Positions 1 to 64,000 of a stretch of DNA of 64,000 bases are shown here, one piece after another. The stretch is taken from positions 1,859,257 through 1,923,256 of the forward strand of contig JAJEKV010000042.1 of NCBI GenBank assembly GCA_021234155.1. Reading direction: 5' to 3'. Positions within the stretch are counted from its first letter, which is position 1; each line of letters opens with the position of its first letter. Source of the stretch: Isoetes taiwanensis (Eukaryota > Streptophyta > Lycopodiopsida > Isoetales > Isoetaceae). The notes under the pieces are model-generated. The model saw nothing but the letters and a program-made list of their open reading frames with translations, searched no databases and had not been told where the DNA came from. The position numbers and the translations under genes are program-made.

Positions 1-1779
1 GATAGGAAGATGGGCTATTCAGTCTTATTCACAGGAGGATTGGTTCACATTCTGCACAAAAATCCACTGGATTTTGTAGATCTACAAAGCCTTGGGCCTA
101 TTGCCAAAGGTTATCTCAATAATGAAGGGTTATATGTTCTTCACAAAGGGTCTTCCTCTTCCTCAAAAGTAGCTGATATGATACATACCCAGTCTTCACT
201 CTCTGCAGCAGTTCCTCAATCTCAAGATTCACTTTGGCATGCACGGTATGGACATGTTGCTCATTCTGCTTTGGTAACAGCATCTAAACATCAAATGGTT
301 AAAGGCTTACCTTTACTTAAAGCTCAAGATCTTGATTGTCATGCTTGCAGACTTGGCAAGCAAGTCCAAGCTCCTTATTCTTCTCAAGCAAAATTTCGAG
401 CTCAAACACCTTTGGAACTTATACACTCAGATATGTGTTATCTTCCTACTGAATCATATGGTGGAAACAGGTATTTTATGGTATTTGTTGATGACTTTAG
501 TAGGTACACATGGGTGTATCCTATTAAGTTTAAGTCTCAAGCTTTCTCTCAATTCTTAACTTTCGGTCATCACGGTGGAGAATGAATTTTCCACAACTAT
601 TAAGAAGCTAAGGACGGATAATGCACGAGAGTATCTTTCTCAAGAATTTGATGATTATCTCAAATCCAAAAGGTATTCATAGGGAACTTATTGTTCCCTA
701 TGCTCATCCTCGAGAATGGTGTTGCGAGCGTAAGAATAGAACACTCATGGACTTAGCAGAAGTATGTTAAAGCACAAGCAGTTACCTCCACGGTTTTGGG
801 CGGAGTCGCATTTTAAGCTGCGACCTATGTTTTGAACAGGGGCTCCTACAAAATCATTGGGTATCAAGACTCCTTTTGAAGCTTTGTATGGTGTAAAACC
901 GGATGTTTCTCATTTCAGGGTATTTGGGTGTTTGGCTTTTGCTCTTGTTCCAAGAGAACTTCTCGAGAAGCATGGTAAACTCTCGGATCGAGCAACAAAA
1001 AGTTATTTTCATTGGCTATCAAGACAACATGAAAGCTTGGAGATGTTATGATCCGGTTACTAAGCGTTTTTCATCAAGAAGTCTCATTTTCGTGGAAGAT
1101 CTTTGTTTACTCAAGTGAGTTTTTCAACCTAATGTGGTTGATTATGACAAGGCTATCTGCAATCGGTTTGATATTGGTCCTACTTCTCAAGCTCTTAATG
1201 ATCATATATCGGGGATTCTTTTCGACTCAACACAAGCTCCTTCTAATATTGTTATTCCTCTTTCGATTTTTCACCATCGGTGGCATTGGATCTATACGAT
1301 CACGTACCTCGGTCACACGATCCATACACCGACTTTCTACCTCTTGATTATCGGTCTCCAATTTACGATACTTCTTCATCCTCAACCGATATGATGTGTA
1401 GAAGAAAATAAATCACTTCGAAGATCTCAAAGGATTGCCAATCTTCCTCCAGTTCATTATTCTTGTAACTATGCTTTAATGGCACAAGTTCTTCAAGACA
1501 ATGATCCTACAACTTATACAGAAGCAGCCAAACATTCTCATTGGGTACAAGCTATGAATGATGAGATTAATATGCTACAAAAGCAACAAACATGGGAATT
1601 GGTACCTAAACCTCTCAATCAGAATATTATTGGTGCTAAGTGGGTTTTTCGTACCAAGTATCATTCAGATGGCACACTCTTAAAGCACAAGGCACGTTTG
1701 GTAGCCAAAGGTTATACTCAACAGGAAGGGTTTGATTTCAATGAAGTGTTTGCACCAGTGGTTCGATTGGATACATTAA
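1..1779 (+). pseudogene. Copia A, left part of pol (GAG-pre-integrase, integrase, start of reverse transcriptase)
   Basis: This is the polyprotein of a Ty1/Copia retrotransposon that enters from the left edge, so its 5' LTR and gag are not visible. The stretch 10-585 reads a GAG-pre-integrase zinc domain (LWHARYGHV with a downstream CHACRLGKQ) and the start of the integrase core (IHSDMCYLP, FVDDFSRYTW). A frameshift near 575 moves the frame. The continuing core is still legible to about 760 (RTDNAREYLSQEF, NGVAERKNRT) but carries further shifts. 857-1118 holds the integrase C-terminal part (FEALYGVKPDVSHFRVFGC). 1479-1775 is the first part of reverse transcriptase (GAKWVFRTK, KARLVAKGYTQ, FAPVVRLDT). 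The frame stops at TTAA 1776-1779, where element B is inserted, and resumes unchanged at 27001. The several frameshifts show that it is inactive. Confidence 0.9.
1776..1779. repeat. TTAA target-site duplication, left copy, of element B
   Basis: TTAA directly precedes the left inverted repeat of B, and a second TTAA directly follows the right one (27001-27004). Removing B and one TTAA joins codons for D-T-L to R-A-V-L in one frame, which is what an intact Copia reverse transcriptase has at this point. Confidence 0.93.
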
Positions 1780-1811
1780 AACCATCATTCAATTAAATTG
1801 GGATTATGTCT
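1780..1811 (+). repeat. Left terminal inverted repeat of element B (32 bp)
   Basis: The repeat begins AACCATCATTCAATT and ends TTATGTCT. It is an exact reverse complement of 26969-27000 over 32 bases, after which the two ends diverge. A palindrome half-site (AATCGCGCC, 1819-1827) follows within ten bases. Confidence 0.95.
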
Positions 1812-2790
1812 ATTCCAAAATCGCGCCGTATAAAGCATTTTATTGACCATTATATTGAATTAACCACACTTTTGCACTGTGTTCATTTTCGGGCTAGGAA
1901 GATGCATTTTATGTTAAAATGCAAAGGCATTCAAATATTCGATGCAAATGACCCATATTATGACAGAATGTTGGCAATAGAAAAAACAGGAAATTGCTTA
2001 TTAATTCGCACATTCACGGACGACAACGAAATCTAAACATTGAAATTGTAATGCTTTACGAATAAATATGACAAGCAAGTTGCTACAAAGCAGAGATTTT
2101 TTCGTGGTTCAAATCGCGTGGTAGCGATTTGCTTGGCATAAATAACGCATTATAATAGAACATAAACTTAAAAACTAATCCGATTCATTATTCGCCGGTA
2201 TTGCTTGGCGGTCCACGAGATCTGTCGATCATGAACAAACCATGCTCTGGATTCCATATAAGATGGATTACAACATCAAAGGGATCAGGATAGAAGCGGG
2301 CCGGGATTCATAGCAAGCGACATCAAGCCATCCACGAAGTTCTATTTCTAGCTCGCGGCACTTGCGAGAGGTCCGCATGGTTCATCTTGCGGGTAATAGA
2401 ATGTGCCATAATAACAAAGTAAGCGGAGGCCGAAGCCGATGGTTTGCCAATTTCATGCATGCCTATTTATACACACCTAAATTATTGACCGGTATATACA
2501 TACAAATTATTACAAGTATAGCAAACCATACACATAATATAAAAAACAATACATTAATACGAGAACCAATAATGCTGATATAAGAACACAATATATATTC
2601 AAAACCTTTAGTGTGTAAAGTATATTTCATATTCAAAATTTTTTTGGAAAGTGTATTTCTGTATACATATATATATCAAAAAGTTCCCTTTCTAGAACGA
2701 TCTTCTCTAGGTCCCTGTCAATTTCCCTGTCCAGATTAAGTTCGGGTATAGTGTTTGTATCTCTTGACCGAATTTTTTTTTTCTGTAGCT
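1812..2790. other. Left interior of element B without a recognisable gene
   Basis: A short open frame at 1806-2036 and another at 2362-2583 match nothing I know and look like chance. A full palindrome of the family described at 5.5 kb lies at 2111-2130 (AATCGCGTGGTAGCGATT core). From about 2450 the sequence becomes AT-rich. The minus-strand HAD gene ends near 2790. Confidence 0.5.
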
Positions 2791-3359
2791 ATTTAGGTGC
2801 AAGATAACGACAAAGCGAAGCGGGGAAGTCATCTTTGTCAAAATCTTGAGGATGATAGGATGGTGGATTTAGTGATTTGTGACTGATTGAAGCAACACTT
2901 CAAGGCGTCATCATCAACTATAATGATGTCTTCCTTCTCTGAGCAAGTCATCCATCATGTCGCTCAAGCATTTCACAAATATTTTTTTTTACTGTAGGAT
3001 CCTTCGGGTTATTGAATGACTTACATTTGCTCTCGATCCCAAGCGGATGCCCAATCTCTATGTAACTCAGGAACTACTCTCAAAACTTCCTGTATATTTC
3101 TATTCTCCATCGACGACCAAATTGCACAACGAAATAAAGTGAAAGCTTGGTCTAACATCTCCTTCAGATACGGCCGCGGATATACCCATTTCGTACCTGT
3201 CTCAAATGGTTTCTGTGCATACCATGATAAAGGGAATTGTGCTTTAGGTAACGTTTTGCAGAGCACTCCATTCAAATCGAACACCAGAATTTTCGAGGAA
3301 ACTGGATTAGGTCTGTAATAATAAAGCACACACTTGTGAGACAAGGAAAAAGAAAATTG

Positions 3360-3423
3360 AAATCGCGCTTGGCGCGATTTTCAATTCTGTTTGAAGAATT
3401 GAAATCGCGCCTGGCGCGATTTT
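3360..3423. repeat. Two GC-rich palindromes inside an intron of the HAD gene
   Basis: Palindromes at 3360-3380 and 3401-3423 share the core AATCGCGCCTGGCGCGATT (one has TT for CT in the centre). They form a 41-bp direct repeat together with flanking ATTGAAA and TTCTGTTTGAA. Both lie within the 133-bp intron 3313-3445, whose splice sites are clear (GTATGT donor, ATTACAG acceptor on the minus strand). Confidence 0.9.
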
Positions 3424-5503
3424 CATTTCTGTTTGAATAACATACCTTTCTGGTTCCTGTTCAACATCCGCAATGATGAGCTTACTCTCGGCTGTCTTCG
3501 GTCTGCCAGAAGTGTCAGCCACATCACTTAGTGTTTGAACTATGGTTGATACTTCATTACTCTTTATGCTAACCTGACTCGAGCTTTCCGAATCCACTGT
3601 ATCATCTAGGATTTTGTCTTCTTCGTTTGTGTTACCTACATCCACTTCAGTCGGATTTTCCAATGTGATTGGAATGATAGGCACGCTCTCGGCCGCATAG
3701 TTAAGCTGCTGCTTGTCGATATTCTTCTTTATGTGCTCCATCTGCTTTCTCATTTCTTCCCGCTCTGCAGCCAGATCTGCAGGTAATTCGGACTTAGAGC
3801 TGGAAGCTTTATTTTTTGCACTACCTAGCGGACCCCTAGGTGCCACCTCTAGCACTTTCTCGTAAAAAATATCAAGGAAGTCCTTGGCTTGACCATCAGA
3901 GACCACACTTTGGCATTTCCTAGCTAGCTTCAGAGCTTCCCGGCCGACATAACCTCCAACATGAAACTCCCAACACGTAGAGTCTAAAGGGCAGAAGGCT
4001 TCAATCAGAAAACTCGAAAGGGCCAAAGAAAACCCGTACTTATTCAGCCTCCCCTTATGCGCCGTCAGTAGCTCATACTTGATTGGTGAACAAAGGACAG
4101 GGTCGACCCAGTTTTCTTCTTCCTCTTCCTCTTCCTCTTCCTCTTCGTCCTCTATAAGGTCCACATCCACATCTGCAGTCCCTTTCCCTTTGTCTTCGCA
4201 ATTGGATTCGACATAAAAAACATTCTTCAGTAGGGGTTCATCTAGCCGATAGCACTGCCAAGCAATCTTCTCTCCTTCTGGTTTCCCCTTGAGTCTTTCA
4301 TATTCTTTATCATCCATAATGGCTATCATAAGGACTAGCACATGTGAGATCTTACTTTCGGTACTAAGCTCACTATCTTTGTTTTCATCTATCATTACTG
4401 CTTGCCTCATCACTTTAATGCATTCGACATCATTTGCAGCAGCTAGTGCATATGCGTAGGACATGTCGGAGTGGCAAAACTATCCGCGATAGTATAATGC
4501 ATCTCGGTCGTCAAACCTTTGCATGTGTTGAAGAAGGTCTTTGTAATCATCTTGTGTCCATCTCGTTGCCACGGCTATCAAGAATAAATAGAGTGATGTC
4601 GGTTGGCCCTTCACCCACGTCTGGCATGGCACACTTATAACCAGTGGACACCTTATAGAAAAAAGGAGACTCGTCTCTTGCCGTCTTCTTCACCAAAGCA
4701 ACTTTTCTTTTTAGGTCGGGGCCTTAACTTTTCGTGTGAATCCTTAAGAGTTGCCACATTCTTCGCCTTTTCTTTGCTTCACAAAATCTTTTGACCAAAA
4801 TACATATTTCTTAATGTCATCATTAGATCGTTGTACTTTTGCATTAAGCCTATCTCGATAACATGAAGTCTCACGAGAGCCTTTGCGGTTCGCCAATGCG
4901 GCTTTTTCGGGACTTTCATATTTTTATCGATTCGCATGCATCTTGAAAGATGTCATGTGCTTTCTCCGCAGACGTTTTCTTGTAGATAACTTCCTTTTCG
5001 ATGCAACTATCTAGAACGAGAGATTAATTACGCATCATCCAATCCTTGTGCCTTTCTCATTTTACGTGATACCTATATAAAAAATAGGCGTATCTTGCGG
5101 AGGAAACCTGCCATACGAATCTGGCAACTTCTTTTCCGAATAGGTGTCCCAAAATTCGTTCCATTTTTCCCATACCTGGTCAGAAGAAAAAACAATCTTG
5201 CAGACATCCTTTGGCACCGTTTGCTCTTCTGAGCCAGCTTGTGCATCCCCTTTTTTCTTCTTTGATCTAGTGCCCTTGGTCTTGTCCTGTATTATGGTTT
5301 GGCACAGTGTCCTTTCTAGTAATTTGAATTCGGCACTTGTCTTGTCCTTGTCTGGTCGGCACTTGTCTTGCCCTTGTCTGGTCGGCATTGGTTTTCCATA
5401 TTCGATCCATTGGTTACGAGCGTGCCGCAACTGTTCCACATACGGACTGCAAAATATGGGCCGTCAGATAAAAAAAATAGACAGGCCGTGAAAGTGACAA
5501 TAT

Positions 5504-5767
5504 AAAACGCGCCAGGCGCGTTTTCGTTAACCACGGATATACAAGAAACGCGCCTGGCGCGATTTCTTCATGATGAAGAATTCGCGCCAGGCGCGTTTCT
5601 TGTAAATCTGTCAAAACAAATAACAACATAAATCGCGCCAGGCGCGGTTTCGCTAATCACGTATTTACAACAAACGCGCCTGGCGCGATTTCTTCATGTA
5701 TGCCATATGAAGAAATCGCGCGCGGTATTCTTGTAAATCGTGATTAGCTTAAAACGCTGGCCGATTT
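5504..5767. repeat. Cluster of seven GC-rich palindromes inside a second intron of the HAD gene
   Basis: Copies lie at 5504-5524, 5543-5568, 5576-5600, 5630-5650, 5671-5692, 5711-5730 (imperfect) and 5751-5767 (half-decayed). The core is CGCGCC-A/T-GGCGCG with A/T-rich ends, so each is a near-perfect inverted repeat of about 20 bp. All fall between the donor at 5795 (GTATTT) and the acceptor at 5447 (TTTGCAG) of one 349-bp intron. Spacing is irregular, 8-35 bp, with AT-rich sequence between copies. Confidence 0.9.
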
Positions 5768-6954
5768 GGAAAACATATGTGGGAAAATAAAATACCTTTT
5801 GTATAGGAATGTCTTTCCCATGTCATTCATGATGGCCGATTTCGCTAATTCTGCTGCTTTGTTGTTGAGCCACCGAGGAACCGGCAATTTCATTTGAATC
5901 TGATCTATAGAATAAGCGATTTCCAGTTTTTTTGTGCTTGATCGATCAAAACCTTCGCCTCGCCTCCGAGTCTTTGGCCATCTATTATCATGAAGTGAAT
6001 ATCGAGGTTGCCAATTAAATCTTCAAGTTTATTCCATATCAACACCTTCTTCGTCTTCATATCAAAAGGCACCACATCTGCCCGGCATTGCTTTTATGTC
6101 ACGGGTTTTCTATCATCTTTGTTGACTATTTCCATTGCGTCTTTGCTTGTCGTATCTTCTGGCCGACAAACATAGCCTTCGTGGACTGAAAAGCCCGTCG
6201 ACATGGATAGGATCGTGAAGCTAAGGCCCGATGGATACTTGTCGGCATATTTCTTGAGTTTGCTCATGGCCTCTAACTATCTCGCCTTGTCATCATCACT
6301 AGTCATATCACGTAATGCCTAGAGCGTCCCGGTGTTTCCCCGGCTCTAGAACTTGCATCTTCCTTCTCTTTTTAAAGCTTGTAGGTACGGACTAGTGACG
6401 GCCTTGTCTTTGATTGCTCTTCTCACGGTGAGAGACCTTCACATATTTTTTTTGGTGTCAATGGATCACCACGACCAGCCAAATTTGAAGAGGTTATCTG
6501 CGGCCTCATCCGATTCGGCGGAGTCTCTTTAAAGGAACTGCCTTTGCAATAATTTAACTTCTTCAATACTTTTTATTTTTTTTGACCCGCTTCAAGTAAT
6601 ACGGAACAGTATGAATCGTCCCGTTCTTCGCATGTGATCAGAATACCTTGTTTCTTCATTTGATCTGTTTCCTTAACTCTAGACATGAAAATCAGATCTG
6701 TCTTTCCGCTAGTCTTGAAGATCTCCACATACCATTGAGCCCTCGGTAGATCTTCTTACGGACATGGAGGCTCTACGAGCCTTCATTATTCGATCAGTAT
6801 CGTCAATGGTCTAGCGTGTGCCAAATCTGCAACTGATACATCTTCCTCCGTTCTTGGTTTTTTCTGTGCAGATGTCCCTGGACCCTGCGCAGGCTTTGCT
6901 TTTCTTTTCACATTTTTAGAAGATCCTGAAAGTTACAATCATGTGGTGAGTAAT

Positions 6955-7090
6955 GAAATCGCGCCGAGCGCGTTTTGATAGACGCCTTACTTTCAAAAAC
7001 ATAAATTGTACACAGGAAAAGTAGCAGAGACAACCAAAAACAATCATATCAGAGACGCTCTACATTATAAATCGCGCCGAGCGCGTTTTT
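6955..7090. repeat. Two further palindromes in the first intron of the HAD gene
   Basis: AATCGCGCCGAGCGCGTTTT occurs at 6955-6976 and again at 7069-7090. Both are variants of the same palindrome with GA at the centre and both lie in intron 1 (7459-6926). The rest of this intron, 7100-7460, is A-rich on the plus strand and holds no gene. Confidence 0.85.
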
Positions 7091-8455
7091 AAGAGGGGCC
7101 CTACAGACGCTCTATATTATAAGAGACATACTAGGCTACAAAAAAGACTTGTCAAAAGAACTGGAGAATACAGAACAAAAGTATAAACAAACAAGTCTGC
7201 AAGAAACTATAATTAAACGGTCTACATTATACAAAATGGAGAATACAAAACAAAAAAACCAGAGTCTGAGGAGAAGATTATAACAAAAACACACAAAACA
7301 AGGTAGTAAAAGCAGTAGAAATGACACAGAAACAATATAAAAGGTAGAAAATACACAGAGACACGCATACACAGAAAACACAGGTAGAAAAACATCCTAA
7401 AAAACTAACAAAAAAAAGGGACACAGAAATCAATTACAAAACAAAAACAGATCAATTACCTGAGGCGCTTGTTGGATTTGTGCTTTTTCGCTTGTTCAAG
7501 TGACCTCCAGGCTTGGGATTTGTGCTTTGGGCTGTCGCCCACCTCTACCAGCGCCCCGGCCGCGGCCAGATCCTCTAGACGCCATAGAACTGCAATTGCG
7601 GATAATATGAGACTCGTATATGTATGCGTTCATAATCTAGGCCGTCAGATTTACAACCGTAAATTCAAATTCGCGTCCTTTTAAATTTATACCGCCTTAA
7701 TTAACCGCCCGTCCCGCTCATTTACAAATTTAAATTGTGTTTTTCTTTTTAGTGCAATTTCAAGATAACAATTAATTATTAATTTCAAGAAACGCATATG
7801 TGGCAATCTACTACCACCTAATCGCCACCTACTATCGAGGCCAAGATCATTCCTACTATCGAGGCCCAAGAACAATCGACTATCGAGGCCTAAGATCCAT
7901 CTACAACGCCCATTCGATCGAGCCGCCTTCAATCCCATTCGATGTCTATTTGAACTATGGTGAGTGTGATTCCATTCGAATGCATTCTCTTGTTCTCTAT
8001 TTTTAGGTCCTCTATTTTTTCCAATGCATTCTGGTTCTTTATCAGTGTCGGAGAAGAATGCTATCTTTTAACAGCAAACTTGAAGCGCCGAGTAGGCTTA
8101 TGTAAAATCGAAGATCTGAATCCAAGTTCTATGTGTCATGGTGTTCCTCTTGGAAACTTGGTTTACGTAAGATTTCCATTATAAACCGCAATTATGAAGA
8201 TGAGGCTCTTCCAAGAAGACATCCGGTGGCGATCTGGTTGGTGGCGTGGGCACATTTGTAGCATGGCCAAAAAGAACGTCTGAAAAAGGTAATTCAAAAA
8301 AAAAAATGAATATATCATAACATATGCATGATGTTGTGAATTTTGAATTCTTTGATGTTCTTTAGCCAGTCATATCAGCCCCATGAAACTACACATTAAT
8401 GAAAATATGTAGTTTCTTGGGGTTGGTCATCTTATTTGGAGGGCATCAAAGGATT

Positions 8456-9030
8456 CAATGTTTTCGACATTGCATATAAAAAACATAATAAACTAATGAC
8501 ATAAAAGTATAGTGCAAAATTGCGCCGGTAGCGAAGTTTGTATTCATATTCAAAAACGTGTATGTACATTTCTTCTTACGCAAAAAATGCGCCAGCGAAT
8601 TCTTTCTATCTCTACAATATGTCACATAGGCCCACTTCATCGCCCAATACCGCAAAAAGTCCCACGAACCACTCGATATGACGGGATCCTCATCTTCCCT
8701 GCGAATGTCGAAGTCTCCAAACCCAGTGTTGTATCGATCCTTGATACTATAAATCAAATCCCTGATTACTTATTTGTTGGCATGAGCCTTACTAAGAGCA
8801 TGAGGAGCCGCATATGTCCAGAGATGCGATGGAAGTGTTCCCATGGCCCCTGATACAGACTGTCTAATGGATTCTCCAACTCTCTTTGAACGTTTTGAAC
8901 AGCACAATCAAGTAATATCTTGTCATGGGGTCGAGTTGATGGTCGTCCAGGGGAAGTGTATTTGAACTAGAACCAGCCAGTGTATTTGAACTAGGATCAG
9001 CCAGTGTCCATGCATAAGGAAAATCCATGG
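8456..9030 (-). CDS. Unidentified, broken reading frame in element B
   Basis: On the minus strand a frame opens with MDFPYAWTLADPSSNTL (from about 9030), shifts near 8870, and continues as YSIKDRYNTGFGDFDIRRE and SGSWDFLRYWAMKWAYVTY down to 8456. Residue composition looks like a real protein, but I do not recognise a family. It lies upstream of exon 1 of the HAD gene on the same strand and could be an upstream exon of it or a separate gene. Palindromes of the B family flank and interrupt it (8516-8538). The frameshift means this copy is probably not functional. Confidence 0.35.
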
Positions 9031-9285
9031 CACTAGAACGAGAGAAATTAAGTAATTAGCAAATGATATATTACTCTCCCCATAAAACGATTCTCGAACA
9101 TATATAATTCAAAAGCGCCAGCGGTAGCGTTTGTTTTGTTTTTTTCACGGATCTATTTCACTCGGGCGCGATTTGTATAGAACCGTATGAAATAGAAAAG
9201 CCAAACTAAAACGCTGGCGCTGGCGCTTTGATTAACCTAGTGGAAAATCGGAACCCAAAAATAGAAATGCGCCAAGCGCGATTTC
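8516..9285. repeat. Diverged palindromes of the B family, upstream group
   Basis: Copies at 8516-8538, 9111-9133, 9207-9229 and 9265-9285 keep GCGCC/GGCGC cores (for example ATGCGCCAAGCGCGATTTC) but are less regular than those in the introns. Single half-sites occur at about 8587 and 9165. Confidence 0.7.
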
Positions 9286-9299
9286 TCCCATTCTAACAT

Positions 9300-9680
9300 A
9301 TTATTCTAACAGAATGCATAATGCAGAATTCATTGTTTTAGTTCATTATTTAGAGCAGATAGAGGAAGAGCTAGTGAAATAGAATAAGAGCGATATATCT
9401 GTGAGAATCATATAAGCAAGATCATAGAGCAGATAGATCATACAGCAGATAGATCATAGATCATAGAGCAGATAGATCATAGATCATAGATCATAGATCA
9501 TAGATCGTAGATCATAGAGCAAGATCATAGAGCAGATAGATCATAGATCATTATTTACTTCATTATTTTAGATCATTAATTAGAACAGATAGAGGAAGAG
9601 CTAGTGAAATAGAATAAGAGCAGATCATATAGGCAAGATCACAGAACAAGATCATAGAGCAGGATCTATATATGAAGGTG
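9300..9680. repeat. Tandem AGATCATAG-type repeats within a direct duplication
   Basis: Many imperfect copies of AGATCATAG and GAGCAGATAGATCATA fill 9410-9560. A longer unit (attt, then AGA-CAGATAGAGGAAGAGC, then TAGTGAAATAGAATAAGAG) occurs at about 9335-9395 and again at 9565-9625. No coding signal is seen. Confidence 0.75.
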
Positions 9681-9779
9681 GTAGGGCAGTTTAGGACTGA
9701 TGCATGTAAAAGTAAATAACATGCTTTATGTAAAATAACTACTTTATGTAAATAACAGGAAATACTAACCTATTTGTGT

Positions 9780-10410
9780 TCTGTACCCGAGAATTGAGTC
9801 TTTGCCTTTGAGCCGAAACAAAAAAATCGAAAAACAAAGTTGATTTGATTCGAGAAGCCAATAGCAGATGATTTGAGCCTTAAGAAGCCGAGAAAAAGCA
9901 ATAGCAGCTAATTTGGAAACCGAGAAGCCGAGAAGCTTTAACACAAAAAACAAAAAACCACAAAACTTTGTTATTCAAAGCCAGAGAGATTGTAGAGAGC
10001 CGAAAAACCAAAAAAGCCAGAGACATTGTATAGAGCCTACAAACCTTTGAGCCGAAAACACCTTTGAGCCGAAAACCCTAAAGCAGATGATTGTAGAAGC
10101 CGAAAAGCTCGAAAAGCCGAGTTTAAAGCCTATAGAAGCCGAGTTTAAAGCAGATAGAAGCCGAAAAGCCGAGAAGCAGATAGAAGTCGAGATTGAAGCA
10201 GATTGAAGCCTAGATTGAAGCCTAGATTGAAGCCGAGAAGCACCTAGATTGCATGCAGAGATTGAAGCGCCGAGATTGCATGCAGAAGCGCCTAGAAGCG
10301 CCTGGAATGCCTGGAATTGGAAGCGGAAGGAAGCGCCTGGAATTAGCCTGAAATTCGAAAAGTTCGAAAGTGAGAGAAAGCAGTTCGAAAACGAATGCTA
10401 ACTTCAAATA
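9780..10410. repeat. Low-complexity array of GAAGCCGAGAAGC-type units
   Basis: The plus strand repeats variants of AAGCCGAGAAG, AAGCCGAAAAG and TTGAAGCCTAGA dozens of times. Two minus-strand open frames here (9765-9953 and 10222-10407) follow the repeat rather than a protein family, so I do not call them genes. Confidence 0.7.
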
Positions 10411-10489
10411 ATAACTGCCTTAAAAATTTCGTACCGCGCAATCATCACTGCCGCGAAAATTTATTACATAAATTTTTTGTTGTAAGGAC

Positions 10490-10960
10490 CGTCACTTTAA
10501 AAGTTTAAAAGTTATGAGTTAATAGTTAATAGTTAAGTTATAAGTTATAAGTTAATAGTTTAAAAGTTATAAGTTAGTAGTTAAGTTAGTGACCTTAAAA
10601 CTAACCTTAAAACTTAGTTCTAACCTTAAAACTTTTAACCTACAATAACTTTAAAAGTTTAAAAGTTATGAGTTAATAGTTAAGTTAGTTGTTAATAGTT
10701 ATAAGTTAATAGTTAAGTTATAAGTTATAAGTTAATAGTTTAAAAGTTATAAGTTAGTAGTTAAGTTAGTGACCTTAAAACTAACCTTAAAACTTAGTTC
10801 TAACCTTAAAACTTTTAACCTACAATAACTTTCCAACCTTAAAATTTCTAACCTATAATAACCTATAATAAACTTCTTAACCTTAAAACTGCTAACCTAT
10901 AATTAATAACCTTAAAAGTTGTTGCTAAGGTTATTATAGGATAAAAGTTTAGAAGGTTAT
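10490..10960. repeat. AT-rich direct repeats of TTAAAAGTTATAAGTTA type
   Basis: A block of about 150 bp is present twice (about 10490-10650 and 10650-10840) and is itself built of TTAATAGTTAAGTTA and CTTAAAACT units. The end, to 10960, contains inverted versions (AACCTTAAAACT against AGTTTTAAGG-like). No gene is seen up to the acceptor at 11131. Confidence 0.7.
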
Positions 10961-11131
10961 AAGTAGAGGGTTTTATTTATATATAATGTTGAGGAAAATA
11001 GCTTGGGGAATCCCATTATATAAATAGAATGATCAAATACAATAAGACATATATGAGGCTTTGATTTATGAATATGTTAGTGAGAGGTTATTTGGATATG
11101 CTAACTTACTATATGTTTTTATGCATTCTAG

Positions 11132-13485
11132 GTCAATGGCATGCAAAATGCTAAAAAAAAAGCCCCCAATGATGCTGACCAAGGCAAGGAAAAATTTCCA
11201 AATGATAAAGATGATGCCCAAGGAAAGGAAAAGACTGCAAATGATGTTGATGATGGCAAAGAAAAGGAAAAGACTCCAAATGATGTTGATGATGGCAAAA
11301 GAAAGGAAAAGACCACAAATGAAAAGGATGATGCCAAGGGAAAGGAAATTGTACTTTATACTCGGGTCGATTGGAAAAACAAAAAGGTCAAGATCCTGCA
11401 TGCATGCAACAGAGAGGCAGTAGGAGAAGGGATTATTGTTCTAGCGAGATCCTATCAATGCAAAGATGAATGATGAAAGATTAGGGGAGGACAAGGTTAG
11501 GTGTGGCAATCTCAAAATTATATGACAATTGGAAGGAAAAGGGTTCAGCAAACAAGAATGCCTAGCTTTGTGTGAAGCAACTAGAGGTTCCAACTATTGT
11601 TGCATGGCCTAGGGACAGTATTCAACTGGAGGGGAACTACACGTTTCCTATAGATGTAGAACCATTGTCAACAATGTTCACACAGTGTAGCAAGAGGCCA
11701 CTTCCAACTTTCAAACATTATCCCACCAAAAGATGCAAGTCAGATTATGATTGTTCTCCTGAAGCTATGATGAAGGTTAGAGGAGGTGAATGTTGTTGGG
11801 CTTCTTGTGTTAGAATGTTCACAATAGAGGAGTTGGTGGGAGCAAGAGCTACATATCAGGAACATAAGTGTGATAGCAGGAGGAATTTCATGTACACCAT
11901 ATTTGGCTATGCAATTCAGGATGAAAGATCAAAGAAGAAAAGATTCCCATTGAATGGAAAGTGGATATGTTCAAAAGCATGGATGGCTATACATGGAATT
12001 CCAACCTCTTCTTGGCACAACTGGCAAAAGAGACATGAAAATGGTAGTAAAATTGCATTGCATGGGAACACTGGCCTGGTAAGGCCTACCTCAAGAACTA
12101 TAGCTGCAAAGGAAATATTTGAAAGATATGTGGATTTCAATGCAGAAAACATGCCACATAAGAGTAAGAAGGATGAACAGGGTAGAGTTATTGTTGAAAA
12201 GAGATTGCCATCCCATTGTACCCGGAAAGAGCATATTAGAGGAATAAATGCATTGCTTCGGGAACTTGGAGTGGCCTCTATATCCCAGCCCAGTTTTAGT
12301 AGGCTATGGAATAAGCATTTCAAGCATGTGACCATAGCAACTTCAAACAACTTTGCCAAGTGCAATTTATGTGCTAAGTTGAAGGAGACACTAGATAAGA
12401 CTGTGCAACCAAGTCTAAGGGCAAAGATAAGGGAACATATGAAGGACCATATGACAGATCAACTATCATGTAGATCAACTTATTGGATGTGGAGGACCTT
12501 ATCTGCAATGGAACCTAATAACTATCTATGTATTATACATGATAAAATGGACCAACAGAAGACTTGTCTTCCACAATTCAAGTACATTCCTAAGTCATGT
12601 GGAAGATCATACCCTTTGCTTGATTTTCAATGATGGGGCAATATTGCATGGGCAGTCTCGGACCTATTATGGCCATTTCGGTTTAGAGTTGTGGAGTGAT
12701 GGTCCAGATTTTCACATTGGGAGTATTATGAGGTGTTTAAGAAACTATGAGAAGGGTTACAATGGTCACCTATGAGGATCCCTGAGCTAGCCGGGCACTA
12801 CATAGTGCATTGTTGGATGGAACCCCTAATAGTATTGAAAAGTTTAGCAAGGCAAGATTTAGGAGGAATGGACCTAATGAACATGTTGGAGCTTCAACAT
12901 CTCGTGCTAAACCTCGAGATCTGCCCGTAAAGCTCCTCTTGCAACTAGATAATTGTCTTGGTCAAAATAAGAACAGTGGATGTTTTCTTTCCTATCCTAC
13001 TTAACTTTTTGTGGGTATTTTTGAAAGAGTCAATTTGGGGTTCCTAATGCCTGGGACATACTCATGAGGATGTGGATGCATTGTTTGGAAAATATAGTCA
13101 TGTATTGAGGCAGACAGAGTTACCAACTTTCCAGGGCTATTGGAAATATTTCATGGATGTACAAATCCATCTCCTATAGGATCTATCATAGAAGAAGTGC
13201 CTGATTGGAAGAGTTTTGTGGATGGTTATGCTCTCGACATGGAAGGTCATTCTAGACCTCTTCAATTCACTTTTTGGGTGAGAGAAGGGATTCCAATCAT
13301 GCAATGGAAAGACCTTCAGAGGAGAAGTGGAGAGGTGGGGCAGAAATTTGGCACATGGATGCAAATGGCAAGCCTATGATACCTCCTGGTCAACCAAAAG
13401 CTCTAAAACCAACTGAAGAAGTCAAGCAATTGGGATTGACTAAGGATGGCATCAATGACTACATCAAGGGTGCTTTTTTGCTTAA
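11132..13485 (+). pseudogene. DUF7869-like gene of element B, part 1 (candidate transposase)
   Basis: An exon opens after an acceptor (ATTCTAG) at 11131. It first encodes four or five 13-residue Lys/Asp-rich repeats (NDVDDGKEKEKTP type, 11160-11345), then 11572-12633 encodes 353 residues in one frame. These include a Cys-rich segment (GGECCWASC), a basic region with a possible helix-turn-helix, a zinc-like CNLCAKLK, and the first acidic motif IIHDKMDQQKT. After frameshifts near 12610 and 12800 come LLLQLDNCLGQNKN (about 12930-12980) and GHTHEDVDALFG (13058-13095, in a shifted frame). The D / DNC-QNKN / GHTHED-D series is the signature I associate with DUF7869 proteins and resembles an RNase H-fold D-D-E/H core. 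The frame runs into TTAA 13482-13485, where element C is inserted, and continues at 26078. At least three frameshifts make this copy inactive. Confidence 0.7.
13482..13485. repeat. TTAA target-site duplication, left copy, of element C
   Basis: This TTAA and the one at 26074-26077 flank element C. Joining 13485 to 26078 keeps the DUF7869-like frame: G-A-F-L-L-N-K-K-H-T-L-K-H-W is read through the junction with no stop. Confidence 0.9.
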
Positions 13486-13529
13486 CCTACCCAACTTTTT
13501 GAAGTTATAACACCTTACCAGCACCTAAA

Positions 13530-13640
13530 TTAACGAGCACGGACGGGCTCGGACGGGCTCATGAAGGGCTCGTGACGGGCTCATGATGGGCTCGGACGGG
13601 CTCATGATGGGTTCTGACGGCTTCAATTCCGACGGTCATC
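13530..13640 (+). repeat. Subterminal GACGGGCTC array of element C
   Basis: About eight copies of GACGGGCTC, often followed by ATGAT or ATGAAG, are packed within 110 bp, 45 bp inside the left end of C. One related GACGGGTCCAGCACC lies 50-60 bp inside the right end (about 26018). Such subterminal arrays are the usual binding sites of transposases in other DNA transposons; that role here is inferred. Confidence 0.75.
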
Positions 13641-14059
13641 ATCATAGAATTTTCGCGCGCAGCATCATAGAATTCTGATGGTCATCATCATTCGAGCTCT
13701 TGAACAAACTTATCTCCCAAGCTTTGTGTATTTGTACTCTGTTTTTCTTCCTTTGCAATTCCGGCAGCTCTTTTGCAACTATACCATGAGTTCTCCCCAG
13801 CGGCATGAGGTATCGCATTTTTGCTATCTTTTTAGAAAATGTTTGTGCTTCAAGCAAACTTATAACATAAAGTACTCAAATGTAAGTGGTTTCTTTGTTT
13901 TATTATATTTCATTTGAAGCCGCCAAGAACACAAGATGAATTTCTTTGAGTTTAGGAAAGTGGAGTAAATGAAGAAAGAAAAGCCAAATCAAGGCAAAAG
14001 AAGTATCAAATGCTGAATTTTTTCAGTTTTGAAGTTCCTTTGAGGTCCGGGAAGATCAA

Positions 14060-15440
14060 CATCAAGGAAATCAAGCCTCGAATTGACGAAGTTCAATGAA
14101 CTCCTTCGAAAAGTATACCAGAATGGCCCTACCAACAATGAAGTGAGGACTCGTTTTGCAAGAGCATTTGTATGGCAGAACACCCCTAAGGCTTTGGCTG
14201 ACCCCGAAAATTACAAGGTAAATTGGGCATCTTTAGCAGCAGACTCCCACAGATTTTCTCAGAGTTCATAAGAGTAAAGATCATGAAGTAAATTGTTTTG
14301 AAGTTAACCTCAATGTGATTATCAATCACATTAGAAGCTTTTGTCGGACATGAAAAAGAAAGTCAAGAAGAAATTAAAAAAAAAAAGGCGACTTTGTTGA
14401 AGAAGGTAGGTGCGGGTAAGACGATGCTACTTGCACTTTATTGTACAAGCAAATTTCAGAGAAGAGAGAATCTATCAAACTTTACAGTGCAGATTTGCCT
14501 AACAACCAAGCTTTGGTTGCATACTTGAAGAAAGAAGAAGCAAGTTTAATGGATTTACTTTCTGAAACTATTGGGAGTGCTAATGTTGCTGATGCAGAAA
14601 AGTTGAAGGAAGAAATCAAATCCTTGGAAGTGAATATTGAAGCATATGGCCATAGGATGGAGTTTTGGAATGCAAAGTCCAAACACATATCCGCTATCTG
14701 ATTTCAACCAAAGGTAAGAAGGAACTCAAAGTTCACATGGGTGTTTATGATCGCCTCGAGATCAATTTCTTTGAAAAGATGTGAAGGTTGTGGTTTGAGT
14801 TTTAGCTCGACTGTTTTTCTTATCAAGTTATCATGTGATCATAAATTTCATGTTTCTTCGCTTTGGTTCGTCTTGGATACTATGCATTGTACAAATTGGC
14901 GGGTTGTGGGGTAGAAGTGCCCGACAAGCTTGAGCAAGAACTTGGTTACTTTAAAGCAGATGAAGATGAAGTAACCGAGGAGTATGAAGAGTCTTCGATG
15001 AAGATGTGAAGGTGACAAAGGTCACAAAGGTAAAAGAAAAAAGGTAAAGACATGGGTGAGGATTCCAACTCATTTTGTAACCGAAAGTATGACAAACCTA
15101 TTTCCAAAGATTTTGTTGCTAAGAGGAAAGGCAAGAAAAAGTGTCTTAGGAGCAAAGAACAAGAAAGCAAGATCGGGAAGTCAGTCAAGTCCTAAGATCA
15201 GAACTAGTCCCTGAACGTGAGATCCCAACAACTCCTCTGTTACACCAGGTTCTCCACTTGCTTCTCCTGTTACACATGCTTTCTCCTGTTACACCTGCTT
15301 CTCCAGTTACAGCTCCAACACATGAAGAGCCTACTCCTTCAAAGTCACCATTCACAGATATCCAATCTGATGAGGAAGACCTCACTCTTGCGAGAGAAGT
15401 TTATAAGGAAGTCGGATAAGCAGATTGCTAGCTTTGCAGG
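14060..15440 (+). pseudogene. Unidentified plus-strand reading frame of element C
   Basis: Fragments in three frames follow each other: LTKFNELLRKVYQNGPTNNE (14083-14271), a helical Lys/Glu-rich part (14441-14701, with EKLKEEIKSLEVNIEAYGHR, likely coiled coil), then an acidic and Lys-rich stretch and a Pro/Thr-rich tail (SPVTPASPVTAPTHEEP, 15280-15340) ending near 15416. Composition suggests a real but decayed protein with a disordered tail. I do not recognise the family. Confidence 0.35.
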
Positions 15441-15444
15441 TTAA

Positions 15445-16480
15445 AGTTGAAGTTTGGTTTTGAAACAATCTTAAGTTTTCAATGTTAACTGCTCTGTCAG
15501 GTAAATTTTGAGTATGATCTGCAATTTTGTGAATATATGGCAGGTCTCTAAGTTATTGAATATGTAAACTACATGTTGAATATGTGACAGGTCTGCAATT
15601 TTTTGAATGTGACCATGTCTGTAACCACTTGAATATATGAACTTTGTGCTTCTTTAAAATTTTTGTATATTTTTTTTCTTCATTGGTTCAGTTCTCTTGT
15701 TTATGCAAAGTGTTTTGTACCTGTAACCAATTCTTATAATTCAAACGATATTCTGCAATACCACAGAAGAATTAAAACAATTCAAATGATATTCAAACAA
15801 TTCAATTGATATTCTGCAATACCACAAAAGTATTCTGCAATACAATTCAAACATGCATACAGCTCAAATTCTATTTGCCCTTTCCCATGATTTATGGCTT
15901 GCACACAATCTTAAAGATCATCAGAGACCATTCCAAGTGATTATACTACTAAAGAAACTTTGAACACTCTGTTGCAAATCTTAGCTCACTGCCCGGGTCA
16001 TTGACCAATTTTTGACCTGGTCAATGACGATCTTTTGAAATAGCTAAGTGAATCTGACTGGAGAGAAAGTTTTATATCTACTTAAGTACATCTCTCAAGC
16101 ATATAAACCAGCTGGATTCAACACGAAATACATTAAGACCTGCTAGCATTTGGCATTTGAAGTACACAGTCTTTTTCTGGAATTGGGAAATCAGTGCAAA
16201 CTGTGTAACAGAGCTTCATTCTTGCAAGATCAAGGTATAGATTGGTTGCCATGTGCAACCTGGAGGTCCTGCACCAACTCAATTGAGGGATTACCAGGAT
16301 CTGCAACCAAATCTTACATTTCAAAATAAACCTGCAACTAGTTCTTACTATTCAAACTAGATTCTGCAATAGCAAAAAAAGAATGGAACTTTTCTTTATT
16401 ACTTGAATATGAATGTTACAATTGAATACAATTTGGTTAGCACTAGCAATGCTTGTATGCTAGTAAAGAATTCATTTGGT
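15445..16480. other. Spacer between the convergent genes of element C
   Basis: AT-rich sequence with short direct repeats of TTGAATATGT-AACT type (15540-15640) and of TTCAAA-GATATTCTGCAATACCAC (15735-15850). No convincing gene is seen; this is the 3' flank shared by two convergent transcription units. Confidence 0.5.
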
Positions 16481-19027
16481 TCCATTTCTCATTGAAGAAC
16501 TTCGGTGCAAGTGGGCTCATCCTCATCTACTAAGCTATCTGCATAAAGACTACTCTTGTGCTCCAAAACTCGATCTAAAAGATGATCATGAACATCCTTT
16601 GGAAGTTTGTATATGTTTTCACTTACAGGCACCATATCAAAGCAACACGACATGACCAAGTGGCTGTATGCATTGCACTCTGGTGCATCTTCAAGCAATT
16701 CAAATTCACTACCTCCTAAAAACTTATAATACTTACCTGAGAGGACCACTTCTCTTCTAGCAAATTTAGCACCCCATGCATCTTTAAAGGCCCTCTCTAC
16801 AATGTGTTTAGGCTTAGTGCATTTGATGATGTAGAAGTCTCACTGTTCCTTGTTGTTGGCCTCGGATGGTACCGCAAAATTATCCCCAACATCAACTACA
16901 TCGTAAAACCCATTCATGATCCCCTTCATAGATAGGACCAGTAATGTTTCCACTCGTCTTCAAGACTGGAATTAGTTGAGAATAAACCCAAGATCCTATT
17001 CTCGCTTTTGTTTATGCACTTCCCAAACTTTCACGCCCAACAAGAATTACGTATAAATCGAAATCCATATGAGCAACCCGAGTAGGGTCATTGGAATGCA
17101 TGTGTCGATACAATGCAACTTTCTCGAACCCGTTAATGTCTTACAATCATGACTGCCACTTCTATCAACCTCATTGATAGCTATCTCCCAAAAAATATCG
17201 CAAAAGGAATCATGTAAAATAACATGCAATGCAAACAACATGTAAAACCCTGAACTCATTGTGTACCCGCAAGGATGATCTCCTTCATTGTCACAATCTA
17301 ACTTTAAAATGTACTCACGCAAAACACAACCGCATCATGTGCATTCCTTAGTGGTACTTGAATTCCTCTTCAACATCTCATGTGTGAGGGCTCTTTTATT
17401 ACAGCACCAGCACCATCATGCTCACCGCAAGGATTGATTTACGAATTTTAAAGAAATGCCAATTAAAAAGAACCAATAGACTAAAATAAAAGTAATTACC
17501 TTTGCCATGATATGATGCAAAGAAATTCCAGTGTATTGGTTTTCCGGTGCTTTTGAAAGAACACGCCTTAGGAAGTAGAACATCCTTGCTCCTTTAAATT
17601 GATGGGAACATCCATCGGACAAATTGGAACAACTCTGCTAAATTGGAACAACAAATTGGAACCAACAAATTGGTATCAACAAATTGGAACAACTCAAGCA
17701 TCGGTGTCGTCTTGTAAACAAGCTTGTTGATTGGGTTTGGGAGCTTCCTACAAAAAAAGCAAAAACATATATCAAGATTACCACCTTTTTGGATTTAACA
17801 TTTCAAGTTACTTGTAATACCTTCTTCTTAGCCGGATCTTCTTTTTCCGACCTGAATTCTCATCAGCAGTCTTACAAAGACCACCTTTCTTACGTCACGA
17901 ATTCTCAGCTAGTCTTTGCCAAGACCACCTTTCTTCCGACCCAAAGATTTGTTCTTCCTCGCAGTCTTCTCAGCAGACTCCTTTCTTCTTAACAAGTTTT
18001 TCCTTCTCAAGAACCTTATTAAGATGCTCTTCAACTATGCTCATGTCCCATTTTAACTATTGCTATAAGAATGGCAATTGGCAATACCAAACTCTATTAA
18101 CATTATTTCATCATTAGAAAGCGAGAATGTTACCTTGTCCTCCTCATAAACCTGTTATGTTCAAAAGAAGAGTTTGAGCGAAAAAAAGAATATCTCATTT
18201 AAGAATAACAATTTGAATTACCTTATCAAATGTCTTCCAATCTACTTGATGGTTCAACTTGTAATCTCTTTCTTTTTGGACAAGTTGGCACTTTTTTTTT
18301 CCACAAGCCTTGCATTTAAGCGGCAGACAATTATGTTGATGCCACTCTTCCGATTCATCCTTAGGACATACCAAAGATCTCCAAAGCTCGGAGGTTGAAG
18401 CATATGTAGCTTTAGATGCATTGCGGGTTGGTCCTATACCACATACATCACAATTGCATGTGCAATTTGGACCATGGAGGTCCTGATCTAATCTTACTTT
18501 GTTTATGGCCTGTCTCACAAAGTCAACTCTCAAATGGTAGATACAAAGACAAGTCTCTCTATCTTTTACCTTCGACATATGGAGGCTTTAGAGCATGGAA
18601 TGTCAGTAAATGATATTTGAAAGTATGGATATTGCCTTTCAAATCGTTGGAAGAAAAACTTGCTGCGAGAAAACAAACAACAACATATCAACAACCTTAA
18701 GTTGAAAATCTTAAACCTTAACAATTTGAAAACAAATTGCTTTAAAATTACCTGTGTCTCTTCAAGAAAGTGTAGTGCATGCAATATCTTCTTTCCAGAA
18801 GTTGCTTTTATCTTGATGACATATTTCTTACATGGGGAAACTCTTGTATTGTGTCTCCAAAAATCCACCACTAGTTTTCTCTCGTCATAAGAGAGTTTGT
18901 CACATCTAATCTTATTTTTGAACATGGACCATGGACCCTCACCAAGTTCAGCATCTACTCTTCTTCTTACAGCAGTTGTGACAATCTTTCTGTTCAGGCA
19001 TAGAGTTCTGGAGAAAGCTGATTTGTT

Positions 19028-19032
19028 AATAT
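19028..19032. repeat. AATAT target-site duplication, left copy, of Copia D
   Basis: AATAT directly before the 5' LTR is repeated directly after the 3' LTR (24575-24579). On the minus strand the join reads ...AVNTNI|NKSAF... without a stop, so the host exon of element C is restored exactly. Confidence 0.95.
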
Positions 19033-19674
19033 TGTTGAAAATGTAAGTCATGTCATATTATAAGGAATTTAGAAAATTGTCATCTTATATTCATGAGAAG
19101 CAGTGGCAGTGAATATATTGTAGCTACAAAAACAACCTATGAGAAGCAGTGGCAGTAGGTTGTAAAGTCAAGAACAGTTGAAGCATATAAGTGCTTTATA
19201 CATATAAGTGCTTTATGTGCTTTATGTGCTTTCCTAAAGCAGGTATGTGGGATAAATCGAAAGTAGCATTTTTCCAGCCAAGCCTGTGGAATATAGTTCA
19301 ATAGACAACAGCCTCAGATTGGAAAGCATGAATGATGCCTTAACCGCCGGACAGTTCTATTATAATGTGAAGCAGAGGCTTAAAGAATCATTCGGGTCCA
19401 AGGATGGTTTGATCCGTCTCATATACGATCGAATGGAGGCAGTCAACGTTGCTACAGGAATTCAGTCAATCCCTCTGCTACAGTGATCGTTTATTGATTT
19501 GAGCAAGGAATTATTGACCATAATGTGGCTTCCTTGCTGGTGTGAAAGGTTTGATTGAAATGCTAATGGTGTTGTGAAGCATAAATAAGATTTGATAAGC
19601 CTGAATTATCATAAAAGTGAAGTTGAATGACATCTTTGCTAGGATAAGATTGAACGTGTTGTCTATTTCTAACA
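19033..19674 (+). repeat. 5' LTR of Copia D
   Basis: 642 bp, TG...CA ends. A 17-bp unit (CATATAAGTGCTTTATA type) occurs once fewer than in the 3' LTR, next to a TGCTTTATGTGCTTTATG run. The open frame at 19286-19486 is LTR sequence, repeated in the 3' LTR, and not a gene. Confidence 0.95.
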
Positions 19675-19675
19675 G

Positions 19676-19688
19676 TGGTATCAGAGCC
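19676..19688 (+). other. Primer-binding site of Copia D
   Basis: TGGTATCAGAGCC starts two bases after the 5' LTR. It is complementary to the 3' end of plant initiator methionine tRNA, the usual Copia primer. Confidence 0.92.
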
Positions 19689-19708
19689 AATAAATCCAGG
19701 AAAGCAAG

Positions 19709-22700
19709 ATGTCTACTCGATTTGGAGCTAATCTCTTAAACTCCATAGAGGTCTTCAAAGGGGAAACTGGTTTCCAGATTTGGAAGCAAGGCATTCAGGA
19801 GGTGTTAGAATTTGAAAAATTATGGTACTTGATTGATCCTAATGTGGTTAATACAGCAGTCGTAGTATCTGGAGGAGAAGAATCAAGTACTTCAACCTCT
19901 GTTGTAGGTGGTGGAGCTAGAACAGCTGCAAGTGGTGAAGGTGGAACTAATGCAGCAAGAAGAGTTACTTCAGTGGCTAGCGTGGATGAGAAGGCAAGAA
20001 TAATGGAAGCTCAATCCATAATATGCCAAAAGGTGGGGACAGCTATCAAGCTAAAACTCGAGGTAAAATCCCCGCAGAAATGTGGAAATTTATGTTAGAT
20101 AATTATGAGCAAAAGTCTTCCTCTCAAATAGATGTATTGGAAAAACAATTGAGAAAATTAAAATTGTATGAGAAAGACAACATTACTGAATTTCGGAAAA
20201 ATTTGAATCAATAATTCTGACTTTAGAGGGAGCAGGAGTTGTGTTAAATGAGGACTATCAACTTCTAGCTATTTCTAGAGCAGTCTCCCATAATGCACAG
20301 TTAACTACTTTGTTAAGAAATGTGGCTAAATCAAAGGAACATGCAATTAGAATGATCAGGACAGAATTTGAGCAGACCAAAGGAGATGATGATGATGATT
20401 CAGAGGCCATGTTTATCAAACAGAAAAAAGGCAAGAAGGTCTTTAGTAAAAAACAAATTGGCCCATGCTTTAACTGTGATGCTTATGGTCACCTTAAAAT
20501 AAATTGCCCTAAACTTGGAAAAGAAGTTATTTGTTATAATTGTGAGGGTAAAGGTCACATAGCAACCAACCGCCAAGTCCAAAAAGAGGAAAAGGGAAGA
20601 AATTTGAAGGTAAAGGATCCAAGGCTAAGCCTAGCCTAAATATTGCTCGAGAAACAAGCCAAGAGGAAGATGAGCAGGATGAAGACATTGAGGTAAATGT
20701 GTCTAAGGCTTGTTCTAAGATTAATACAAAATTTGACACTGATGCTCTTATCTTAGATTCAGGAGCTGAGAGATCCGTGACAGGAAGCTCAGAAATACTA
20801 AAAAAATGCCAGAGAAAAGAAGGAGGACATGTACAGTTTGGAAATGGGGAATTAAGAAGAATTGAGAGTGCTGGAGTTCTGGAGTTGTTTGACCTAGAGG
20901 GCAAAGCTGTAAAGCTAAAAAATGTGTTGTGCATACCAGGATTGATAAGAAATCTTATTTCAATATGCCAGTTAGTTGATCTTGACTATAAAGTGGTGTT
21001 TGAAAAACTTCATTGTAATATTTTTCTTGGTAATAAAGTATCAATTTGCTGACTTATCCATCTCTGAAAAATTGGCATGAAAGATTATGTCATGTTAATC
21101 CTGCTACAATTGAGGTATTAAACAAGGAAGGATTCCTTAATATCAGCACATCTCAATCTGAAAAACAAGTATGCATGGGATGTATGCTTGGCAAACACAA
21201 CAGATTACCTTTTAAGAAAAAAGGTGCAAGAGCAAAGGGTATTTTGGATTTGGTACATACGGATTTGTGTGGACCACTTAATGTTGTTAGTCTGAGTGGG
21301 AAAAGATACTTTATGACTCTAATAGATGATTTCAGTAGAAAAACTAAAGTGTATTGCATTAAAACTAAAGATGCAGCTTTTGAAAAGTTTAAAGAATTTG
21401 TTAATGAGATGGAGACTGAAACAGGAAGAAGGATTAAATGTTTGAGGTCTGACAGAGGAGGTGAGTTCCTATCAGGAGAATTTAAGAGGTTTTGCAAGAA
21501 TAAAGGCATTAAAAGGCAACTAACTTGTAGTCATTCCCCACAACAGAATGGTGTAGCTGAAAGGAAGAACAGAACAATTTTAAATGCTGTTAGGAGCATG
21601 TTAAAATCAGCAGGATTACCAAATTTCTTATGGGAAGAGGCAGTTCAAACTGCTGTGACTATTCAAAACATGTTGCCATCTGCTAGTACACATGGTGGAA
21701 TTCCTGATATGCTTTGGTCAGGAAGGAAACCAAATTATGAAAATTTGAGAGTGTATGGATGCTTAGCATTTGTTCATATACCAAAGGAAAACAGAAAAAA
21801 ATTAGATGATCGGGCTCTAATTACATATCTAGTAGGATATGATAATCAGTCCAAGGCTTATAGGTTATATGATCCTAAAGCAAGAAGGGTAATTATTAGT
21901 CGAGATGTTTCCTTTGATGAGGGACAAGTTTACAAAGTATTATCTAGACCTATAAGGCTGCCTGAAAATGTTAAGTTGACTGAACAGAATGCTAAGGCTG
22001 TATCTACTAACAAAGTAAATGAGATTGATACAGATGATGATCTTTGAGAGGGACCGAGGCTGAAACACAAACAGAAATTCAGGAAGAAATTGAAGACTCT
22101 TTAGGGGAAGGTGAAGAAGAATCAATAGATACAAGTCAGGTTGAAAGGTCTGTACCTGTAATTCAACAACAACCTCAAGTGAAAAAGAAAAGAATGACAG
22201 AAGTGCAAAAACTTCAAGCAGGCTTGAAATTTGAGACTGAGATGCATGGTCGTGATGAAGCTGGAAGGAGTAAGAGATTGCAAGTTGAACAGGAGCATGA
22301 GGTAAACAATATTTTTGAAATTTTAATGCATCTAAACCCAGAAGTGCCAAAAACCTTAGATGATGTTCTAGTTTCAAATGACAAAGAGCAGTGGCTAAAT
22401 GCTATGAAAGAGGAAATGGATTCTTTTGTCGACCTGACACCTTTGAAACAAATGAACACTCCGGAGGGTAAGAATATAGTAGGCAATAAATGGATTTTCA
22501 GAATCAAAACTGGAGCAGATGGTAAATCACCTAAATATAAAGCCAGGCTGGTTGCACAGGGATTCTCACAGAAAAAAGGCCAAGATTTTGATGAAACATT
22601 TTCTCCTTTAGTAAAAATGAACAGTGTCAGAATGCTACTGGCTTTGGCAAATGCATGGAATCTAGAAGTGCATCACATGGATGTAAAAACCGCTTTCTTA

Positions 22701-23892
22701 AATGCAAAATTAGATGAGGAAATTTTCATGAAACAAGCACCGGGGATTTGAGCAAGGGGAAGATAAGGTTTGGAAATTGAAAAAGGGCAGTTTATGGGCT
22801 AAGACAATCTCCTAGAGAATGGTACAAATGCATGGATTCTTATCTTATTGAACAAGGATTTGTTAAGTTTTTGAATGATGGGAATTTGTATAAATTTGAA
22901 TGTCAAGACGGTTGGTGCATTATTGCTTTATATGTTGATGACAACATTATGGTGGCAAAAGGGAAAAAATGTTTATTGATGTGCAAAAGGTTGTTGAAAA
23001 GCAGATTTGAAATGTCAGACCTTGGAGAACTTACAAAGTTTTTAGGGATTGAGGTGTCAAGAAATAGAGATAAAGGTACCATCATTTTAACTCAAAAAGA
23101 GCAGATCAGAGGTATGCTTGAAAAATTTAAAATGAAAGAATGCAACATTAGTAAAACTCCTGCTGCACCAGGATGTAAGCTTTCTCTTGACATGTGTCCT
23201 AAGAATGATGAAGAAAGGAAAATCATGGAGAAAATTCCATATAGATCTTTAACAGGATGCCTAGCCTATGTTGCTAATTGCACAAGGCCGTAAACATGCT
23301 CAGTAGATACAACAATGATCCAGGGAAGGATCATTGGATTGCTGCAAAACGTGTTCTGAGATATTTGAAAGGCACTATTGATATGGGAATTGCATACAAT
23401 TCAAAAAACTTAATATTGGTGCATTTTGTGATGCCGACCGGGCGGGAGATTTAGATGCAAGAAAATCAACATCGGGATACCTTATGATGCTTGGAGGAGG
23501 TCTTGTAGCTTGGAAGTGCAAAAACAATCATCTATAGCATTGTTCACTGCGGAAGGTGAGTATGCCTCAGCCACATTATGTGCAAAAAAGAACTAATATG
23601 GGAAAGGAGGTTAATTTTGGAACTTGGAATTGAGCACCAAACTCTAGTGAGATGCTATGTGACAAGACAAAAGCCGCATAGCCATGACCGTAAATCCGTA
23701 ATGCATGAAAGGTCGAAGCATATAGAATTAGAAATGCATTTCATTAGGGATGCAGTATGCAAAGGATTGATCCAAGTTAATTATATTAGTACAGATAAAC
23801 AGGTAGCAGATATTTTGACAAAGGTTCTGGCAGAGAAAAGGTTCACTGAGCTCAGAAAGCAAATCATGCATACAGATTCAGATATAACATAA
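19709..23892 (+). pseudogene. gag-pol of Copia D
   Basis: gag starts MSTRFGANLL at 19709. Two zinc knuckles follow: CFNCDAYGHLKINCP is complete, while CYNCEGKGHIATNR has lost the last cysteine. The protease motif is LDSGAE (about 20755). Integrase shows the WHERLCH / CMGCMLG zinc domain, HTDLCGP, LIDDFSRK, LRSDRGGEF and NGVAERKNR (21046-22047). Reverse transcriptase has KWIFRIK, YVDDNIMVAK and FLGIEVSRN; RNase H has a CDADRAGD-like motif and STSGY near 23440-23480. The frame changes at about 20080, 20220, 20640, 21050, 22040, 22740 and 23290, so no single polyprotein can be made. Many frame breaks beside nearly identical LTRs are noteworthy (see findings). Confidence 0.93.
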
Positions 23893-23906
23893 GGAGATAT
23901 GACATG

Positions 23907-23915
23907 AAGGGGAAG
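23907..23915 (+). other. Polypurine tract of Copia D
   Basis: AAGGGGAAG lies immediately before the TG of the 3' LTR, where second-strand priming is expected. Confidence 0.9.
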
Positions 23916-24574
23916 TGTTGAAAATGTAAGTCATGTTATATTATAAGGAATTTAGAAAATTGTCATCTTATATTCATGAGAAGCAGTGGCAGTGAATATA
24001 TTGTAGCTACAAAAACAACCTATGAGAAGCAGTGGCAGTAGGTTGTAAAGTCAAGAACAGTTGAAGCATATAAGTGCTTTATACATATAAGTGCTTTATA
24101 CATATAAGTGCTTTATGTGCTTTATGTGCTTTCCTAAAGCAGGTATGTGGGATAAATCGAAAGTAGCAGTTTTCCAGCCAAGCCTGTGGGATATAGTTCA
24201 ATAGACAACAGCCTCAGATTGGAAAGCATGAATGATGCCTTAACCGTCGGACAGTTCTATTATAATGTGAAGCAGAGCCTTAAAGAATCATTCGGGTCCA
24301 AGGATGGTTTGATCCGTCTCATATACGATCGAATGGAGGCAGTCAACGTTGCTACAGGAATTCAGTCAATCCCTCTGCTACAGTGATCGTTTATTGATTT
24401 GAGCAAGGAATTATTGACCATAATGTGGCTTCCTTGCTGGTGTGAAAGGTTTGATTGAAATGCTAATGGTGTTGTGAAGCATAAATAAGATTTGATAAGC
24501 CTGAATTATCATAAAAGTGAAGTTGAATGACATCTTTGCTAGGATAAGATTGAACGTGTTGTCTATTTCTAACA
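23916..24574 (+). repeat. 3' LTR of Copia D
   Basis: 659 bp. It differs from the 5' LTR by one additional 17-bp unit near 24090 and about five substitutions (for example GTTATAT for GTCATAT, GGGATATAG for GGAATATAG, CCGTCGG for CCGCCGG). Confidence 0.95.
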
Positions 24575-26073
24575 AATATTGGTATTGACAGCATAAACCA
24601 TGGCAGCATTTCTTGCCCTCTTAATATCTGTTTTCTTCTCATTCTTATGATCTGCAAAAGAGTTCTTTAAATTCTCCACAATTTTCTTCATTACAGATTC
24701 ATCCTTGGAGTTAGGAACAACAAGTTCAGGTAGCCACTTTGCAGCAGACTTAATTATCTCTTTCCTATCCCTACAACTTGCATTACCAAGAACCTTTTTC
24801 ACCTTCACTGCAACCTTTTTTGTTAGCATTCTCTTCTTCCATGTGCTTAGATCACCTTGGAGCAATGCTTCTTCATCTGCTACAATTTCCCTTTCCCTCT
24901 TAAGCTCTCTCTCTTTTCTCCTTAACTCAGCTCTATATCTTCTAAAAGCATGACAATCTGCTAGAAAAAAAGAATCTGAAGTGAAAAAAGTCAAAGAAAC
25001 CTTCAAATCATGCAAACCTTGCTTACCTTGAAAATGAGGTTGATCATGACATTGGGTTCCTTGTGTATTATCTTGGTGACACCCTTCATAACAAGAAAGA
25101 CAACAAAGATTAGCAAAAGAAAAGTTCAAAGTAAATTCAAGGAATCCAATTCCTTGAAATCGACTTAAAGAAGGTTGCACACCTTCTTCACTTTGGACAT
25201 CTTGAGTTCCCTGTTGGCGCCACCCTTCAGACTCTTGGAAATCACCTTCATGGTAAGAAGGTTGCAAATCTTCATGAAATGCAGACTCTTCATTGTCTCC
25301 ATAAGGTTCGGGATTGTGACAGTAAACATTTTCTAGAATTAAAGCAAACATCAACAAATAAGGAAAGAAATCAACAACAAATATGTAAGTTCAAAATTAC
25401 CTGAATCTATAGGAATTGATGTAGCCATATGTAACTGATCTTGTCCAGCTTCTTTCAGTTCAAAGCAAACTCATAGATTAATATGCATTTCAGCATACAT
25501 GAAAATGAAATGCATCATGATCCTCAATTACCATGGTAAATATCTAGCACAAATTCGCTTGCATTCGGCCTGAAACTTGTTGGCTCTGTTCTTGAATCTG
25601 CACTTGCGGATTGCTGACAAATTGCATCAGCAATTCGGGAACAACTGCCAAAAAAAATTTCAGTCTGACTCTGGAAAACTTGGAGGCTAGATAGCAGTTT
25701 TGCAACATCAAAATTAACTTGATTCTTGCACACAGATGCACGAAAAGCTTCTCTCCATTCCGCCATAGACAGAATTGGAGAAATCTAGCAGCAAAGAAAT
25801 TCATGGTATTTATACTCTGAAGAACTTCAAAACCGCCAAATTTACTTTCAAATTGCTTGCCGAACATGGCGTCATCACCTCGCACCAGCAGCACGGATCA
25901 ACAACCCGCACGGATTGCTGAAGTGGCAATTTCCTGGGCTTCGGATCGACCAACAGAATTTGGCGCCCAGGAGGAAATGGCGGGTGAAGTGCTATGACGA
26001 GCGAAAAAAATTTCACTTGACGGGTCCAGCACCCGACCAGCACAAGCGTCGCCCACATAAAAAGTTGAGTACC

Positions 26074-26077
26074 TTAA
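26074..26077. repeat. TTAA target-site duplication, right copy, of element C
   Basis: TTAA follows the right end of C (...AAAGTTGAGTACC). It starts the resumed DUF7869-like frame of element B. Confidence 0.9.
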
Positions 26078-26748
26078 TAAAAAACACACCCTCAAGCATT
26101 GGCAAACTAATTCAGATGAGACTAATCGTGCATTGATAGATTATTGGAAGAAGGTGATCAACTTGTTGGATGAGGTAGACACATCCTCAGAAGAGCTGAA
26201 AGAAGGGTGGTTCCCTAAAAGTAAGTGGAAAACATTAGCTGGTGCTGACGAAGATGATGGTACCATTAGTAGCATTGTGAAGGCATATGCTCCTCCTCAA
26301 TCTGATAAACATTATGTTGGTCCTAAGAAGGATAGGCCAAAATATTTAGGCATGGATTGTTATGAACCTTCTACTGACGTGGAGTGCCACCAATTTGTAG
26401 TAGTAAAACCAAAGAGATCTAGAGACCTATCCAAAGTGTGGTTGGGATACACTATCTCGGATATTTGCAAAGAAGAAGGTGATGTTAACTTCAATAAGGT
26501 GCTTGGCGTGGAATGGTGGTGTCCAATTACATCGGTTGAGTAATGTCACCGATAAAGAAAGATATTCAGATTGTTGGACAAAGAGGTGGAGGAGAAATCC
26601 AAGTGATCCTGATCTTTGGCTAGACATTGAAACCGTATTGTACTCATGGACTCCAAAAACTATTCTTGGTAAAACAGCGAGAGTTACAATACCTCAGGAT
26701 GTAAAGAATAAGGTTCTCATATCCTTGGGGATGCTAGTGGAAAAATGA
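26078..26748 (+). pseudogene. DUF7869-like gene of element B, part 2 (C-terminal domain)
   Basis: Continues the frame broken at 13485: KKHTLKHWQTNSDETNRALI, then DYWKKVINLLDE, PKYLGMDCYEPSTDVECH, FVVVKPKRSRDLSKVWLGY and GVEWWCPITSV. After a frameshift near 26530 it reads RYSDCWTKRW, VLYSWTPKTILGKTARVTIP and ends at a stop near 26748. The layout FVVV-K ... VWLGY ... V-WW-P resembles the small beta-barrel (BAH- or chromo-like) C-terminal domain of chromatin-binding proteins; that resemblance is an inference from pattern only. The 3' flank to the right inverted repeat (26749-26968) is AT-rich. Confidence 0.7.
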
Positions 26749-26895
26749 AAAACAGTTACTATGTATCTTTTCTACAGTTAATAAAAGTTGTGTACTACTT
26801 GAGTTCCATGATATATGATTTTGTAATTTGAAGTTAAGGTGTGAATTTATATTCCCGTGTGTGATTATATGTTAATGTCTATTCTAGTCTAAGGG

Positions 26896-26944
26896 CAACA
26901 AAGTTATTAAAAAAGTGAATTTAACAAAGTTACTAAAAAAGTGC
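26896..26944. repeat. Short direct repeat near the right end of element B
   Basis: AACAAAGTTA-TAAAAAAGTG occurs twice in tandem, 25-100 bp inside the right inverted repeat, with one base different. It may be a subterminal repeat; it is unrelated to the GC-rich palindromes on the left. Confidence 0.6.
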
Positions 26945-26968
26945 AATATAAAATTTATCCCAAAATTA

Positions 26969-27000
26969 AGACATAATCCCAATTTAATTGAATGATGGTT
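26969..27000 (-). repeat. Right terminal inverted repeat of element B
   Basis: Exact reverse complement of 1780-1811, 32 of 32 bases, followed directly by TTAA 27001-27004. Confidence 0.95.
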
Positions 27001-27973
27001 TTAAGGGCAGTCTTGGCTCTAGCAGCTCATAAAGGTTGGCCTATTTATCAACTTGATTTCAAGTCTGCATTTCTAAATGGGGATTTACAAGAAGAACTCT
27101 ATATACAGCAGCCACCTGGATTTAAGGATAAGCTTCATCCTGATTTTGTTTGTAAACTAAAGAAGAGTTTGTATGGATTAAAACAGGCACCTCGCTGTTG
27201 GCATCTGAAGATTAATTCTTTTCTTCTTTCTATGGGTTATCAAAGGTCTCGTGCAGATCCGAATCTTTACTATAAATTTGAAGGTGGCTCTGTCTCTATT
27301 ATTCTCTTGTATGTTGATGACACTATCATAACAGGGGATGCTGCACAACTTATTTCTCACACCAAAGAGGTCCTTACTCAACAATTTGAAGTCACTGATT
27401 TGGGTCTTATGCATTACTGTCTTGGCCTTGAAGTTTGGCAGACTCCTAATGGTCTTCATATTACTCAACAGAAGTATATTTCAGAACTTCTGGACAGATT
27501 TCATATGACAGATTGCAAGCCTTCACTTTTACCATGTGACATTGGTCAAAAGCTTACTCTTGAATCTGATCATGAAGATGCTGATCCTACCTTGTATAGG
27601 CAGCTTGTTGGAGCCTTATTATACTTGACTCATTCTCGTCCAGATATTGTTTATGCAGTTGGAGTTCTTACTCGATTCATGCAACATCCCAAGTATCAAG
27701 GATTACAAAGGTCATCTCCAAATTAAACATATGGATATCAAACTCTGCTTTGTACGTGAACAACTTGACAATGGTTCTCTTTCTCTTCTCTATTGTTCCA
27801 CTCATGATCAAGCAGTCGATGGCTTCACTAAAGCTTTGGCGGGAAAACATTTTCAGAAGATGAAGGAAATATTGCACATTCTTCCTCGGTATCATCTCAG
27901 GGGGATGAAGTCTTTTCTTTCAGTTTGTTTTTTAGTAATAAGTCTGCATAGCTCTTGCTCTCAGTTGTGCTAG
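27001..27973 (+). pseudogene. Copia A, right part of pol (reverse transcriptase, RNase H tail)
   Basis: The frame resumes with TTA AGG GCA (L-R-A) and continues without a break to 27722: [27 protein letters not shown], the catalytic [12 protein letters not shown], and [13 protein letters not shown]. After [16 protein letters not shown] most of RNase H is missing: a deletion near 27700 joins KYQG to [19 protein letters not shown] in another frame, then GFTKALAGKHFQKM near the C-terminus. The intact reverse-transcriptase core contrasts with the decayed integrase on the left. Confidence 0.93.
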
Positions 27974-27978
27974 TCGTC

Positions 27979-28267
27979 AGGGGGGATGTTAGAATATTGT
28001 ATTCTACGTGTTAAGATACTAGGCACGCATGCTTGTTGCTGACATGGCATATCATTAATGAGCCATAGTCATGCTTGCTGATGTGGCATAGAGCATGCTT
28101 GTTGCTGACATGGCAGACCTTTATAAGCCATAGTCACGCTAGCAGTTAGTAATCCAGTTGTGAGTCGGAGTGAAGTGTTTCATTTGTATCTTCTCTCTAT
28201 TTTCAATACATTGAAAATCCTTAAGTCTTTCACCTTCTTTATGTGGGTTTTATCTCTTATTTCTACA
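27979..28267 (+). repeat. Polypurine tract and 3' LTR of Copia A
   Basis: AGGGGGGA at 27979-27986 precedes an LTR of 281 bp (27987-28267) that starts TGTTAGAATATTG and ends ATTTCTACA. Inside, GCATGCTTGTTGCTGACATGGC is repeated in part (28030-28110). The 5' LTR must lie left of the window; the flanking TGACT (28268-28272) should be duplicated there. Confidence 0.85.
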
Positions 28268-28298
28268 TGACTCCAAAACTTTTTAAATATGGTTGCAG

Positions 28299-28352
28299 GT
28301 CACAAAAAGGAATGGATATCTTTCAGGAATTGGAAATCAGCTTCACAAGCTT
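28299..28352 (+). other. Possible exon of an unidentified host gene
   Basis: A 54-bp open stretch lies between a good acceptor (GGTTGCAG) and donor (GTAAGTG) and reads VTKRNGYLSGIGNQLHKL. It begins 31 bp after the end of Copia A, so that element may sit in an intron. I do not recognise the protein. Confidence 0.35.
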
Positions 28353-28439
28353 GTAAGTGTTCATCTTAGTACCGGCAGGCACAAGTAAAGTACTAGAAGT
28401 CTATATCTCTTTCTCTGGTTCTAGGACCGCTTATATGTA

Positions 28440-29150
28440 ATGCATATGGTGGTTCATTGCTATTACTTGACCTTAATTGTAGAAAACGCTTATATGGCCT
28501 AGGAGCCACTTTAATATACTTCAGCAAAATGCATTAGTTTGGCTGGCCGTGACTCCAGAAAGATAGTTATAACTGTGGATGATGGCAATTAAATAATATG
28601 GTCGATCTAGGGGGAAAGCGATGCATATCAACTCCACTGCTACTCTGATCTTTTTCTACGGTCACCACCTTTGACGTTTCTCAAAATATTTTAGTGCAAG
28701 GAAGCAATTTAAGTCATGAAAATAAATATGATTTATTACATCTACTGATTACTGATTGATAACCCGTCAGACATAATAATTGGGCCCTTGTCGTCTGCAA
28801 AGAGCAATGTTTGCCACATTCCAATCCATAGTTTAAGTATGTTCTTGGTTTCATTTGAGTTTGTTACCTCAGGCATGAGTATGGACGTTCTGGGTTCAAA
28901 TCCAAGAAATTCGAACTGGTTGTGTTAAGGATAGTATGTTTCTCTATAGTGTAACATACATTCTTGCTCGATGTGCATTCATAGGAAAGACCATACATTA
29001 TGTTTGTCTTTTTTGAGGTGGGAAATGTATACGTCTTATCATATCAGGGACGTCAACATCAATATCAATAAGATAGTTGCCTATCAAACTTGCTAGAGAA
29101 AATGAGGCACATCCAGTTAATCAATGTCTTATCTGAGGGCAGTTCTTATC
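28440..29150. other. Intergenic or intronic sequence, nothing recognised
   Basis: AT-rich single-copy-looking DNA without a coding pattern, RNA gene or clear repeat. Confidence 0.4.
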
Positions 29151-29580
29151 TGAGAGTGAGGCAAATGAGCTTCGAGAAGCGGTGTCTCATCCATACTCGG
29201 AGATGCTCATAAGACTGACTTTCTATGGGATGAAACTGTCGAAACATCTATACTTATTGAGCATAAGCTTCCTTCTACAAGTATCAGGAGCAAAACACCT
29301 AAGGAGATGTGGAATGGGAATCTATCTACATATGATATGTTTAGCCCATATGGTTGTGTAGGATATGTTCATGTTCCTAAGAAAATGAGGAAAAAGTACG
29401 ATGACAGGGCCAGTAAATGCTATTGAAGCAGGGCACAGTGAGCATGCAAAAGCACGGAAAATGTTTCACTTGGAAAAGAGACAAATAATCATTAGCAGAA
29501 ATGTTGTCTTCGATGAATATGTGGTGTATATAGACAGAAATAAAATATAACAGTCAATGCCTAAGGAAAATGATGGCATT
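29150..29580 (+). pseudogene. Copia integrase fragment
   Basis: Decayed C-terminal integrase region: RSTKTPKEMWNGNLSTYD, then FSPYGCVGYVHVPKKMRKKY and DDRAS, then IISRNVVFDEYVVY. It resembles the integrase tail of Copia D (GCLAFVHIPKENRKKLDDRA) but is a separate, older copy without LTRs nearby. Confidence 0.75.
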
Positions 29581-30187
29581 AAGGGAACATAATTTCTTCA
29601 TTTCACTATTTGTGACCCGAATGACTTAGGTATTATTATAACTCAATCCAACCAAGTCAAGGAGATTTTCCTCTTTCATCATCATCGTTGCAATATGGCA
29701 GATTCTAGGTTGGTGGAATATTTTGAAAGTTTTTATTGGCCCACAAATTTGATGCAAATCTCTCTGTTCTAGTGAGTACTTAGTTGTTCAGTCTCTTAAT
29801 TCAACTTCTTAATAAAAAGGAGAAAGGAATTGAAAAATTAGGACTGTTTTGAGTGTAGGACCACAATTCTTTAAAGTTAACATTTCTAGGCATATTTGTA
29901 TACCAAATCTTACCAGGATACGATTTTGCAATCATGACTTATTTTCGTGGGTCTATTACATTTGGAAAAAGCTAGTCCTTGCCCAACAATTGGGTTCTGC
30001 TTTGGCTTGAGTGCCTTAACATTTGATTGACAACGGCTTTGGCTTAGGTGTTGTAACATTTAACTGAAACACTGTTTCAGTTTGTGATTTTCCTTTTTTA
30101 TCCCTTTCTATTTTTTCTGAGCCGCAATCTATTGTAATGGTTATGTACCACATGTTTTTTGAAACAATATCTCCTGCTTGATGTCAG

Positions 30188-30421
30188 GCGACGACCTATG
30201 CTGTACTTGATGCCTGGCAGAGCAACTGGCTTTGGTAGCCATGAGCATCCAAGCTTCTTAAATGGAGCTTACTTTGGGGCTTATTTGATCGTATTACCCT
30301 GGCCATATTCAAAATGGCGCAGCGAGGAGCTTAAAGAAGGCAAGGGGCTTTCCCTTTCGCCTATGGTGGCAAGAAGGCATCATTCTCTAGTAGAGCTGGT
30401 GGCGACCCTGAATACATGATG
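30188..30421 (+). other. Possible exon of an unidentified host gene, broken
   Basis: After an acceptor (GATGTCAG) the sequence reads ATTYAVLDAWQSNWLW and then hits stops. Further in the same frame come GLFDRITLAIFKMAQRGA and AGGDPEYM, before a GTATAT donor. The amino acid pattern suggests a former exon. A short related segment occurs at 34215-34260. Product unknown. Confidence 0.3.
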
Positions 30422-30981
30422 GTATATATTTCTTTCCTCTACCCCTGCTTTTTTTCTCTACAACTATCCGATTTATGATGGGTCGGATGTGTTCTTCGAC
30501 TTGTCTGTGATTTAATATATTACAATATCATAATAGGGTAGTTTTCTTTTTGGGTGGTGTATTTTCCTGCTGCCATATGGCCTATCCTAATTTTAAGGAA
30601 TGGTAGTTGGATTACCAAATTTCGGGTTACATGTTCAACAGGTAACTTTAAGATACTGTTTTTAAATCAGAGCTTTTTTTTTACTTGTACAAATATGAAG
30701 CTAACTTTAAGACATTGTCTTCAAATCAGAATTTTTCAAGTTTCATTTACAGAAAACATTGAGAACAAGTTCTAAAACCTAGATTCAAATCATATCAATC
30801 ACACTTTGAAGTGGTCAAATTAGATCAGTAAAATCATGTCTTATTAGAATCAATCCATCATAAGACCTATCTAGCCGTCTTCAACTGAAAAAGAGCAATC
30901 TTACTGCCTGCAAATTGGAGAGAAATTTATATTACTTTGGTAGCAGACAAAGTTAAGAATAAGAAAAGCATGGATAAAAAC

Positions 30982-33818
30982 TTACATAGGGTTTGCTGCG
31001 ATAGGAGGTGCAAAGTTGAATACTAACTGCTGAATTTGATTACCTGAAAACGAGAGTGGTAGACTAGAAATAGGTGCATTGGAACTAGAAGCAGCATATG
31101 AAGAACTCACACCAGAAATAGCATCAGGAAAGGATTTCTTTAATTGGAGAAACTGCTCAAGAGCTTTATTGAAGTACACTTCAAAGTCATCATCCACATG
31201 TTGATTTGTCACATCGCTCAATACAAAACCAGAACTTTTTGAAGTACCACCAATCTTAGAAGATGCTTGAACTAGTGGATTCTTACCATTAGGACCAGAA
31301 GTATTTTCAGAAGATCCACCTGCTAAACCAACAGCTTTGTCAACCAAACACATTAATGCAGATCCTTGACAGCAACCATTACTAAGATTCTTAACATTGA
31401 GATCAAATGCCTCCTTATGTTGCTTTCCTGTAGCAAGCACATCCATGGCACTTGCCTTTATTGCAATTCCACTCTGGTCATATCTTTTATATAATTCCAG
31501 ATTCCTATGGCCTGTTATTTTCATATCAGTCTCAATTGGCATGCTAGAAGTTGACATCTGTGTTATGGCAGTGGTCCTACATGACTTTTAGTATAGTAAC
31601 CCTCAATGCTACATATTTTCACCATGTCTTTCAACCAAGTAACAATGGTACCCTTTGTAACATGATTTCTATTGTACCACACATCAGACCTTGGAGGATT
31701 GATAGCTTGAAGACGTACATACCTGCCAGCAATTTCGTCCTTGACTTCATAATGAGAGAGATAGGATAGAAGCTCCTTCCATGTCGCAATGACATCCTCT
31801 TCATAGCATCTAACAGGCACATGAAAGTTTTCAGTCTTGTATTTCTTCAAATTAGCCTTTCAATTCTTGCCGGTTGTCTCATAAAATTCAAGGTACTGCC
31901 CCACAAAATCAGTTCCAACGTCGAACATAAGATCCCTAAGAATTTGCCAATTTGTTTCCCCCATGAACCAGGAATCTAGTCATACAATAGAAAGAAAATC
32001 TTTTCTGCAAAACAACATTACATGACACCTGATGCATCTTGTGTGCTAGAATCAAAGTTGGATCTGCCCTACTAAGAATCTCACTCTTCTTCCGTTTCTT
32101 GATCATACTAGAAGCAGCTGAATCTTGATGCATCTTGTGTGCTAGAATCAAAGTTGGATCTGCCCTACTAAGAATCTCACTCTTCTTCCGTTTCTTGATC
32201 ATACTAGAAGCAACTGAATCTTGAGTGGAAACTTCAAGTGCCCTACGAGCCCTTACAAACATTAGATCATGATATAAATCAACGATCTTCTTCTCCTTCG
32301 AATTGCGGATATTTCTTGCTTCTTGACTCCTACAAACGATTCTGTTATAGGCATGGAATAAACTCTGCAACCTAAAATCCAAACAAAACAAAGTTAAACA
32401 AAATAAAAATAGTAAAATAAACCTTAAAATGAACACTCATGATTCAGAGGATATTTGGTACTGTCATTATACTAGACACAAAGGAAGAATGTCGGCTAGT
32501 ATTGGGTAAATTCAGACATAGGCATGTCTTCAACATCCACATCAATCCTCCTTCCAGTATGAATATGCCATGCATTGAATCTACCTCTAATCCAATCATC
32601 CTTACTTTTAGGATATTTAGCAATTGAATTTACCTTATCAACTAGCTTAAGATCTAACTCTCGAATTTTCTAACTTTTAAAGGCTTTCACATTGAAATTC
32701 AGTTTTTTCCCAATGTCATCAACAAGTAAACCAATATCAACAGGTAAATCAATATCAACGGGTAAATCAATATCAAAGCTTGGATTATCATCACCTAAAA
32801 TAGAAAAAGAAAATATTACATAATGAAACAACACTAAATACAAACATAAAACAAGGCAAAGATGGGACTTACATCCAGGAACACTTGGAATAAAGCGAGA
32901 AGTATCCAGAACCAAAGGATTAACCTTGTTTTGAACTGTACTCTGAATTGTATTTTTAAAGAAATCATTCTTCTAAACCGAATCAATGCTTTAATCCAAA
33001 TCTATAGAACTATGACCTAAATCAACTGCAGCAGCCCGAATCTCATAAATTAGGCACTACAAACCATTCTCTAACTGTCTTGATGTGCAAGAAAACTTAC
33101 ATGCACCCTGCTTTTCCAAAGGAATGGAAGAAATATCTCCCAAACAAGAAGTATTCATTAAACCAACAACTTGTGAATCCAAAACTACAAAAGCACACAA
33201 AACAGATAGTTAATAGTAGAAATCATAAAAAAGAATGAAAGAAAATGGAGAAAAACGTACATGCAACCAAATCAGTTTTAGAATTTACAGCAGCTTTATC
33301 ATTTTGTGGCAAAAAATATTTTCAACTTCACATTCGGTGACAGGATCAGAAACGTGAGTCCCAATGCAGATAGAAGCATCCTCCATAGCTTCAGATAGAT
33401 TAGATGTTGAATTTACACCTATATAACTCATAAATACAAAAATACTTAAACAAAACCATAAATACCTGAAGAATGCCTCTTCGTAGCAGCACATTAAATC
33501 AAGAGATCAACTTCGGCCACAAAAAGACATCAAAATTACTATATTCAACAATGTTTAAAACACTTAACACAGAACAATGTAATGCAGACCTTCTTTTGTT
33601 GGAAAAGCCTTAGAACTAGAAAGAACAGTTTTGCAAGGATGGTCCTCAGCTAATCTAGAGAGATTAGATATCAAATTTGAAGCTAATGTATAGCAATCAA
33701 GCATAAGAGGTTCGAAAAATAACATCAATGCTTTTAAAGCACAAATGCCTTGAGAGCGCCTCTTCCTAGTAGAGAAACACATCTTCTTAGAGTTGTAATC
33801 CTGACAGCACTGAGCCAT
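30982..33818 (-). pseudogene. Crypton-like tyrosine recombinase gene, multi-exon and broken
   Basis: Minus-strand pieces run from MAQCCQDYNSKKM (33818) through 33494-33285, a 32915-32450 part with KDDWIRGRFNAWHIHTGR, an exon from 32371 to about 31900, and the catalytic part 31850-30982. The catalytic domain shows NPPRSDVWYNRNHVTKG, then an H-C-R-T-T-A-type motif (with a one-base frameshift at about 31580), then KITGHRNLELYKRYD. These give the H-x-x-R, H and Tyr positions of tyrosine recombinases. The combination DVWY, TGHR and YKRYD is the layout of Crypton transposases and of DUF3504-type domains derived from them. A 32-residue unit (QDSVASSMIKKRKKSE start) is tandemly duplicated at 32031-32222; KKRKK is a likely nuclear signal. 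The C-terminal 150 residues are Ser-rich. Stops and shifts make it a pseudogene. Confidence 0.6.
32031..32222 (-). repeat. 96-bp in-frame tandem duplication in the recombinase gene
   Basis: Two copies with period 96 bp, nearly identical, encode two 32-residue units that differ at one residue (V or A). The length being a multiple of three keeps the frame. Confidence 0.9.
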
Positions 33819-33886
33819 AGCCGTGAAAATGGAAGGAACTCTACTAGAAAATGTGTGCTCAAAAAGACTCCCCTATTACTATATTG

Positions 33887-33985
33887 TAAGGGTAACCTAA
33901 CCGATCCAGTTTTCCAGGTTAGCTGCTCCCGGCTAACGCCAGTCGCAGCTAAGCTGGGAAAACCATCCCGGTTAGGTTACCCTTA
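33887..33985. repeat. 99-bp fold-back element
   Basis: A perfect 17-bp inverted repeat (TAAGGGTAACCTAACCG and its complement) encloses a second stem of about 18 bp (GTTTTCCAGGTTAGCTGC against GCAGCTAAGCTGGGAAAAC, one mismatch and one bulge) with a 17-nt loop. It lies about 70 bp upstream of the start of the recombinase gene, so it may be a miniature inverted-repeat transposon or the end structure of the recombinase element. Confidence 0.8.
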
Positions 33986-34015
33986 TACATCTGCTATCCT
34001 TTCCATTCCATGCTT

Positions 34016-34136
34016 CAATCTGCCCCATTTGATTTCATAGTATTCCTCTACCCATCCTCAACATTCAGAATGCTCTAATCTGACCCATTTGATTTCATAG
34101 TATTCCTCTACCCATCCTCAACATTCAGAATGCTCT
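34016..34136 (+). repeat. 60-bp tandem duplication
   Basis: Two adjacent copies (AATCTGCCCCATTTGATTTC start, GAATGCTCT end), period exactly 60, one base different. From 34140 to 35860 I see only AT-rich sequence with no supported gene. Confidence 0.9.
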
Positions 34137-35869
34137 GCTTTTTTTCAGCGGAATCCCCAACCCAACACTTCTTAAAATCATATTCCATGATTAAGTTCTA
34201 TTGGCCCCTATTTTTGGCAGAGCTGCTTTGATTTTGGCGCAGCGAGTTTTTAGTAGAGGCACCCAAGTAGGTATTTCAATCCCCATTATAATATCTATTC
34301 AATTGAAGATCTTGCACAATTGATTTATGATCTGAAGGAGCAATGCATGCATTTAGTGTTAAGCTTATGTAAAAAATAGGAGTTGAAGTTGTTGCAAATG
34401 GTGTTGTGCAGAGAAAAATCACGCCCATGCTTTTTCTAGATGGATCATAACAACCTGTGATAGTTCTGGGCGAAGCTTCTGCATTTCTGATCGTAAATTC
34501 AAGCTTTAAACCTCCTTTTATTGCCGCAGCAGCTATATGATTCTGAGCTTCTAAGTATTTTCCTTAAAGTATTGGATCCTTCTACATTTATTCAAGACCT
34601 TAAAGATTTTTTCTCCATAGTTAACAATTTATATGACCCAAACCATTTGTAAGGCCACTGTTACGGTGTTCGGCTATGCAATACAGGGGCCATAACAGAT
34701 ACAGAAGCCTTAACCCTTGCACAATTGTCTCTGCAATACAGGGGCCTAGAATACTGCTTTGCTAGGATCTTTTTAGAATATTTCTAATACTGCTATGTAG
34801 AAAGATTCCGAATCATTTTTAATGTTAAAAATCGTCTATGCCATACATGGGACTAGGAAAGAGATGTCTTTGCAATACAAGAGGCTAGGAAAGAGATGGA
34901 TATGCGGCTAATAGTTAGCCTTTCCTTTTGAGCTCTAAAAAGCTCTGCAGAGTAGTATTTTAGAGCCTGACTAGACTAGAACTATTAATTTTTAAAAATC
35001 TACCCATAAACACAAAGCCCAAATCCAATGGGCTTATTAAGCTAAGAAATAACGATTAAACAATGAGAAACAGAGATTGCGAAGCATTTTTCGCAAGTGT
35101 CTTCCAAGATTGAGCTCTTGCTCTGTTGTGGCCTCTGCTGTGGTCAATTCAAAGCCCACAGAAGGCTCGCAAGTCTACAGAACCCCAAATTGCTATATTT
35201 CACAAAATAAATTGCTTATTTAATTTGCTTTATAACCACATATAAAATTGCTTGTTAGGTCACAAAACTTTTGCCTCAAATTGCTTTATGATTCACGTAA
35301 ACATTTTAATTCTTTGAGCAATAGATATCCATTAGAATCACATTGCAATTGTGTCTTCACAACTACTCGAGGATCTACTAAAGCCAAAGGAGAAGAGGCT
35401 TGGATTTCACAACACACATATAACCTAAAAAATCCTGAATTGCTTAAAAGTTTTGTGAAATAGCAATGGTGGTATAAAGTCTTGTGATTCTCTAAGTCTT
35501 CCCTTACGTCATGTTTGGAAATTAATACTTGCTTGCACCTATAAACTATTTAACAATTCATTCAACAATTGATAAGAAAGCCATGTAGAAAGCTTTGGGG
35601 TAAACGTGCCATGTTTTGTACATATGCTTTTTGGATAACCATTTTGCATAATCGATACAGGCAGCTACAGAGGTTAGAATTCTTCAATCTAGACACAATT
35701 AATTCAATTTTTACAAAACTTCGACTCAAGATCCTTTCGATTTAATACAAAATTCAGAATTGGACAAAAGAAATGTTTGCGGTGGTCTTGGCTGCCACGA
35801 TGAATTTCTTATCTTGTCTTGTATATATATTTATTATTCCTCTAGTCTATTGGCAATATGGCATCTGCA

Positions 35870-36245
35870 CTTGAGTAGGGTCAGTTCTTTGAGTAGGCCT
35901 GATGGAATGAAACTTGCTAGAGCCAGATAAAGTTGCACAATCATACCTTTCATTCCTATCAACATCTCCTATGCCAATTTCCCAGAAATATCTGTCAAAC
36001 ATAAGCATTAACAAGCTCAGCAAATTAGAATGTCTACAAATCTAGAAGTTCAGCAGCATACATGTGTCTGTCCTTGCCTTCCAATGTAGTGTTGTCACTA
36101 AAATGTTTAATGCAAAAAACCATCACATCATGTGCATTTCTAAGTGGCACAGAATTTCGTTTTAACATCTCATGAGTTAAAGCTCTCTTAATGTCAGCTC
36201 CAACATCATCATGTTCACCTGTTCCATCAGTTTTGTAGTGAAAAT
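35870..36245 (-). pseudogene. Relic of a transposase-like gene of the element C family
   Basis: The minus strand reads GEHDDVGADIKRALTHEML, then KRNSVPLRNAHDVMVFCIKH up to a stop. After an intron-like gap with an acceptor (TTTGACAG) it reads FWEIGIGDVDRNERYDC and TLSGSSKFHSI. These match the corresponding parts of the gene in C (GEHDGAGAVIK; FWEIAINEVDRSGSHDC; LTGSRKLHCI) in the same order. It is therefore a second, independent, more diverged member. No TTAA-bounded ends were located, so the element is truncated. Confidence 0.7.
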
Positions 36246-36249
36246 GAAC

Positions 36250-37660
36250 ATAAACACTAATTAAATGAAAAGAAAATTCTTATATTCAACAATTGATTAT
36301 TCTTTGTAGATGGTCATCAGTACAATACAATTATTAAACAGTATTAACTAGATGTTAATGGATATAATGATTACAAATTTCGTATTGGTATCATGTTTCT
36401 TCTTGTATATGGAATTCAATCTTCTCGTATATGGAATTGAATTTGCTACTATGACATCTAGCTTGTCTCACATTCTTCTCTTCCATGGTTATGTGAGAAG
36501 ATGTTATTTACATAATGAATCACCAAAACAATATTTGACAGGAAAATGGTGTACAATGGAGGTTCAATAGATTTGTCAAATCCATTGTCTTGTATTGCAT
36601 ATTTGATTTCTACCATTGTTATGATGAAGAATGGTCTTATGTATTTACGTATGTCTTTTTACGTATTCCTACTAATTTCAATACTTATTGCACAAGCTTA
36701 TTTTCAATACTTATTGTCATGAGCTAATCTGGCGCTCAAACAATCAGCTGCAAGAAACTACTTAAGAGACATTACACATATGATTTACTTATACGTCATG
36801 TTTAGCTTTTTCGTGTATTATTAAGATAACGATTGGTTCTTAGGGAGTTTTGAATTGAATAGAATAAAATCTAATTGAATTAAATTTAATTTATGACCTT
36901 GAGATGGATTGAGTTGAATTAGACGAATGAAGATAGCATTCCAGCTTATATAAAAGGTAGACACACATGTATTGTTCCTTCAAAAATTGTTGCTTGTTCG
37001 TTTTGCAATTAATTTTACAGAATTAAGTCCAAATGTATATTATTCTATTTGTCAACATATGTATTTGTCAATACCATAAGCTCATGCTCATGTTTGCATG
37101 CAAGCATTCACTAATGACCAAGAGTGATCATCCAAAAACTGTTAATTTCATCTTTGTAGTGCTTGGTCAAGATTACTGCATAAGCAATTAGAGAGTCGTT
37201 GCATATCTGAACTTAACACCATGATTTTCTCTTGGAAAGTATTGATCTATGATATGGTAGTAAACCTTTTGCTATTATTGTTGTTAATTAGTAGCAACTC
37301 AAGCATTGCTTGTGAATGAGTAACTAGGTGCATATTTGCATGTTTGCTAGAAAAATGAGGAGCAAATTAAACACACATCAACTGTGTGTTTTTCACATGG
37401 TCTATCAAGTAGACCCTATTGATATATGCAATCCAGCACTCTAGTGATGTATACATGTTCTGATCAAATATACATCATCCAACCTTACATAAAGCATTAC
37501 TCCTTGGTATATCAAACAGCTATTAGTTTAGAATAGAACATCTCTATGCAACACTATGTAGTCTACTTTTAACTTGAAACCTTTTAGTATTTCAAGAATA
37601 GTGGATATAGAATACAACATCTCCTTCTATGGTGCTAGAATATACTCCCTAGAATTATTC
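36250..37660. other. AT-rich sequence without recognised gene
   Basis: A direct repeat of TTGTATATGGAATTCAATCTTCTCGTATATGGAATTGAAT type occurs at 36400-36440. Nothing else is supported. Confidence 0.4.
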
Positions 37661-38420
37661 TCCGGCATCAAGCCATATGTCAATGCCTCTCCATTTCTGG
37701 AAGGTCTGTTGTGAGGCTGGGAGCAGGTTCCTTCATTGTTTGAGATCGGCTTGCAGGCTGCATCCAGTTAACATCATCAACATGGTAGCCCTCATACTGG
37801 CCTCATATATTGATCCTCAGTTTCAACGCAGGTGGAGACAGCATGGGATTTGCTATGTGAAAGACTAGTATTTTGAGGAGCAGCTGGTGCTGTGGCAAGT
37901 GTTCCGCTATAGATTGCGATTTAAGAAGCAAGAAGCCGGATATGCTGACTTGGACTGTGTGGCTCGTAACTCCCTCTCCAACCGCCACAAGGCACATGTC
38001 CCATTTGGCGGGGCAGCCCGTATATTGATCCATCCAAATCTGTAAATTGTGTTACAAGCTTATGTCAATTCAGGACGAATTGCCTCCTGTAGATGGGTTA
38101 CAGATCCCAGGAGATGAATGGCGTCAGATGCAAGACTCGCATTATATTATGGCAAATTTTGTATCGGTCTCTAAGGGTCGCCACATGGATGCACTAGATT
38201 AAGCCTTTCCTCAATGACTTATGTCCTATGTGTGGACTCTGCCTGAGACCTTGGAGCATTATATGTTTTGGAGCACAGGCATTCAACCCATATGGAGCTG
38301 GGTCCAAGGACTATTCTACATTAAATTGCGTAGTCAAGAGCTTCTTATGGGCATATATCCTACTGGGTGGCCACGTGCAGAGGTGCAATCGGGTACTCTA
38401 ATTCCTCACTTGTGATCAAG
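37660..38420 (+). pseudogene. C-terminal LINE fragment (zinc-knuckle region)
   Basis: In changing frames the region reads CPMCGLC...ETLEHYMF (38220-38290) with WSTGIQPIWSWVQGLF, the C-x2-C...H pattern of the zf-RVT region found after reverse transcriptase in plant L1-type LINEs. Upstream residues (IDPQFQRRWRQHG, RFKKQEAGYADLDC) look like the preceding linker. No reverse transcriptase remains. Confidence 0.5.
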
Positions 38421-38429
38421 CTTTACATT

Positions 38430-39255
38430 TCATACCTAGCGTCCACTCATAAAGAACAGGTCAAAGCTGCCATTTAGAAAAGGACACTTCATGTTGTGGA
38501 TAGACAAGATGTCTTCACCCTGTAAGAGAGATGTAATATGTGTTTGTATGATATTTGAGCTACTGTCTGGGTACATTGGCTTGGGCGAGTGTTCTTCTAT
38601 ATAGTTCTCCATGTACTTTGAATCTCTTTAATTAAAATCCATTTCAATCTTCAAAAAAAGAATAAAAGAAAAGAAAAATAAAACATACACTAGAAAGATA
38701 CCAATTCTTACCAGAGGTTATTGCCTTGATTGTGATTTTTGAAGCCCTTCAAGTGTGCAATAAATGTGTAACTTCATGTTATCTCTACACTTGACCTTTC
38801 TAAGAGAATCTTGACAGACTCTGGAATACTATCTAGGATAGTTTAGGGGAACATCGAAAAAATCTAAGGCAATTCATTGCACTGTCGAGGCAACCTAAAA
38901 AATTCTAGAGGAAATTTAGAGAATTGAAAGGGCCTCAAATTCGACATTCGATATTAATAAAATGGACAGATATTCGCGGTGTCTTAATAGGCCTTTGACA
39001 ATGTGCTAGTACGCGTTTTATGGGTTTTGCTGTATGTGCCTATTTTGAGAGTTGAAAAGTGGGAACATTTATTGACTCAAACATGGTACTCAATGGATTC
39101 CAATATGCATGTAAGTTTGCTTTCCAATTGAATGCACTTGTTGTAAATCTTTAATTGGAGCTTAGCTTTCTCAAAATCAAACTAATATTTTGAGACTCAG
39201 TAATCGAGGATGAGCCATTTGACCAAGTTATTGGAGAAATTCAACAAGAGCTTTT
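38430..39255. other. Sequence without recognised gene
   Basis: AT-rich DNA with only short chance open frames. Confidence 0.4.
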
Positions 39256-39261
39256 CTAAAC

Positions 39262-39690
39262 AAGGTGCTGCGCACGGAGGGTTGCCCTCTGTGGCCGGAG
39301 GTTGAGGTGGCTTAAATCATACTTGAAAGTTATGTTTTTATAATCAATCAAAATTGCTATTTTAGAACATTGTCATTTTGTGAAGATGATGGTACCCATT
39401 TACATCACTAACTCCTCCTTAGATGTTGAGCTCCTCTTGGACTAGGATCCAACTAGACACATGGACATTGGGGTTTGAGTGTACCGTATTGGTCTGTGGT
39501 GCTCGGTATGGAACAAGGATGGCAGAAGCATAAGGAGAAGTCTAATAGAGGAGAGAATGGAAATACATGTTTTGTGAAGTGACTTCAATCATAGTTCAAA
39601 GTCATGTTTTAACAATCGATTCAAGTTGCTACTTAGACAATAGAGTACTTGATACCATGAGTTTGTTAATAGCATGGAGTATTTGATACT
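39262..39690 (+). repeat. Dispersed repeat with a CTGCGCACGGAGGG hairpin, plus copy
   Basis: The element starts CAAGGTGCTGCGCACGGAGG, contains the small palindrome ACGGAGGGTTGCCCTCTGT and continues through TGGCTTAAATCATACTT. The stretch at 39590-39680 repeats part of its right half. A reverse-complement copy lies at 52985-53135, including the same hairpin. Confidence 0.75.
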
Positions 39691-39699
39691 TGATAACAT

Positions 39700-41040
39700 A
39701 CGAAGCAATGTATGAAGAATTCAAATAGAGAAGTAAGAGGAGGAGTGGGGTGCAAAAGAACTTAGGCACTGTAAATTGTTTTGTATATCAATTTTGTTGA
39801 GGGTACGAAGGAAGAACTCGATATTTTAAAATGAAGAAGGTTGCTAAGAATTTAATAGCATGAAATACATGGAAGTTGCAAGCCAAGGAAAGCTGCTTAG
39901 AAATGCGAAGGCATGTCTTTTGTTGCTCAATAGTTATGGGTCGTGTTGTGAGTTTAACAAGGCAGAAACACAAGCCAATGCCCACACCAACCCCTAGACC
40001 AAGTGCTCTGACAATGAGATAATACGGACCACGGAACAAATACATGGAGTGTGTCTCCATCAAAATCTCCACTAAATCCATATCAGACTAAGGGGTTTGT
40101 TGCTATTGCCTTCCTTGAGTCCTAATTTTAGATGCAATCAGAGAATGTTTGTGAATGGAGGGTGGTCTGTTAGCAAAAATAATATCATCATTACAGTGTT
40201 CTCGATTAAGAGTTCCTCAAGAATCTTTCGATATCTACTACAGATTTGTCTTCTATAAACCAAAACACTCCAAAATGCTTTGATCTTAAATACCACATTG
40301 ATCTTTCTCCTTGCAATGAGCACTACAATGCCGTGTGCCTTATAGAGAGACGAACGAACCAATGTAGATCATGTGCACATTACATTCTGAAATAGTGTTG
40401 CAGATAGTCTCTCTCCTAACATATAGTGGTAATGGTCTCGGACTCCACATCTCATACCAAAGGCTGGACGCAGCGGAAATTGCATGCGCTCAACCTGGAA
40501 TGGGAGTTCAACATTATTAGGCACCAAAAGAATTTAAAATATGACGTTGCCGGATTATCGGGCGACAATTAGATCGCTATTCTGACACTGGCGACTTGCA
40601 TCATAAGTGCTTATGATAGTGTTTGAAAAATAAGACCCGCCAAGATAGGGAGCTTTGCCCAAGTGTTGTGGTTAGGCGTTATTTGGGATTACCTTGAAGC
40701 TTAAACTATTCCCCAAGAATTATACGAAGTTTATCATAGTTGATTGTATTGAAGGACGATGTGAAGTTAAGTGTGTCTATCCTCATTTGGACTCTAATCC
40801 ACATATATAGCGCTTGGATGAACTAATCCTTTTGCAATATTATGTAGCACACCAATGTCAATTACAAAGGCAGAAATCACTCCTGGGTTGTGCTCAATTA
40901 ATAACATCGCAATATATATTAAGCATGCATTTGATCAATGGATCGTTTACTTCTCCCTTATGCCTTACACTTCTCTCTTATGCCTTATAAAGCAAACTAA
41001 CTTGCAAGAAATTGTTTGCCACACAAAAGAAAGAGAGTTT
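39700..41040. other. Sequence without recognised gene
   Basis: Open frames at 39788-40081 and 40138-40362 on the minus strand match no family I know and have no splice or start context. I treat them as chance. Confidence 0.4.
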
Positions 41041-41406
41041 CATGATCTCACATCTTGCATAGACTAAGCTTCTCTTTGCAAACATTAGGTAGAGCCTTGG
41101 GACACTTCTATGCCGTTCAAATAAATTTCTCTATCAAATAAAAATCTTGTTCATAGAAGCCATCAAAATGACAAAGTGCAGTGCAAATAAAACGCCCATA
41201 CATTTTTGCTAACGATTACAAACTTCATACATTCCAAACGTTCCATGGTCTCACACAACTTGCGTAGACTAAGCTTGTCTTTGCAAACATTAGATAGAGC
41301 CTTGGTACGCTTCTATGTCGTGCAAATATATTTCTCTATAAAATAATATTCTTGTTCATAGAAGCCATCAAAATGCCAAAGTGCAGTGCAAATAGAACAC
41401 CCATCC
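41041..41406 (+). repeat. Diverged tandem duplication, period about 205 bp
   Basis: Units at about 41045-41200 and 41250-41406 share AGACTAAGCTT, TTTGCAAACATTAG and TTGTTCATAGAAGCCATCAA. They are roughly 85-90 percent alike by eye, so this is an old event. Confidence 0.8.
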
Positions 41407-41409
41407 TAA

Positions 41410-43600
41410 GGATCAATCTATCACAATGATTCCATATAAATGGCAAAAGTAAAAGTCTACAACCGTCCATAAGTGAACTACGGTTGCTTCCTTTTCCCTA
41501 AGCTTCTATAAGAGGCCAACCAGTTTTGCAAAAGAAACATTTCAAGGGATGAATATCTTTATTTGCCTACTTCGTTCTGCATCTGTAGAACAAATAAAAA
41601 ACTATGAGAATGCTCTGTTCCTGATTCAAGGGCCATAAGCTCTGGATCTGTATCTTAATTACGCTCAGTAACGTTGCAAAATAACATACATTTAAAAGAA
41701 GTTTAGAAACGTATTTGATGTGCATGTGGAACTTCTCATAAAAAAATTGCATGCCATGGATACCAAATGTTATGCAATGTGTAGAACAACTCCCAACTCC
41801 GGGCTTTTCGTTGGATAATTGTCATATAAGCTTCTTCCATCATTGCAAACAACCCAGAACTACGGGACAATTCTGCTGCTTTTGAAAGTATGATGCATAT
41901 CAGAATGGCCAGGACGGGCTCGTGGAGCAACTTGCTGTGGTCATCATAAAGAGAATGTTGTATGAGCTTTGAAAAATGCCCTCAACTTTCTTGTATGAGG
42001 TAGGACACCCTCCTAAAAGGTTTACCATATACGCCCTAAAGCCCTTGCTTTAAATTGGATTGAATGTAGACATTTCTTATTCAATCTAAATAGAGAAAGA
42101 TCAAACTGCCTATCTGTGGACTTGCCCCACTTGAACAAACAATACAGAAATGTACCACCTATACTTTCATCTGGAACTCTAATATCAACCGTGGCCATAT
42201 CCAAGCCATCAACCGAAAATCCAAGTACAGCCACCAAAATTAAATCATAGGGCCAAAAATATAATATTTAGCGACAAATCTATAAAGCACGTCAATTTAC
42301 AGAATGTGAATAGCTTGATTTTGAATCCTCGGACCCCGAAACCTAGTACCTTTGAAGGACTTGAATCTATTGTAACGAAATTACAATCACAATTTTTTTA
42401 CTTGATCTTAAGAAACGATAAAAATAGAGATCTACGAACCTGAACCTATTCCATGTTGCCATTGTTCAAAGATTATATGTTTCCATTAACCTAACATAAG
42501 AAAAAAACAAACCTCTGCAATATGCCTATCAAATCTGCAGTCATAAAAGTGCACCGAATTGACAGTAGGTGTTGAACCCGGTTCCCCAGCCAGGCCAACA
42601 CCCATATAAATTCAATTGAATACCATAGCCAGAAATAAAAACTTGCACTAAAATTTCATCTTCAATCAACAAAAATCAAATACAAATCATTCCCTTGCAA
42701 GGGACCTTCAGTTCAAATATGGAGGGGGCTGCCACACCCCTCCTTGAGCATTGCCACAATGCTCCAATGAAAAACGTGAAGAGAAGAGGAGGAGCTCTTG
42801 CTCCTCAAAATACTTATATGTTTTACAACAAAATCTAAACTGTCCAATTTCACCCCTTCATCTAAACCATTAAAATCACCTCTTCATCCTCGCCCTTCAA
42901 TTCTTCACCTCTTCATCTCCACCACACAATATCCCATTATAATATTAAAACATTGCCCCAAATTACATTTTTTAACCATTGCCCCAAACAATATCTCCTT
43001 AATTGCCACACACATGTTGGACCACTTGTGGTTCAACAGTAGGCAGAACGATACTGCCTTTCTGAGGCTCCAGCACAGCGCTCATGTTGCTCTTATATTT
43101 ATAACTTTCACATGGGAGCGTAGATGGCTGCAAAATATTGAATATGCTAAATACACCAAGATAAGGCCAAACAATACATCTAGAACGCACAAAAGAAAAA
43201 TATAACCTTGGTGCTTTGAACCATTCCCTCTATTTTCACGCTTCCAATGTTCAAAAATTTTATGGAATTATCAGCGCAGCTTATCTGTAAATGGAACTGT
43301 GTGTGAGACATGAATAAAAATGAATGTGTAAGTAGTTTATGACACAGCGTTGATCTCACAGAAAATTTAGAAGGATCTGGACTGTCCGCAATGTATGAAA
43401 TAGGGCAAAACTTTTTGCCTTACATGGGGCAAAACTTTTTGCCTTACCAGCACAGCTTCCTGTCCACCTGCAAGAATCGTGAAGACCATCCATGCAATAT
43501 ATCAAGAGGAAGTTTATGGTCCTACGGTAACAGGTTATTAACTTAACTAGCTAAAAAGAAGGTTAAACATATTATCAAGCCAGACAAGTAATGGCAAGTT
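41410..43600. other. Sequence without a firmly supported gene
   Basis: A hairpin-like GAGGGGGCTGCCACACCCCTCC lies at 42722-42743. A 22-bp unit (GGGCAAAACTTTTTGCCTTAC) is tandemly doubled at 43402-43447. A minus-strand frame (43190-42999, STLPCESYKYKSNMSAVLEP) may be part of a former exon. Confidence 0.4.
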
Positions 43601-43617
43601 CCTATAACCAAGCATAC

Positions 43618-43768
43618 CTTGAAAATGACAAATTTTTTGAAGTAGAGGCTTGCATCAGGACTTGATAAAGTAGAAATGCTTCCTCCAAGTAGTATTCTGC
43701 CACTGGTTTGCACAAATCCTGCGCATCTCAGGTTATAGCAGCCAGATGCCTTGTAAGAATCTGCTACT
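43618..43768 (-). pseudogene. Neprosin-like (DUF239) exon
   Basis: A 151-bp open exon lies between an acceptor (TTTCTGACAG) and donor (GTATGC) on the minus strand. It reads VADSYKASGCYNLRCAGF, then VQTSGRILLGGSISTLSS. The pattern GCYN-C-GFVQ-I-GxSIS is typical of the plant neprosin family of secreted glutamic peptidases and their relatives. I do not find the usual following WKDP...WWLQ and GYWP segments, so only a fragment is supported. Confidence 0.5.
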
Positions 43769-44105
43769 CTGTCAGAAAGAGGCAAACACGTGGATCTTGT
43801 GTGCCATAACTAGAATGGAGTCATTAAAGATCACTTACAGTCCAGAAAATAAACAAGTGAGGGTCTCTATCTCCATTTAGGAGCTCATACATCTAAAAGA
43901 AATGTCATCGTACTCTTTGTTACTATTTTTCCAGTTAGCTTTGAGCCATGATTTCAAACTTTTCTTGCACTCTATTAATGATCTCGATTCACTGCCCTGG
44001 CAGTTATAAGGCTCCAAAATGCGTGTCTCTTTCATCGGTGGTTTTGGAAATGGATTCCATGAATAATGATCTGGATTTGAAAGCATGTTTAATGTATTAT
44101 TCGCT

Positions 44106-44330
44106 TCAATCCATTAAAAGACGAATGAGATGATTGGCTAAGAAGGGAGCAGAATCACGACAGTTTTGAATCATCAAAGAGTGAAGAAGCTTACCTGAAT
44201 CCAAGAATTTCTGATGGGTGTAGTCATGCACCAGCCGATAAGCCAAGTCCGGAGATAAATTCTTCCAATTCCCCCCTTCTTCCAACACCAGTTCCCACAC
44301 CAGCTTATGGACCTCGCTCTAATGCTTGGC
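44106..44330 (-). other. Possible exon upstream of the neprosin-like fragment
   Basis: The minus strand reads WELVLEEGGNWKNLSPDLAY and RLVHDYTHQKFLDSG up to a GTAAGC donor, a coding-like composition with a good splice signal. It may belong to the same former gene as the exon at 43618-43768 or to another one. Product unknown. Confidence 0.3.
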
Positions 44331-44394
44331 GGTGCCGGTTAACCAGTCCCACACCAGCCGCACAGCAACAATGGCGACCAAGAGTTTACAGGTA

Positions 44395-44515
44395 AGAGTA
44401 GGTTTTGAGCAGTCATCGCATATCCTAGGTATATTCCAGCATATACCTAGGATATGCCAAAAGCCCACATAAACAAGGGTTTGCCCCCCTAGGGGCAACC
44501 CAAAAATTGGACTAG
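44395..44515 (+). repeat. Left member of a 110-bp inverted-repeat pair
   Basis: Carries GCAGTCATCGCATATCCTAG, nested small palindromes (TATCCTAGGTATA, ATATACCTAGGATAT) and TTTGCCCCCCTAGGGGCAACC. The reverse complement recurs at 48655-48770 with scattered differences. The 4.1 kb between them includes a LINE remnant. Confidence 0.8.
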
Positions 44516-44519
44516 TTAC

Positions 44520-47440
44520 ATTGCTAAGAGATGCATTAATTATAGATGCAAGGATTTAATTGTAATTTATGAAGTATTATGTATGGCTAGAATGAACATA
44601 GAATAAGTTTGCTGTTACTCATTTGAATAAGTTTCAGTTCATAGAGGATGAAGAGGTTGAGGTTACTCCTGTAGTAATCCTCTGTGAAGTTTGAAACATT
44701 GTACTCTGTACTTTTTATTATATAAAATATAAAAACTTCCTTTTCTCCAAAAAAAAAAAAAAAAACATATAGATGTTTCAAGAAGAGGAGTGCTTTTCCA
44801 TTTGGCAGGTGCTCCTAGAACCTTGTAAGGGATATGGACAATAAGTGAGAATTTGTCTATCTTTGTCCTTTATAGTTGTACAAATATTATATTTGGCAAA
44901 ACCGAAAATATATGTTTGACTTGAAGATTTTAAGATGCAACTTGCATAATCTCATCCTTGATTTTATTTGATACGCCTTAAATTAATTTTTAATAATCTA
45001 ACCAAAAAGAGTTTAGCACATAGATGTAATATATAGAGGATTTTTTGGCCTTTGAAAAACGAATTCGACGTATTCTAAGAACACTGATGAAAGAACTCTA
45101 TAAGTAATGCTTAGTGATCATAACTTTGTTAGCCTTTGCTGAAACATAAGGAGCCAACTGGGCTCTTTCGAAGTGCTAGAAAAGAACTTTTACCAATGGT
45201 TTGATCCAAGACAAACAAAGGGACGAACAGTGGTTGGATTCATTTAGCGCCACATGAATCTTCTAGATACAACTTGTTCTAAACATATTGGCACATTCAA
45301 AAGAAATCCTTATTTTGAATGGTCGAACCTTAAAAATCTTTACATACATTTGAGCTGGCCTCTTATTCCCTCTAATAGCAGTATATGTAGCATTGTAAAT
45401 AGAGATAGGGATTAGTGATGAGTTTATCATCCTCTGTCTACCTCTAAACCGTAGAAATGGTGGCAATTATTTTTTATTTTTCTAACTTCTTTATAGAAAT
45501 GAATTTAGTATAATTAAGATGTCTTACCAAAAATTAAGATCCCCTACTATAGAATGTCCATTAATTTGGCGAATTTAGTATAATTAGGATGCAATATTAT
45601 CAAATTTTGGCGATTTTATGAGCTACCGCATCCTACTAAATCATCGAATTTAGACGTATAAAATTGGTGAAATATAGCATTCTCACGATATATCACACCC
45701 TAAAGTCATCACTGATAGGGATAGGAGTAGGGGTAGGGATAAAAACTATAAAAATAATGTGAAGTACAAAAAATCCCGTATATGAATTGATTAGACATAG
45801 TTATATATGAGTTGAACAACAGAGACTTAGCAACCTCGACGAACACCCCAGCCTTATGTGGTGACTTGCCAAACAAAGCACCATAAATACAATCTATATT
45901 ATAATTTTCCTTCATAATACACCACCAAACCTCATCCCAACCACGCACCACACGGTCCTGTAGTATCCTTGTATCACCTTCCCCTGCCCTTTTTACCATG
46001 ATCTTCAATTTGGTTTATGAAATCTACCTTCCATTCTCCCGCATATGGCCATGGTAGATACCTTCCTAATTCTTCCATTTCCATTTTACAAATATACGAG
46101 GATGGACCATTTCCATTTTATAAATATACATCTAGAGGCTAGAAGGCATAGAGAAGGCCTGAAGTTTAACACACCAGAGCCAAAGGAAGACTGCCCTTTT
46201 AAGCCTAAAGTAACTACCTCATCAAAGGAGAGGCAACCTTAAAATCACAAAAAAGGACCCCTAGTTGGGAGAGAAGGTTTATCTTGAAGCGTAGTGATGG
46301 TCACATGTCAATGTCAAGAGGGGTCCTTCCCCGCAATGACCAAAATGGAAGGGGTTACGTGCGATGTTTTGACAGGAACGATGTCCTGTTGATAACTAGC
46401 CATTCCACCGACTACTGCCCTCGGCAGGAAGAGTTTCTATATAAGGGAATGGCTTGCTAGGGCAGATTCTATGGCTGAAATTTGCTTCATGCCATAGGTC
46501 GAGGCCATAGTTGAAGCCCCAAAAATTTCCTTGGTGGGCCATTCACTCAACCTGAAGGGCGGGCAGGCCACTTTCACATGTAGATCTTTGCTACATAGAT
46601 GGTCGAGATTGTTCTTGTTGCAGAATGTAGCGGCGACAGAAAGCACAAAACATATATTAAAAAGTGCAAATGTAGACCAGGTAGAAACATCGCAATGGCA
46701 AGAGACATCCACGAAAAAGCAGGCGTCGACGTGTTATTGGCAGATAAGGTTGAAAGTGGCTTGCCTGTCCTTTACGGATCTACTGGATCATAAAATAGGG
46801 ATTTACTATCTAAATCATGACACATAGAAAATAAGTAGGACTTTCTATCTTTATCTTCTGTCTAGAATATGAACATTTTCAAGCCTTGTGTTTTTCATTC
46901 ACGTGGAAGTGTTAATATTGATTAATGATAATGTCAGTTAATGCCAACAGGGAATTTGGGCAAGCCACATGTTTTCCATCCATGTGGAAGTGTTCATGTT
47001 GAGAGAACATGTGACGGTCACAAAAAATTATTATTATCATTATTATAAGTCACGTCAATATCAGGCCCTCAGATCCATCTGACAAATAATGCATAGAGAA
47101 AAGTCTAGCCTCTATATCATCCGCAAGTGTATTCCATTCCAAAGTTTCTAGTCTGTAATTCCACCATAATAGTTACCTAAATGGACAGACAGTATGTCTA
47201 AACATTCAGAAAAAGACATAGCCTGTATATGATGCTGTAGGCGAACACCGAACATTTTGTAAAAGCATGCTCGGCAGCATGAGCATCTTCTTTTCTCCCC
47301 CTCAACTCCATTCATTTTTTCCACTTCTATTTCAAGCTTATGAGAACTCAGTCGTGCTTGGAATATAAGCTTTCTCTTTTTTAATCCAAGCCCACATTTA
47401 ATATTCTTGTTTAGTGTACATTATTCTTGCCTATAGAAAT
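44520..47440. other. AT-rich sequence without recognised gene
   Basis: A poly-A run at 44750-44765, following TTTCTCC, could mark the tail of an old retroposed sequence, but no body is recognised. The other open frames here have no family resemblance. Confidence 0.4.
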
Positions 47441-48530
47441 CCATTTTTGTGCCCGAATCACTCCAAAGTTTAGCCACCACTTATTCCAATACATATGCTC
47501 GTATGCCAATACTAGTTATTGGTAAATCTTTAATCTCTATACCCCAATTCTTCATCCATTCTTCCAACTTCATGTACCAACTTATATATCCTTGACTCAT
47601 TGATTCTATTAGTGCTTGGTGTGGGAGACATGTATCTTCCAAGTTTTGTACACTTTGAAAACAATCAAGTGATTGGCATAATGCCTCAGTCTCTAGTGGT
47701 ATCATACATCTTTCAGCAAGTAACATCGAGTATGGAGTTTGACTTTTAACACCTAGTTCTGAAAGCAAGACCCTCTTCTATAATTGTTCAACCTCTGTCC
47801 ATTTAGACAATGACAAACCAAGTCCCAATATAGGGCATCCATAGAGCAAAACTGTTCGCACAAGCATCGTGTACATTAACTTCCTCGCATGCCAGCATAA
47901 GATGTGAGCATTTTTTCATAATCTCATAGTAGAGTATAATGCACGCATACCTCCAGCTATCCGCTTGTTTATAGCTTCATTTTATTTATAGTCATCATCT
48001 GTACGTTCCAGGGTTAAGTACTTATACTGATGTACCCACTTGAGTTCGTCCCCATCAATGCATGTCACTTTCTGACTACTATCACTTTTGTCTTAGCTTT
48101 ATTTGCTTTCATACATGTCCTGTGACAAAATGAATCTAAGATTTGAAGCTGCCTTCATAGACCGTCTTCTCTTCAAGAGAGGAGAACTACATCATCAGCA
48201 TAAAGAAGAAGATGAATGACATATTGACCTATCTCTGCTCCTCCTCCTTCCCTAATTAACCATTCTTCTAATTCATCTATGGAAAAGTAAAAAAGAGTCA
48301 GAGAAAGAGAACAACCCTGTTTTACACCAACGTTACTTACCACTTTTTCTGGACCATGCATGGGGAAAGTAAGTTCTACCAAAACCTTTTGGTATAGTCT
48401 AAACACTCCCCTCCTCAAATCTGTTGAAACTCCAAGATGTTCGAGTCTTGCATCCAAATTACGTTTTTCACTCAATCGAACACCTTGGCAAAATCACAAA
48501 GCAAAAATATAGAATATTTTTGGCACCTTT
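47440..48530 (-). pseudogene. LINE (L1-type) reverse transcriptase remnant
   Basis: Minus strand: LLCDFAKVFD (about 48500), LRRGVFRLYQKVLVELTFP, then GVKQGCSLSLTLFYFSIDEL and the catalytic LLYADDVVLLS (near 48180). After decay come YKYLTLE, VLLYGCPILGLGLSLSKW and ELGVKSQTPYSMLLAE with the C-terminal region to 47481. The order is that of a non-LTR reverse transcriptase thumb and linker. It is 5'-truncated and has many stops. Confidence 0.85.
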
Positions 48531-48654
48531 CGCCCCTTCAGCCACAACTCTCAGCCAAAAGCCAAGCTTTATAGATGGGCGTGTAATGTTCAATCTTATG
48601 ATATCAGTGGAAAGTGGTCCATTTAGTCAACAATCCAAGTTCTTACCTTCCTCA

Positions 48655-48770
48655 CATGCTTTTTTGGGTTGCCCCTAGGGGGCAAACCCTCATTTATCTG
48701 GGTTTGTGGGCATATCCAGGTATATGCCGGCATATGCCTAGAATATGTTGGTGACTGCTTCATTCCTTTG
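48655..48770 (-). repeat. Right member of the 110-bp inverted-repeat pair
   Basis: Reverse complement of 44395-44515: TTGGGTTGCCCCTAGGGGGC, then ATATCCAGGTATATGCCGGC and GGTGACTGC at the outer end. It ends about 130 bp before the start codon of the enoyl-CoA reductase gene and so may overlap its promoter. Confidence 0.8.
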
Positions 48771-48897
48771 AAGGCGTGGCTATGGCACAGCTCGATCCTT
48801 CTTCTTCTTCAGATTCGACGGAAGCTCTCCTCCCACCAGGTGCCTCGCATGAGGCCTTTATCTCTGTATTCTACCATACCCGATAGCTCCTTCCAAA

Positions 48898-50341
48898 ATG
48901 CGGGTGAAGGTCGTCTCGCGTTCCGGTAGGGAACTTGTCAAAGGAGGCGTTGCCCTTTCTGACGAGGTAAGCCTCTTGCTTTCCATGTAGCTTAATCACT
49001 TGAAACGGATTTGTTCTACTTTGGATCTGTCTGTTCAGGTTTATAGGTGTCCCCTGCTTTGAACTCATTTGTTTTTTTGGGTCAATATGCTGTCTATTAT
49101 TCTGTGGGATCTTAAGACATTTTGCATGATTCATGCATCATTTCCTATATGCTTACAGACATGCTGCATTCTTTCTTTTTGTCTTGCACGTTTCATGGCA
49201 TGACCATCATTTACGTGTATATAAGTTATCCATGCAATGTAGACTTAAGGCAGTTCCAGATCTGCATATTTTGTGACTTTTTTCTATCGCAATATCATTT
49301 TGTCATATGTTAATGCAGGCAACAGTAAATGAGCTCAAGCAAGCTATTCATAAATCTGGTAAGTGAAACGTTTACTGCAAGGCCAATGTAAAGTTATGAC
49401 ATATCTCAAAAGTTGCCTATACAACGGATAATTTTGCCTAATTCTTTCTTCCTGCAGTTCCAAAATATTACCCATCAAGGCAACTACTTACTTTGCCTCT
49501 GAAGACTGGCCAGGCTAGGGCAACTGTGTTGGAAACATGAAAGAGCAAGAATAGTGATGTTGAAGTAGTGTTTAAAGACCACGGCCCACAAGTGTCCTAC
49601 CGAACACTATTCCTTTGGGAGTATGTAGGGCCGTTGGTAATATATCCCCTGTTCTATTTCTTGCCTGTCTATTCCTTCTTTTCTCTTCCATCCAATGCAG
49701 TGAAACATAAGGCGCAGACATATGCTTTAATCTACTGGACATTTCATTATTTGAAACGTATTTTGGAAACTCTTTTTTATTCATAGGTTCAGCCATGCAA
49801 CTTCTCCCCTCAGCAATGTCTACAGGAACTGTGCCTATTACTGGTCATTCGGAACACTCATTGCTTACTTTGTAAACCATCCTCTCTATATGCCTGTTTC
49901 TGAAAGGCAAATGCAGATTGGGTTTGCTTTTGGCATTTTGTTTCAATTAGCAAATTTTTATTGCCACGTTATTTTGAAGAACTTGAGGGCTCCAGGTGGA
50001 AGTGGAGGATACCAAATTCCACGTGGATTTTTATTTAATTTTGTGACATGTGCAAATTATACAACAGAAATTTATCAATGGTTGGGTTTCAATATTGCAA
50101 CACAGACAGTGGCAGCATATCTTTTCTTGCTGGCAGCCACTGCTATCATGACAAATTGGAGATTCGCCAAGCATCGTCGTCTAAGGAAGGTTAGTAATTC
50201 TCTTTCCATTTTTGCATTTCACTTGATATATTTGATGTTCTTGTCCTGTTTACCAAAAAGTTATGCTTACAGATTTTTGATGGAAAGGAAGGGCGTCCAA
50301 AATATCCAAGGCGGTGGATCATCTTGCCTCCATTCCTTTAA
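48898..50341 (+). pseudogene. ECR: Very-long-chain enoyl-CoA reductase (trans-2,3-enoyl-CoA reductase), four exons, two lesions
   Basis: The enzyme catalyses the last step of very-long-chain fatty acid elongation in the endoplasmic reticulum (CER10 in Arabidopsis). Exons are 48898-48966 (MRVKVVSRSGRELV), 49319-49358, 49458-50189 and 50273-50341, all with GT-AG sites. Recognisable blocks are YYPSRQLLTLPL, then [35 protein letters not shown]-type sequence, then [44 protein letters not shown] and the C-terminal [13 protein letters not shown] stop, which matches the family end. Lesions are an in-frame TGA at 49538-49540 and one extra T in a six-T run at 49773-49778, which shifts the frame just before H-R-F-S-H. 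Everything else, including splice sites, is intact, so it is either a young pseudogene or a working gene with two sequence errors. Upstream an inverted repeat ends about 130 bp from the start. Confidence 0.93.
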
Positions 50342-52980
50342 TTTTATTTGCACTTCCATATGCTTTTTTCACATGTCGGTAGTTCATATTATTTCTGCAA
50401 TTAATTTTCCATAGGAATGCAAATTTCAAAAATGTAGCGGCTTCACGCATTCTTGATTCTTCAGTTAACAATAAAACTAAAAGTTAAGAGGGGTGGCTGG
50501 ATTAAGATTTTGGTGGTCTGACAATGGAAACTGGCAGTGGCAAGAAATCTCTTAGGATCTTGGCTGGTTGGCCTATGGCATGGACCTTCGGTAGTACAAT
50601 TCCATTTAATGTAAACAACTCTTTTATCTTGACTGTTAGGCATTTGTGAAATTTTCTTCATTAGTGTCGATCAGGTATAAACAACTCTTAACTTCAGTTC
50701 TGAAATTTCCTCCTTGGTGTCGATTAGCCTAGGTGAAAAGTTTGGTTCATAACTATTTTGGGCACTTCCCATGGGCCCAAAAACCCCAAGGCTTTATTGA
50801 AGTCATCTGAAAGCTAAACCCTGATGTTTCCCGTGCACTAATCTCGTGTATTGTCTTTCCTTTACAATGAACACATATCTCAGGTAACGGGGGCATTTGA
50901 ACGGTGGTTTTGTATATAAGAATGGCAGTTTACTGCCGATTCCCAGGGAGGAATCCCTTCGTGTTTTAGGCTCTTGTCCTTTCTACGATGGAATTTTCAA
51001 GTATATAGTTTAGGCTCGGAGTATTGACTTGATAATCTAAGCCTTACATAACATGTTGAAGTAATTTTCACGGACTTGGGTCCGTAATCTAAGCTCCTCC
51101 TCCTCCTCCTCTTCCTCCTGTTGTTTTGATAGAGCTTGCTTGTTTTCACGGACTTTAGTCCGTGGTTCATGTCTTTCTATCATAGTTGACATGTCTCTGT
51201 GGCTGGGTATAGATCACGGACTTAAGTCTGTGGATGTTCTTCTTCTCCTTTACTGGACTTCTGATGTGTATTGTAGGTGGTGATAAAGAGAAAAAGTAGC
51301 TTCCTTCATTGTTGACGATAATATAGATATTGTTTCAAATAGATGTTCATGGTATCCAGTTAAAAAAAGGGAAAATTATAAAAATGGCCCTATATTTTTA
51401 GTTATTTGTCAAAATACCCCAATATTTTTGAGATTTATTAAAATGCCCTTAATCTTACTGTATCGTGGTTTCTGCCATAGCCAAGCTTACGTTTCTCATC
51501 ATCGAGCTCAATTTTATATTTGCCCCTGCCGACCTCAAAATATTCCTCAAACCAACTCTTCAAGTCTTTGGCCAGATTGTTCTCGCTTTTTTCGTCCCAA
51601 TTCCTCCTTGGCTAGATTTTATCAAGGTAAAATCATGGTAGATAATGTGAATATCATTGATAATGTGTAAGATGATGACAGTTATTGAACTAGAAAAGCC
51701 AGAGGTAAACTCCTTGAAAAATTGCATGAATTGCCACAGAATGAAATTGCTTAGGCAACAAGATTCTGCAGAGCAACTTATAGGATGGTTACATTATTTT
51801 AGTTCATGGAGATTAATAACATGAAGATGGCAGAAGAACAGTTCTTATTTTATAAGAAATCATACTATTATCACAGAGGTATAGCAGATATATACAGTAC
51901 TCGATAACATTTAATGGCAATATGCAATGCAAACAGATTGCTTAGCTCTTGAACTTGGGATTGGACTCATGCTATTACTTCACTCCCGAATTTATTGAAC
52001 ATTTTTCCTTTCTTGACATATATTCCTTCTGACCCAATTTTTGCAGTATCAGCTTGAGTACTTTAGATAGGTTGACTTCAATAACTACCACTCGGTACTT
52101 TGTACTATAAATGTACCTTGACTTCTTATACTTTAGCCTGATATCTTGAACATATCGAGGACCTTGACTATTTATCTTGAACAGAGCTTTGCTGTCTACT
52201 TTTAATTGCTGCATTCTAAAATTAAGACATGAAACTAGGCATCTAACTAATCAATAAATAAATGGAAATGCTGATGACAAAGATAGTCACCTAAAAAAAT
52301 ATCGTGCACCTCAACAACCAGTGCCTTCTCGCTTTTTACCTTTCAAAATTGTGTTTTTGCTAATTCAATACTCAAGTAGCATCCTCTACTGACAAATGTT
52401 AAGTAAAAAAGCTTTGTTTGTCATTTCTCTTGTAATCACCTTAAATGGTTGAGATTGAGACATTGAGTTGCATAAGATATTGTATGTGCTCCAACATTGA
52501 TGTATGGAATAACAATAGAACTCTGGCCTTTCCAAAACTAGAATAATGATTTTAGGGATCAAGGGTGAAATTCTTGTTAAAATCCTTGTTTTGATCTGCT
52601 AGATCTTTTCTCCAATAGCAGTACCATGTGCAATGATCATTTTTATGCAGAGACTGACATAGTACCAAATCAAAAATAATCTATCCAAAATCACCATTAT
52701 GACGGCGGATGATGGAGCGGATGATAATGGCAAGGATTCTTCTAGTATGGTGTGTGTTGGGGTGGTATAGTAGACAGTATACATGTTCATACATGGTATG
52801 GTATATACACATGTTTATACCACACCATTGCACGTACGCAACACACACCTAATATGCACGTACACATTGTGTATTAGGGAAGAAGATATGCACTATGCAG
52901 TGTGTATTAAGGGAGAGTGTTGAGAGGGAGAGGGAGGGAGAGGCAGAAGGAGGGATCTTGATTTAGCCATGGAGATGGGG
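50342..52980. other. Downstream flank of the reductase gene, no further gene
   Basis: Apart from the three hairpins listed separately, the stretch is AT-rich. A purine-rich run (GAGGGAGAGGGAGGGAGAGG) lies at 52926-52946. No coding pattern, tRNA or other RNA gene was recognised. Confidence 0.45.
51069..51232 (+). repeat. Three copies of a short hairpin, CACGGACTT-n-AGTCCGTG
   Basis: Inverted repeats at 51069-51085, 51147-51164 and 51215-51232 share CACGGACTT followed by its complement. The centre differs (GG, TA, AA). In the third copy the change in the right arm (GTCTGTG) creates a G-T wobble in the stem. They lie 0.7-0.9 kb downstream of the reductase stop codon. Confidence 0.8.
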
Positions 52981-52984
52981 ATTT

Positions 52985-53135
52985 TTGGGTTGTTCATAAA
53001 GTCAAGGTATCAAGTATTGTATTGTTTAAAGTAGCAATTCTGATTGATTGTGAAAACATGACTTTGAAGTATGATTTAAGCCACTTCACCCTCGAGACAC
53101 GGAGGGCAACCCTCCGTGCGCAGCACCTTGTTTTT
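52985..53135 (-). repeat. Dispersed repeat with CTGCGCACGGAGGG hairpin, minus copy
   Basis: Reverse complement of 39262-39400. The hairpin CACGGAGGGCAACCCTCCGTG core is perfect here, whereas the plus copy has one mismatch. The left flank also matches (AAGTATGATTTAAGCCACTT). Confidence 0.8.
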
Positions 53136-53518
53136 TCTTTTTTTCTTTTTTTTTGGAGAGTAAGAGTAGATTTTTTCATTAATCAAAACAAAGCCATACA
53201 TTATTCTGCTAAATAGCAAAATAAGAATGAACCATGAAGCGTAATAAAGCATGCAACCTTCCCTTAAAAGAGAAGAGGCTATCTGTTAACTTGAGAAGAC
53301 AATTAATTTAACTTTAAATAGTTCAGGTTTTGAGCTCCATAGAAATAAGACAGGGTCAGTGCTCAAGTCTCCAACCTCGACCCAAACTATGTGTCCCAGA
53401 TTCCATTGCCTTAAGTGACCAAAACCTAGAAAACAACTTAGCCAACTAAAAACTCTTACAGGATGATGAGTTATGAGCAAATAATGGCAGAGCTTTTTGA
53501 ATATGAAGATAAAAAGGA

Positions 53519-54427
53519 TTGAAAAAGATTGATTTTAGCATTGATACTAACCTTGTGGTGTCTCATATGAAAGAAATAGATTGGCAACATGATATCGAAA
53601 GGTATTTGGAACACAATGAGCTACCAAAGGACTTGAGTAGCACCCAAGAGCAAAGATTCAAGGAAAAATGCAAGAAGTTCATGTTAATAGAGGATGATTT
53701 GTGTAGGGTTGACAAGAAAGAGTGCTGCTGAGATGCGTAGATCTTGATGAAGCCAAGCTGGTCATAGAAGCCTGTCATGAAGGTGTAGATGGAGGCCATT
53801 TGCTGCAGACACAATGCCAAGAAGATCCTAAGATCAGGTTACTTTTGCCCTATTCTTTTTAAAGATTGTTATAATGTAATTAAGTGTTGTAATAAGTGCC
53901 AAATCTTTGGCAAAAGAATCTTGCAGCCAACTCCCCTTATTGCCATAACTTCTACAGGGCCATTTCATGTGTGGGGACTTGATTTCATAGGTCTAATAGA
54001 CCCTCCCTCATTTGCACAACACCACTATATACTTGTGGCCACTGATTACTTCATCAAATGGATTGAAGCAGTCCCAGTTAGACAAGCAAATGCATTCACT
54101 ACTGCTAGATTCCTGCATGAGAACATTTGTGCAAGGTTTGGCATCTCATTCAAACTCATATTTGATAGAGGATCTCAATTCATGAATGAAGTCATAGCCA
54201 CAGTACTCTCTACTCTTAGAGTCGAGCATCAGGCCAAGCCAAAACCAACAGGTACTTAAGTCAATCCTCCAAAACACCATAAGCGTTTCAAAGAGGGATT
54301 GGCATATCAAGCTTCATGATGCTCTATGGTCTTATAGGATCAGCATCAAACAACCACCAAACATATACCCTTTAGCCTTGTTTATGACATAAAATCCAAT
54401 GTTCCAATTGAGCTTGAATTGCTCTCC
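53519..54427 (+). pseudogene. Ty3/Gypsy pol fragment, left part (integrase)
   Basis: RNase H/integrase linker (HDIERYLEHNELPKD, then CRVDKKECC), the HHCC zinc domain (AKKILRSGYFCPILF, CCNKCQIF) and the integrase core: WGLDFIGLIDPPS, LVATDYFIKWIEAV, FDRGSQF. The second catalytic aspartate is kept in FDRGSQF although the usual motif is D-N-G. It continues in other frames as SKRDWHIKLHDALWSYR and a weak F-Q-L-S-L-N stretch, then stops at about 54427 where a LINE is inserted. It resumes at 56288. Confidence 0.88.
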
Positions 54428-56235
54428 CTGCCTCCCAACAGAGCGAGGAGGGGAACTCCACCCCTAGGTACTTGTAGGTGGGCGTGACCTCCACAGGCTA
54501 TCCCTGATATGTGAGTGCATGAGGCATGGGGTGGCATGAAGAGGATATAAGAACCACCCTGGTCTTGGCCAGATTCATGCGCATGTCTATAGCCTGACAG
54601 AATGTGTCTAGGGCATCCATATGAGACTGCATAGCTTCTGGGGTGTGAGCCAGAAGGTCAACATTGTCCGCATAGATGAGATGGCAGGGTGCAAAAGCTG
54701 TATGCCATCCCCCCCATGCTCAGTAAGCCAGGGCTCCAACTGATCAATGTAGAGGCCAAAAAATGTTGGTGAGAGGGGACAGCCCTCTGGGACCCGATAC
54801 TCTTTTGGTGAATGCTTCATTGCTGTACGCATCTGCCAAAACAACTCTCATACAGCCTGTATATGACATTCTGCACAGGCAGCGGCATCCCCAGTTGACG
54901 CAATCTAGCCCATAGCTTTTCCCGGGGGACCATATCAAAAGCCTTCGCGAAGTCCACAAAGCAGCAATACAAGTCCTGCCGATGGTTCCGGCTGTCTTCA
55001 ATCAGTGCCCGTAGTGTAAAGATATGGTCAATCGTTGAGTGGCGGGGTCTAAAGCCTGCTTGTGTGAGGGCTCGCACATCTGCTGCCTCTGTCCATCCGC
55101 TAGCGGGTGATAGCAGGCTGGAAAGCGCTTTATGCCATGCAGAACAATAGTCACCAGGCAGAGCTCTATGATTGGGGCCATCAGTCACATCTGTTTCGGG
55201 CACTGGTCGAGCCTATGTCCTTCTGTACGGGGTCGAGGTTTGGGGCCCGGTCGTCTCTTTGGCGATCTGGAATGACTTGGAGCAGGTGCAGAAGGCATTT
55301 TTGGCACGGGCACTTGGGGTGAAACCTTCAGTCCCCTATCAGATTCAGTGCGAAACCGGATTCTTGTCGCCCGGTAGCAGCCCTTGATAGACACATCGTC
55401 TATTTTCGTAAAGTGGTTAATATGGGTGATGCTCGGCCCCCCGACACGGCTTCTGTTGTGGCAATGGGCCGCTGAACGGCTCGGGGCCTGTTGGAGGGTA
55501 ATAGAGATCAATGGTTCGCCCGGATGGAGCGTCAGAGCACAGTGCGTGCAGTGGACCGTAAACCGATCATGGCGGCCCGCGGGGAGTACACGGGACGCTT
55601 GCTTCCTTGGCAAGCTCTGGGACCCCGGCTCTAGAGCAGGTCAAAACGGCCCATTACAAGGAGCACATCAACCCCGTGTTAGCCCGGGGCCCGCAGCTCT
55701 ACCTGCGTTCCCGGTATGCCCGAAAAAGCGGACTCATTGCCTCCATTCGCACGGTGCCCACCATCTTCGTGATCGGACGGGGCGGTGGATTGGGACCCCC
55801 CCGGGCCAGATGCTCTGTCGGTCTTTGTCAAAGCGGGTGCCATTGAGGATGAGTCTCACACTTTTCGAGTTGCCCAAGATTGATCGATTCGGGCGATATC
55901 GCTCCCTTAGTGCGGCGGACTTGCCCCTACATTTATCGATGAACACATCGTCGATGCGTGCTCGGGGTCATTACATTCGTGAGGTACCGCACTGTGAGTT
56001 TCGCCTTTGCCCCCCCTGGCTGCCCGCTGATCAGGCACTACGGGTGCGGTGCATGTGTATATATTTGTGTGTTTTTGCATTTTGTATATTGGAACAGTTT
56101 GTCAGCAGGCTGATTGCTGCCACAGTTTTTCCCGCGAAAACCCTTCGGGGTGGGGGTTTTTTAATCCGGGTAGTAATCCGTTTGTTGCGCTTTTGTATTG
56201 GGTCCCATAGACCGATTGGTCTCCATGGACGATAA
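54428..56235 (+). mobile_element. L1-type LINE with inverted 5' part (twin-priming structure)
   Basis: The left part, 54430-55200, encodes reverse transcriptase on the minus strand: QAGFRPRHSTIDHIFTLRAL, FVDFAKAFDMVPREKLW, then PEGCPLSPTFFGLYIDQLE and a YADxxxLL-like site near 54680. The right part, 55195-56235, encodes the region that should follow on the plus strand: LLYGVEVWGPVVSLAIW, VQKAFLARALGVKPSVPYQ, and a LINE C-terminus with a GC-rich 3' region. An inverted 5' segment joined to a normal 3' segment is the classic result of twin priming during L1 insertion. The 3' end runs into a CCTT microsatellite. Confidence 0.82.
56108..56178 (+). ncRNA. Hairpin H1 in the 3' region of the LINE
   Basis: GATTGCTGCC (56112-56121) pairs with GGGTAGTAATC (56168-56178), with two G-U wobbles, around a core that folds as CCC-TTCG-GGG followed by a G run and six T. 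The same core with other stems occurs at 59050-59126 and 60122-60202. I use ncRNA only to mark a likely structured RNA segment; no independent transcript is implied. Confidence 0.55.
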
Positions 56236-56288
56236 AAATCCCTTCCTTCCTTCCTTCCTTCCTTCCTTCCTTCCTTCCTTCCTTCCTT
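56236..56288 (+). repeat. (CCTT)n microsatellite at the LINE 3' end
   Basis: About thirteen tetranucleotides in a row form the junction between LINE and Gypsy sequence and presumably replace a poly-A tail. On the minus strand it reads as a Lys-Glu-Gly-Arg repeat that is not a protein. Confidence 0.95.
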
Positions 56289-56800
56289 AGATTGGCATAC
56301 AAGATTAATTTAGAAATTGTGGATGCACTAAAGGAAAGTTGTATAAGATTGATGCAGTTGGAGGAGCATAGGTTTCAAGTTGAAAACGCAATTCTGATCG
56401 AGAAAGCCAAAGATATGGCAAACTTCAAGACTATTCACAAGCTTCAAGGTACACTAAAAAGTGGTGAGTTGGTGCTCAAATGGAATAAGGCAAATTCACT
56501 TGACAATGAGGGCAAATTTAGGAAAGCAAGAGTGCTGCCACATTTTGGCAGCATGAAAGAGCTATGTGCATAAATCTTACCTTTTGCTAACATTTGGCTC
56601 GATATGTGTGTGCATTAGCAAATAGACCAAGAAGTTTGACGACATCCATCTTTGAAGACTTATTGAAGACATATGTTATGAAGAACCAAGGGAGCACATT
56701 GATTGGACATCATATACGCATTGCAAGAAGGAATTTGGATCAACTAGAGAACTTACGATTGAGTCTTGAAGACCCCTTGGGCAGAGTTTGAAATATCCCT
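56288..56800 (+). pseudogene. Ty3/Gypsy pol fragment, right part (integrase C-terminus)
   Basis: Continues the Gypsy integrase after the LINE: LAYKINLEIVDALKESC, then LMQLEEHRFQVENAIL and GELVLKWNKANSLDNEGKF, the GD/E-LVLKW module at the integrase C-terminus. A downstream stretch (NRPRSLTTSIFEDLL, 56594-56791) has no known domain and may be Gypsy 3' sequence. 56800-57200 holds nothing recognised. Confidence 0.8.
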
Positions 56801-57212
56801 CAAGCTTTAATGGTTTACTAGATCCAAGTCTTTTAGGCATGTATCTCACTTCCTAAAACATGATTCACATTCCCTAGGCTCTACCATCTTAAGTTTAGGA
56901 GATCAAGATAACTAGAATGCAGATAGATATATTCTGATAATAAAAAAAGTGGTGGGACAAGCCCCGCACCATAGCTTTATATATAGTCATATAGACAAGA
57001 CTGTTATTATGGGACACGACTCTTTGCCTACATGGATGCCACATCATATGATATGCTGAGTTGACAGGGTTGTTATATTCTAACACCCTACCTCAAACCC
57101 CACAACTAAGCCATGATCAGAATCAGCTTCATATCTCAGAATCTGGTTCTTCCTGCATCTTCTAATTTTCTTCTGAATATTCTTGTCTTGAATCTTGCAT
57201 GAGAAATTCTTT

Positions 57213-58475
57213 TCATATGTGCTGGTATGATGCTTCCAATAATACTTCGTTTATAAATAAATTTTTATTGCTGCCTTCTAGAATTAACTGGATCATTTCA
57301 TAATCATCAGCAAAGTCATAACAAAGATCCCATAAATCTGATTTCTCTCGCTTGCATGCCACGGGAGTGATTTCTTCATCCATGTTCGTATGTTGTGCCG
57401 TTACTTCAATTCTTGGACCATTCTTTAGATTGCTCACATCATCTAATCTTCCCTCCCTTGAGCATCTAAAGATTATGCCATTTTCATTAGAAATCAAATG
57501 AGTACCTTTAGAATAAGTGTCTTCATTTTGACCTTAGTCTGCAATCTGAGTCTTGGGCTCTCACATTAGTTTTAACCTCTCCAACTGCATCATGTGCATC
57601 AGAGATGGGATAGGGATTATGAAATATGCAGTTCTTCATTAAATGTATCTCTTCTTGGTCTACCTATTGGGCCCTTAACTGCATATTCTGTATTAGCATC
57701 TATATCTTCAAAGAATTTGTCTGCTTTATTTTCTACGATACCAATAATATTACTGTCAGAAGCATGGGCTTCAAATTGCTTCATCAAAATGCATCTGCAT
57801 GGTTGATTTAAAGTATCTGTCATTCCTTTGTTCTTGATTTTCTGATATAGCTGTGAAGAACGTGGTCTTCCTTGTGGCAAATTTGTCTGCAACTATAACA
57901 TCTGCTGCTACAACTTGGGCAGCTAGATCCTTCTCGCCATCTCCAGCGACCCTTTCTCCATCTCTGGCTTCTATATATACATTTCTTAACATCCGTGGGT
58001 TTTCATGGACACGATCAACAACTCCAACTGCTGCCTTTTCTTCATAAGATATTTGTATCTGGCCATCATTTAGGGCTTCAAGGACCTCTGTAAAATCAGT
58101 TGCCACTCCTTCTTTATGCAAGGGAACCGTATTTTGCATCGTTACAGCAGCCCAAACTGAGAGCAAAAATTTTGGTGCTCTAATCTTGACCTCAAAGTTT
58201 CTGTGCCTTCCTTCTTTTGCATGAAAGGCCCCTGTAAATAACTCCAACCGCATCTCCTCATAGAATTCTTGTCCATTCTACATCATGACCCCATCCAAAT
58301 TTCTAGCAGCCCTAAGAGGATTATGAATCTGCTCAGCCTTGTGGGACACAACAATGACCTCAATCTTCTTGGCTGCCTCAATCGTATGCAGGATCTGGAC
58401 TCCAACATCATATGCATGATCTTCAACGGCATGCACCATTGCTTTGCATGCTAATATGTGCAACATTTTCGGCAT
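57213..58475 (-). CDS. Unidentified minus-strand protein fragments
   Basis: Open frames at 58475-58278, 58253-57771, 57892-57617 and 57497-57213 follow each other with coding-like composition: MRLELFTGAFHAKEG, then KIRAPKFLLSVWAAV, RDGERVAGDGEKDLAAQVV and LWDLCYDFADDYEMIQLIL. The lengths and absence of repeats suggest a decayed single gene, perhaps a retrotransposon-captured or gag-like sequence. The start at 58475 abuts the remains of Copia E on the other strand. No family is recognised. Confidence 0.35.
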
Positions 58476-58499
58476 TTATCTCTGGTCATATGAATAAAG

Positions 58500-58661
58500 C
58501 AGGATTCTATACACTACAAAGTTTATGCTCATCAATTACATCCTGCTTCTGCTCATGTGGCAGCAGAAATTCCAAAGGACTCTTTATGGCATGCTCGGTA
58601 TGGTCACATAGCTTGTCAGACACTTGATGAACTCTTGCGTTTATCCATGGTTGATGGAATA
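58500..58661 (+). pseudogene. Copia E, left part (GAG-pre-integrase)
   Basis: HVAAEIPKDSLWHARYGHIA followed by CQTLDELLRLSMVDG matches the zinc domain preceding Copia integrase (compare LWHARYGHV in Copia A). It stops in the duplication ATGGAATA (58654-58661) and continues at 60372 as I-P-K-F-H-S, in the same frame. Confidence 0.82.
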
Positions 58662-58881
58662 GCATCGATCCGAGCCATCGGATCGCCATTCTGGGAAGGG
58701 ACGAGCTACTATATCAGGCCATTTCCTCCTTCGAACCGGTTATCGGCGTCTTCTCACAGCAGCTCTTCTTCTCTTCTCGTTGCTTCCCTCCCTTCCCGCC
58801 CTGCTGCGTGGGGGCATGAGTTTCCTTTCTCTAACCATTCACGGGTATTTTTTCGGGGTTCTTTGTGTTGCTTGCAGGCTT

Positions 58882-59047
58882 CCGCCGTCTTCTAGGGTCC
58901 TGCTATATTTGTGTTCGCCATCAACCCACCTCTTTCGGTTCTCCAGGCCACACATTCAAGGATTTCGCCGTCTTCTGGGGTCCTGCTATATTTGTGTTCG
59001 CCGTCAACCCATCTCCTTCGGTTTTCCAGGCAACACATTCAAGGTTG
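58882..59047 (+). repeat. 83-bp tandem duplication in element F
   Basis: Two units with period 83 share CGCCGTCTTCT-GGGTCCTGC, TTTGTGTTCGCC and CACATTCAAGG, and differ by about eight bases. Confidence 0.9.
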
Positions 59048-59049
59048 TT

Positions 59050-59126
59050 GGCGACCATTTCTCATTAGGGTCTTCCTCGAAAACCCGAAAGGGCGGGGTT
59101 TTTTATCCCGATGAGAAGTTGTCGCC
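59050..59126 (+). ncRNA. Hairpin H2 in element F
   Basis: Outer stem GGCGAC/GTCGCC (59050-59055 with 59121-59126) and second stem TTCTCAT/ATGAGAA (59059-59065 with 59111-59117) enclose GGG/CCC and a core with CCC-GAAA-GGG followed by GGGGTTTTTT. Same architecture as H3 with unrelated stem sequence. ncRNA marks a predicted RNA fold, not a demonstrated gene. Confidence 0.6.
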
Positions 59127-59255
59127 ATTACCCTTCTATATTGCCTGTGCACATTTCTTTTTACGGGGTAGTCTGATATTGTTCCTATGGTCGGCTACCC
59201 CTCTCTATTCTTCAAAACGTTGTATACTGCTGCTGTGTTGAATGACAAGCCTATC

Positions 59256-59860
59256 TATCGGGATGTTGTTGGTTTCATGCGAGTCGTAGTGCAAGAATGT
59301 CATCGATTCGCGTAGCGAATCGACATTCTTGCACCAGACGAGCATGCATGCATTGCATGCATGCATCGCATGCATTTTTAGGCCGTTCATCAGGTTGGGG
59401 ATCGCTACTTATTGCAGAGTTCTTCATCGACATTTCATCGGCGCTTTCTCGTCTCTCAGCAGTACCCATGGCTTCTATTCTTTGATCTCATGCAGAGGAG
59501 GGGCTTCTTCTTGCATGAGCTACTCTTTTTTGGCCATTCATATCCTTTCTAACCTCTTCTATCTTTGCCCTTTTGTCCGGCATAGGACAATCTTCAACCT
59601 TTTTCCTCGGATCTAGTATTTGAAGTTCTCTGGTATCGGGATGTTGTTGGTTTCATGCGAGTCGTAGTGCAAGAATGTCATCGATTCGCGTAGCGAATCG
59701 ACATTCTTGCACCAGACGAGCATGCATGCATTGCATGCGTTGCATGCATGCATCGCATGCATTTTTAGGTCGTTCATCAGGTTGGGGATCGCTACTTATT
59801 GCAGAGTTCTTCATCGACATTTCATCGGCGCTTTCTCATCTCTCAGCAGTACCCATGGCT
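59256..59860 (+). repeat. Direct duplication, 378-bp period, with two long palindromes
   Basis: TATCGGGATGTTGTTGG to ACCCATGGCT is present at 59256-59472 and 59634-59860, nearly identical. The second copy has about 10 additional bases in the GCATGC run. Each copy holds the palindrome GCAAGAATGTC-(AT)-CGATTCGC / GCGAATCGACATTCTTGC (59291-59332 and 59669-59710), directly followed by a GCATGCATGC-rich run. Confidence 0.92.
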
Positions 59861-59897
59861 CCCACCCTTCCCCCCCTATGTTCATATTTGTTATAAT

Positions 59898-59995
59898 TGT
59901 CGCGTGGCACGCGTGACCAGCCCCTCGCTTTTTCGAGGTGTAAATGTTGTTTTTTGTCGCGTGGCACGCGTGACCAGCCCCTCGCTTTTCGAGGT
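59898..59995 (+). repeat. 57-bp tandem repeat with two small hairpins in element F
   Basis: TGTCGCGTGGCACGCGTGAC followed by CAGCCCCTCGCTTTTTCGAGG occurs twice with period 57. Both halves are self-complementary (GTCGCGTG/CACGCGTGAC and CCTCG/CGAGG). Confidence 0.9.
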
Positions 59996-60121
59996 TTTTT
60001 CTCTATTGGTTTTTCTGTTGGTGATGTGCAGGTCCAGGGGTGATGCGCGACTTTGGTATTCTCTATGGAGCGTGGGTTTTTTTGTGGGAACGTTTAGCAG
60101 CCCTGCGTTGTCCAAGCCCCT

Positions 60122-60202
60122 TGCCGAGATTTTATCGCTAGGGTTTTTCCTCGAAAACCCGAAAGGGCGGGGGTTTTTAATCCCGGCGATAAGCTCTCGG
60201 CA
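60122..60202 (+). ncRNA. Hairpin H3 in element F
   Basis: Outer stem TGCCGAGA/TCTCGGCA (60122-60129 with 60195-60202) and second stem TTATCGC/GCGATAA (60132-60138 with 60186-60192) enclose the conserved core (CTCGAAAACCC-GAAA-GGGCGGGGG, then T run). All stem pairs are Watson-Crick and differ from those of H2. Confidence 0.6.
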
Positions 60203-60363
60203 GGTACACTAGCCAACATCTGTAGCACACAATTTTATTTGGGGTCTAGGTGTTATAACTGGATATTCCCTATGTTTTTCATTTTTTGGGTAGCCTGCGA
60301 TGTGCAGCTACCCACCTTTTACCATTCTAGAAAAAATTGCTGAGATGAATGAAAAGCCTATCT

Positions 60364-63090
60364 ATGGAATACCCAAATTTCATTCTCATGCAATTGAATG
60401 TGAGGCATGTCATTTGGACAAGTAGACTCACGCACCATATCCTCATCATGCAACAATTCGGACACAAAAACCCTTGAAGCTCTTACACTCAAATTTGTAT
60501 TACATGACAACTACATCCTTAGGAAGAGCTTCATAGTTCTTTATACTTATACTTGTTGATGACTTCTCAAGGTATACATGGGTTTTTTGTCTCAAAACCA
60601 AGTTACTTCACTATTTCAAGGAGTTTATTACATTTATAGAACCTCATATGGATACCAAAGTTAAAGGTCTTCATACTGACCACTGACCATCTTGATGCTT
60701 TTTGTCAGGGTCATGGCATATACATGTAGATAAATGTCCTTATGCACACTCCCAAAATGGGGCCGCCGAAAGAAAACACAGGTCCCTACAAAATCTAGTG
60801 AGATCCATGCTTGCACATAAACATATGAATCTCATATTTTGAGGAGAAGCTCTTCAAGTTGCTGCTTATTTAGCCAATAGAGCACCTACTGTTGCCTTAC
60901 AATCTACCACTCCATATGAAGTCTTCCTTGCCATAAACCAAATGTGGATAATTTTAAAGGCTTTGGATGTCTTGTATATGCTGCTATTCCTATGGAAAAG
61001 CTAAAACAGCAAGGAAAACTTGTAGACAATAAAGGCTGAAGACTTTATGATCCCAAGACAAAGAGTCTTTCTTTCCAGAGGTGTTCAATTTGTAGAGGAT
61101 GCAGATTATCCACAAGTGGATGATGATAAGTATTCTTCTTACAAAGATTTACTTCGGGACTTAATTGAACATGCTAATTCTTGGATCACTTCTGTTCCTC
61201 CTTTACCTTCTGAACAACAAACAATAAATTTGGATTTCCAGTACAGACAATGATGCATCTAGCTCTATCATCTCACATTAGACTCAGGCCAATGCCAGTA
61301 CAGCAATGACAATGAATTTGGATTTTCCAGACGATCAATTTGCTAGAATTCCTTTGTTAGGTTAGGAGATGATTCTTCCCTCTTACTTCTACCACAGAAG
61401 ACCCCAAGCTTGATAATGCATATGCTCTACCATTCCCTGACAGGCAGTTGCTATTGCTGCTCCACCTCCACAGAGTTCACCCCAACTTGCTGGTTTTCCT
61501 CCTATTCAAACTCTGAACTATGCTCTCATGGATAAATATACTGACCATCAGGATCCTCATTCATTCAAGCAATCCAGCACATAAATATTCTATGTTAGAA
61601 AAGCAAGACACTTGGACACTTGTTCCTAGACTAGCCAAGCACAATGTCACTGGTAATAAATGGGTCTATCGAACAACTCTTGATGCAGATGGATCCCCCA
61701 AACATAAAGCATGATTAGTAGCCAAGAATATAATAAAAAATATGGCCATGACTATACTAAAGTATTTACCCCTGTTGCTCGCATGGACATTGCTAGAGTA
61801 GCCATTGCCTTCGGAACAAGCAAAGGCTGCCCCCTTTGGCAAATGGACTTCAAAAGTGTATTTCTAAACGATGATTTAGAAGAGGACATTCATACAAAGC
61901 AACGAACAGGCTTTGTTAAGCAATGACGGGAGCATTTAGTCTGCAAGCTAAAGAAAAGCCTTTATGGCATAAAACATGCACTATACTGCAGGAATACAAA
62001 GATCAACTCATTTCTACTTCATCTTGGCTTCTAGAGATCTGAAGCAGACCCTAGCTGATATTTCAGAGTCAAAGATCATCAAATCTGCATTCTTATCTTA
62101 TATTCAAATGATCTCATTATTAATGGGGATGTTATTGATATCATCGCAGATCTCAAAATACAACTCAACAAAGCCTTTGAGCTTCTGATCTGGGCTTAAT
62201 GAACTTAGGGTTAAGGATTGAAGTTTGGCAGCATCCAACTTATGTTCAACTTGTTCAAACAAAGTACATCAAAGATTTGTTGTTCAAATTTCATATGAAA
62301 GACTGCAATACAGTCGTTATTCCCTGCAAGCTAGGCCACAAGTTGAGCTATGATGCAAATGGTCCTACATGTAAGACACTCTTTATGGGCAGCTGGTAGG
62401 TTCTCTAATATATGTTACTATCAGCAGGCCAGATTTTCAATTTGTTCTTGGTCAGGCTAGTAGATTCTCTAATATATGTTACCATCAGCAGGTCGGATTT
62501 TCAATTTATCTTTGGCCAAGTCAGTCACTTTATGCAGGATCCCCAAAACTTCTTGGTTGACAGCCAAAAGACTTTTAGCTTACCTCACAGGCACTATGAA
62601 TGAGGGCATTGCTTATAAAAACCAACAAAATAGTGAATTAGTTTTTTTTTAATACAAATGCAGATTATGCTGGCACTGATTATGACTATATGAGATCCAC
62701 AATTGGTTTTGTTTCAATGCTAGGAAACAGTGCTATCACATGGTCATCCAAAAAGCAATCTACTGTTCGTCTGCATACAACAAAGGCAAAATTTAAGGCA
62801 TTGACTACATGCACTCAAGAAATGATGTGGCTTTTCCATTTATTCCAGGATCTTCAAGTTCCAATTAGATTACCGAAAATCTATGTGGACAATTTGGAGC
62901 CATTGATCTCATAAAAGAACTTACAATATCATCGATCACCAAGCATTTGGATGTTCAAGTATGCTTTGTAAGGGAACAACTTCAAGAATCCAATCTTCAA
63001 CTTGAATATTGTGCTATTGCTCATCAATTGACTAATGGGATGACAAAACCTCTAGCAAGCTGCAAATTTCAGTAGATAAAACTGCTCCTG
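60364..63090 (+). pseudogene. Copia E, right part (integrase to RNase H)
   Basis: After the second ATGGAATA the frame continues IPKFHSHAIECEACHLDK, then integrase ILVDDFSRYTWVF, GAAERKHRS-like and APTVALQSTTPYEVF, reverse transcriptase NKWVYRTTLDADGSPKHKA, FTPVARMDIARVAIAFG and MDFKSVFLNDDL (61590-61926), and RNase H-side pieces (MRSTIGFVSMLGNSAITWSS, 62690). KPLASCKFQ marks the end near 63080. Many shifts and a doubled 60-bp piece at 62400-62510 show strong decay. The catalytic YVDD site is not legible. No LTRs were identified. Confidence 0.85.
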
Positions 63091-64000
63091 GGCATTCAGC
63101 CGTTACAGTCGTCTACATGATCATTTCCTTTGTTTATTTTTCCTGTTAACAATGCTTCTAAAGATAGAGTCAAACCTCATAAGGGGTATCTATATGACTT
63201 GCCACATCGTCATCACATATGACCTAACGTGAAGGTCAGACTTTTTCCTTTTCTTAGGATAACTTTTAGATCTCAATACATGTGCATGTGTCACTTACGT
63301 GCATCTCTCCTTAGTTCCTTTTAGGATTTACATCCAAATACCTTTATCGAGTCACCATATTCTAATTAGGGTAAAAAAATTGAACCCCTTGTAACGATTA
63401 AAGTGAAAGATCGATAATGTGTGCACGATCAACTTCCGTATATTTATAACATAAGATTGTTAGTTGTTTTTTACTGTATTCGTAGCTGGAAGGGTAGAAA
63501 GCTGACGCTGGCAAGTGAGTTTGGGGAAGAAGCCGTATTCTGCTGTTGTCGAAGGTCGAATTGGGGATGAGACTTCGCCTGCGGGCTGGACAGATGGTAG
63601 CCGGCCATGGGCTAGCCAATTCTGGCTGTTGCAGGTGGCGGGTTGAGGACAAACCTGATATGCAGGAGGTGCTTGGAAGTGGCTTGGTTGGGTCGGCAGC
63701 GCTTGCACAGATTATCAGGTGAGATGGCTTCCTATCTATATGTTGGTTTCTTTCTGTGATATGTCATTGAGAAAGGCAGCTAGGAAGGTCAGGGTGCGGC
63801 AGGGCAGGCTGGCATCCCGGCTGGTAGCCCAGAGATTCCATGCCCAATTCCTGTAGGGCCACAGATTCTATGCCCAATTCCTGTAGGGCCTGCTAGTTCC
63901 ATGCATGGTAGTGCCATGCCCGCCAGCTGCAGCTCTGGGCAGACCCAGCAGCAGCCTACCATGCCCAATTCGTTCTCCTGCTGGGGGCTATTGATGTATC
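63090..64000. other. Right edge of the window: possible Copia E 3' flank and GC-richer sequence
   Basis: 63100-63480 is AT-rich and may contain a decayed LTR, but no clear TG...CA ends were found. From 63500 GC content rises. AGATTC(C/T)ATGCCCAATTCCTGTAGGGCC is tandemly doubled at about 63830-63892. Minus-strand frames here are Pro/Gln/Ala-rich and match no family. Confidence 0.4.

Follow-up and report, generated by a model that had tools for sequence, protein, structure and literature searches.

The 25.2-kb interval that we examined in the 64-kb window (the whole stretch of Isoetes taiwanensis DNA analyzed, 64,000 nucleotides) is a nest of three levels: element A holds element B, which in turn holds the Copia element C (Table 1). 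The nest, its ends and duplications, the count of ends in the genome, the empty sites, and the gene content of the copies read were established directly. The reading that we consider probable is that A belongs to a cut-and-paste family that duplicates 4 bp, encodes a DUF7869 transposase, and carries a HAD protein as an accessory, and that B and then the Copia element arrived later. A sits within an older Copia element, in its gene for reverse transcriptase; B subsequently inserted into the putative transposase gene of A, and Copia C afterwards inserted into B.

Table 1. Features of the nested interval, in positions of the window
Feature	Position	Strand	Remarks
Element A with nested B	1780..27000	.	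25,221 bp total, net 12,593 bp (~12.6 kb); exact TIRs
A left TSD, TTAA	1776..1779	.	Duplication differs among copies
A left TIR, 32 bp	1780..1811	+	Exact occurrences elsewhere in genome
A right TIR, 32 bp	26969..27000	-	Exact reverse complement of left TIR
A right TSD, TTAA	27001..27004	.	
NIF/FCP1-like HAD gene	~2600..8800	-	HAD domain C-terminal; open pieces 3021-3380, 3307-4479, 5062-5463; putatively one gene
Six GCGCCnGGCGC palindromes	3407..5686	.	None elsewhere in 64-kb window
DUF7869 gene, 5' part	11132..13467	+	Frameshifted in window copy; contains three conserved Asp motifs
DUF7869 gene, 3' part	26092..26748	+	Separated from 5' part by B; open frames cross junction in copies L036 and L095
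Element B including Copia C	13468..26091	.	GGGTG...CACCC, imperfect TIR of ~33 bp; repeat family with same borders
B TSD, TCAA	13464-13467 and 26092-26095		
B second gene	~14084..15450	+	Span by eye; ORF in copy L092; no Pfam match above cut-off
B transposase-like gene	~16489..25766	-	Motifs SDGC..QFKG, GEHDGAGAVIK; decayed; split by Copia C
Copia LTR retrotransposon C	19033..24574	+	LTRs 19033-19674 and 23916-24574; not in two other B copies
Copia C TSD, 5-bp AATAT	19028-19032 and 24575-24579		

The two ends of A are reverse complements at 32/32 positions, with the match ending after 32, and each adjoins TTAA, as the initial annotation had described. Its proposal that excision restores a Copia reading frame also held. 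When the flanks were joined with one TTAA, a single frame was obtained in which RLDT is followed directly by LRAVL, and the Pfam domain RVT_2 was continuous over the join (residues 42 to 282, profile positions 2 to 241 of 244, E = 5.4e-76). Elsewhere in the genome, at C996:13480595-13480874, a related site is empty and has one TTAA; it was 97.9% identical over 280 bases, without gaps.

The exact 32-bp end occurred 1,370 times in the 1.66-Gb genome (685 + 685, both ends and strands counted), while the reversed 32-bp sequence, used as a control, occurred 0 times. A is a large repeat family, and the end count, the related empty site, and the 4-bp TSDs bear out the earlier view that it is a real mobile DNA unit. 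Among 100 listed of the 1,370 ends, 23 neighboring plus/minus pairs lay less than 30 kb apart; 15 of the 23 spanned 12,038 to 12,849 bp, and the commonest paired-end spacing was 12.0 to 12.9 kb. The TSD of A was 4 bp in all seven end pairs read, but its sequence varied: TTAA flanks the window copy, and the other six pairs were flanked by ATAT, AAAT, GACA, CTTC, CTTT, and TATA. Diversity was likewise seen over 23 left ends, and TTAA adjoined just 24 of the 1,370 exact ends. A TTAA-specific family was rejected on these grounds. A is not TTAA specific, the TTAA being the 4-bp duplication of the window copy, and it would duplicate 4 bp at nearly any target. Borders that do not coincide with TTAA, which the initial annotation had itself named as a refuting observation, dispose of the claim that this tetranucleotide is typical of the element and leave the mobile unit standing. 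The case illustrates how the TTAA of a single copy can misdirect classification.

The initial annotation had taken the whole 25 kb for one transposon, bound to TTAA and of a type not yet described. The exact TIRs, with TTAA on both sides in the window copy, agree with that view, but B was missing from 16/16 other A copies in which the insertion point was read; in other copies, 13467 adjoins 26096 with one TCAA between. B forms a repeat family of its own and, with the Copia element inside it, makes up 12.6 kb of the interval. Given also the scarcity of TTAA among the ends, the view of a single 25-kb unit is refuted.

Both genes described earlier as cargo, one DUF7869-like and one with an FCP1-like HAD domain, are part of A. 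The domains were present as claimed, with the reservation that DUF7869 in the window scored 20.1 bits, under the Pfam cut-off of 26; it reached 120.4 bits in copy C1030. The NIF match was over its Pfam cut-off in the window (2.6e-8), and in C1030 it covered nearly the entire profile (4.5e-17, 62.6 bits versus a cut-off of 21.8). In Pfam, DUF7869 is entered among the domains of unknown function; we found no paper that names it in the literature searched. Among metagenomic relatives, IHDKMDQ was kept in 7/7 rows covering that motif, the LDN of LDNCAGxNK in 3/3 covering rows, and GHTHED.DA in 2/2. Judging by its motifs, the DUF7869 protein is most likely a DDD-type transposase. After binding to the 32-bp ends, this protein would cut and join them, and catalysis would use three aspartates, one in each motif (the third as GHTHEDxDA). 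A transposon that duplicates 4 bp and has 1,370 exact ends gives this uncharacterized domain a testable function, that of a transposase core.

A rather unlikely alternative is that DUF7869 is not the transposase. A would then be non-autonomous, having captured both of the genes that it carries, and another element that recognizes the same ends would move it in trans. Of 13 A copies scanned for ORFs, 0 had the DUF7869 gene in one uninterrupted frame throughout. Indels were common to copies among the 14 aligned, so that broken copies were themselves amplified, and movement in trans is likely for this reason. The structure model of the DUF7869 protein was poor (pLDDT of 46) and its Foldseek matches were noise (best E of 0.71), so that an RNase-H fold is at most putative for the protein of A; a PDB sequence search with DUF7869 gave no match. 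Against this alternative, however, the three Asp motifs are common to DUF7869 and its distant relatives, and the scanned frames of A held no other transposase-like match. Differences between copies also tend toward silent changes: pooled pN/pS values were 0.50 and 0.40 over 13 copies and 0.43 and 0.40 over three copies. Speaking against the transposase reading, single copies reached 0.92 to 0.93 in the DUF7869 gene, and codon-position skew in the DUF7869 exon was weak (94/73/89).

Assembly error as the sole cause of the frameshifts was rejected. Error alone is inadequate because the LTR pair of Copia C, over 659 columns, showed five substitutions and one 17-base gap with no one-base indel, and because many indels are common to copies. 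For indels private to one copy, assembly error is possible.

A DUF7869 transposase accompanied by a HAD protein is the reading that we prefer. The HAD protein would travel with A as an accessory or regulator. Such a partner, found in the A copies read, is unusual. A protein search with the HAD gene returned 0 matches, and a literature search on NIF in transposons gave none with the NIF term among the matches listed. Pooled pN/pS was 0.98 in a third stretch of the HAD region, a value that counts against our reading. It is also conceivable, if improbable, that DUF7869 provides the catalytic core for a lineage of DDD transposases apart from all described superfamilies, Sola included, and that the elements of this lineage must carry an FCP1-like HAD protein, which would control transcription or repair in the host where they insert. 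The transposase role of DUF7869, cut-and-paste movement, the role of the HAD protein, and kinship with Sola are together what we infer as the likeliest reading.

B is a second family that duplicates 4 bp, and it has a transposase of its own, with the motifs DFAENY, WSDG..QFK, and GHGKGEHDGAG, that is probably RNase-H-like. Its TSD was 4 bp in 11/11 copies, read by eye, of which three would permit 5 bp too. A 5-bp duplication, suggested by the window copy, was dropped because only 4 bp fits all 11. The model of the B transposase was poor (pLDDT of 41.5); 7 of the first 8 Foldseek matches were RNase-H-like (RNase H1, PIWI/Argonaute, RuvC), none at E <= 0.001. A PDB sequence search with the B protein gave just 13 weak Spindlin-1 matches (E of 0.34 to 0.54). 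Alignment with two other B copies revealed that the window copy is missing ~320 bp around the first-Asp region of the transposase gene. No link between the A and B transposase alignments was found by hhalign, viral_contigs held 0 relatives of either transposase, and Rfam gave 0 matches at the gathering score. In the B copy of C779, 28 bases lie between B and an A end, of which 21 bases are visible.

The initial annotation had also found in the cargo no match to piggyBac, Polinton, or any known plant superfamily. Polinton/Maverick elements have a 6-bp duplication and carry polymerase B, integrase, and capsid genes. A differs in its 4-bp duplication (7/7 pairs), and none of these genes was found among the ORFs scanned in the window (20 of 44). 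MuDR and En/Spm are examples of plant transposons with two genes, one for a transposase and one for another protein. A likewise has a transposase-candidate gene and a second gene, but the duplication length, ends, and proteins of those elements are unlike its own.

According to the excerpted text of PMC9587614, TTAA-specific duplication is the rule for Kolobok and piggyBac. A shares TTAA flanks with piggyBac in the window copy alone, whereas the family is not TTAA bound; no piggyBac domain was found among the frames scanned, which comprised 20 of the 44 ORFs listed for the window and a part of those in other copies. With Kolobok and KolobokP it shares 4-bp duplications, and its AA...TT termini agree with their 5'-RR...YY-3', but Kolobok is TTAA specific (PMC9587614, same excerpt) and A is not. 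That A is a Kolobok or piggyBac which has lost strict TTAA choice would accord with these likenesses, and the same excerpt describes KolobokP as being without a strong target preference. We nevertheless regard it as very unlikely: TTAA is found at too few of the ends, neither type gave a Pfam match among the scanned frames, and no C/DxxH was seen by eye between the second and third Asp motifs of L036.

Sola elements, in the part of PMC10741241 available to us, have 4-bp duplications, a DDD transposase, and TIRs of 11 to 1124 bp. Excerpts of PMC10741241, PMC9033089, and PMC6786969 describe them as mostly 2 to 9 kb, some exceeding 15 kb, with plant occurrences in moss, Capsicum, and ferns; according to a review among them, they are not common in flowering plants. 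This description fits A in part. The TSDs of A and B (11/11 copies) are 4 bp, and the 32-bp TIR falls within the range excerpted; DDD in A is a candidate feature, seen as three shared Asp motifs, and the fold model is of low confidence. The type may still be an undescribed one, but this idea has lost ground, since the excerpted description of Sola includes both 4-bp duplications and a transposase of the DDD kind (PMC10741241). A differs in the second gene with a NIF/HAD domain carried by the copies read and in the number of its exact ends, 1,370 in a single genome. Likened to Sola by description rather than by sequence comparison, A would be a relative of that superfamily.

The interval that we call A is certainly a mobile element, because of its exact terminal inverted repeats (TIRs), the reading frame restored on its removal, an empty site, and 1,370 ends in the genome versus none for a control. 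The two 32-bp ends are exact reverse complements, with identity ending after 32 bp, and in the window copy TTAA lies directly outside each of them. When the flanks were joined with a single TTAA, one open frame ran across the junction, and Pfam RVT_2 was unbroken over profile positions 2 to 241 of 244; this frame is the reverse-transcriptase gene of an older Copia element (the Copia host). The joined flanks also occur naturally at C996:13480595-13480874, another contig of the same genome, where all 280 bases are matched at 97.9% identity without gaps and with a single TTAA; it is a related empty site, within a different copy of Copia. In the 1.66-Gb assembly (1,110 contigs), the exact 32-bp end was found 685 times on each strand, and its reversed control was not found. 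The Copia elements of this genome are of plant type, which points to a land plant as host. The initial annotation had proposed a mobile unit from the ends and the restored Copia frame and had suggested searching for further copies and for empty sites; both were recovered, and the proposal stands.

Two other parts of that annotation have to be given up. TTAA had been taken as the border of the family, but it precedes just 24 of the 1,370 exact ends (1.8%), and the duplications of other end pairs vary. In the seven A copies with both ends read, including that in the window, the duplications are exactly 4 bp, and the 4 bases ahead of 23 left ends (window included) have no consensus and a G+C content of 32%. 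TTAA is the duplication of the window copy alone and no target rule for A. The 25 kb had also been treated as one unit, but part of it is a separate repeat family, B, with a retrotransposon (Copia C) inside. In aligned other copies of A, window position 13468 adjoins 26092 directly, and 16 distinct other copies cross a probe over B's place without B (probe run over the copies examined), 14 of them at 93 to 98% identity and two diverged (82% and 84%). Among the A copies examined, B occupies this place in the window copy only. The Copia host is thus the oldest layer, followed by A, B, and finally Copia C. Without B, A measures 12,593 bp. Among 100 A ends listed of the 1,370, there were 23 neighboring plus/minus pairs within 30 kb, 15 of which span 12,038 to 12,849 bp; longer spacings presumably carry inserts, and one insert-bearing copy, on contig C1030, measures 21.5 kb.

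Features of the nested elements in the window, with target duplications
Feature	Position	Strand	Duplications
A	1780-27000		4 bp, seven copies: TTAA, ATAT, AAAT, GACA, CTTC, CTTT, TATA
Left TIR of A	1780-1811		
Right TIR of A	26969-27000		
DUF7869 gene of A	~11132 to ~26748, B set aside	forward	
B	13468-26091		4 bp, 11 copies: ATGA, AAAA, TTAA, TATA, ATTA, TACC, CAAT, GTAG, TTGT, CCTT, TCAA
Copia C, inside B	19033-24574		5 bp: AATAT

The ends of B were searched for with 152 bases from the left (from 13469) and 152 from the right (to 26091), giving 94 and 134 first-look candidates, respectively, 40 of which were scored in each case. At the left, the scored candidates gave 41 match rows: 39 start at the predicted first base, one starts one base further in, and the last is a fragment. 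At the right, 39 of 40 rows finish at the predicted last base, and the other stops one base before it. The first base, 13468, was fixed from the alignments and duplications of copies. Ten other B copies with paired ends measure 7.2 to 7.5 kb (nine) or 8.0 kb (one). Inspected by eye, these ten and the window copy all have 4-bp duplications; 3 of the 11 also permit 5 bp, and 4 bp suits all. The termini read GGGTG...CACCC, and the inverted repeat is imperfect. Copia C is absent from two other B copies, and its LTR pair differs by five substitutions and one 17-base gap, with zero one-base indels. On contig C779 (locus L081), a B copy starts 28 bases from an apparent A end, 21 bases of which were seen; here, too, B lies near A.

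The reverse gene of B, which is transposase-like, matches a family marked by VDFAENY, WSDG..QFK, and GHGKGEHDGAGAVIKR; P0006 to P0010 were the five matches among 6,664 candidates. Compared with two other B copies, the window gene is missing about 320 bases near the first Asp. In a low-confidence model of P0006 (pLDDT, 41.5), the order of strands and helices resembles that of an RNase-H core. Seven of its first eight PDB matches were RNase-H-like; E values were 0.008 for RNase H1, 0.01 to 0.06 for PIWI/Argonaute, and 0.08 for RuvC. No PDB match reached 0.001, and unrelated folds were mixed with further RNase-H-like ones lower down.

The forward gene of A, its candidate transposase, scored 20.1 bits for DUF7869 in the window (cut-off, 26), a weak score because of frameshifts; the C1030 copy gave 120.4 bits (E value, 9.1e-35), and part of the C920 copy gave 59.6 bits. 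A search yielded 941 candidates, of which five were metagenomic relatives, and three Asp motifs are shared: IHDKMDQ (7 of 7 covering rows), LDN (3 of 3), and GHTHED.DA (2 of 2). With introns not taken into account, the gene was in one open frame in none of the 13 A copies scanned for ORFs (the window copy; those on C1030, C1059, C1093, C1076, C155, C1079, C985, C974, C920, and C908; and two on C907). Pooled pN/pS for 13 copies against the window was 0.50 for the DUF7869 exon and 0.40 for its 3' part (single copies, 0.27 to 0.93); for three copies, stretches of the reverse (HAD) gene gave 0.43, 0.40, and 0.98. This pattern is suggestive only, because the codon-position skew is weak. Indel columns common to at least 2 of 14 copies numbered 41 of 1,121 for the exon and, for the 3' part, 33 of 690; therefore, broken A copies have multiplied, for which movement in trans is the simplest explanation. 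The window copy has five private substitutions over both segments (consensus, 1,719 bases) and is therefore young.

Between 11566 and 12631, 13 copies against the window showed 184 indel events and 256 substitutions; indels thus come close to substitutions in frequency among A copies, unlike in the LTR pair of Copia C. L030 has, at 993-1621, an additional TIR of the A type, oriented alike and about 600 bp away from the right end; the sequence next to it is diverged, which points to another subfamily with the same 32-bp end. Contig C907 has a pair of right ends (L045:2083 and L047:1106) separated by about 18.8 kb; their 30-bp outer flanks are identical, as if by a local duplication of the stretch.

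The reverse gene of A carries at its end an NIF (FCP1-like HAD) domain, matched at 2.6e-8 in the window and at 4.5e-17 in C1030 (profile positions 1 to 158 of 160). Catalysis by this protein is doubtful, because its motif is DLNGVL versus the DxDxT/V of FCP1-type phosphatases. A protein search with the gene gave no match in 7,995 scored candidates. All four A copies whose left part was read that far (window, C1030, C1059, and C155) contain the HAD region, and to call it a constant partner of A is to extrapolate from 4 copies to 1,370 ends. Six GCGCCnGGCGC palindromes, within longer AATCGCGCC/GGCGCGATT repeats, lie at 3407-5686 and are confined to A's left part, in or near this gene; AAAATCGCGCC lies directly inside the left TIR. 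The palindromes and AAAATCGCGCC may be protein-binding sites.

A is a 4-bp-duplicating transposon, and its TIRs, duplications, and class suggest that it moves by cut-and-paste. Kolobok and piggyBac were set aside because of the TTAA rule that PMC9587614 describes for both. An hhalign comparison of A's DUF7869 protein with B's transposase revealed no link, the alignments being thin. The Sola superfamily falls into three highly divergent groups, one of which, Sola2, has GRG ends; the GGG of B would fit these. The literature describes Sola elements with a DDD transposase, 4-bp duplications, TIRs of 11 to 1124 bp, and sizes mostly of 2 to 9 kb, with some over 15 kb, in moss and not commonly in flowering plants (PMC10741241); they also occur in Capsicum (PMC9033089), and the fern Azolla is reported to have substantially more of them than Salvinia (PMC6786969). 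Both A and B fit this published description and may belong to Sola.
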